A stretch of DNA of 64,000 bases from Haliclystus octoradiatus (lineage: Eukaryota > Cnidaria > Staurozoa > Stauromedusae > Haliclystidae), in assembly GCA_916610825.1 (NCBI GenBank), contig OU744448.1:14445936-14509935 (forward strand). The letters run 5' to 3'. Position numbers and translations under genes: made by a program. The notes under the pieces were generated by a model that saw only the letters and a list, made by a program, of their open reading frames with translations, was not told the DNA's origin and did not search any database. Every line of letters starts with the position of its first letter. Position 1 is the first letter of the stretch. Shown here one piece after another: positions 1-64,000 of this stretch.

Positions 1-529
1 CTTAAGTAACAGTAAAGAATGTGTATTCTTTGACTCCTTCGCCATATATTATTATTATTTACCGCTCTGTCAAATGAAGACATAGAGCCCTATATTATCT
101 GCTATTAGATAAACATAAATTTTATTTTATATATATGTCTAATTTCCAGGTATTCTTAGCTTTGAACACGAGTACTGTATTGCGATTTCTTGTAATGGGC
201 AAAGATTTTAAAAAGCATTAAGCAGTTCTAAGAATAACTCGAGACACCCCAAAATGGACCTAGTTATGCTCTCTCTGTAATTCTAAAAGTAGATATTTAT
301 GATATGTTGTACAAGAGAGAGAGAGATATCTAGGATACCGGCATCCTTATTCCAATCTAGCAGTTTTCTCGTTTCTTTAATTTCAAATTTTCTGGAATTT
401 CGAATTGATATAATATTATCGAATACTAGAAGATTCGATTGGAATGCAGTTTAGAGTCTGCATTTTATTGTAACGTCAATACTTCGCAGCTTCGAAAATT
501 ATTGTTAATGAACTTCTTTTGATTACAAA
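1..529. other. 5' flank of the kringle/Ig gene
   Basis: No coding exon or RNA gene is recognisable here. The stretch is AT-rich with a short GA run near 314-327. It presumably holds the promoter and 5' UTR of the gene starting at 530, but no convincing core promoter element was found. Confidence 0.4.
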
Positions 530-3500
530 ATGAGATTTGAGATATTAGCAATCATATTACTAACATATCTATCTATAGTTATATCATTTTACTACAATCT
601 CAAGATGGGTGCGTTGAAAGAATCAGGAGTCACGAGTATCTATTATCACGTGGAGATGAACAGTGTGGACGATGGTGGAACATTGAACTGTCTAACACCA
701 GGGGCTGAAATTTACGAATGGAAGCAAGTGGCAAAAATAAGAAATCCATTTGCAGAGAATCTACGTGTCTCTCCTGACATTGACAATGACCATCCCTGGT
801 TGTATCATGTAGATTCATATCTCTATCCATATGATGTATTAATATTGATTTGTGAGCCTGTGATTGGTCATACAGTTCTCATTCGTATGGTATGGGTTTT
901 AACGAGAATTCGTTCAGGATCAGCAAACCCACTGCATCCTCAAGCATGCAAGCCTCGTGATGGAGTCATGCCCTGTAATGATGTTGAATATGACTGCTAC
1001 CATGGCGACGGTGAGACATGCGTATAACTGTAGTAAGATCAATAAGGCATGAAAAAGTGAACTTAAAATGACAAGCTGAATATAATCTATCTACATACTT
1101 TTTAGGATGAAGTCATGGTAGAGAAATGTATAATTATCGGGTGTATGAAAGATCATCCTATCTAAATCTATATAATTAAATCGAATCCTCGTAAAACACC
1201 CAACCTATTCAGGTATCAGAAAATGCTACTGTCAGAGATTCCAACTGACGAGAACATATCCATTTAATGCCTAGATCGAGAAGCACGATGACATATCTTG
1301 CTAGGACGGCTGAAATTCCGGTATGTCTATGTATACGGAGAGGGGGGGGGGTAATCCAACGGAGGGATTGAACCTTAATCCTTAAGTAACGCAGGCACTC
1401 AACCACTGAGCTACGTGCCCAAAACATCCTCTATCTTCGGGATTTTGTTATTCGCTATGTACGCTCTCTATATAAACTTCAAAATTCGTATTTTCAATTC
1501 CCACTTTGCTAACATTATTTCCAATGAACAGTTACACTCATGATGCACTGATATATAAAGGCCCATAGACAGGCGCAGTCTTGATCGAGTATTTAGAATT
1601 CCCAATCCGTCAATGAATAGATGTTCTGAAGATTTGCTATTTATCTTGCAGGGACCGCTTATAGAGGTAAAGTCAATCAAACTAAAAGTGGTTTGTACTG
1701 CATGCCTTGGGATGAGTTTGCCTTGAGTTTTACACCGAAGGAGCGGAGATATAATCAAGGCCCGCATAATCAAGATTTATTGGGAGCCCACAACTTCTGT
1801 CGCAATTATTATAAAGACGTATACTATCAAAAACAACCTTGGTGTTATACGCGTTCAACCAACTTTGATGCTTCATACCGGAACAGACCAAACGATATTA
1901 ATCCATGCCCAATCCAGCACTGCCACGATTGCATGTTTGGGCAAGGAAATGGGCACTTCCCTGGGCTTAAAAATGTCCCCGTCTACGAGGGGCTTTCAAC
2001 TATAACAAAATCATTTGCAATCATCAGTGACGTAAAGACTCATTTAGAATGCTTCCAAGGAAACCATGCCTTCTGGCAGGATAATTACTGTAAATTAAAA
2101 TTTGAAGTTGGTGATTACTATGCTGAAAGAGATTCCCCACATTGTTTAGTCTTAGAGTCAACTGAGGTGAAATCATCTGAAATTCATCATGCGTCAGACC
2201 ATAGACTGAAACTGGTAGAATGTTTGATTCCGCAATGCACTACACGACAGGTATGGGCATTCACCGTTGTAATGAACCTCCAAATCAGTATCTGGCTAAG
2301 TTACTCTAAAAATATTTTTAAATCTAGGAATGATGCCCTACATAGGTTTTGATACAACAAACGATAGCTCCCAAATTTCTATTTTCAAAGTATAGTGAGA
2401 AGAAAACATAAATAATTTATCAAATATCATCGTTATCAAACGTAACCAATCACAAAAAGTACGGTTCAGAAATCAAAAATGTATACCCCAGCGGGATTTG
2501 GAGATCTCTCTTCCGAACACATGGAAGTCAGTTACCTCCGGGGATTATTACACGATATACATGTACGTCGTATCTATTGAATAATATATGTATCCATGCA
2601 TGAGATTGAGGAACTGAATCAGAAGAGAGCAAATCCCTCGAAAAATATATAAATCAGTAACGGTTTTCATTATTTTGGGTCTAGCATAAAAAGAGGAAAT
2701 CAGCTGAAATAAAGATCTCTTTCATGACCTTTATGCCTGACGATTAAATTGTTGTGTAGAATAGTGTAATTGTTTAATGGAACATCACTCGGATCTCGTT
2801 TCTATGTTGAAAAGACAGTATATACATATAGCATGGGTTATCCAATTCATTTGAACGGTGTACGAAATACGAACGTTTAAAATTCATTATCACGGTTAAC
2901 ACGTTCATCTTCAGTTATTTATTCTACTATATTCAGACGTTTTGATCGTTCTGTCCAAAAATTAGCGACCCCACCCTCATGGGGCTGATGATGCTTCATT
3001 ATTGTATATTTATAGGTGTGGATGATGCTATATGATAATAACAACCATGCTTACATTGACGAAGAAGGAGGAGATGATCCCATTATCCATATGTTGAAAG
3101 ATCAAGACAATGCCAAAATACGCTTTGCAGCATTTGGAATTAACGAATGTTCGGGAATGTCTGTCAATGGTCGCGACGAAGAGAGCTCACTACTGGCTAA
3201 GAGCTTCAAAATAGACTGTCACGCCCCTCCTGAATTCTCCTACATTGAGGTTCCAAAAGCAGCTACGAAGCAAGATGGCTATTTTCAACTTGTTTATGTC
3301 TACCGTGAAGCTAATAAAGATATGGATCAATCAGAATTTAAGGCGAATTTTAAAATCTCACCCCTCCAGCCGACAACGTTGAGCATGAACGATGTGGCGA
3401 TCTGTCCAAAGATGAAAATAACCATGAGATTAGAGATTGGAGGATCATTTGATATACATCCTAATGAAATTGAATGGTACATGAGAGATACTCGCACTGA

Positions 3501-4136
3501 TGATTGGACTGACGCAAGAGAAGAATTCAAAATGTTCTCAATATCAAACGATCGATTGCGGATGGACGTCAAAGACCTTGAGAATGATGTTACTGTAAAG
3601 GTCAACGTAGCAAGTCGAACAGGGGATGTAGAGACGCAGGCAAATGTGGTGATCAAACGTAAGACTGTATATTCGTATTGTAAACTGAATAATTTATTTA
3701 GTTGTGACTACCATGAATAATTATTCTACGTGCGCACCATTACAATTTAGTTTTAAGAGAGTGACATTATGTGTGCAATCTCATATCATTTTATAGTATA
3801 ATATATCTCTTTTTCAATTGTTTCTGTCTGACAGCTACACCAGAGCTTACAAGAGAATCACCCGAGAGAACAGAAGTAGATGACGATGAACATACGGCGA
3901 TTTCTATTGGCTATACAGCGGGCACAGTCATCCAATGGTATTTTGAATCACAGGCAATTGCAACACCGTTCCCATCAGATCCTAACTTCCTGATGCAAAC
4001 GAATAGAATAGGGAGTAGATATGTTCAAGTATTGAATGTATTAAAAGTATCACAACGTTATCGCGGTATTTATGTAGTACAGGCCAATCGTAATGGTTGT
4101 GAACAAAGCATGCAGTATAGGATTGCACTGCCCTGA
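530..4136 (+). CDS. secreted kringle protein with C-terminal Ig-like domain
   Basis: Four-exon gene: 530-1010, 1652-2250, 3016-3658, 3835-4136 (2025 nt, 674 aa). All junctions have GT/AG and compatible phases (1, 0, 1). The exon 1/exon 2 join falls inside a kringle domain (about residues 156-251): CYHGDG from exon 1 joins TAYRG, then GLYCMPW, NFCRNYY, QPWCYTR and PCPIQHC, giving six cysteines in kringle order. Residues 1-20 are a hydrophobic signal peptide or signal anchor. The region before the kringle contains a possible Ig-like fold (TLNC to LILIC). Exon 4 (about residues 575-674) resembles an Ig domain (core IQWYF, then RGIYVVQANRNGC) without a clear first cysteine. No kinase, protease or C-terminal membrane segment is present, so it is not ROR, MuSK or a plasminogen-type protease. 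It is probably secreted; the function is unknown. An extra unseen 5' exon is possible. Its stop lies 43 bp from the LIAS stop on the other strand. Confidence 0.8.
1351..1420 (-). repeat. tRNA-derived SINE head / tRNA pseudogene
   Basis: Read on the minus strand from 1420, the sequence begins GGGCACGTAGCTCAGTGG and contains GGTTCAATCCC: good Pol III A and B boxes at tRNA-like spacing. The anticodon arm does not fold into a normal stem, so this is not a working tRNA gene. The minus-strand continuation runs into a C-rich tract (1342-1351) and a non-tRNA body, as in tRNA-derived SINEs. It lies in intron 1 of the kringle gene. The body may extend towards 1150, but its end is not clear. Confidence 0.6.
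2361..3015. other. intron 2 of the kringle/Ig gene (3' part)
   Basis: AT-rich intron sequence from 2251 to 3015. No coding exon, RNA gene or mobile-element signature is apparent on either strand. Confidence 0.5.
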
Positions 4137-4179
4137 ATCACACGCTCTTCTCTTTGTGTCTGTATATTGATTCTTCCTT

Positions 4180-7100
4180 CTATGATAGCTCAATTTCATT
4201 CTTTTTGGCATTTACAAGGTTCTTAAGGTAGTATTCACCTGTAAATAAATACAAATGTATTCAATCAAGGTTTTCAATCTAGATGCCAATTAGTTGACCT
4301 AAAGGAGCAAAAATGTTCAACTTTGATATGAATGAAATTGCCAGCACCATGACAAACTAGTACACATCGAAGCACCCAGGCCTGATTCAAGGAAGAGGCA
4401 CGTACATCCACGTACATACATATACAACCCAATCTATCACAGTCCTTTCCCAGTAAGACAAATAATTGAGTATGAGTGAAAGTGCCTATACAGCCCAGAA
4501 TGTTCAAAAACGGCTGTAGTCAAGCACACCTAAGACGGACAATAAATTATCAGATCAGATCAAAGCAAGAAACGATAATAACATATTCAATATCGCAGCA
4601 TATTACATATCAGAACGTTTTAGATATTCATGACTGGGCAGTCTTTCCAACTTACCTGCACGGTATGACGATCTGACAAGTGGTCCACTTGCTGTGTATT
4701 TAAAACCCATTTTCTTACCAAGATCTTCAAATATCTTGAATACTTCAGGCGAGACGTATTCTTTAACCTGTTGGAAGAACAGAAATATGTCCAGGATTAT
4801 GCTACACAACGCATCTCTACAATATGCAGTGTCCACCACAGCACAGCATAAGAATCAAGCACATCTGATGACATCCAGCATTACGCCTCGATGCATGTTT
4901 GTCAAGGATACCGTGACTCACTAGTTTCGAACGAGGAAAAATGTATGCAAGCTATATGCAGCCATAAATCATACGTTTAGATAAAACGCTAACCATTATC
5001 GTTTGGATACTATTAATTTGAATACTCTGCTACTGCCGCGATGCAAAGTCTATTTACCTGGGAACATTAATTCACCTTCAATGGCATACATAGAGAATTT
5101 TGACAGAGATGTACACTGTAGTATAGTAACGAAGTAACCATTAAAATCAAATATGGTAAGTATTCATTTGATTAATTTTGTATTATTTTACGGCATAAAA
5201 CCGTGTTGAAGGTGTTCTGCGAATGAGAAAGCCTAATCATGTCTTGGCAGATCAAATAACTGTGTGGTGCATGGGATTGCAATTCATGATAGTGCCTACC
5301 TACAAAGTAAATGTGACATATACTACTCTATACCTTTAGATGAGATCGAGTAGGTTGCATATATTGACCCAATGTGACACACTCAACACCAACTTGACGA
5401 AGATCTAATAAAAACAAAAGACAATTTAACAGCTGCACCAACCAAATAAAACCGTTATTGCCAATGATCTCAGCTGAAATCGCCAGCTGAAACCAGAACT
5501 ATGGCACTTCATTTAGTGTCATGGCGCCTTACGTTCAGGTATAGAACAATTGATAATCAAAACAAATATGACATGGGGTATGTGTATAGAAACTTCTGCT
5601 GTTCAATTTAAATTGCCACTCCTCTAGCAGACACAGACAAATTGCATAGGTGAAAACTATCTCTCTGAAGTGCGCATATTTTGGCATTGTTTTCACTTTT
5701 AGAACAATTTGAATTGGTTATGAACAAGTGGAAGATTCATATGTGATTAAAGTTTAACAATTTACCAAGCATTGCTTCTCCAACTTCTTCAAGAGTTTCA
5801 CCAATACCAACCATAATGGAACTTTTTGTAATGAGTTTTGGATTCACTTCCTTGGCATGTTTTAACACAGCCAGTGATTGGTCATATGACGCTCTGGGAT
5901 CTCTTACTAACCTAGAAAGAATGAATAACAGAAAATAATACCAATCATGTAACATGAAGTCAATTGAACTCTCTTTCTTTCTGAAATCTTTGTCCATGCA
6001 ACAAATGTGACAATTCTTCCATAATCTGTACATCTGATTCCACTATCAACAAACTAAGCAATAATGAAGCCAGTAATAAGTTTTATTGCAATGTATGATG
6101 TTCCAATCAAAGTTACATACAAACATGTAAACAGTAGATACAATGCTGTAAACCTACAGTGAAACCTACACAACCACCACCTATACAACCACCACCTATA
6201 TACCTATCTACAGACTCTATAATCGTCACTTCAGCAAGTCTTGTGCAAACTAATTTATAAAAATACGAAGGTAGTCTGTGTACAGAGGCCACATTATCTA
6301 AATCTAATAGTGGCTGGTATACACAGGTTTTATTGTACAGTAAATGGAATGAAACCATTTCAAAGACAATAAACTAATGATCAAATATTGGAGAGTGGAT
6401 TTACATTGCGCCGTGTATTAATTTGATATACAGCAATATACCCAGCTATGACAGCTATCTACATAGATTACATTAGTTGTAGTAGTTGCAACCCTACTCT
6501 GAAATATCTACCTTCAAGAGTATTAAATAATAGGATTTAAATACGGTAGTCACAGTTAGGTAAATTACCATGTTAAATTTGCCACAGTTTCAATGTTATG
6601 GGCGTAGACATCAAGACCAGATAGTGCAACATTTTCAATTTGTTTCTTATTGCCACGGAAATCAGGAGTAAGACATTCGACTAATATTCCAGGTGACCTT
6701 CATAGGAGATGGAAAGTGGAAATATAGTTAATACAGAATTGCATTCTACTGTTCCCAACACTGTTCAGTGAAAGCTGTATATATCGGCCAGCCATGAGAG
6801 GTAGATAAATTGACCACTATGTACAATGACCTTTATATAGCGGGTTTATATAAAATGAGAGTCAAAAATGAAACATTCTAAATTGCGGGAATCTACAATG
6901 TTTCATTTTTGACTCTCATTTTATATGAATGCTCTGATTAAATTCATTGAGCACTATACCAAGAACTGATGTGGAACAATCCACCTATTAATATTATTAT
7001 ATTATTATTATTATTATAGCGGGTTTATTCAATAGAAAATACTATTTTAGATATTGCAAGAGCGACCACTATAGACAGGTGGTCACTGTGTAGAGGTGAC

Positions 7101-10100
7101 CATTATACAGGTTTGACTGTATATGCTGATACCATGAAAACTCTAGATACAACAGCTATTATAACATTGCAATTTAATAATCATTTCCATTTGATCAAAT
7201 CTTGACATGAGTATGCACTTGGTCTCTGCTTACAACTATAACATATCATACATAATATGACTACAGTATACATAAAAGAGCAGGTTCTGAAAATTGACTG
7301 GAACTAAGGATATATTTGAAAGCATATTGACTTCCATTGGGAATGAGACTGCTACTAGAGATTACAAAGTAAATAGAGTGGGTCTATCAAGGACTTTGAA
7401 AGCTCATGTCTGCTGACATTGCTGGCTGGATATCATCCATCCAATACACAGCCAAAACGAATAGCTTACGATGAAAAACTCGTCTACGAATTGTTGACAC
7501 AGAAAATAAAAAATGTGGAAAACAAGTAAAAATGTACTTAAATACAGGGTTGCTTTCTGACAGAGTTCATTGCAATATTACTTATAATACAAAAGACTTG
7601 GTCGAATGTGAGTGTCTTTGTTTAGCAGCTTCATTTTCATTGTTGAGGACGGACGATTACAATAACGTCTTACATATAAAATAATTAGTAATAAACATGA
7701 AACATACATTTTCTTGATTTCACGCACAGTTTGTGCAAAATGTTCAGAACCACCATCGGGTAGATCTAGAAGCAACATAGAATTTGCTCAAGTCAGATTA
7801 TATATAAAGCAGTAACAACAATTACTAGAATGTTATACATAGTAACATAAAACGAGTCTTTATTATAATATGGCATTGATTGTTTACACTTTGGCAATTG
7901 AAGTTGGGTTAGGTTAGCGCAATTCTTCAGAAAAATTAAAAAAAAGGTTATCAATTACCGAAGCTATTGGTTAAATTGACTGCTTATATGCATTCAAAGT
8001 ATTCTGATGATTCTGTCTAATCGAAGCAATCAATGCTGCCCTTGTGAAAAAGTTCACGAGTTGATTAACATGAATTTGTCCAATTTTTCACAAATTTTCA
8101 CAAACAGATCATGAAATACTTATGGATTGTTCATAAAATTCTGGGAAATTTCTGATTCATGAGCTGTTCAAGAGCCTCAAGCAAATTTTCATGAACTGCT
8201 CATTACTTACAAAGTTTTTTTCGCAATGGTGACATTGGATTAACACAGTGCTACATTGATCCACACTTGGGTTAAATCGAACAATGCTTTCATCTGACTG
8301 AGCCTGTGTTAGCACTTTCAGTTTCTCAGGGTAGGCCTACTGGTAACTAAACGTAGCCGTTGACTGTCAATGACTATCAACAGATTAAATAATGAGCATC
8401 AGGAAGCAGTATCAAAGCATCCCAGGCGGTATCTACCTTGCTGATTGTACTCTTCTATTCATAGAAAAGTTTTCTTAGATCGATGGTAGTATGTACTCTC
8501 ATTACTGTTACCAGTTGGAAGAACAGATTTCAATCACATAAATCAATTCTCTCAGACGATTCCATCGAAGATAGAAGCGAGGTTGAGTTGTACTGATCTA
8601 GGAAGATTTGATCTCTAAACCTTTAGGCGTAGATCCCTCATACTCGGTTCTGACTGAGGGACAATATGCAGTATCCACACAGCAGTACAACCACATCCAT
8701 ATATGACCCAAATACGTACCATCACGATCAACTGACGTCATAACAATGTAATCCACCTCCCACTGACTGATCGCCTTGGCTGTGTTGATTGGTTCCATTG
8801 GGTCAGGTGGAGGTGGGCTTCGAGAAGTCTTGACAGAACAAAATCTACAACCTCGCGTGCATGTATCACCAAGTATCTAAAGGCATTACAAATGAGAAAT
8901 TAAATTTACATAACAAATACGTCTTGTTGCCATTAAGCAGATTTTGAAACATTTATGAACACATTTTGAAATAAAACAATGTTACTGCTGTATGAATGAC
9001 TAATAAATCCCATACAAACACTGATATATGAAACATTGAATGGTCTTATAATATCGATAAATGAATAAAATTGAATAATAAAGAAGGGAGGAAGTGACAT
9101 AGACAATATCATAGATAATAGCTAGTGGAGTGGAAAAAACAGAATAAATGGAGTTATTTTGACTTTTCAAATATCAACAGAGCTTGTTCCAATCTGGAAA
9201 ATTTGGAATGTTCAAAAATTACATCTTGTACATAAATCTGAAGGAATTGGGAATGTCAGTGCTGGATAATGAAATTCTACACAACATGCAAAAAATGTGA
9301 CATTAATCACAGAAAAAGTACTATAACTAAACAATTAGGTGAAGATTCAGTTTTCAACACAAAGAAAAACATAGAATAACGTTTGCAAGAAAGAAAGAAA
9401 GAAGTGGACACATGATCAAATGAAATATTACTTCGAACAACTATGGTCCGCATTTTTAGACCTCTGTTTGCCATCTTTTGATTTTGGTTTTGGCACTGAG
9501 TGCAATTTTAAAAAATTGCATTTCTCCGAAATTGAACTCCTCTAGAGTGATCAGAATCAAGAAATTTTTGCAGGTATACGATTAAATGAAAAATATATTA
9601 TCTTATAAACCAGACTGTTGAAATTCAATTAAATGCTTTTTTTACATATTTGATATGACTCACCATGATTGTTGCAGTTGCTGTTCCACTCTCTCCGCCC
9701 CAACATTCACCTATATTGGGACACTTTGCTTCTTCACATACCTGGGATAGAAATTATATAGATAGAATTAGAAATTATGATTATTACAGGATATATATGG
9801 CTCATGCAAATTTTGAAAATTAAAAGAGTTGTTTGCAATTTAATAAATATCATTCTACAATTAATTCAAACCCAAGCGATAAAATTTTCATTTCCCATCC
9901 ACTAAAAATGGAATTGTACAGATTTCAGGATCAAATAGCCTGTACAAACCATCTTTTTTAGTCTCAGAAAATTCTATAATAAACTAAACAGGCAACCATT
10001 CACTCTCTCTTTGTGCAAATATTGGGAGATCTTATTTTATTGACATCTAACTTACTGTGGATAAATTTGATTTTCTCAGTGAATTTTTCAATCTTGTATA

Positions 10101-13100
10101 GTTTTTTCCCTTGGGAATGTCAGTCTTGAGCCAGCTAGGTAATCGCAATCTATCAACATTAAATTAAACACATTTGTTTATAAAGAACACAACCAACAAT
10201 AAAGTAGAGCTATTTAGAATTTAACATAGAGTAGTCACATACTAATTTCTGTTGAGTGTGCCATCCACATCTCAAATTAATTTAACTATATATTGAACAT
10301 TATTGGTTGAGAAGCGTATATTATGTGTGTATTGCTTCCATGATAATTAATGCTTCCCTCAAACTCAATAAAAAGTTGAGAATTATTCAATGACATTTAC
10401 AATAGGGTGAGCAGAATACCTAGCATGTAGGCATTCAATTAATGGAGCTAAAAGTAAAACAGCATTTTCAAAGTGGTAAATTATATGCTGTATCACATAT
10501 ATTGATACCATTCATTGTATTTGGAATTTTGTTAATAACATTTATTTAAATCAATTCTCATTCAGAAATTGTTTCTTGCTAAAATGGAACTGAAATGGTT
10601 TACAAACCATCTTTCAAACAAACAACAAGCTGTATCCATTGACAACACTACATCTGCTAGTCAAATTATAACATGTGGAGTACCACAATGTAGCATACTT
10701 GGACTCCACATGGCAACTGTTCCCCATAAATGTATTTCGGTTTCTTTTGGCAATATTAAATATCACATGTTTTCTTCATAATTTGTCTGATATGTTTTTG
10801 CCACATGCATACCCTGTCCATGATGTGGGTGTCTACTTATCTTCAGACTTGAAACCAAATATACATTGTCAATATATTAATTCTAAAGCACTCAAGCGGT
10901 CACACCGTCTTTTGCAACATTTTAATCAAATTACTCAGTACAATTTGCCAAAGATTGTATCTACATCTGTTCTCTTCTTGAGTCCTGCTCACCCTTGGCT
11001 GATCAAAGACATCAAACTTGATGAATCTGATAAAAGGAGTTAATGCGAATGTAAAAGGAAAGTTTCAAGAAGACAGTCTTTGTGTGAAGATCGATTAAAA
11101 TTAACTAAGAAAAAGTGTGTCTTGTCTATCTCCCTCACATTGACCATATTGATGTCACAGGTTGTGGCCATTCTTTGTTACAGAAGTGGAGTGGGCTTAT
11201 AAATATTCCATGTGCATTTACTAATGATGCCTGCCAAAAACAACAGAAGAGGCTGCTAAAATCATGCGGGGAAATATTCAAGGGAACAACTGCCACTTTT
11301 AATACCAACAAAGATCTTGATATTTTGCGAGATAATCCAGGTATACTAAATATTGGGGTTTCCCTTGATGGGCCATAGCAACAAAGAGGATTCAGGTCAC
11401 ACAATGGTGTTGCATCAGTCATGGATTTAGTAACTGTAGTGCCATTTACCAATTGATCAGGTTCTGTCCAACTTCTGTTTAAAGTGCAAGCTATCTAGGG
11501 AAAGAAGTGATGAAGATAGTTGAAAGAGCAAAAAAATTATTGCCAGCCATCGTAAAGCTATTAGCGCTAATATTTCAACGACTAATCGATGAGGATCTGC
11601 TGAAAAGATATGTACGTAATAAAAAGCTGTGAATCCTGGAAATCATCTAGAACAGGCAGAAGTGAAGCAAGAATTTAAAATACACAGAAAGGCTGAAAGG
11701 GCTAGCAGCAGACATGATCCTTTTCCGTGTTTTCACGGATTTCTGCAGAAATAACATTTTTCAGAATGAAGATAATCTGATATATTTATAATTTTTAATT
11801 GAAGAAGTTTACAATAATCTCATAATTAACTTTGACACTAGACCCTAATCCCTAACCCTAGCCATGTGATCGAGTGAAACACGTGAATTGCGATCCTCCT
11901 TGATCTAGTGTCAAGCCTCGTTTAGCGAGTTGGTTCGAGAGAGGCTGGCCTTAGAGTTATTGCTTTTAGACCATTCTGTAACATCAGTTACATGCAACCC
12001 TTTTGAAATTTCGCGGGAAAAACATGGCGACTGATATGATTGTTCAGTGTGATGATTCTGTACAGCTTGACGATGAAATAAAAACATCGTTGGAACTGGT
12101 CATGGGTGGAAAAAAAGTTGAGTTCAATGTAACAGATATTCTTCCATCTTTTTCGTGGAATGGATCTCAAACTCTGTCCTATAACCTGAGCGCAGTTATT
12201 AGAAAGGTAGGTGCATGGACCACTTACCAGTTACCGCTGAAAATCTGAGATCACACCAGACCTACTGCTACAGCATATTCCAAATTTACAAACACCTGAA
12301 CTATTAATCAGGCTCAATTTGTTGGAAGTACAATTGAATACATATTTTACTAGATTATCTTGTCTCTTGTTATACAATAAGCTATTGACTTATTTAATCA
12401 AGAAATTATAGCCTAGTCATATCGCTGATGTATTAATTTTTCTGTTGATTTTGTTTCTGTGTTTGTGGAAGACTAACGTCAAATATTTTGTGGGCATTTT
12501 AAATCATCAAATAAACTTTGAAAATATTATTACTCATATTTCAACCCATTTATTGGATCATTTTTTGATCTTCTGTGCTTTTTATTAGTACTGTAACACA
12601 ATATATTTTGAAATAGCAAAATAATCCACATTACTGCAACATTCAAAGTATCAAGTCTTCGAGAGAGAGCACCCATTTTTGAATATTACCAGTGTGGATA
12701 AGATAGCCTAGTAGCAACTATAATACCGGACAATTCTATGGAGTAAGCAAGCGCAATCATTACTGATTACAAATACAGTAATATGTGTTTAAGCTGAACT
12801 AAACTATTCTTATTTTATTAATGCAATATTTTAGTTGTAATTACTGCTATTGTATATATCTCACAATTCAAATTTAAAATATATGAAAGTCGTTCACTTC
12901 TACTCACCATTTTCCGTATCCATCAGATCAAAGAACCTGGAAAAGCATTATGATGGCTTTGTAATAAAAAGATTAACTATGCTTCTCGTGGAGTAATTGC
13001 ATTGACAGGTAGGCATAACAGTCATTTCCAATCAAACACACACTTGAAATAAACAGAAGTGTGCTATTTCACAGAGTAGATCTCTCTTTTCTTTGAAATC

Positions 13101-16100
13101 ACATACAGATCATGTTGTTACAAAAGTTCATATGTACTCAAGTTAACTAAGTTTAGCCTACCTTGAACCTCAATTTCTACAATTCATCATAATTATGGTC
13201 TTCACTCAATGTATGCTTCCAATGATATTCTTGATCAGCCTTTGCCTATAAATTCAAATGTCCCTCTTAGTGATCGTGTGAGTAAGGAAGTGATCATGAA
13301 AAAAATTGTGCTTGCATTTGTGGCAGAACACAGTCTTTCTTTTTCAATGGCGGAGAAAAATGTCGATTTAGCTAGTAAAATGTCTACTGATTCCAAGGCT
13401 AATTCAAAGATCAAAATAGCAAGAACAATTAGTTCGTATAAAATGAGATATGGTCTATCTGTTGTGTTCAATGAAGAGTTGTGTGAAGAATTACAAGCTG
13501 GAGGTTTTCTTTGAATATCGATGAAGCAACAAGCTCAAATCTGCATAAAATTTTGACTGTCCTTGACTATTATTGCCCAGAAAGGAAGGAATGAAATTGT
13601 TGTAGAGCATCTAGATTCTGTAAATGTTCCTACTGTAACCTCAGAATCCATTGTTAATCAGCTATCAAGCATGTTTCAATCCAAAAAATTACCTTGGTCG
13701 AATGTGATGGCTATGTTGATGGACTCATGTGCAGTTGCAAGAGGGTCAAAGAATGGGGTAGAGGTGCAAATCATGGAAAAACTTCTTTTGAACAATACTT
13801 AGAACAGCTATTTAGGGATTTGCATAATGATTTAAAATTTCTAAAGATATCTTTAGTTATATTAGTTATCTTTCAAAACATGTGTCTCTTACTTGGTGTA
13901 ACACACCGCCATCCTGAAATGTACTTTCCAAATGTGGCAGTCAACACCGTTCACCTATTCCATGCTTATATGGTATTTTAGTTTGGATTTTTACGTGCTG
14001 ACGATCAGATTCTGTATAATGTACGTCTAGCTGCTATATATACATCACACAGTGTATCAGAGGATTCACAGAAAGAAATTGTGTCTCTTCACCAAATTAT
14101 TAAAATTAAAAATTAACTGATGAAGGAAAAGATAGAAAAGAAAGAATCTTGTTTTATACCAGAAGGAAGACAAGATTATATTTGAGTTCATACTTCTCAG
14201 CTTTGTGTAATATGACAATTTATGTCAAAATCTTCCAACAAGAAGAATCTGGAGTATTCACACTGCATGCCGAACAAACCAAAGTCTTCAAAGAATTTAT
14301 CATCAACTTTATTAATCCAGAAGTCATTAACAAAAATCCCACTATTAAGAAGCTAAAAAAAAATCGATTTTGAGCTGCCTGTTAATCATCTATCAAATGG
14401 GGCTGTTGGTGCATTTGTTGGCGCAGTTGGTTAAAAAATAAATAAGCAATCAAAAAATAAGATACTATTGTTGCTGATTTTATACCGCTGGTAGATAAAA
14501 CCAAAATGGCTTATTCAAAATGCGCTACATATCTGCTAAAAAAGCTTCCATTGGACATTGATTTTTTAAAGGTAGTTTCTGCAATTGATCCTGTTGCAAT
14601 ATGTTTAAAACCGCTATTGTTTTAAGTGCTCTGTTACGTCTGCCAGATTTGGTGTGCAATGTTTTATCTCAAGAAGAAGAAAACGGCTACAGCGTGGAAA
14701 TAAGGAGAATTATGGTTGATTCTACATTGCCCCAGGTTGTAGATGACAAGGGGAAGCATTGTAGAGCTGACAAATGATAGGGGAAGTGTCAGTTTATCAT
14801 AACATTGTTTAGGTAGAATGAGTTTAGCACTGTTGACTACTTTCCATGATCCAAGGGTGGAAAGTAGCTTCAGTGTCATGACTGATGTTATTGACAAAAA
14901 ATCTGGTTGCATGAACGTTGCAACATACTCTGTAATTCAGAATGTCAAATATCACTTGAATGCTGTAGCATGTCAAACGTCCTCTTCGAAGGCCATTCAA
15001 AGGTTTCATAGAAAAGACAAACTTACTTCTCCTGTCATAAGAAACGTTGTACTGTAACCAAACTCCAGAATTTAAAAAAAATATGAAAATGAAAGAAAAA
15101 GTAGCATTGATGTTCTCAAAGAAAAGAAAGCTTGACATAAATTCCAAGCCATCCACCACTCGTAAAGATGTGCAGCTCATGTCTGCAGAGTTAGAGAAAA
15201 ATGCTGAGAAGCAAAGTTTACAATTTTCTGAAGAGGAGTCATTATCACATAAAAATTCTTCTTCCCTATTCCATACTGAAATGGAGGCTTTAAGAGAACC
15301 TAAAGCAAAAAAGCAAAGATTAATCAAATCTGAAGCTATTTTCAAAAAATAAATTACGGACTTATCCACAAATATTAGTTTTATTTAAGTTAAGTTTGAT
15401 GATAATTAATTTAGAATTCCAGATATTTCAATAAGATTACATGTTATTTTTAAATGAAGAAGCTTTCCATATTATGAAGTTGTTTATCAATAATATTGTT
15501 TAATGATCTGCTTGAAATGTTGTTATGATTCTAAATTACCATGGTGTGTTTATTCTTTTTTCCAAGCTTGTTCATTTAAGGCTGAACTGTGGTCAGGTCT
15601 TATGAATGAGCATGTATCACATAGTTTTAATGCCCCCCATGGTTAATAAGGCTAATTAATGATATTGTTTCACATAAGTAATATGTTAGCATTCTATCCA
15701 AGGAATCAGGACCAAATAATTTTGACCTATGCTACCAATACTGCAGCATAACTTGAAAAATTTATTATACATTCAACATGCGTATCAACCTCCATAGGTT
15801 CTCACCAATCAAGGCTCTACTTGCCATTATCCCAACATACTAGTATAGAATTATTTAATCATGCAAGTCATACAGTAGGTACTACATAGCAAATAATTAT
15901 CTATTTTATAAAGAAAAGTATAGACATCATTTGTAAGTGATTTTGAATAGAATTAATATCTCAAAATGTACTAGAACTAATATTTGATGTATGTAAATAT
16001 GCGAAAAATGCTCTCCCGGACTCCCTAGCTGACATCCTTCCCCGCCCCCTTTCAGCTGAAATGATTTTTCCTGGGATCCTGCCTGGCTAGCAGTGAGCGT

Positions 16101-19100
16101 ACCAAGATAAAAAGAGCGGCTTGGTTTACTGCATTCGAGGCAAAGGTCCAATCGAAAAAAGCAGAGGATCCTAAAACAAATATTTAGACAGAACTACTGA
16201 AAACCGATCTGTTCTTATTTTCATGTGGTGATGACGCAATCGTAAAACTGACAAAATTGGTCAAGCCAAAAAAGTTTCACAAAATACCATATAAAGAAAT
16301 CAAAGATGTTGTTGATGCATTACTAGAACTAAAGAAAAGATTGCTTATAGCCGATCGCATAAATTTCTTGGTAATAAAAAGCAACCCGATGAATCTGCTG
16401 ATGAGCTTCATATGAGAATCAATCATTCAATGGACAAATGCCATTTTGAAAATTTTACAAATGCCGTTTTGAATAATACAATTTGTTGGAATTAATGTTT
16501 TTGTTATGTTAGAATGTTGAATGATTTTAACGTTAAAATTTTGATGTTTTGAATAACCGTTGTTTAAGAATATATATTCACAGGATGTTGTTCACTGTCG
16601 CTGAACGCGAGTCATCCAGAAAATTATCCGAAAAATATAACTTCCCATTAAATGTGCATCAAAGACGTTTTCATTATGTATGGTTTAGTTCTCTTTTTTA
16701 TGGCTGGTTAATTCTGTTATTCTTGATGGTGCATTTTGTATCAACTGTCTCCTTTTTGGAAATCGAAATGATTTTGCATATGATAGAAGTAACTCAGCAG
16801 CTGTTGTGATCTTTCAAAAACTGGCAAAAAGGCTTAAGAAAGTTCGAGGATCATGCTTCTAGGCCTCCTGTTTACATTACTGCCATTGTAAGTGCTGTTA
16901 AATGTAAAAGATACATGGAAAACCAGAGCATTGGGATTATAGAGGAATTAAACTCCACTGCGAAACAAAATATGGAAAAAATACAGTAAAGCCAGACTCA
17001 GGTCAATTATTAATGCCATACTCTAATGTGGTCACCAAATGTTTCTCTCCGGGGTCATTGTGAAGATGAAAAATATTTGCATACCGCTAATCCATCTTAT
17101 AATGTAGGCAATTTCTTGAAAGTGTTAAAGTTTGCTCCAAGACGTGTTTAGAAATTAATCTGTTTTTGACTTTTCGTAAGCCTGCTAATGCAACATATCG
17201 CTCATAAACTGTACAAAATCAGATTTTTCAATTTGTGGCTCTTCCCTGGGGAATAAAATTATTTCCAAAGTTCTTTCAATTTTGGCTGATGAAGCTACTG
17301 ATTGCTCTAACGCTGAGCAAACGTCCATTGTGATTCGATTGTATAGTGATAGCAACATTGGGGAAGAATTCACTGGATTTTATTGCTCTTCAAAAGGAAT
17401 GAAGCTTAGGTTTGCCATCTACTGTATCATCCAAGCTGTGGAGAGCTATGGCCTATCAATCAGCCTGTGCAGACGTCAAGGTTACAATGGTGCTGGTGCC
17501 ATTGCTGATATCCATGCTGGTGCAGCAGCTCACATCCAGAAAATCTATCTGGAAACTATCTGGAAGCTCCATATGTTTATTGTAACTCTCATGTTTTGAA
17601 TTGGTGTGTTGCTGCTTCTTGTAAACTTCAACCGGTTCAGAGTATTTTTAATCAAATTTGGGTTTTTATTTCGTTTTTAATCGTTCTCTGAAACGATATG
17701 CAAGTTGCTTGAAAAACTGTCTTTTTGTTCCCCAAAACAATGCTCCTGCAGACTCTATATGCTCTTCTCATCGCATCAACACAGTAATAGCGTTCATTGA
17801 ACAATTGTTTATCAGAAATAAATGTTCTGTTAAAAATCTTAATTTCATGGATGCTACTTATGGCATGCCATTAAATATAATGACAGACAAAGAAACATGG
17901 AAAAACAAGGATACATTTGAGGCCTTTTGAAAGCGATTTTAGGATGATCTACCAGAGCAAGTGTTTTTTAATCTTGGTGAAAGTGCCCCAAAAAACCTTT
18001 GTAATAAAACATGTCACCATACTTTCTTGCATGATCCTTCCAAGTTTAGGTCTTCAGTGCCAACGACTGCCACTGCAGACATCGTTTCTAGTGTTACTCC
18101 AATTGTTGTTGGTAACATAACTACATCAACGAAGGCTACATTTTTATTTATTTTACCTGTTGATGTTAAATAGGATAAATTTATATGGGTAAAGCGAGCT
18201 GCTGATGGTAGTGAGAGCGCTTTTTGTAAATTGGGCCATCAATCTATAATGCCAAAGTTATCAAACTTACAAAATCACAAGAAAATTGAAAAGCATATGA
18301 AAAATGCCAGAGCAATTGGCTCAACAAGGTCTGTTGGGTCAATATTTATAACTGCAGAGAATGATGTTAAAAGATTTGAAATCCGCATGGCTGTTGCGAT
18401 TGCCTGTCATAGTGCAGTCAGCAGTATAGGCCATATTGGAGAAATAATTAAAGCCAGTGATGGCGGAGGAAAAAGTGTTATTGGTGATATGAAGCTACAT
18501 CGCAGGAAATGCACTAAACTAATTACAAACGTTGTGGCGCAAACATTCAAATATGATTTACGGGATAGTTTAAATGGAAAAAAGTTTTCAATATTATTAG
18601 ACGAATCAACAGACGTATCTTCTTTAAAGAATATGGCTATTGTATTGCGATACTTTGATGATGATCAAATTTGTACTGCGTTTGGTGAATTGTTTCCAGT
18701 TACTAGTACTACAGGCGAAGATTTATACAATGTATCAGTTGCCTGGCTTACCCCAATGAACATTTCTATATCAAACTGCATCAGGTATGGCTCAGACGGT
18801 TCTGCGAGTTGGAGAAGTGAAAGGTTGGAGAAAAAAATTCACTTTGGAGTAGAATACATAAGAAATCACCAGAATGAATACAAGTAAAATGTATTTGTCA
18901 CTCCTTAAGCCTGAAGGAAATCCCTAAATGGTTTTCCAAGAGTCAGATCAGGAGGGAAGCTTTCAAGGAGCTTTTTGACCTTACCAATACTGGTGAAGAT
19001 ACTCAAGGTACTCCTTTCCTATTTCAAAAATTCTGCAGCACACGCTGGCTAGTTCGTGGCAAAATAATACTGAATATTATATTTAATTGGGAAGAATTAA

Positions 19101-22100
19101 AAGAGCGTACTTTGCATGTGCAGAAGTTGGACCAAAGCAGCAAGTGAGATTTAAAGCTCGTCTTCTACATGGAATGCTAAGTGACCCTGTTAATTTTCTG
19201 TACTTTCATTTCGTGTCACCAATTGTCACAGAGTTTGAAAGTGTTAACGCCTTTTTTCAAGCTACTAATGCAGATCCAGAAACAATGGAAAAGGAACTCA
19301 CTCTACGATATGACAGTCTTAACGCAAGGATCAATTCTAATAGAGGACATAAGTTGCCTATTGACAAAATAGATTTTGGGGCAAAATTTCTGCATGAGAC
19401 AAATAAATATCTAATAGATTGACAACACTCAGAAAGTGCAGTGTGTACAATAGCCAATATCAAGGAAAGATGTGCATTGTTCTTGGAAGAGGCTTTGAAG
19501 CAGGTGAATGATAGACTTCCTTGAGTTAGAAACGTTTATAAAGGGTGTGATCGCCGAAGCCTCTAACAGATGTAGAGCCTCTAATTAAATGATTCTAGCT
19601 AGAAGTTAATTTCTATATAAATGATGTGTAATTAAATAGTTGTGTTAATAGTGATTGGTTGTTGTATTTGATGTGATTTGATTGGTTCTTGTAAATGTAA
19701 TTAAGGTGTGTATCTTGTATTTTAAATTCATGTTCTTTGATTGCGGCAAGTAGAGATGGTTCTTCAACATTATTTTATTTTTTAAATTAAATTGATTCAA
19801 ATACAGCCTCGTGATTTTCTACAATAACAGAGAATGCTATTGTCCATTGTTTTGTATCTAACCATCGTCATGACAAGTGTCCTCATGTAATGTAAATGCA
19901 ATTTTTGTAATAAAACAAGTTACCAAACCTTCTTGCACGATCCTTCCAAGTCTAGGTCTTCAGTGCCGACGACTGCTACTGCAGACATCATTTCAAACGT
20001 GGCTCCAATTGTTGTTGGTCACACAACTACACAATCGAAGGCTACATTTTTCCTGTTTTACCTGTTGATGTTGTTGGCCCAAACGGTTTTCTAAAAATCA
20101 CTTACCAAAATTCAACTTTTCAACTGAGCCAGTGAAATCTAGCATATATTTTAACGGATGCCCTTGCCACATCATTCATAACGCCGCTCAAAAATCAGAT
20201 GCAGAATTTACTATTAAGACAAGTTTTGACGCTGAAGAACTTGTTGTCAAATTATACCATTGGTTTGACAAGTCCACAAAAAGAAAAAAAACAGTCTTGT
20301 GGAATTGTGAATTCTGCGACAAAGAATACAGAGGGGCAGTTCACCACATCTCTATCGGATGGCTCAGTTTGGAGTTGCCATTGAGAGAACCCTTGAGCAA
20401 TTTAAAAGCCTTAAATATTTTATTTTTGTCTAATGATTTTCCACAACCATGTTTCAAACGTTTGTATGTACATTTTGAAGAACCGTTAACTGAGATTTAT
20501 CTTTTATTTTTGAAATCTGTTACGCCATTATTCACGCATGCAAACCAATTATTACAAAAAGATGAGCCTATGGTACAAATTCTCAAGCCTCATTTGAGAA
20601 AATTAATAATTCGACTTCTTGACAAGTTCATCAAGCCATCAGTGTTAGCACCATTTAAAAATGAAGGTAGCTTGGCCCAATTAAAATATGAAGATGTAGC
20701 ACAGCACCTGAATGATGAAAAAATTAGTACAGTATTGGATATGTATCGAAGCAAAAGCTTAAATCTTTACTGGAAGAATGCTACATTACCAACGCCGATG
20801 TTTTTTACCAACAAATTTGATAAATTGTTTGCTGAGCACTGAAAAAGCATTTTATATCAAGGCTGTAAAATATTTATTGAAATGGTGTCCCATTGAAGAT
20901 GAGTTTTTGAAGCATGCTACATGGATGGACATTGATCAGAGATTGAATGCTGATGTTGACTCTGTTGGGTATTTTGTAGGCCGATATCCTAACTTAATTG
21001 CAGAGATGTGACGGTTTGATAGTTTTTTTTTCAATATCATTATGAATTAGTGGTTTATTTTGGCACAAAGTCGTTGCTAAGGAGGTTTGATGAAATGAAA
21101 TGTACAACATTCCAGTATTCCAAGTAAAACCTAGCTTGTTCACTCAAAAACAGGTAAGTTATTCAAAATGTAAAACAATTAAATTAAAAATTGAAAACAT
21201 TTTAATCTATACTATAATATAAAATTTCAATAAAATCTAAACGCTTCAAGGTGCCGTAGTCAAAGACTTTCCAACTATATAGGTTGTCTAAACTTTGTGC
21301 TTCGTTTCCTCTGTTGCATGTTTTCAAAGTTCTCTTCCGCCGCTAGTTGTATTTTAAAAAATAAAGTCAGTTATAGTCGTCTGATCAGAAAAAAAATTGA
21401 AGATTTAGAAAGAGCATTAAGTTCTACATTATATTACCAAATTAAACAAAATCCGAAAATTTGTTGAATTGTCGATTCTGACACGACCACAAGAAAGATT
21501 ATGTTTTGTTTGACTTTATGCTGAAAAATGAAAATGCTTTATTTGATAATTTTTCAATAATTTCCAACTTCTTTCCCCATACTGAACAATTGGATTTTGC
21601 CCCGATTGTCGATTCTGACAAGAGCCGTCACATATTAACGCGGATCTATTGCAAGAACAGTTCACCACATATCAGTTGATGTCTGATATTGATGAAGCAT
21701 TATCCTTAAAAACAGACATTGGACTCGAAGAAAATGACCTGTATCAGATTGATATTCTATGGGGGCATCTGAAACATTTGAAAGTTCACAGAACAAACAC
21801 AAATCAATTTGATCTACTCTTCAAAATAGCTGAGGTAGTCTTAACAGTACCACATTTAAATGAAGTGGAGTTGGACAGAACATTAAATTTTGTTAATGAT
21901 CATCAAAACACATATCAGTAATGCACTTCATTTCAAACCATCAGATAAGATGATAAAAAGGCCAAGAAGGCAACTAAGGGGTACAACGAACTCCATAAGA
22001 GAAATCAAAATGATGACACTAATGTACATGTTATTATTATTATAGCTAAAATTTGACTTATACTTTGAATTTGTCTATCTTTGTTCTAATGACTTTTTTG

Positions 22101-25068
22101 TGTTTTTTCCCGGAAAAATACCTGAAAATCCTGATTTCTCACTCCGACATCCTCTTTCAAGTTGAGAGGCCTGAGTGCTGTAACAGTGATCAAACACCAT
22201 TCTAATGACTCTTTTGGAAAACGGGGACCGTTCCCTCCTTACATCGACAACAGGACTTCGGAAAACGCGAGAATGACGGTTGTAGATAATATGTAGTTGG
22301 ATCTGATAGTGTTAAGTTTTGTCCGAAAGAAGAGCTTGGCTTATTATCCTTATAACTCCAAGAAAATCAAGATAAATATGTAAATGATGCATGGATTTAT
22401 TGAAAAAAGAAGAAACATAACATAAAAGAGAAAGTTGGATCAGCAACTAACTCCATTTACAATACAACTTTCAGTTTTACAGAGCTGTCCGTTGTTCAGT
22501 AAATTGCTACATTTAAGGAAGGCCTTTAATAATAATGTGGAGACTTTGCTGAGTGGTCGAGCTTGTGAAGTACTCGATATCATAACCTTCTATGGCAAAA
22601 GGTAAGACGTGTCCCAAAAACAACACGAGCTATATCTTTCCATTTGCATGATAAATTTAAAGAGAAATCAAGAAGATGGAATATAAAGGAGTTATTGATT
22701 AACACCATGGTCAGGGTCCGGTAAAATGTTTTTCCTTCTGGGATTCCAATTTTTCAAACTTTCTTGGGTGATCTCATCATGTAAATGTTTTCATATCTCT
22801 TTTTTTTACTGTCATTGTCAAAAACTACATAATAACTGCATAGTTCGCTTTTCTGTCAAAGAAAAAAAGTAACTGGTTCTTCCTCTGATTAAAAAACTTG
22901 AATACAACTATTTCTTTCCTTCCTTCTAGAATTGTGCTAGCCTTCCGGGACTCTCAATCCCAGAAACCCCTATTGACCCTATTTCATCGAACCCTGACCA
23001 TGGTCTGGCACCATGGATTTCAAACCCAGTATTGGCTCTCAAAAGTTGACAGCAACACAAGGACAACTATTAAGACGAGGCAGGCAAACAAGGCTATTCA
23101 AGACATTCATCAGCTAATCACAAGACCATAAGACATCAGAGCACAGTTTTTCAAAAGTAAAATTTCAAAGCAGCATTAAACCAGTTGACCTTAACCGATG
23201 ACTCAAGAGCTATCATGCTGGTGACAGATTGTTCAGATATGATCGATATTAGAATTTTAAAATGCACATAGCATGAAAAAATGTTAACATATATTTGAGT
23301 AGCTGAAGCTAAATAAAGAATGGTGAAAACATCTGTGTATAAGCTGAGATATTCAATGTTGAATATACCCTATTTTGGATCATTCCCTGTTTTCCAAACT
23401 TGGAACGACAGTTGGAATGACAAGTAGGCTTACCATAGGAAAAAGGTGAAGTGAGAATTATAAAAAATTGTATCCTCTTCTGCATGAAATCAAAAGTTTG
23501 TAACCTGCAAGTCAGCTATGCCACATCTTTAGTAAAATTTACCTGCAAATTGGTTTGGAAACATTAGCAATTGACTTTAGTGGGTGGTCCAGATTTACTG
23601 ATATTCACAGACATCATATTCACTCATTCCAATATTGACAAATGCGCTGCTTTTATCAGTAAGAATTAACATTTACACCAAAGCATTGCCTACAGAATAA
23701 TCTGAACCCCGCAGACTATATGTCCCGAAAAGGGATGTTTCTTGGTTTTAGGGCCTAAAGCACTATCATGTTATTTAATAGGCGCAGGCAATAATTTATT
23801 ACTTGTAAATGTCTTTTGAAAAGTTGGAAACTTTACAAACATTTTGAAAAGGGACTATTCAAAATTGTAGGTCCAGAGCACAAGCTTCTAGTACCTGGGA
23901 AGCAAAACAGCCATGGGCCCGACACATAACACAGTAGCCTACCAGTCAATCTCAAAAAAATGACAGGAGGAGACAAGAAAATACCAAATGGTTTCCTGAA
24001 TCAACGATATGTTTTTTTACGACAGAGGAGAGACTGATTATGCATTTCATTTTCTGTATTTCTGTCCTTTTAATAAGGATCAATATTGCAATATTTTACT
24101 GTATTTTAAGTTGAATCCTTTTCACTCTGAAATATAATTCGTTAGCCTCTTATGACAGCAATACTTTTGTAAAAGTATCAATTGGTAATATGTTTTGCAA
24201 CTACATCACTTAAAAACACAATTTTTGTTGTTATTGTTAGTTAGCTGTATGGTATTTATGTATATATATACAATATAATAATAATAATATGGTATCTAAC
24301 AGCAGTTGAGATAGTGCTCGATGCCATTTGACAGAGGGTAAATAATAATAATAATAATAATGGAGTCAAAGACTACGCATTCATTTTCTGTAACTTGAAG
24401 TTTCTCGCTTTATGCGATCATCAGACAGATACTATCTACTATAGTATCTGTCTGATGATATGTATATATGTATATCATATTAATGTTCACTTACCAGATA
24501 TATGTATTAAGGTACTGGTACTAAGATATTAAGGTATAAAGACACCTGTTTAGTTAACAAATAAATAAACAAACAAACATCATTTATTCATAACCATTTA
24601 GGTTACAATAACTACTTTTCAGAAGACTTATTTCATTTTATCAGTGTGCAACCATTTAGATAAACAAAACATCTATTTCAATAGCTAGTCTTTGTCATAT
24701 TTTGATTAATGGCCTACCTTTCTCCTTTTACTCTTTTATTTTGACTGTAATCTTCATCTTTAAAATCAATAAAATATTTGAAATCAGGGCCATCCAACAT
24801 TTCCTCAATTTTTTTCTGTGATATCTTTCTTGCATAATTGCGCTAGAAATAAAAGAGGACAAAGCTACTAGCTAGATAATAATACATCATATCAAAATAG
24901 TATAAATGATTGATGTGATCCAGCAAGCAATTAACGCTTTGTTTCTACATGGCTGGCTTTAAAATGCTAGCGCTAAAGTATAATTTCATTAGGGTTTCTT
25001 TTAGCATTGATAACATATCCAGCAGTGTATCATCTATAATGATGCTGTAGGCCAATCACAATATTAGC

Positions 25069-25100
<32 letters not shown>

Positions 25101-28100
25101 TGTACTGTACTAATGTACTGTACTGTACTGATAAGTACTGTACTAATACACTACTAATTATATTACATAAATCAATAGCAGCCTATTATAGTCTACATTT
25201 TATTATCGATTTTAGCACTAACATTCCAATTGAATACAATTTCTACTTAGCATATATATATGTAGCAATAATTAAATGTTGCCACAGAAAATGCACTCTT
25301 TTCAATATGGAATCCCACATTTTTTTATTCCCAAACCAATATGATTACAAAATCAAAAAATCTTAACATTACATTTTGGAATGTCAACGGATTAGGATCC
25401 AAGTTTGAGAACCCTGATTTTTTAAATATTTTTCAAAATGAAATAATTTTCCTTTGTGAAACATGGTTGAATAATAACAAAACATATGATATTCCACTTA
25501 AAAACCAATATACTGCTAATTTCAAAAATAGATCTAAAAAATCCAAAAATAATCTTCGAAATTCAGGAGGAATAATAACTTTAATTAAACATGATATCAA
25601 GTGCGGTATCACTGAAATACAATCAGAGTCAGATGACATTGTCTGGCTTAAACTTAATAAAACATTCTTTGCATTTGAAAAGGATTTATATATAGGTTTT
25701 TTGTACATCAGCCCCCACGTTTCATCTGTGGACGCTATTCATAAGTCCCATGTTTTTGATATTCTCCAACGTGAACTTATAAACATCCCATGCGATTGTG
25801 ACGTGGTTCTTGGGGGTGACTTTAACGCGCGAATAGGCAACGCCCAAGATTTTATCGAAAATGACGAAGATATTTTTTTCGATTTACCATCATCATACGA
25901 GCTAGATTTTGATATTGTTTCTAGAAAATCACGAGACGACACTCGGAATGAATATTGCAGACATTTGATTGATATATGTACAAGTAACCAGCTGAGAATT
26001 CTAAATGGTAGACTGAAAGGAGATGAAAATGGAGAAATGACCTTTTGTAACGCTAAAGGATCGAGCGTGGTAGATTTTGTACTGGCATCTGAAAAATTAT
26101 ATCTGAATGACCAGCATATCCTCAAATCACTTTCTGTTGACCAAGAAGGTTTAATCTATTCTGATCATTGTGCACTGCATCTCAGTTTAACTTTTGACAG
26201 TATCATACCAAAGAATACAGTTAATCCTGATATCTTTACTAATACAAGGCCGTCTCGCTATATTTGGTCGCATGATAGAGTATCAGAGTATAGTGCAAAA
26301 TTTGACCAACTAAAAGTTAGACAGACCCTTCAAGAACTTGAATCGAATATTATCGAAAACGAAGACGACCTCAATAACTTCATAACTACTATAACTGATA
26401 CATTAACTTTCTCGTGTGATGGCATTTTCAGGCTAAAATCATTCAGCAATCAGATTTCCAAAAGGCAACCCAAAGCAAATTGGTATACAAAAACATGTTC
26501 AGGAATAAAATCCCAGCTAAACAGCATTATTCGGTTATTAAAAGTCAATCCAAGCAACCCTTACCTACGCGGACGTCTCTTCAAAATGCGTAAAGCTTAC
26601 AAAACCGAGATAAAAAAATCGAAGCAAAATTACAAGGCAACAGTTTTAAATGAAATTAATAATGCTATGTATACCAACAGAAGTAGATTTTGGGAACTTA
26701 TAAATAATAATCTGAAAACACAATCGTCAAACGAAAAAATGCCAAACCCTGAAGATTTACTTCTGCATTTTAAAAAATTACACGAAGATACTCTAACCGT
26801 CGATGACTCAACTAGCGAAGCATCAATGCCATTACGAGTACCATCATCACCAAGCCTTCTCGATTTTCACGACAGTTCAAATTTAAATCTACCCATAACG
26901 GAAGATGAAATTCTGACGTCTTTAAAACTTTTGAAAATTCGAAAATCTCCAGGAGCTGATGGTGTCCTATCAGAGATGATTCATTGTACGATTGATAAAT
27001 TTCTAAAAATATACAAAAAACTTTTCAACAACATTTTACAATGCGGTATTTTTCCTCTGGCTTGGAAAGAATCTATGATCTTACCAATTCACAAATCTGG
27101 TGACTTACTCGACCCTTCTAATTATAGAGGAATAAGCTTAACAAGTATCCTTGGTAAACTTTTCTGTATCGTTCTTAACGAAAGACTAAACAATTTTTTG
27201 GAAACAAACAAATTAATTCACCCAACCCAAGGAGGTTTCCAAAAAAATCGCCGAACAACCGACCATTTATTCTGCTTAAAAACAATCGTTGCAAAATATA
27301 CAAAAAACCATCAAAAGCTATATGCCTGCTTCATTGACCTAAAAAAAGCGTTTGATTCTGTTTTCCAAAAGAGGCTCCTACAAAAACTAGAGCAACTCAA
27401 TATCACTGGCAAGTTTTATGACATGATCAAAAGTTTGTACTCTGACAATTCTGCATTCATTATCCATAACAAAAGGCTAACCAAAGCAATCACACCAAAC
27501 ATTGGAGTAAGGCAAGGCTGCATACTTAGCCCAAATCTCTTTAATATCTTTGTAAATGACCTTGCCAAAACCATCACATGTAATTCCTCTGATCCTATTA
27601 TCTTGCTAGATCAACCATTAAACTGTCTGATGTTTGCAGACGACATTGTTCTTTTTTCTTCCACCCCACAAGGGCTTCAAAACTGTATTAATATAACTTC
27701 CCAATATTGTTCCAAATGGAAACTAAATGTCAACCACGACAAGTCAAAATGTATCGTGTTTTCCAAATTACAACCATCGGGACCTTCGCACAATTTTTAT
27801 ATAGACGGGAAACAACTTACTTACACTGATAGTTATAAATATCTTGGATTCACATTCCATAGATCATGCAAGCAGATTTTTGGTATAAAAGAGTTATGTA
27901 AAAAGGTGAAAAGGCCTGGAACATGAGCAGGCGCTCGTTGAAGGGATCCCCCACGAACTACGTTGCTATCCATCATACGCTATATAATACCGTTGTTAAA
28001 CCAATTCTCCTCTATGCTTCCGACATTTGGGGAGACACTATAACTGGTGAAGAGAACAACATACTGGAAGCACTGCAAAGAAAAATCATGCGCCAAATGC

Positions 28101-31100
28101 TGAGCGTAAAGGGAAATACGAACACCCTAGCAGTAAGAGGAGATCTAGGCATTGCACCACTGCAGATAGACATTAAAGTCACTGTATTGAAGTACTTGCT
28201 ACGACTGATCAACTCCGATCGAAGCACGATTATATATAAATCCTTTTCTGAGCAAATGCTCGATAACTCGCCAACATCTTGGCTAGGAAAAGCTAAATCC
28301 TTTCTGTCAGAAGTCAACATAGACCTTTCATTATTACTATCCAAAGATACTGCTAGTAAATGGAGTAAAAAAAAATTAATCAATACAATCAAAGAAGAGC
28401 TAATTGATAAATATTCTGAAAAATTTAAAAACTTAATCACTAACAGCCTAAACAGATCCAATCAATTAAATTTTTATGCAAATATTTATGAAAATTTTGA
28501 ATTTCAAAGTTACCTACTAATACCAAATGCCTCCGCTAGGCGTGCAATAACTAAACTACGAACTAGTGCACATAAACTCGGGGTTCAGACTGGTAGATAC
28601 TTTGACATTCCATACCCAGAACGAACATGTAAATTTTGTGATGAAAACTATATTGACGATGAAGTGCACCTTCTGTTTCAATGCATTGATAATACCGATC
28701 TACGCGATCAATTTTTCAAAATAGCTGAAGAAGTATATACAAACTTCAGACAGATTGACACCAAAGAACAGTTAAAGGTTTTGTTTACCAAAGCATCATC
28801 CCAAATCACAAGAAGACTTGGGATATTTATCTCGAAGTCATTAAATAAGCGACTTTCTGAAAGTCAAGTTGATGATATTATCTAGCCTGTAGTCATGTAA
28901 ATAATTTAATTGAATATGTATAAATAAGACTACATCTTACAAACCTGTCACACATCCTGTATTTATTTTGGATATATTGACAATAAATGAAACAAACAAA
29001 CATCATCATCATCATTATCATCATCATCATCATCATCATCATTTATTCAGAAACCTTTAAGTTATACATAACGTTTTTTCAAAGGACTGATACATGTTGC
29101 ATACATAGCTAAGCTAACAGGAAAACAGACATTAAGTAATAAAGGGTTTAAATAACAGGAACGAGTTGTAAGTATAAAGCATCTTAAGAACTAAGTGCTT
29201 CTCAAGGAAACGTTTGAAAGTAGGCCTGCTTTGGACTTCCTTCATTGCAGAAGGTAGATCGTTCCACTTATGCGCACGAGCATCTTGAAATGAATGGTGA
29301 TGGCTTGAATTGATGTAAATGTCATTGTGGGCGTGAGATCTCGTTCTGGTGGAATACAGCATTTGGAAAAAGTTGGAAAGCAAAGGAGGAGCTAGTTTGA
29401 ATTAAATTTTATGAGTGAACATTAGTTGATGCGATGTTATTCTGTCTCTAACAGAAAGCCAACCTAGTTGATTTTCCATATCAGAGACACGAGTGCGATA
29501 GTTACAACGGAGCACTGTCCTCATTCCTCTGTTTTGCAATCTCTGGAGGCGATCTAGATGTTCGGTTTTACAGTTCTCGCATACGACAGCGCCGTAGTCA
29601 AGATGTGGCAAAACAATGGTGCTATAAATAGTTTTAGCTGTTTCTTGCAGTATGAATCGTCTCACATATTTCAAGACGCCCAAGCTTCTATTTATTTTCT
29701 TATTTTATTGATACAACATGTTTGTCAAAAGATAGGGTATTGTCTATTTGAATGCCTAGGTATATTAAAAGATCTACTCTTTCGAGGTTCGACAGGTTTG
29801 TCATCCAGCTTCATTATCAAATCAGTGGGTTCTTGTTTATTTAGCTTTGGCCTGGAGCCTATTGCCACGCAGTTAGTTTTATTAATATTTAATGTTAGTT
29901 TATTTGCACACGACCAGGCATGTATTTCAATCAGACTTGACTGTAAAATTTCTTCAACGTCTTTCAAATCTTTACAGGCTACATACAAAAGAGTAACATC
30001 TGCATATAGATTTATTTTACAGTTATTTACAGAGTTACAAATATCATTTATATAAATAAGAAAGAGTAGCAGCCCAAGGATTGACCCTTGGGGAACTCTG
30101 TATTTAATTACACCTATATTTGAATTTACACTATTTACATTTACAATTTGTTTTCTATTCAATAAATAAGATTTAAAATTTAAGCTATTTACAACCGTAT
30201 AATTTTAATTTATCTAATAATATATACAAATCTACAGTATCGAATGCCTTTTAAGATCAATACCGGTACTAATTACACCTATAAGATTTCTATTTAAAAT
30301 ATCATTGAAACAAAACTCAGAAAAATTTAACACACTGCCACCTGTTGAATGGTTTTTACGAAAACCAAATTGGTAATTAGTTACTAAATTATGTTTCGAT
30401 AAATAATAATTTAGCTGGGTATGAGCAATCTTTTCTAAAAGTTTGGAGATTATCGGAAGGACTGAAATTGGACGATAATTGGTTCTCTCAGTTATGGCAT
30501 CCCCCTTGTGTAAAGGAATAACCTTGGCTGTTTTCAGAGCTTCAGGAAAGACACCATCCCTGAGAGAAAGATTGAATATTTTAGTCAAGCCTGGTGCAAT
30601 GCTGTGTGCAGTTAATTTTAAAAGCCTAGTTTCTATGTTATCGATACCTGCAGATCGTTTATTTGGTAGTTTATATATTAAATTTTCTGTTTCTAAAATT
30701 GAAATTGACTGAAATTGAAATTGATTTGCTAAGATATCTACATTTGTTATATTATTTATAAAATTGTTGTTAAAGTCATTGGATTATAATTTGTTGACTG
30801 AATAGATGAGGCTAATTTATTTGCAATATCTAAAAAATAATTGTTAAATGCATTTGCTATGGTTATATTATCAGTACCGTAATTGGTTTATCATTCATGT
30901 TAGGCCTATTTATATTTACATTTTTTAATTTAGTTGGTAAAATCTCTTTCAGAAATTTCCACATTTGTTTAGGATTACTTTTGTTTTCTAATATATTTTT
31001 ATGATAATAATTTTTCTTGCATTACCTAAGTAATTTGTAAATTGATTTCTAGTTTTTTTAAATAAATTGAAATAAATTGCATCATTTGTTCTAATAAATA

Positions 31101-32846
31101 TTATATGGTAATTATCGTGCTTATTTTTTAACATTCTGGCATATTAAACATATTCATATTAATATGCACATATGCTCTATGCATATTAAACAAAATCATT
31201 CATGTAGGCCTACATATTCAGGCCAGACTGTAGGGTTTGCCGTCTGTGGCTAAAATCCTTTCCGGACGGACACAAAGTAAATCCAGCTGCAGAACAGGAG
31301 AAATCAGCTAAAACAGAGCTTCCACTCCCACAAATTACAAACTCTGCAGTCTGGCATTTGGCTATAGATGCACATAGTTTTGTATGACATTCTTCAAGGA
31401 GCAAACTCAGCTGATAATTATTGATTGATAACCAGAGGTTGCACCATATGGGGTCAGGGGGCTTGGCCCCCAGTTATAGACACCCAGTCCTCTTGTTAGG
31501 GAAGAACATTTTGATTGTTGGAGAAATTTTTTAAATTTTTTCAAGCAATTTTGCAAATATTTTCTATAAATTGTCCCTGATTGCCGAGAGTTAGCCCCCT
31601 ATCAGGGAAATCAGTTTCAATGTTATAATTATTAGTTAGGCAAACAAATAATTACATTACTTTACATTGTATGAAAACTAAAATTTTCTGAATGTGGTGA
31701 TCTGGGGTGGATCTTCGTCTCCCTCTTTCCAAAGCTCTAGTCTGCAAACTCTTGGATCCAACTTCAAACCCACAGGTCCTAGTCTGAAGTCAGTGAGTCT
31801 GAATACTTTCCAACGCAGATATCAGGAGATGAGAGCCGTGCATTTTTGTCTCGTAAACTGTGAAAAACATTACGCATTTCCCATTACCAGCAAATAACTT
31901 TGGCGGCAAGTCAGGGTTATTAGACAGAGCATAGAGGTTATGATTAAGCTGCTAATTATATTAATGCCAGTAAGTCAATTATATTCAAAGAAAATAAAAA
32001 TGACAATGTAGTTGATACTGTTCAAAACGGATCAAAGATAATTATTTAGATCAGGGCTTGAAATAATTTATGAACATCGGGCAATGTCTGGAATAAATTG
32101 CATTTTGTCCAGCAAAGTCTGTCAGTTAACGGTCAAGTCCGGCAATCTTTTTTGAACATTTCTCTCAGCGGTGCTCACCCCGAGATATCGTCGAAATTGC
32201 CATTCTTGCAGATAATAATACAATAGAGCTTTTTCTATTCTTCTGCAAATCACTCCGCAGCTCTTCTGTATTCCGGGCTTTACAATCAGATCACAACATT
32301 TTAATTTTATAGTAATTTGGTGGCGGTCCTGAAAAAGAGAAATTTCATGGAAAGAAAGACTACACCAAATTTTGTAGAAATAGTTGGTCCTTGCTGGCCA
32401 ACACTGGCATCCACTTTGAAGAGTATAATTGCACCTTTGCTATTCCAGAATTGAAAGTTTCTCAAATTCAGCTGAGCAGATCTGAGCTGTGATGAGGTTT
32501 AAGGAACTCTGTCATTCCAGCTAACTTCTGAATAAATGATGACGATGATGATTATTGAGACTGTTAGGCCTAAGTTGCATAACATTCAATTCAAATTCGT
32601 TTAGTCTAGTGTGGTGTCTACAGCCAAAATAATCCCATCCCAACAAAAAACAACAAATTGACAAGTTCAAACAACTTAGATGTGTCAACGAGAGATAGAG
32701 AATACTGTACAAATCACACTAATGTTTTGAATACTATTATTATTTTAAAATGGACTGACCTTGTACCCACTATTTCGCAGGCTTGCAATGGAAAACCGAG
32801 AAAAATACAACAGTGTTGACTTCTCCAACGACCTCATGGACGCCAT
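4180..32846 (-). CDS. LIAS: lipoyl synthase, mitochondrial (radical SAM)
   Basis: Eleven exons, minus strand: 32760-32846, 24718-24842, 10056-10149, 9664-9741, 8720-8876, 7708-7765, 6569-6697, 5766-5911, 5334-5404, 4656-4767, 4180-4238 (1116 nt, 371 aa; human LIAS is about 372). The enzyme inserts two sulfurs into octanoyl groups on lipoyl-dependent proteins in mitochondria. Exon 1 encodes a basic, Ser-rich transit peptide. The auxiliary cluster motif [12 protein letters not shown] (C104, C109, C115) and the radical-SAM motif CTRGCRFC (C134, C138, C141) are intact, as are GLDVYAHN and the C-terminal RSSY (about 347-350). All phases agree across junctions. Exon 10 has a GTAAGT donor after the YRA codons; reading through it would give a false C-terminus ending at 4603, whereas the spliced exon gives the expected GEYYLKNLV tail. 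Intron 2 is 14.6 kb and full of transposon remains. The gene is head-to-head with the optineurin-like gene. Confidence 0.95.
6157..6335. mobile_element. pogo/Tc1-like MITE, TA target site
   Basis: The left end reads CAGTGAAACCT and the right end AGGTTTTATTG, an imperfect inverted repeat (9 of 11 positions), with TA on both sides (6155-6156 and 6336-6337). The interior contains repeated ACAACCACCACCTATA units. The length of 179 bp and the CAGT...AACC ends fit a non-autonomous element of the pogo branch of Tc1/mariner. It lies in LIAS intron 7. Confidence 0.6.
6848..6926. repeat. perfect 30-bp inverted repeat (stem-loop)
   Basis: Arms 6848-6877 and 6897-6926 are exact reverse complements, with a 19-nt spacer. 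The stem starts ATATAAAATGAGAGTC. It lies in LIAS intron 6, next to a MITE-like sequence, and the motif TATAGCGGGTTTA occurs both just before it and again at about 7015-7028, as if the hairpin unit had been inserted into another repeat. Confidence 0.85.
7014..7119. mobile_element. fragment of a CAGTCAAACCTG MITE family
   Basis: Read from 7119 on the minus strand it begins CAGTCAAACCTGTATA, followed by TGGTCACCTC and GTGGTCGCTCTTGC. The same sequence in the opposite orientation, about 80% alike by eye, occurs at 45664-45760. The end is followed by TA (7120-7121). The other terminus is disrupted by the hairpin-bearing insert around 6848-7013. Confidence 0.5.
8038..8220. repeat. TCATGAAC-rich MITE-like repeat (decayed copy)
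   Basis: Begins CCCTTGTGAAAAAGTTCA and contains repeated TCATGAA/TTCATGA words. It resembles the better-preserved copies at 41161-41362 and 48136-48222, which have CCCCTGTG...CACAGGGG ends. The right end here is not clear. It lies in LIAS intron 5. Confidence 0.4.
10569..11043 (+). mobile_element. LINE reverse transcriptase fragment
   Basis: Two out-of-frame pieces: 10584-10715 encodes a typical non-LTR RT stretch ([14 protein letters not shown], then [10 protein letters not shown], where intact elements have GVPQGSILG). About 10800-10920 encodes a piece like the later RT/thumb region ([12 protein letters not shown]). The rest is deleted. A dead fragment in LIAS intron 2. Confidence 0.6.
12024..12206 (+). 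CDS. candidate orphan first exon (unidentified)
   Basis: ATG in good context (AAACATGGCG) opens 61 codons ending at a strong donor (AAAG|GTAGGT) in phase 0. The peptide (starts [11 protein letters not shown], ends [10 protein letters not shown]) is acidic at its N-terminus; I recognise no family. The region upstream is locally richer in CpG than its surroundings. No downstream plus-strand exon could be linked. It lies inside LIAS intron 2 on the opposite strand. It could be the 5' exon of a nested gene, a transposon 5' end, or a duplicated promoter/exon fragment. Confidence 0.3.
13190..15352 (+). mobile_element. decayed hAT-type transposase A
   Basis: A hAT-like transposase can be followed through successive frames: an N-terminal part at 13209-13514 ([18 protein letters not shown]), a middle part at 13563-13980 ([10 protein letters not shown]-like stretch, SCHHAHN-equivalent lost), helical parts at 14150-14400, and the C-terminal dimerisation block at 14818-15000 ([14 protein letters not shown]). 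A Lys-rich tail follows at 15060-15350. At least four frameshifts or stops make it a pseudogene. No terminal inverted repeats or 8-bp target duplication were found. The family assignment rests on overall pattern only. Confidence 0.6.
16090..16470 (+). mobile_element. retrotransposon gag-like fragment
   Basis: With one frame correction the plus strand reads like a retroelement gag segment: [10 protein letters not shown], then [33 protein letters not shown] and [14 protein letters not shown]. No zinc knuckle, protease or LTR is attached. A dead fragment in LIAS intron 2. Confidence 0.45.
16550..17935 (+). mobile_element. decayed hAT (ZMYM/DUF4371-like) transposase B
   Basis: 17282-17599 encodes a recognisable DUF4371-type core: [26 protein letters not shown], then [13 protein letters not shown] and GAAAHIQ, followed in other frames by [10 protein letters not shown] and KRYASCLKN. 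Known relatives are the hAT-derived '52 kDa repressor' and ZMYM-like transposases. The N-terminal portion is partly readable from 16550. Frameshifts and stops interrupt it throughout. Confidence 0.65.
17998..18168 (+). repeat. duplicated gag-pol-like segment, copy 1
   Basis: Matches 19904-20072 at roughly 85% identity by eye. The reading ([15 protein letters not shown], then [15 protein letters not shown] and FILPVDV) resembles the linker ahead of the aspartic protease in BEL/Pao-type polyproteins, but the match is short and the call is weak. Each copy sits directly before a hAT-like segment. Confidence 0.45.
18175..19530 (+). mobile_element. decayed hAT-type transposase C
   Basis: Starts with a zinc-finger-like segment ([20 protein letters not shown], ending in a KKIEKH motif) and continues with the catalytic-core-like [20 protein letters not shown] at about 18590-18650. 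A frameshift near 18895 is followed by [10 protein letters not shown] (about 19045), then 19087-19422 ([34 protein letters not shown]). Four or more lesions are present; no terminal inverted repeats were identified. Confidence 0.65.
19904..20072 (+). repeat. duplicated gag-pol-like segment, copy 2
   Basis: Second copy of the 17998-18168 segment, with several substitutions and small indels. It reads [20 protein letters not shown]. It immediately precedes hAT fragment D. Confidence 0.45.
20100..21921 (+). mobile_element. decayed hAT-type transposase D, split by a MITE
   Basis: 20132-20842 encodes [37 protein letters not shown] and [16 protein letters not shown], typical of the middle of a hAT transposase. 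20843-21007 continues in another frame. The C-terminal dimerisation block ([33 protein letters not shown]) resumes at about 21640-21921. The interruption (about 21008-21633) is a separate inverted-repeat element; the reading frame picks up again directly after it. Confidence 0.65.
21008..21633. mobile_element. TGTGACGG MITE inserted into hAT D
   Basis: The left end reads TGTGACGGTTTG and the right end AGCCGTCACA. The last 90 bp (21547-21635) match the right part of another copy at 35438-35683, which has longer inverted ends. The insertion separates two parts of one hAT reading frame. Confidence 0.6.
21930..24240. other. LIAS intron 2, unassigned stretch
   Basis: No convincing exon, RNA or transposase domain. 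The longest frame (22898-23131, plus) encodes no recognisable domain and is treated as chance. Short ATT and AT runs occur from 24255 onward. Confidence 0.4.
24334..24459. repeat. (AAT)n microsatellite and 18-bp palindrome
   Basis: An AAT trinucleotide run lies at about 24336-24360. Perfect 18-bp inverted arms follow at 24417-24434 and 24442-24459 (left arm ATCATCAGACAGATACTA) around a 7-nt loop. Confidence 0.7.
24565..24670 (-). mobile_element. LINE 3'-end fragment
   Basis: ACATCATTTATTCATAACC followed by about 90 bp resembles the terminal sequence of the minus-strand LINE ending at about 29045 (CATCATTTATTCAGAAACC). It is interpreted as a short 5'-truncated copy of the same LINE family, minus orientation. 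Confidence 0.45.
25069..25160. repeat. (CAT)n and (GTACT)n simple repeats
   Basis: About ten CAT units at 25070-25100 are followed by an irregular GTACT pentamer run to about 25150. They lie just upstream of the plus-strand LINE reading frame. Confidence 0.8.
25341..27926 (+). CDS. LINE ORF2: endonuclease and reverse transcriptase
   Basis: 861-codon frame. Residues 1-250 form an APE-type endonuclease ([35 protein letters not shown]). The reverse transcriptase follows ([52 protein letters not shown]). The catalytic Asp residues look intact. The frame ends early at TGA 27924-27926 because of a one-base slip in the A run at 27900-27904; the same protein continues in the next frame from 27923. 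No ORF1 is recognised upstream, so the element may be 5'-truncated. NYRGISL plus GK recalls RTE-like elements, but I do not assign a clade. It lies antisense in LIAS intron 1. Confidence 0.9.
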   Translation: MITKSKNLNITFWNVNGLGSKFENPDFLNIFQNEIIFLCETWLNNNKTYDIPLKNQYTANFKNRSKKSKNNLRNSGGIITLIKHDIKCGITEIQSESDDIVWLKLNKTFFAFEKDLYIGFLYISPHVSSVDAIHKSHVFDILQRELINIPCDCDVVLGGDFNARIGNAQDFIENDEDIFFDLPSSYELDFDIVSRKSRDDTRNEYCRHLIDICTSNQLRILNGRLKGDENGEMTFCNAKGSSVVDFVLASEKLYLNDQHILKSLSVDQEGLIYSDHCALHLSLTFDSIIPKNTVNPDIFTNTRPSRYIWSHDRVSEYSAKFDQLKVRQTLQELESNIIENEDDLNNFITTITDTLTFSCDGIFRLKSFSNQISKRQPKANWYTKTCSGIKSQLNSIIRLLKVNPSNPYLRGRLFKMRKAYKTEIKKSKQNYKATVLNEINNAMYTNRSRFWELINNNLKTQSSNEKMPNPEDLLLHFKKLHEDTLTVDDSTSEASMPLRVPSSPSLLDFHDSSNLNLPITEDEILTSLKLLKIRKSPGADGVLSEMIHCTIDKFLKIYKKLFNNILQCGIFPLAWKESMILPIHKSGDLLDPSNYRGISLTSILGKLFCIVLNERLNNFLETNKLIHPTQGGFQKNRRTTDHLFCLKTIVAKYTKNHQKLYACFIDLKKAFDSVFQKRLLQKLEQLNITGKFYDMIKSLYSDNSAFIIHNKRLTKAITPNIGVRQGCILSPNLFNIFVNDLAKTITCNSSDPIILLDQPLNCLMFADDIVLFSSTPQGLQNCINITSQYCSKWKLNVNHDKSKCIVFSKLQPSGPSHNFYIDGKQLTYTDSYKYLGFTFHRSCKQIFGIKELCKKVKRPGT
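27923..28885 (+). CDS. LINE ORF2 C-terminal part (frameshifted)
   Basis: Continuation of the LINE polyprotein after the slip at about 27900. It encodes the post-RT region ([26 protein letters not shown]) and a terminal zinc-finger-like [19 protein letters not shown]. It is open to the stop at 28885, followed by a 3' UTR with CAATAAATGAAACAAAC and a (CAT)n tract at about 29000-29041. Apart from the one slip, the element looks recently active. Confidence 0.85.
   Translation: MSRRSLKGSPTNYVAIHHTLYNTVVKPILLYASDIWGDTITGEENNILEALQRKIMRQMLSVKGNTNTLAVRGDLGIAPLQIDIKVTVLKYLLRLINSDRSTIIYKSFSEQMLDNSPTSWLGKAKSFLSEVNIDLSLLLSKDTASKWSKKKLINTIKEELIDKYSEKFKNLITNSLNRSNQLNFYANIYENFEFQSYLLIPNASARRAITKLRTSAHKLGVQTGRYFDIPYPERTCKFCDENYIDDEVHLLFQCIDNTDLRDQFFKIAEEVYTNFRQIDTKEQLKVLFTKASSQITRRLGIFISKSLNKRLSESQVDDII
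29000..31150 (-). mobile_element. decayed CR1/L2-like LINE
   Basis: On the minus strand, from 31150 down, the frames read [15 protein letters not shown], then 30588-30232 ([35 protein letters not shown]), 30162-29725 ([32 protein letters not shown], where intact RT has FADDT), 29683-29402 ([25 protein letters not shown]) and 29383-29132. Frameshifts and a mutated catalytic YADD mark it as dead. It terminates in an (ATG)n tail on its own strand, abutting the (CAT)n tail of the plus-strand LINE. Confidence 0.85.
31160..32500. other. LIAS intron 1, unassigned stretch
   Basis: No domain or RNA gene is recognised. Small frames at 31210-31404 (minus) and 31694-31897 (plus) look like chance. A GAATAAATGATGACGATGATG motif at 32529-32549 resembles the plus-orientation tail of the same LINE family seen elsewhere. 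Confidence 0.4.
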
Positions 32847-33282
32847 GTTTTGATTGTCCCTGTCCCTATTTTGTGGGGTCTGATATTTGATATTGCGAAA
32901 ATTATTAGGGTTCGATGAGCGAGAGCAAGACAATTATATAATACGTATCTCACCAGAGTAAAATATTACACTAGTTTCGAAATAAGAAATAAAATTAATA
33001 ATCCTTGCTATTAATGGTGCAGTTCAATCAGACATTTTGTAGCAGTCCTCCACCTAGCCTGCGCGCAGACCTTACTTGAAAATCTTACTCCCTCTGAAAT
33101 TTAATGCCTCGTTTTGATTTTTCGAAGCAGGGATATATTATGATTGTCATTCTATGATTCTAAGGGACGATTCTCATACATTATTAGTTTCAATTTCATT
33201 TGGATTTTGAATTGTAAAATTTAATGTGTGTAAGAACCATACATTTGTGTATGCAAAAGATAGTTTCATCTCGAGACAAATT
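32847..33282. promoter_or_regulatory. shared LIAS / optineurin-like 5' region
   Basis: Only 436 bp separate the LIAS start codon (32844-32846, minus) from the proposed start codon of the optineurin-like gene (33283, plus), so one bidirectional promoter probably serves both. No TATA box was identified. On the plus strand an ATG at 33224 opens a 20-codon upstream frame ending at TGA 33284-33286, which overlaps the main ATG. Confidence 0.6.
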
Positions 33283-36200
33283 ATGATGAATGGGGAATCA
33301 TTTCTTGTTGTTACACCTCCAACAAACATGATGCAATCCATGAACGGAAGCATTTCGTCTTCTTCTCAAAGTTCATTACTACAGCGACTTACTAAACTAA
33401 TACAAGAGAATGATTCACTGAAGAAATGCCTCCTTGACAACAATGTGATGGCAAAGGTATGTCCGAATAATATTAAAATGAGCCCAAAATAAAATCTTAT
33501 AGAAGCAGCTTAATTTATAACTGTGTGGAAGGACCCTTTATAACTTGTCCTTCCGAAGGTCACTCTCATTTCCCGAAACAGCGCAGATCTCTCTCATTCA
33601 ACACAATTAAAATTATGTTTGATAAAGTTTATTTACAATACAAATGATTATTGTCTAAATGAGAGCTATCATCAGGATCTCATAACGAACTATCCCATCT
33701 TTTTGTGGAATTGAATGCTAGAAATCATGATTTATAATCTCATGAAAATATAGGCCTATAAAATAAAATAAAATAAAGGTACCAGTGAACACGAAGTATA
33801 ATACGGTAAGATAAATCACAACCGAATACGCTGAGCTAAAAATCAAAATAATGTTAAAAATAACCATGAGTCATTAAGTATTATTCATCCAGAGCACCCG
33901 TGTGGTGCCTCGTTTATACGTTTATAGGCAGCCTTGTTATGACCACTATAAATAGCTTTATAATCTCTGTATGTGATCAGTTTTTATCTTGTATGTACGC
34001 TAACGCTATCTATTGAATAATAATGAATTACAGTTGATACTTTGTTGTCAGTTATTGAGTCACAACACCCGCATGCGTGAAGGCAGATTATTGACATCGG
34101 CCTCCCCTAATATCATTTTCCCCGCCGCCCCTATTCCCAATAGCTATATTTGAAATAGATTTATTAGAGCAAAAGGAATTGATTTTGATGACAGTGGTTA
34201 GTAGGCCTACTGTACAATAATTTCATTTGTTTGTAAAATAAAATAATGGTTTCATGAAACAAAATTTAAAAAAACAATTACCTGGCGTTTGCCGGCTCAG
34301 GTAAATTATCAGAAGAATATCTAATTCAGAGCCCATTGATGCCAAAAATAAATTTGTGAATTCTGTTTAACAAACAATTTTCAAAATTCCTTTTGATTAA
34401 CTGGTAGGCCTATCGGTCAATTTTTTCATTGTATTTATAGATTAAGCCGATTAGTTCCCGGACATTTATCAAAAGCGGAAATTGTAATTTAAATATTGTT
34501 TACATTGTTTTTGAATGTAAGCGCGTTCTGAATTATTCGTCACGCTCTTTGACACCTATTATTATTAATGGCAAGTTTTATCAAACCTTTTCTTGCTTCC
34601 AAATTGGTTAATCGAACATTGACAATCCCCGTCAATGTGAGAAACACAGGAGCACTTTTGGATTAATAATACATTTGATTTATACACCAACATGACAATT
34701 GTTTTAAATATTATTATATATTTACTATATAAACGTCGATGTATGTCTGTTTGTATCTACTGTATTCGAGATTCACGCTTCTCATGGTAAAGGTATCAAA
34801 TCCATACTTTCTGTGGGATATCTTATAATTTTTTGTGGCAACATAGTCCATGTTTTATGTTCATATCTTATCTTTTTATTCCTTGAATTGACGGCCCAAA
34901 GCGTATTTCTTTTGTAGGATTTCTCTTGCGGCTCCATAGAAAGAACGAATTACATTTTCATTTTTGTCACGCAATATCTTTCACATGCGACTGACCTTTA
35001 GTTCTGTTGTTTATTTATCATTTGGGCTAAAATCTAGTAATTAAATTTTCTATTTTCTTATTTTCAAATTTCACCCAGGGGAGCGGGTTCACTTTGCTAG
35101 TGTATATATATATATACAATAAGAAACGAGACGTTATTAACATTATAAACAAGTCTTATTTATATCTATACAGCTCTACTTACCAGTATTGAGCCCTATT
35201 TTGATGTTTTGCTTTTAATAAATAAATTTATTTATTTATTAAATCAACATTATTATTATATATATATATATATCACAGGAGTAGTGTAGTGGTATGTTTT
35301 TCAATATTTTAGTATAGCCTACCGTTGGATGATCGTGAAATAAACGCGTGAAACTTGGAGTTACGGAAAGGTTTTGCCTCATCTTTGTCTCAATTTTATA
35401 TATATATATTTATATAAAATTTAACAACATTATTCTATGTGACGGTTTGTGCCAGAACCAACATTTCAATAAAATTTTGGATTTCTGGTTTATTTGATTA
35501 TCTGCTTTAGAATTTTAAGTTATTTTCAAATCTTCAATTTGATTTCATTTCAGATAATTGTAACTCATTTTACCGTATTCATGAAAATACGTTTAATTTT
35601 TCAATAATTTCTCACTTTTTTCTGCCATACTGAACAATATGATTTTTTCCTGATTTTTGATTCTGACACAAGCCGTCACATATGTCCTGATGGAAGTTTT
35701 TGAATAAAACAAAATACAAGAAATGTTGTGGGTTATAAATAAGGAGTTAATAGTTATAGTGAGCGTTGATGTAATATTAATTTTCAAGCGGTTCACTTTA
35801 ACATGGTGTTATGATCTCTCGTGATCTCAACTTCAACTAACTTTCTTTAACATAAACAATCTACTTACATGTTATTCACAGCATCATGCTGTTATATCAT
35901 TACGCCTCCCCAAGTTGATTTCCTTGGTTATCAACTAACATTTGCATGATTAATTATTTGTCTGATATCAATTATATACAAAAAAAACAAAACATAAAAA
36001 AGGTTGGATATATTGTAACTTATAAGATCGAGACTAGAAATTAAAATCAGTTTTTAATGTTCATAACGTTTTGGTCTAGTTTTAATTCGTGTACTTCTTC
36101 GCAGGTTATTATTATCTTCTGATGTATTATTGTCTCCATCAGAAATTTGTGTTTCATCATTCATATTAATATTTTTATCATTTAATTTCGATAATCTTAA

Positions 36201-39200
36201 ATAACGTCTATTTCTCCAGTACAGTCTACCCGATGGCCGTTCCACGTGATAGTCCCTGTTTTTCCCAATCCCGATAATCGTTCCTTGTTCGGTCCATCTT
36301 TTTGATTTTATGTCTTGTATCACAACACTGTCACCAATACACAATGGTTTCAAATTATGAGCGGTTCGATTATAATTAAATATTTGCCTCTTGTTTAGTT
36401 GAATTAATTTGTTGTCGGCGTCCTCTGCTTGCGTTTGCCAAACTTGTGCAAAAGCAGAATGATGCGCTGGAATTCTTGACCTCATAGGGTGGCCATATAA
36501 TATTTTGCTGGTGAACGTCCATCTTCACGCGGTGTGTTTCGAATTTCTAACAAACCATGTAAAACTCTTCACAGTCAATGTCACCATTGGGTTGTTTCGC
36601 AACAAGATATTTCATTAATTTTACTGCTGACTCCGTGTGTCCGTTCGACTGTGGATAATACGGTGTTGAGGGGGCCCAATTTATACCCCAGCGTTGTAAA
36701 AAGTCTCCAAAAGACTTGGCTTTAAATTGCGGTCCTCCGTCTGTACGTATTTGAACTGGCACGCCAGTTAAAACGAAATATTTTCTAATAATTTTTATCA
36801 CGTCAATAGCAGCAGGATCATTTTCCCATTCCGTTATAAAGGGAAATCCTGATAACCGGTCTACATAAACGAGATACGTGTGGCCACCATGACTAAATAA
36901 ATCAGCTGATACACTTTCAAATACTCGCGTTGGTTTGACATCTTTCTTAAATTCTTCCTTTGGTAAGCTTGGTAATCTTGTTTGGCATGGTTCACATCTT
37001 TCTATAAGGTTTTTGATATCTGAGTTAATTCCAGGCCAATAAACAGTTTGTCTGGCCCGCCGCTTGGTTCGTTCAATACCTTGGTGTGATCCGTGCAATG
37101 TTTTACAAATTTCTTTTCTTAAATCTTTCGGAATTATCAATCGGCAACCAAATAAAATTAATCCATCATCGGTAGTAAGTTCATTAAAAATCTTTTGATA
37201 GGGTTTTGAAGTTGTACTAATTTCTCCTCTCTCGATATCTGTAATTAAAGTTTTGTAAACAACATCATTATTAGCAATATCTCTTATTCTGTCCAACTCT
37301 CTATCTGCGAGGTGAGCTTTATGTGTATTACCAGTGTCACTGTCAGTATTATCATCATTATCCTGATGTAAAGCTGCTAAGGTCAATTTTAAAGTGGCTT
37401 GTCGTTGAAAGTGAACTATAGTGTCTTGTTTACCGCTGAGCTTATTTTTATCTGACACTTTCAATGGTGCACGTGATAATGCATCAGGTATAAAATGAGT
37501 TGTGCCTTTTTTCCAAGTAGTTGTGAAATGATAAGCTGCTAATTGTAATTTGTAACGTAAAAGCCTAGCATTTGTAACTTGATCTAATGTGTAATTATTC
37601 ATGATGGGTATTAAAGGTCTATGGTCGGTAATAACAGTGAATACGGGCAATCCACTTAAGTATAAATGACATTTTTTTATTGCTCATGTAATAGCAAGGC
37701 AATCAAGCTCGATAGTGGCGTAGCGGGTTTCAGCATCTAATAAAAATCGTGACCCGCATTGTATCATACGCCAAATATCATTTTGTTTTTGAAGCAATAC
37801 ATACCCCAATCCGCCAAGTCGAGAAGCGTCAGTTTCTAAAATTGTCTCTGCATTTGGATCAAATCCAGCTAAGATAGGGGTAGATATTAATACGTCTTTT
37901 AGATCATTGAAAGCCCTTGTATGACTTTCATTCCAGGAGAACTCAAACAATGGTTTGAGTAGTTCTCGTAGAGGACTTGCCAAGCTACTGATCCGTGGTG
38001 TAAATTGTCCAAATTGATTCACTAAACCCAAAAATGACCGTAATTCTGTGCGAGTATTAGGTTGTGGAAATAATCTAATTGCATCCGTTTTACGTGGATC
38101 CGCTGTAATTCCGGATTGTGATAAAATATATCCAGCAAATTTAACTTTTTCTTCAGCAAAATGAAATTTTTCTGGATTATGCGTTCGACAGCGTTCTAAT
38201 ATACTGATGATTCTTATCACATGTTCTTGAAAATTATTATCATCTGTGAGAATATCATCAACAATTTTGTGGACTTTTTGAAGTCCGGATAGGGCAATAT
38301 CACCCCTCAAATTGTAGGCGTCACCTGCAGCTATAAATCCCATTGGTGAACGTAAATGTATATATCTACCCCATGGGATCATAAAACAAGTTAAATCTCG
38401 TGACTTTTCATCAAGTGGTAATTGCCAATACCCATGTTTGGCATCCATCGTACTGAAATATTTTGAACCAGGTGATACAGCAGTAATAACGTCTTTTGGC
38501 GTTGCCATTGGATGTACTGGTCTTCTCACCTGGTCATTTAAATGTTTTAAATCCACACACAAACGTAATTTTCCATCAGGTTTAGGTACTACAACTAAAG
38601 GGTGGCACCAATCTATCGGTCTATCGCCGACAGGTTCCCATATCTTCTTTTGAACTAGTTCGTCTATCATTTTTTTTAACATTTTCCCGTTGTGCATATG
38701 GTATCGGGCGTGCATTATAAATTGCATATGGTTTTGCATCATCTCTTAATTGGATAGACATAGGCTCGCAGTTCATTGCTTTTAATTCTGTTTCTGAGGA
38801 AAATACGTCCTTATATGTTTCCATTAAATTATTTTTGATTTGTAAAATTTCACTCTGCGTTGGATTTTCAGGGTATTTTTCAGTATTGCCATGACAACCA
38901 GCAATGTTAAAATTAGGGTCCCTCAATGGTTGAGGAAAGGTGGAGTGAACGATATTCAATTCTTTACAAGACATAAACGAAAGATAAAAATGATCAAGAT
39001 TTTCACAAACAAATACATTGTCACTACATAATTTCCCTTGTAGTTTTATGTCTAGCTTGATAAAACCTAACACTTTTACTTCAGAGCCGTCTATGCCAGA
39101 AATTAAATTGTTTGTTTTAGTTAACTTGTCAAATGGTATGTTCAAAGCTTTCATGTGTTGTACAGACATTACCGAGCCTTGTGCGCCAGTGTCGGCAATA

Positions 39201-42200
39201 ACTTCGCACTTACCCAAATATTTAGTAGACCTGTGACAATAAATGTCAACATCTATTTTTGGATCAGCTTGACTCATATTCGCAGAAATCGTAATCCCAC
39301 TTTGTTTTATCGTTGTGTCGTCAGTACTAGTTGACTTCAAGCGGCATACCTTGGAAAAATGGTTTAATTTGTTGCAATTAGTACATGTCTTTCCTTTTGC
39401 AGGACATTCCTTTCCTTCATAATGGTGGTATCCACAATTAGAACATCTCTCTTTATTTGGCTTTTCTGTCTTTGGTCTTTCACTGTGCACTTTCATGCGC
39501 GATATCGTGGACTCCAATGACTGCATCGTATTTCGACCGATATTCCCTTTCTCTTCATTGCGACAAATTTTGAGAGTCTCTGTCAATGTGGGATGTGGTG
39601 TCTTGGCTAACAGTTTTGTCTAGTATCATCGTCTCTTATCCCCACTGTTATCAAGGTTGCCATCCAGTCATCCAAGGTCATATCTTTCAATGCAGCGTCG
39701 GTTGCTTTGACGCACAGAGCAGTATAGAAATCGTCAAATGCTTCATTATCTTCTTGACGACGTTGTATAACGTTTAATCGGTCTAATGCCAAATTTATTT
39801 TGCTTTTCAGGTATGTTTGAATCTTTTGAATAATGGTAGCTAAGTCTAATGTATTATCATTATCTGTAATGTCCATAGAATACGCCATTTTTTCTAATAA
39901 AGACGGAGAACAGAAGCTTATAAATGTTGCAACCTGTTGCCCACGACTTTGGCGAGATATATCGACCACTGTTGCATAATTATCCCAGGCTTTTTTCCAT
40001 TGAATGAATTGTTGGTAATTTGTATCATTCTCCAACATTGGTGGCTGTTTTGCTGTTATTCTTGCCCCAAGCGAAGGGTGTTGTCCTTGTGGCACTTCAT
40101 TGTTGTCTTCCTGCTGTACATTTTCCGTTTTCAGTGTTAAATGTTTGAGAAGAACATTGAATTGTTGTTGCTGCTGGTACTGCTGTTGGACCATCATTTT
40201 CATTAAATTAGCAACAGAGTCAGCTTTTTCTTCAGCGTCGTCAGGGCTGCTGCCGAGCTGGATTTCTTCAATCTGTCGACAGAGTTCCTGGTTCTCTATT
40301 TCCAAGTCCGCCTTCGTTGGTTTTGCATTGATATTAACCACCTATATATACTTTGCTATATATTCATAAAAGCTCTTCAATTTGTCACTAGTTAGACATA
40401 TTAAACATATAAAATTCATTTAAATATATCGGTTTAAAATAACAACTGCGCCATGTTATGATCTCTCGTGATCTCAACTTCAACTGACTTTCTTTAACAT
40501 AAACAATCTACTTACATGTTATTCACAGCGTCATGCTGTTATATCATTACACATGGCAACAGTGAAAGACCAAGTAGAAAAACGTTTTTGCATGATCACT
40601 GAATCATCACACAACATTATATTTTGTTAAGCTGAACAAGATAAAATTCACAAAGTTTACATCGCTATATTTTATGTTTAGAGTAAGTAACCAAAATATT
40701 CCTAAAAAAGTCTGAGGATTTCAATGTCATGTTCGGCCTTATGTTTTTAATTTTCATTGACATATTATTTGGTGAGGTCTGATAGAAAATTGGTTAGGCA
40801 AAGAAACTTTAAACCTGTTCTTTTATACTTCCATAATTTGGTTCAGCGTAACTCTTTTAGACAATCTTAATCAATTTTGTACAAAGCTTGTTGTTTGGTT
40901 GTCCATGATAATATTTATCAAATGATCGGTTTAGCCTACCGATTTAATCTGCCGATTGTGGTTCAACAATCTGCAAAACAATAAACGGTAAATATAATGT
41001 GCAATTTCACAATTAGAATAAATTTTTATTGAATTATTACCATAAAATTATAAGCCATATAAATATTTAAAAACTGTTTTTAGGTACCAATTCAATTTAT
41101 TGTCAAAAAATGAGTGTGTCTCTTTACCTATTTTATATTGCTACTGCTATAGGCTATATACCCCTGTGAAAGTTTGTTGACTTATGAAACTGTTTATGAG
41201 CAATTAATGAACAATTCATAAACTTTCATGAAATGTATGAATGAACTGTATGAACTCAATATGAATAGTACATGAACTTTAAATGGTAAAATTTCTATGA
41301 ACTTTTCATGAACTGCTCATAAAAGTTAGGACATTTAATATCTATGAACTGTTTTCACAGGAGTCATCTCCCTCCAACAACAACCATGGTCCTACACATT
41401 ATTTCAACTTTCGCAAACACCAACATTTTAGATAAACGTTTGAGCAACTTCAATGACTTTTAATTCCAGAGAATGCTGAACGACATCAGTAAATGGAAAA
41501 ATTCAGAGAGGCACCACAACCATCAAACTGTGTTACAGTTGAAGGGGAGAATCATTACGCTCGAACATCAGTTGCAGTCTGCTTATCAACAGGAAAATAA
41601 GACCAATGGCACAAGTGGCAATTTATCGGTAGGTAGGACTCATAAGAAAGGCTACTGACTAGGCTACACATTAATACCCTATAAGAAATCCTTCACAGCA
41701 AGGTCATGATAAGTTAAATTTGAAGCCCTTTGAACAACTGTATGGAGATGAATATATAGAGGCTTATAAGTAACAAGGATCGAATAATCAAGAATACTTA
41801 ACAAGCACCAACTTCAATATTGGCTGCATTTGAAAGACCTTGTCAGGCTTGTAAAAGAAGTCCCTACTATCCTCAAAAGGGTGTCCAAAGTCTACATGTG
41901 CATTCGATAAACAGTTATGTTGTTAACATGCATTGATTTATCGGAGAAGGCTATCAACTATATTTAATGATATTTAGCTATTATCTTGCTCAACTACATT
42001 TTTGCATATTTTTCCTTCCCATCATTCGTTTCTTTGTATCCAAACTGTTTCCAATCTTTAGAATGGCACAAAGTCAGAAGAATCCACCACCACTATAACT
42101 TTGCAAGACTCCTCTAAAGACAACAACAACAGTGAAGAAATCAACAATCTGAGAAAAATCAACATGTTTCTTACACAAACTTTGCAGAAATACAAAACAA

Positions 42201-45200
42201 AGATCGAAGAGTTTGAGAACAACCTTCCATCTGTAGAGGTGTTTCAAGTGTCATCTAACCAGCAACAAGCAGAAGTAAGTTCTCTGAAAGAAACAATTAA
42301 GAAAAAGGAAAGTGAAGCAACAAATTTACAAGATGAGATAAAAGAGTTGGAGGAACAATTGAGCTCTATGTGTGAGAGAAATGATGATCTTGAAATGGAA
42401 AATTCTTCATTAAAATCTGAAATCAAAAATCAGGTAAATTAGCAAATTATAATTATGTTTTGCTTATCATGAATCAGACTGTATACATGTCTCTGAGGTT
42501 TTATGGTAGCCTATATTGCATATGATCATTGTACGTTTTCTCATTATCCAAGTACATTCACACAATCCATTTCTCAAAGCGCAACCGGACGCAAGCTGCA
42601 AGCACTAAATACACTCCTAGTGTGACTGAAGATAATGTAATTTATCAGATTTTCGATCACCATTACATCCAATTGATTAACTAGCTTTTATTCACCAGGG
42701 AATGGTTTCATCAGTACCTGCTCAAATATCATCACCAGACATGTCGATTGAAATAGTTGGTGTTGAAGATTTTGCCAATCAGACATTGTAAGTTGTGTGC
42801 TTGTAGCTTCTCTACGTCTTACAATTTATCATTATTATATTTGTATGTCTCAATATTGCGCTTGTACAATTTTGAGCACTATTGAATTGGGATGTGTCTA
42901 TACTGTTTGCGAATGCATTGCTCACTAATCAGGCAGTTTGAGCACTTTGGTATGACATAGATGCTTTTTTCATGTGGTGAGTTTTTCACCACATTGACCA
43001 ACTCATCTTGACCTAGCTATAACAGACAAAGTCAGTCCCTTGTCCACTGAGCAGTACTGATGACGGCGAATGGCCAGAAACATGTAGTTTGTCTGCTGCA
43101 ATTTATTATTATATATAGGTAAACTTGCATGCTCTTTGGCGTTTGTGGCTTCAAGCATATAGCTTGTTTAAAAGTAGGATGTACAGATGCATCTTCCATT
43201 TATTTTGCAGAAGAACACTCCTCCTAATTCCCTAGGAGAATCAGTTTCAGAAATTTGTTCATAAACTGATTTGAAGGTGCAATGACATTGTGCCCATCGA
43301 TCAGTAAACTCAAATATGTAATAGCTTGTAACATATAATATAATCTAGTAACATATATTAAGGCAATCAACCTTTCTTCAACGGCGCTCCTAACTGACTA
43401 TGTTCACATGCTATATACAAACTAACTAGTGATACAGTGTAACCCCATTAATATCGCCACTTTTAATATCACAACCCGCTTAATATCATTAAATTTTGTA
43501 AACCAGTTTCTATCAAACTCAACTAATTTACTCCGGTTAATATCACAACCCGCTTATTATCACGATTTTGGGTTGTCCCAGGGCAGTAATATTAACGAGG
43601 TTACACTGTATCTATTTCAATCACTTTTGTTATAACTGCTATTTCCAACAGATAGTGCCACCATCTCTAATAATTGTCCTTGCATAATTGTTCTGGCTAC
43701 TAGCTGCTTCATCATTTACAAGATATGTTTGTATTTTATTATTATTTATTGCCTTTACAGAACGAATTCTGACGACACAACGAGAAACATGAATAATGCA
43801 AAAGTGGAACAGACTGATATAAGATTGAAAGAGATGGAAATATGTTTAGCTGAAAAGGAAGTCATGATAACTGAACAAATGGTACAGCTGAAAAAAATGA
43901 GGTAGAATTTAATCGGCATTTGGTTACACACTCAATTTGAATGAACATTATTTGATACACATGGGACATATGCATACATGTTGACATAATCAAGGGATGT
44001 CTGGAAGTGGATTGTGAATAAATATTGTCAGGATTAACACAATCAATGCAAAGTACCATCACGTCTAGATCTACCCTAGTCTGCATTACAGACCGCGATT
44101 CATTCACAAAAGAATAGAGTCTGTGTGATTTGCTGAGTTCCTTGACCCACTGCTCCAGGTTTATCCACGAAAACCTGGAGCAGAAATTTCTGATCAATGC
44201 ATGGTAAATCTTTTGTTCTTAGGTGAACAAATGCATCACCTCTGTTCGATCAATGAATTGTCATAGCTACGAAGCCTATAATAGAATTGATAGCATGTAA
44301 CTTACAATTTTTATTGTTACGAAAATTAGCGGAGCAGGAATCGGCTAAACCAGGATTCAAACACGCAATTAGACAGCACTTTTGGATAATTTTTCATGTT
44401 CGTGTTTGTGTATTAATGACAAACAGAACATTAGATTTAAAAGTTTTCAAAGAAAGGTTGCATAATATTTGAAAACAGGTATATTTAAAATTTGTTTAAA
44501 TAACAGTTTTTACACCTTCGTGTCATTCCAACTTAATAAACAAAGTAGTGTGAGAATCACTTAATCATACATAATTATGCGACATCAGTCTGATTCTGAT
44601 ACGAGGCCCGGACAGAGAAACTGAGCATTTCACACAGACCTTAATCTTTCGTGAATGAATCGCGGTCTGTGGCGCAGGCTAGATCTACCCTATATTGAAA
44701 CATTTTCAGTGGTCCTGTTTTGGAAAAGATAGCCTCATATGCCTATCCCTGTGGTGCACATATCCCATATACGCCCAGTCAAGAAAAGAAGGGATAAGTT
44801 CATCAAGTAGGCCTATTGCCCATCCCTATTATTCTTCTGATTTCAGTGAAAATTGTGAGAATTTGGAAAAACTTCATCAGAAGTCACTGGAAGATCAAGC
44901 AGATCTACGGAGTCAAATGGAAGCTAAAGCTGCAGTGGCAACCAAGGTATGATGCCTTTTTAATTATTAATTATGGCTATGCTTTTTGGATCTTTTTTTT
45001 GACCTTTTTCAGTATTTTTCTGAACCAATGATGATAAGTTGACTCCAAAATATCAAGTACCAGCTTCCAACTCCATGTTTTTATCTTTAAAGGCATAAAA
45101 TTGACCATCGTGCTTTGCTGGCTAAAAGTTGAAAAGTGAATGCCATTTTTCAAGCCAGAAGTAGTTTAGTGAATCAGTGCATATTGGAAGACAGAGCGCA

Positions 45201-47440
45201 GAGGCTGCCGGTCAATGTTATGCCTTTAAGGAAATGAGGAAAAGAAGTCTGTAAGCGTAAACATTATTTTTGCTCAAATTTTCATTTCTCACAACCAATA
45301 GCCAAGAGAGTAGGCCTACTATTTTTATAACTATAACTAGTACTGTAGTTTCCCTTATTGCACATATTTACACAAATCATTTACCACATATTGTTAAGAG
45401 TCAGAAGATACGGTACAAAAGGTACTGATGTTAAACAGTTAAATCAGGTAATTTTGTACAGAAAATATCTATGAAACAAGTTTTTCACTCAAAGAAAAGC
45501 TTTGAATTGGGAGTTACTGGTTGACATTTCGGAGTCACCCATGTTGATTTGAATGGTTGCTTATATTGAAATGCTGGATGCATTGATTGAAGCATGATTG
45601 CCCTTTGTGTTTGAACAGAGAAATATTTATTTTCGATGTTTGAATAGTTTTAACTTATCTATACAGTCAGACATGTTATAACGACCACCTCTATACAGCA
45701 GCCACCTGTATATAGTGGCCGCTCTTGCAACTTCTAAAATAGTTTTCCTATTGAAATGGCACTGTATATAAATGCCACCTGTATAGTGTATACAATGTGA
45801 AGTGTTACTAGATACATAGCCAAAATGTCAATATGTAAATCTAGGCCTAATTGTTATTGTATTATCATTTTTTACTGTCACCCCATATTGTCAGCCTGCT
45901 GTGCCTCTAGCACATTCAAATCACAATTATCAAACCTTCTTTCACAATTAAGGCATCTAATTTTTCACATTCAATTATCATCATTTATTCAGGAATGCCT
46001 GATAAGTGTGCATAAACTGATAACAGTATTAGGACACTTTTTTCACAGGACTGACTTATAAAAGAAAAATTATTGTAATTCCTAATTATGTATAATTAAT
46101 TATTCAATTGTAATGATTATTGGATTATTCTTCATGCAGGTCTATGCAGAGTTAAACATTTCTAAAACCAATCAATAAGTATAATAATTTAAACATACTG
46201 TTCCTTAACCGACATGGGTTTACTTTCAGATGGGTGAAATGAAAATTTCACACGAGAAAGAAGCAAGTGAAGCATTGACAGAACTATACAAAAAGTTAAC
46301 AGCGAAAGATAATGAAATTGAGGGTGCCAAGATGGAAATAAACAGTCTAAAAGAAGCACTCAATCACTTATCACAATACGATAAAGAATTAGAAGTGGAA
46401 CGGGAAAAGGTTGAGCTGCTCGAATTACAGGTATGGATGCCAAAACGTGTATGTAAAGAAACAATAGCTTAGAAATGTGTCCCAAGTGATAATAAAGGAA
46501 ATGTAGATGGCCATGATATGATTGCATTTGTAACACATTCAGATTACAATCATTGTACTGTAATTAACCACTCCCATTTGTAAAGATATAGAAGTTTGAG
46601 ATGGACAGTAGTAAATGTGTACCATATGCAATAGGGAACTGAAGTTCCCTACTCAAGGTCTACTGCTGCACTTCGAACTATATGTCAATATAGAGATAAA
46701 TCATTATATAGAGTTGATTTCTAGATACCATCTGTAATATGAATTTAAACTACATATTTTATTATGTATGGGATCACACGATTACCAAACAAAAATATTT
46801 GCTGTCTTCTGCAATTTCTATTAACTCGCAAGGGTTGTTTCCAATGTAGCAAATACATTTCCACCATGAATTCAGCTGAGATTGTTTCTTTAATATTTGT
46901 ACTATCCATGCAGTGTCGATGTTCATATTGGATTGAAAACTGTATCCTGTAACTTACTTTAGATAGCACTGAGTACTGATGTTGATATTTTACCCATAGA
47001 TGAATCTTTATAAGACTGACTTTGAAGCAGAGAGAAGTGCCAGGGAAAATCAAAATTCAGAGATAGTAGCAATGAAAGAACAACTACAAGAAGTTGTGAA
47101 ACAGAATGACAGATTAAAATGTGATCTTGAAGTTTTATCGGCAAGTGATATGGGAAGACCAATCCAACGTAATAACCATGCTAGCATGATGTCTAACCAA
47201 TGGCAAGAGCCTGTACCTTCATTGTATGGCCATGTACCATATCACACTGGAAACGATCAACATAATTTAAATGGACGTGGAGTGCCAATCTATGATCAAC
47301 CAGCATGGAACATACCTTACAGTAACAATAATGCTAACAATGACAATGAATCTGAAACAAGTATACCATGCCCTAAATGTAATGGGATATTTCCTAACAT
47401 TGACTCTTTGCAGATACATATGATGCATTGTCTTAAATAA
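33283..47440 (+). CDS. OPTN: optineurin/NEMO-family ubiquitin-binding adaptor
   Basis: Eight exons: 33283-33456, 41470-41628, 42062-42433, 42699-42787, 43761-43901, 44847-44946, 46230-46430, 47000-47440 (1677 nt, 558 aa; human OPTN 577, NEMO about 419). Phases agree at every junction. The N-terminal coiled coil (LTKLIQENDSLKKCLLDNN) matches the OPTN/NEMO start. Long coiled coils fill exons 3-7. The UBAN ubiquitin-chain-binding motif lies at residues 413-428 (YKTDFEAERSAREN), and a C-terminal CCHC zinc finger (CPKC, DSLQIHMMHC; C536, C539, H552, C556) ends the protein. These proteins bind linear/K63 ubiquitin and act in NF-kB signalling or selective autophagy. The length and zinc-finger wording favour OPTN, but an invertebrate gene ancestral to both OPTN and NEMO is possible. 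The start codon was chosen at 33283 because upstream in-frame sequence has no ATG. Intron 1 (8 kb) carries a Ty3/gypsy element. Confidence 0.9.
33500..34715. other. optineurin-like intron 1, proximal part
   Basis: AT-rich, no coding or RNA feature seen. It contains several TAGGCCTA palindromes (33751, 34202, 34405) and short homopolymer or AT tracts. Confidence 0.45.
34723..35100 (+). mobile_element. candidate non-autonomous Helitron
   Basis: The left part reads TACTATATAAACGTCGATGT, similar to common Helitron 5' starts. The right end has a weak hairpin (ACCCAGGGGAGCGGGT) followed 10 bp later by CTAG and then T, matching the CTRR-T rule. No Rep/helicase coding is present. The call rests on end structure only. 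Confidence 0.4.
35438..35683. mobile_element. TGTGACGG MITE, copy 2
   Basis: Inverted ends of about 20 bp: the left end reads TGTGACGGTTTGTGCCAGAA and the right end, reverse complemented, TGTGACGGCTTGTGTCAGAA. TA flanks both sides. Its right 90 bp match the element that interrupts hAT D at 21008-21633. Confidence 0.65.
35807..35904 (-). repeat. 3' LTR of the Ty3/gypsy element
   Basis: 98 bp; differs from the 5' LTR at three positions, including the terminal base (TACG here, TACA in the other), so its TG...CA end has mutated. Preceded by the CATGG target duplication. Confidence 0.95.
36054..36485 (-). pseudogene. integrase C-terminal region (frameshifted)
   Basis: Carries the end of the integrase and the post-integrase tail (SRIPAHHSAFAQVW, then WTEQGTIIGIGKNRDYHVE and RRSTRIKTRPKRY). 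It is separated from the integrase core by a one-base loss at about 36556-36560. No chromodomain was recognised. Confidence 0.75.
36547..37650 (-). pseudogene. RNase H end and integrase core of gypsy pol
   Basis: Begins in RNase H (VITDHRPLIPIM, then FIPDALSRAP) and continues with the HHCC zinc-binding domain (HGSHQGIERTKRRA, CEPCQ) and integrase core (SADLFSHGGHTYLVYVD, IRTDGGPQF, YYPQSNGHTESAV): the DDE residues are present. It is in the same frame as the RT segment and separated from it only by a TGA at 37684-37686 where a Trp codon is expected. Confidence 0.9.
37684..38742 (-). pseudogene. reverse transcriptase of gypsy pol
   Basis: Ty3-type RT: PDGKLRLCVDLKHLN, FSTMDAKHGYWQLPLD, the catalytic VDDILTD, and the start of RNase H (ILETDASRLGGLGYVLLQ). 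The upstream join to the protease frame is broken by an eight-base A run (38670-38677), one base longer than the frame needs. Confidence 0.9.
38621..39586 (-). pseudogene. gag zinc knuckles and aspartic protease
   Basis: Two zinc knuckles (CSNCGYHHYEGKEC and CTNCNKLNHFSKVC) precede a retropepsin with the active-site ADTGAQGSVMS. The segment then runs into the linker before RT. It is offset from gag by a one-base loss near 39607-39612. Confidence 0.9.
39607..40341 (-). pseudogene. gag of the Ty3/gypsy element
   Basis: 244-codon frame starting MVNINAKPTKADLEIE, with a Gln-rich stretch and a capsid-like helical region (FIQWKKAWDNYATV, DNEAFDDFYTALCVKATDAA). It ends prematurely at 39607, just before the zinc knuckles, through a one-base loss. 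Confidence 0.85.
40454..40551 (-). repeat. 5' LTR of the Ty3/gypsy element
   Basis: 98 bp, minus strand TGTAATG...ATAACA with canonical TG/CA ends. Followed outside by the CATGG target duplication and inside by the TGGCGC primer-binding site. Confidence 0.95.
40560..41160. other. optineurin-like intron 1, distal part
   Basis: No feature recognised; AT-rich intron sequence between the LTR element and the TCATGAAC repeat. Confidence 0.4.
41161..41362. mobile_element. TCATGAAC-rich MITE, best copy
   Basis: Starts CCCCTGTGAAAG and ends TTTTCACAGGAG, an inverted pair. The interior is built almost wholly of TATGAAC, TTCATGAA and GAACT words. It is related to 48136-48222 and 8038-8220. No target duplication was seen. 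It lies 107 bp before exon 2 of the optineurin-like gene. Confidence 0.6.
43435..43608. mobile_element. pogo-like MITE with TA target duplication
   Basis: 174 bp with ends CAGTGTAACCCCATTAATAT and, reverse complemented, CAGTGTAACCTCGTTAATAT, flanked by TA on both sides (43433-43434, 43609-43610). The interior contains two AATATCACAACCCGCTTA units. This is the classic pogo/Tigger type of non-autonomous element. It lies in intron 4 of the optineurin-like gene. Confidence 0.85.
44077..44682. mobile_element. hAT-type foldback MITE with 8-bp target duplication
   Basis: A perfect 8-bp duplication ATCTACCC (44069-44076 and 44683-44690) flanks about 85-bp imperfect terminal inverted repeats. Both ends share ACAGACCGCGATTCATTCAC near the tip and GTCTGTGTGA further in. 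An inner perfect 13-bp hairpin lies at 44150-44183 (left arm CTGCTCCAGGTTT). The 606-bp length, no coding and the 8-bp duplication fit a non-autonomous hAT element. It lies in intron 5 of the optineurin-like gene. Confidence 0.85.
45030..45660. other. optineurin-like intron 6, unassigned stretch
   Basis: No exon, RNA gene or mobile-element end recognised; simple AT-rich intron with a TAGGCCTA palindrome at 45311. Confidence 0.4.
45664..45768. mobile_element. CAGTCAGACATG MITE fragment
   Basis: TA then CAGTCAGACATGTTATAACG, followed by CGACCACC and GTGGCCGCTCTTGC. It is the reverse-orientation relative of 7014-7119. The right end at about 45768 (GCACTG, then TA) is uncertain. Confidence 0.5.
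45975..46060 (-). mobile_element. LINE 3'-end fragment
   Basis: ATCATCATTTATTCAGGAAT followed by CTTTTTTCACAGGACTGA resembles the 3' end of the minus-strand LINE at 29041-29100. A short truncated copy in intron 6 of the optineurin-like gene. Confidence 0.5.
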
Positions 47441-47686
47441 CTACTGTAATTTTATCATTTTATTTTAATCATAGCTTTGCTTAAATTGTTTTGCAAATTA
47501 TTTTATTATGTCTATAAATGAACTGAATGAGGTTAGCTTGTTTACAGTTAAACAATCACAAAATTATGTGGGATGTAATAATTTATATATTTTATTATTG
47601 ATGAAAATTGAAAAATTCCAGTCGTACAGAATTTTAATATGATAGTTCTACTTCTGTTTGCTACTCTAATCATAGTTTTATTTCTG

Positions 47687-60600
<12,914 letters not shown>

Positions 60601-60714
60601 TTTATTGCAATAGTGGCACCCGCCTCGCTTTTGTTTGACATTTCTCGAATACGAGGCCTCAGAGCAATAGCTCCCATCTTCTCTCTCTTTTCTTTCGTTT
60701 GTCCAGCACCAAAA
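60601..60714. promoter_or_regulatory. bidirectional YIPF5/RPL9 promoter and RPL9 exon 1
   Basis: The YIPF5 start codon (60598-60600, minus) and the first RPL9 donor (GTAAGA at 60715) are only about 115 bp apart. The plus strand carries a pyrimidine tract (CTCTCTCTTTTCTTTCG, about 60680-60696), the kind of 5'-TOP sequence that starts ribosomal-protein transcripts. RPL9 exon 1 is therefore probably a short non-coding exon ending at 60714. The start site is inferred. Confidence 0.6.
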
Positions 60715-61083
60715 GTAAGATATGTTTATGTTATATTAAATCGATAACATCCTCAATGATGTTGATTTATAAATTTTATTTTTCAAAGCCAAGATAAAAT
60801 AGGATATATCAATGTTTATGTACTGTCAACATTTTTCATGAAAATTAAAACCATGAGCTTGATCCGTACGTTTGAAAATGGCCAATGTACATGTCTATTT
60901 CATTGCCTCCTGTATTTATGTTACCAATATCCTATTATACTTCGTCCATCTTCTACTTGATTGCGTTTATATGAATCGCAAGTATTTGGAGCTTTCTGAA
61001 GCTGAAAATAAGCTGCATATCTAAATCATGATCTGAAATAGCCGCTATCAATTTTAATGTTGTCAATCTCTGTTTGATTGTAG

Positions 61084-63344
61084 ATGAAGACCATCTTGGC
61101 TTCAGAGAAAGTAGTTATTCCTGACAATGGTTGGTTTATTATTAGCTATGTTTGTCATTATTTTGATATGCTGGTAGTGATAGCCTGGTACTGAATATTA
61201 TAAACTGAATACATGCTGGACATATGATATTCATTGCTTGCTATGAAAGTTGTCATAAAATGTTTTATGTTTACTTACAGTCAAAGTCGCATTGAAAGGT
61301 CGTACTGTTATAGTAAAAGGCCCACGTGGTGAGTTAAGAAAGAATTTCAATCATTTGAATCTTGAACTTACACGAGTAGGAAAGAATATTATCAAGGTTG
61401 ACGTATGGTTTGCTACACGTAAAGAGTTGGCATGTGTTCGTACTATTTGTACACATATCAATAACCTCTTCAAAGGTGTCCAATATGTAAGTCTTACTAC
61501 TATAACAACTTATTATCATTCTGTTATAAACAATCAGATCAGTAATTAACGGAAAAACACGTATCTTGGAGTCAGACTTGATAGCTTGTTGTGTGCAGTG
61601 TATATCTCAGAAATAGAACAATAATTTCAATCTTGATCTGGCTGCACATTTTTTTAAAGGCTACCCTTATTGGTCTGTACGGACGAATAACGAAAAATTT
61701 ATGTTATTGGTCCGTAATCTGGGGACGAATACTAACTAAATCCCCATTATTCGTACATACGTACCAATAATAAAAAAAAATACATTATTCGTCCATACGT
61801 ACCAACAATTGAATAATAAATTATTTGTCCGTTGTATAACTTTGAAAATAAGTTATAAGACCAATAAGACCAATAAGGGTAGCCATTGAATAATAAATTA
61901 CTTGTCCGTTGTATAACTTTGAAAATAAGTTACAAATATCACTTTTTGTCGTAATGATTATTGTTATTTAAGGGTCAGGTGGTATAGTAATTTTAATCAC
62001 AGTTATATCTCTAAATTGCTACGGTCGGTAGCAGCAGTTATGCTATCAGAGTTTTATACTGTTCTGTTAGTCTTTTTTATAGAAAACACATCAAAAATAT
62101 TGTGAGTATATAAAAGCATATTCTTCCTTTCAAATTGATTACGTTTAATATCTTTAAAAGCATCAACCAAATACTTTGGAAACGCATTTTAATTTCTACG
62201 ACATGAGAATGGCTGCCTCTATGGCTTTTCCGGGGGTTCTTCGATGATCGAGGCAAACGCAAACATTTTGAAGAATTTTTATACGGAAAAACAAATACAG
62301 AGAATCGTAACATGAAGCATATTCTTCCTTTCAAATTTGTTACGTTCAAATGTCTTTTGAAGCTTCGATCGAATACTTTGAAAACGCATTTTAATTTCTT
62401 TTAATAAAAAATGGTTGCCTCTACGCATACGGCAACGACTCTTCAATGATCGAGGCAAACACAAACCTTTCCAAGATTTGTGTTTGGCAGCTTTTTAGAC
62501 TTCTTGTATGTTGTAAGCAAGCAAGTTTGGTATCACCGACAAATAAAGCAGCCATGATTGAATTAAATTAACTAAACTAGTTGGATAAATAATATTTCAT
62601 TAGCGACCTTCCACCATGAGAAACGACGAAAATATGTTCAGCCAAATGTTCAGCGTGAAAGTGGCTCCAATTCTTGAGGAATGAAGCCTGGTAACGACTC
62701 TCCCTAATCCCCAAGGATCCACGCGGACGAATAACGAAAAAAAAAACTGTTATTAGTCCGTACAGACTAATAACAGAATAATTTTGTTATTGGTACGTAC
62801 GGGCATATAAGCACTTCGTTATTCATATCTTGACTATTTCCGATAGGTTCTCAACGAATAGCATAAATGCTACTTGCCTACTTCTACCCATCCATAAGTA
62901 AGATTCAAACGAAACCCACGCCTTACCAGCAAACTATGCTGCCTTGCATGCCCTACACCTGTACTGCAATCTGGTGTGTGGAAGAACTCCACAATTTACT
63001 GCTGTATTATCATTATTATTATTATTCAACTTTGATAAGTTTGACTTGCATTGTTATTAATATTCCAACTGCGAAACAAGTTGTTGTCAAATGTATTCTA
63101 GTGCATCAAATTCTATATTTTTTGCTCTAACAGGGGTACCAATACAAGATGAAATCAGTTTATGCACATTTCCCAATTAACATGAACATCATTGCCAGTG
63201 GAAGTGTTGTCGAAATCAGAAACTTTTTGGGAGAAAAATTTACACGTGTGGTCAATATGAAGCCTGGTGTTCTTTGCAGATCGACTGGAGTAAAGGATGA
63301 AATTGCTCTTGAAGGGAATGACATTGAACTTGTTTCCAAATGCG
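61084..63344 (+). CDS. RPL9: 60S ribosomal protein L9 (uL6), partial
   Basis: Coding exons 61084-61129, 61281-61486 and 63134-63344, phases 1, 0, 1; further exon(s) lie beyond the window. The ATG follows directly after an acceptor. The protein reads [84 protein letters not shown] and [11 protein letters not shown]: a close match to eukaryotic uL6, ending at about residue 154 of about 190. The C-terminal part (starting AALIQQ in human) was not found before 64000. uL6 sits near the sarcin-ricin loop and factor-binding site of the large subunit. It shares a promoter with YIPF5. Confidence 0.95.
61659..61884. mobile_element. MITE with GGCTACCCTTATTGGTCT ends
   Basis: Left end 61659 GGCTACCCTTATTGGTCT, right end 61867-61884 its exact reverse complement (18 bp). 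The interior has the palindromic ACGGACGAATAACG / CGTACGTACCAATAA motifs. A 50-bp piece of the interior (about 61808-61857) is repeated directly after the element at 61886-61933. It lies in RPL9 intron 3. Confidence 0.75.
62116..62472. repeat. tandem duplication, period about 203 bp
   Basis: Two diverged copies, about 62116-62266 and 62318-62472. Both begin AGCATATTCTTCCTTTCAAA, share AACGCATTTTAATTTCT, and end in GATCGAGGCAAAC. Similarity is roughly 75% by eye. Each copy reads as a partly open, Lys/Arg-rich frame on the minus strand, which may be chance or protein remains. Confidence 0.7.
62725..62800. repeat. second ACGGACGAATAACG palindromic repeat
   Basis: GCGGACGAATAACGAAAAA followed by GTTATTAGTCCGTACAG and TTGTTATTGGTACGTACG. 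It shares its motifs with the 61659-61884 element and is probably a fragment of a related MITE. Confidence 0.5.
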
Positions 63345-64000
63345 GTATGTACTAATGTCATTTATGTAATGCCTTGAAATATATGTGAAGTGCAATACCT
63401 GTCTCTTATTGCTCAAACTATAAGTTCCGTATACCTTGCAGCAAAAATTGAAAACAACATAGTATTTTGCACCTTAGGCAGGTCCGACAAAATTTTCAGC
63501 CTTCTGGAAGTATTAAATCATCCTAGAGACATTTCAACATTTTCTTCTGAATTTTTGTTGATGGTTGACTAATAAATCATTAACACATCAATTTTCTTCT
63601 GGAATTGCTCTAACCTTGCGCAATCTAGGATTCCATGATTCCTAACTTTGTCAGACCATGTACCGCAGTATTAGGATTTTGACAAAATTGATTGCTTCAA
63701 AATATGTTCTATTGAAAAGTTCACCAACATACATCTTTACAATTTTCTCAAGTAACAGGGAAATGCTATATTCAGAAATGCCTAAAAAATCAGAGTATGT
63801 AAAAATTGTCCTGGTTATGATAAACGTGATTATATAAGATAAGATGTAATTTTGTCAATACAATGAAAATGGGTTAATAACCATCTAAAATTGATTTCCA
63901 TTCTCCGTGCAAGCTCATATTCCCTCCTTACTTAATTTCCCCTTTTGAAGTGCTGAACTGCACAAGGGACATATTGTGCAAGTTCGACTGTACAAGAACT
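63345..64000. other. RPL9 intron 4 (incomplete at window end)
   Basis: Begins with the GTATGT donor at 63345. No further RPL9 exon or other feature is recognised before the window ends. Confidence 0.5.

Follow-up and report, generated by a model that had tools for sequence, protein, structure and literature searches.

In human, RPL9 and LIAS are presumably head-to-head neighbours. In chicken and cattle, too, the sources place the two genes side by side, giving order alone and no orientation; their close linkage was thus probably inherited. On cattle chromosome 6, LIAS also has YIPF7, which is the paralogue of YIPF5 in vertebrates, no more than 5.54 Mb away. LIAS, RPL9 and YIPF5/7 therefore probably shared one ancestral chromosome, and movement within a chromosome is thus favoured over the arrival of foreign DNA. 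One study (PMC6114524) groups both mouse Yipf5 and Yipf7 with Kctd8/16 and Grxcr1/2, in paralogous regions of chromosomes 18 and 5. YIPF therefore probably had such partners before the vertebrate duplications, and any removal of it from between LIAS and RPL9 would be older still. Besides, a survey of 49 animal genomes has reported losses in vertebrates of 91% and 85% for two classes of older microsyntenic blocks, so that it is reasonable to regard the vertebrate order as derived. The gene-order comparison made here covers vertebrates (chicken, cattle and mouse). Supplementary pair tables excluded, the literature yielded no description of LIAS with RPL9 as a bidirectional-promoter, head-to-head or microsynteny pair, and the one paper met that names at least three of YIPF5, RPL9, LIAS and OPTN together is an unrelated review on epilepsy.

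In the 64-kb stretch of Haliclystus octoradiatus DNA analysed here (the window), four spliced gene models follow each other in the order LIAS (minus strand), optineurin-like (plus), YIPF5 (minus) and RPL9 (plus) (Table 1). They form two compact head-to-head pairs. In the one, LIAS faces an optineurin/NEMO-family gene, and in the other, YIPF5 faces RPL9; the pairs meet tail to tail, the inner genes being convergent. The start codons of LIAS and RPL9 are 28.2 kb apart, in agreement with the preliminary description, which had placed the two as divergent genes about 28 kb from each other; its statement that each has acquired a new head-to-head partner from the intervening pair also holds, with start-codon gaps of 436 and 483 bp. 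The likeness to the vertebrate RPL9-LIAS pair is that both genes are present and close, and here divergent. The differences are that two complete genes lie between them, that LIAS and RPL9 face different partners, and that a gene with a kringle domain stands beyond LIAS instead of UGDH. As in the Kctd-Grxcr regions of Yipf5 and Yipf7 (PMC6114524), a YIPF family member is involved that in cattle shares the LIAS chromosome; however, YIPF7 lies megabases from LIAS there, whereas here YIPF5 adjoins RPL9.

Table 1. Positions, within the window, of the genes and intergenic features of the LIAS-RPL9 locus.
Feature	Position	Strand	Details
LIAS (lipoyl synthase, mitochondrial), intact	4180..32846	-	11 coding exons, 371 aa
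Probable bidirectional promoter P1, between LIAS and optineurin-like start codons	32847..33282	.	436 bp
Optineurin/NEMO-family gene, intact	33283..47440	+	8 coding exons, 558 aa
Gap between convergent inner stop codons	47441..47686	.	246 bp; 0 of 231 15-mers recur in the window
YIPF5 (Yip1 family), intact	47687..60600	-	5 coding exons, 241 aa
Probable bidirectional promoter core P2, YIPF5 ATG to likely RPL9 TCT-type start	60601..60684	.	about 84 bp
Pyrimidine run (60677-60696) and short probable RPL9 5' UTR exon	60677..60714	+	donor at 60715
RPL9 (uL6), coding exons in the window	61084..63344	+	154 aa; Pfam Ribosomal_L6

Open reading frames of at least 50 aa were examined on both strands of the window outside about 43.6-48.2 kb, and on the plus strand in 40.3-47.9 kb. 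All four models have open frames and fitting splice phases, with 23 coding introns of GT..AG type and matching phase (10 in LIAS, 7 in the optineurin-like gene, 4 in YIPF5 and 2 in RPL9); the GT and AG ends were imposed on the models, and the independent support comes from the open frames and from homology that spans the introns. Processed copies were ruled out by the introns present in each of the four genes. The LIAS stop codon ends at position 4180. RPL9 can be followed to position 63344, where its last exon within the window stops at a splice donor; the last exon of the gene was not found within the window. The LIAS model carries the Pfam domains LIAS_N and Radical_SAM and matches mitochondrial lipoyl synthase in the PDB (best E 5e-147 among 5 matches), and the RPL9 model matches L9/uL6 structures over residues 1-153 of 154 (best E 1e-60 of 58 matches). 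A search for tRNAs and known RNA features (ARAGORN, run with the bacterial code) gave none in the window.

The two inner genes were assigned as follows. The optineurin-like protein contains the CC2-LZ ubiquitin-binding coiled coil (PF16516, 5e-12, 46.5 bits against a cut-off of 35.3) and a C-terminal zinc finger, zf_C2H2_10 (PF18414, 3e-9, 36.8 bits against 25.6). The N-terminal NEMO domain (PF11577) was absent from the whole-protein Pfam search at E 0.01, and it appeared weakly, below its cut-off of 23.2 bits, when the first 137 aa were searched alone (E 0.0046, 17.3 bits). The 19 PDB matches comprise 13 to NEMO, 5 to optineurin and 1 to TNFAIP3-interacting protein 2. An 89-base exon of this gene was located by a search that required a fitting phase, which one candidate passed. 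A simple aromatic-x-x-aliphatic pattern, of the LC3-interacting type, is found at residues 7, 365, 488 and 543, with none in 8-364. In YIPF5 the Yip1 domain was detected (PF04893, 2e-8, 34.9 bits against a cut-off of 28.6); a putative assignment to YIPF5/7 within that family comes from tblastn with a human YIPF5 sequence, the sole member compared. The protein had no match in the PDB. Comparisons of the YIPF5 and RPL9 proteins with viral contigs, and of YIPF5 with prokaryotic contigs, confirmed no relatives; peptide-pattern matches in these scans amounted to 5, 7 and 17 stretches, none of them a confirmed relative.

The two head-to-head pairs resemble the bidirectional gene pairs of animals surveyed in PMC2871058 and PMC3815023 in that their start codons diverge from less than 1 kb and that housekeeping genes are involved. 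P1 has a CpG observed/expected ratio of 0.90, compared with 0.67 over the whole window, and the ratio in 60601-60714 is 0.96. The YY1-like motif AANATGGCGNC overlaps the LIAS start codon, and a YY1-like motif overlaps the YIPF5 start codon too; the whole window has three such motifs where 0.27 would be expected, and the remaining one, at 12021, does not coincide with a start codon. The name YY1 for this start-codon motif is our assumption. Ribosomal protein genes have a TCT start and a 5' UTR intron. When both strands of the window are searched for a pyrimidine run of at least 14 bases that contains CTTT and has a donor of at least 7/9 no more than 45 bases further on, two sites emerge, one ahead of RPL9 (Table 1) and the other at 59626. 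From the YIPF5 start codon to the probable RPL9 transcription start there would be about 76-95 bp. Spacing and motifs together suggest that each pair most likely has one bidirectional promoter, the second with starts less than about 100 bp apart. A similarity between P1 and P2 that might betray a single promoter split in two was looked for and discarded, the matches being at chance level (best E 0.039).

The rearrangement is genuine, and its kind is ordinary and already known. The preliminary description had explained it by gain or loss of a two-gene block at a bidirectional promoter: such a gain or loss matches the difference in order, but its siting at a bidirectional promoter is a proposal, and so is any assignment to one lineage. 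The reading that we favour, with a confidence somewhat short of even, combines the two head-to-head pairs, an inherited proximity of LIAS and RPL9 and the movement of a two-gene block, leaning slightly to its removal in the chordate line. LIAS and RPL9 would likely have been close and divergent in the common ancestor with vertebrates, on a chromosome that likely bore YIPF5/7 as well. The present and the vertebrate orders would then differ by the movement of a two-gene block with a promoter at each outer end, and because of these promoters neither excision nor insertion would deprive LIAS or RPL9 of a functional divergent promoter. The block may be old, and its removal may have taken place in the chordate line at a time preceding the genome duplications of vertebrates. 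We lean slightly to this over an insertion in the Haliclystus lineage, from a general trend and from map positions. Human OPTN is at 10p13 and IKBKG (NEMO) at Xq28, and GABA-A receptor clusters are at 4p12, 5q34, 15q12 and Xq28; as a lead only, these positions hint that the NEMO/OPTN ancestor may likewise have been on that pre-duplication chromosome. Against the favoured reading, the KCTD and GRXCR neighbours of mouse YIPF are unlike the four-gene block, the LIAS side lacks a further vertebrate neighbour, and the two promoter stretches are alike only at chance level. A more specific history is rather doubtful, namely that LIAS, optineurin/NEMO, YIPF5 and RPL9 formed a pre-chordate block, that the inner pair was excised promoter to promoter in the chordate stem, and that the vertebrate LIAS-RPL9 promoter consists of fused half-promoters that formerly served other partners.

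It is possible, if on the unlikely side, that the vertebrate order is the ancestral one and that LIAS and RPL9 were parted in the Haliclystus lineage by an inserted optineurin-like/YIPF5 block, one of the two alternatives given in the preliminary description. The compactness of the block, with promoters at both outer ends, and the other old partners of mouse YIPF fit this account, whereas the joints are unmarked, with neither a self-match nor a 15-mer recurring within the window (0 of 421 in P1); an old event would leave no such marks anyway. Still less probable is that LIAS and RPL9 came close twice, here and in vertebrates, by shuffling within one ancestral chromosome, in which case no shared promoter was ever the site of an insertion or deletion. 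The cattle chromosome shared by LIAS, RPL9 and YIPF7, and the duplication of one region that gave Yipf7 and Yipf5, make such a re-meeting likelier. By rough estimates, a given pair would be divergent within three gene slots by chance about once in 10,000, or about 1 in 1,000 if the roughly ten pairs that the window offers are taken into account; with genes merely shuffled inside one ancestral chromosome the chance rises to about 1 in 50, so that this orientation and distance would still be unlikely. Finally, an assembly misjoin between LIAS and RPL9, which a transposon-rich region with partly near-identical repeats could invite, is very improbable, since the repeat matches in 4180-63344 lie in introns bounded on both sides by exons of a single gene, whose order, strand and phase are consistent, and the joints of 436, 246 and 483 bp hold no 15-mer that recurs in the window.

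If the four-gene block is old, as in the favoured removal, the locus would offer a datable case of one bidirectional promoter made from two, and one could ask whether RPL9, LIAS and other essential genes depend on having some divergent partner or on one specific partner. A young block would amount to an ordinary local rearrangement.

On the outer side of LIAS the adjoining gene is the one with the kringle domain, UGDH being absent there. The region is rich in transposons, and certain of them carry nearly identical repeats; as leads only, Ngaro/PAT elements, with their repeat layout, and elements resembling hAT may be among them.

Four genes lie in the order LIAS, optineurin/NEMO-family gene, YIPF5 and RPL9, so that a convergent pair separates the divergent LIAS and RPL9. 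The gene order and orientation claimed in the preliminary description are right and well supported by the gene models, for which human proteins and the reading frames on either strand served as guides. The window contains no N, its GC content is 34.8% and its CpG observed/expected ratio is 0.67; the gene content marks it as animal DNA. None of the four models has internal stops, and the 23 coding introns show GT/AG ends and compatible phases; these ends were picked to be GT/AG, and therefore frame and homology are what supports the models. A phase-constrained search, passed by a single candidate, supplied exon 42699-42787 of the optineurin-like gene, and the last exon of RPL9 was not found within the window.

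Coding and repeat features of the window (positions from the window start)
Feature	Position	Strand	Remarks
LIAS	32846 to 4180	-	11 coding exons, 371 aa
Optineurin/NEMO-family gene	33283 to 47440	+	8 coding exons, 558 aa
YIPF5	60600 to 47687	-	5 coding exons, 241 aa
RPL9	61084 to 63344	+	three coding exons within window
Kringle gene, probable secreted protein	530-4136	+	kringle domain, E 2e-11
hAT-type transposase-like frame pieces	13167-20839		LIAS intron 2; likeness by eye
LINE-type reverse transcriptase matches	25272-27923, 29728-30783, 51569-51859		LIAS intron 1 and YIPF5 intron 1
LTR retrotransposon	35807-40550	-	optineurin-like intron 1; reverse transcriptase, RNase H and integrase matches
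Probable tyrosine-recombinase retrotransposon	53088-60056		YIPF5 intron 1
Diverged direct repeat	62114-62479		RPL9 intron; ~165 bp, 76% identical

LIAS matches LIAS_N and Radical_SAM in Pfam and mitochondrial lipoyl synthase in PDB (E 5e-147), and RPL9 matches Ribosomal_L6 and L9/uL6 (E 1e-60), respectively. YIPF5 matches Yip1 (2e-8) and gave no match in the PDB search; within this family, its sole comparison was with human YIPF5. The fourth protein carries the CC2-LZ and terminal zinc finger of NEMO/optineurin, both exceeding the Pfam cut-offs, together with matches under cut-off to YabA, ATG16 and, weakly, the N-terminal NEMO domain. Its 19 PDB matches (E 0.0004 to 0.01) are NEMO or IKK-gamma (13), optineurin (5) and TNFAIP3-interacting protein 2 (1). 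On these domains the gene is a member of the optineurin/NEMO family and is not assigned to optineurin itself.

A misjoin between the four genes would be improbable, because the introns bearing repeats are each flanked by exons of the same gene, consistent in order, strand and phase, and because the 15-mers of the three joints (the spaces between the four coding regions) do not recur in the window (0/421, 0/231 and 0/468). All repeat matches between 4180 and 63344 fall within introns of these genes, the largest in LIAS introns 1 and 2, optineurin-like intron 1 and YIPF5 intron 1. The probable tyrosine-recombinase element has a reverse transcriptase (56253-57809), a recombinase match under the Pfam cut-off (57710-58750) and a frame without Pfam match (53480-54742). 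Its repeats run A1 (53088-53518), B1 (58932-59216), A2 (59193-59621) and B2 (59773-60056), an arrangement that matches the split direct repeats of Ngaro/PAT elements, and their high identity (A 99.3%, B 96.5%) suggests a young insertion. The LTR element has 97-bp terminal repeats (95/97 identical) and a short repeated flank. The reverse transcriptase match at 30235-30783 is slightly under cut-off, and one of three hAT-like pieces scanned gave a weak DUF4371 match (E 0.009, under cut-off), the other two none.

Start codons are 436 bp apart between LIAS and the optineurin-like gene and 483 bp apart between YIPF5 and RPL9; the convergent stop codons are separated by 246 bp. CpG observed/expected is 0.90 and 0.89 in the two start-codon gaps against 0.67 in the window, that is, depletion is lower in both. 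The YY1-like motif AANATGGCGNC overlaps the start codons of LIAS (32839-32849) and YIPF5 (60593-60603), one gene per head-to-head pair. It occurs three times in the window (0.27 expected; three reached in 0/100 shuffles), the third at 12021, where none of the four genes has a start codon. The RPL9 start codon stands immediately 3' of a splice acceptor, and upstream of it are a 20-base pyrimidine run (60677-60696) and a donor (60715), which we take to be the layout of ribosomal protein genes with a short 5' UTR exon; run and donor combine at two places in the window, counting both strands. With this layout, the YIPF5 start codon would lie ~76-95 bp away from the putative RPL9 transcription start. 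Spacing and motifs suggest promoter sharing within each head-to-head pair.

Human LIAS and RPL9 are head-to-head. As a local difference in gene order, the separation seen here belongs to a familiar class. Chicken has the order UGDH, LIAS, RPL9, KLB (PMC5767321); cattle have KLB, RPL9, LIAS, UGDH and, further along, KCTD8, YIPF7, GUF1, GNPDA2 (PMC4467177), and LIAS and YIPF7 are both listed for cattle chromosome 6, 58.58-64.12 Mb (PMC8113768). The relevant passages of these sources give gene order and no orientation. LIAS, RPL9 and YIPF5/7 were probably on one chromosome prior to the vertebrate duplications, and thus their meeting here need not involve foreign DNA. By the time of those duplications YIPF probably stood beside KCTD and GRXCR, so any exit from the LIAS-RPL9 gap in the vertebrate line would be earlier. 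With promoters at the outer ends of the block, insertion or removal alike would keep LIAS and RPL9 working. Removal in the chordate line is only slightly favoured, since a survey of 49 animal genomes describes vertebrates as having lost a large share of the older microsyntenies (PMC8851819). The virus and prokaryote collections scanned yielded no relative of YIPF5 or RPL9. One bidirectional promoter made from two is a possible and attractive feature of the event, which stands as a good lead.

Beyond LIAS, the Ig-like parts and signal peptide of the kringle gene were called by eye, without Pfam match, and the apparent stop codon of the frame taken as its last exon lies 43 bp from that of LIAS. 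From 4137 to 61083, the gaps between neighbouring coding regions (43 + 436 + 246 + 483) sum to ~1.2 kb of 57 kb, almost the entire length being introns with many transposon pieces.
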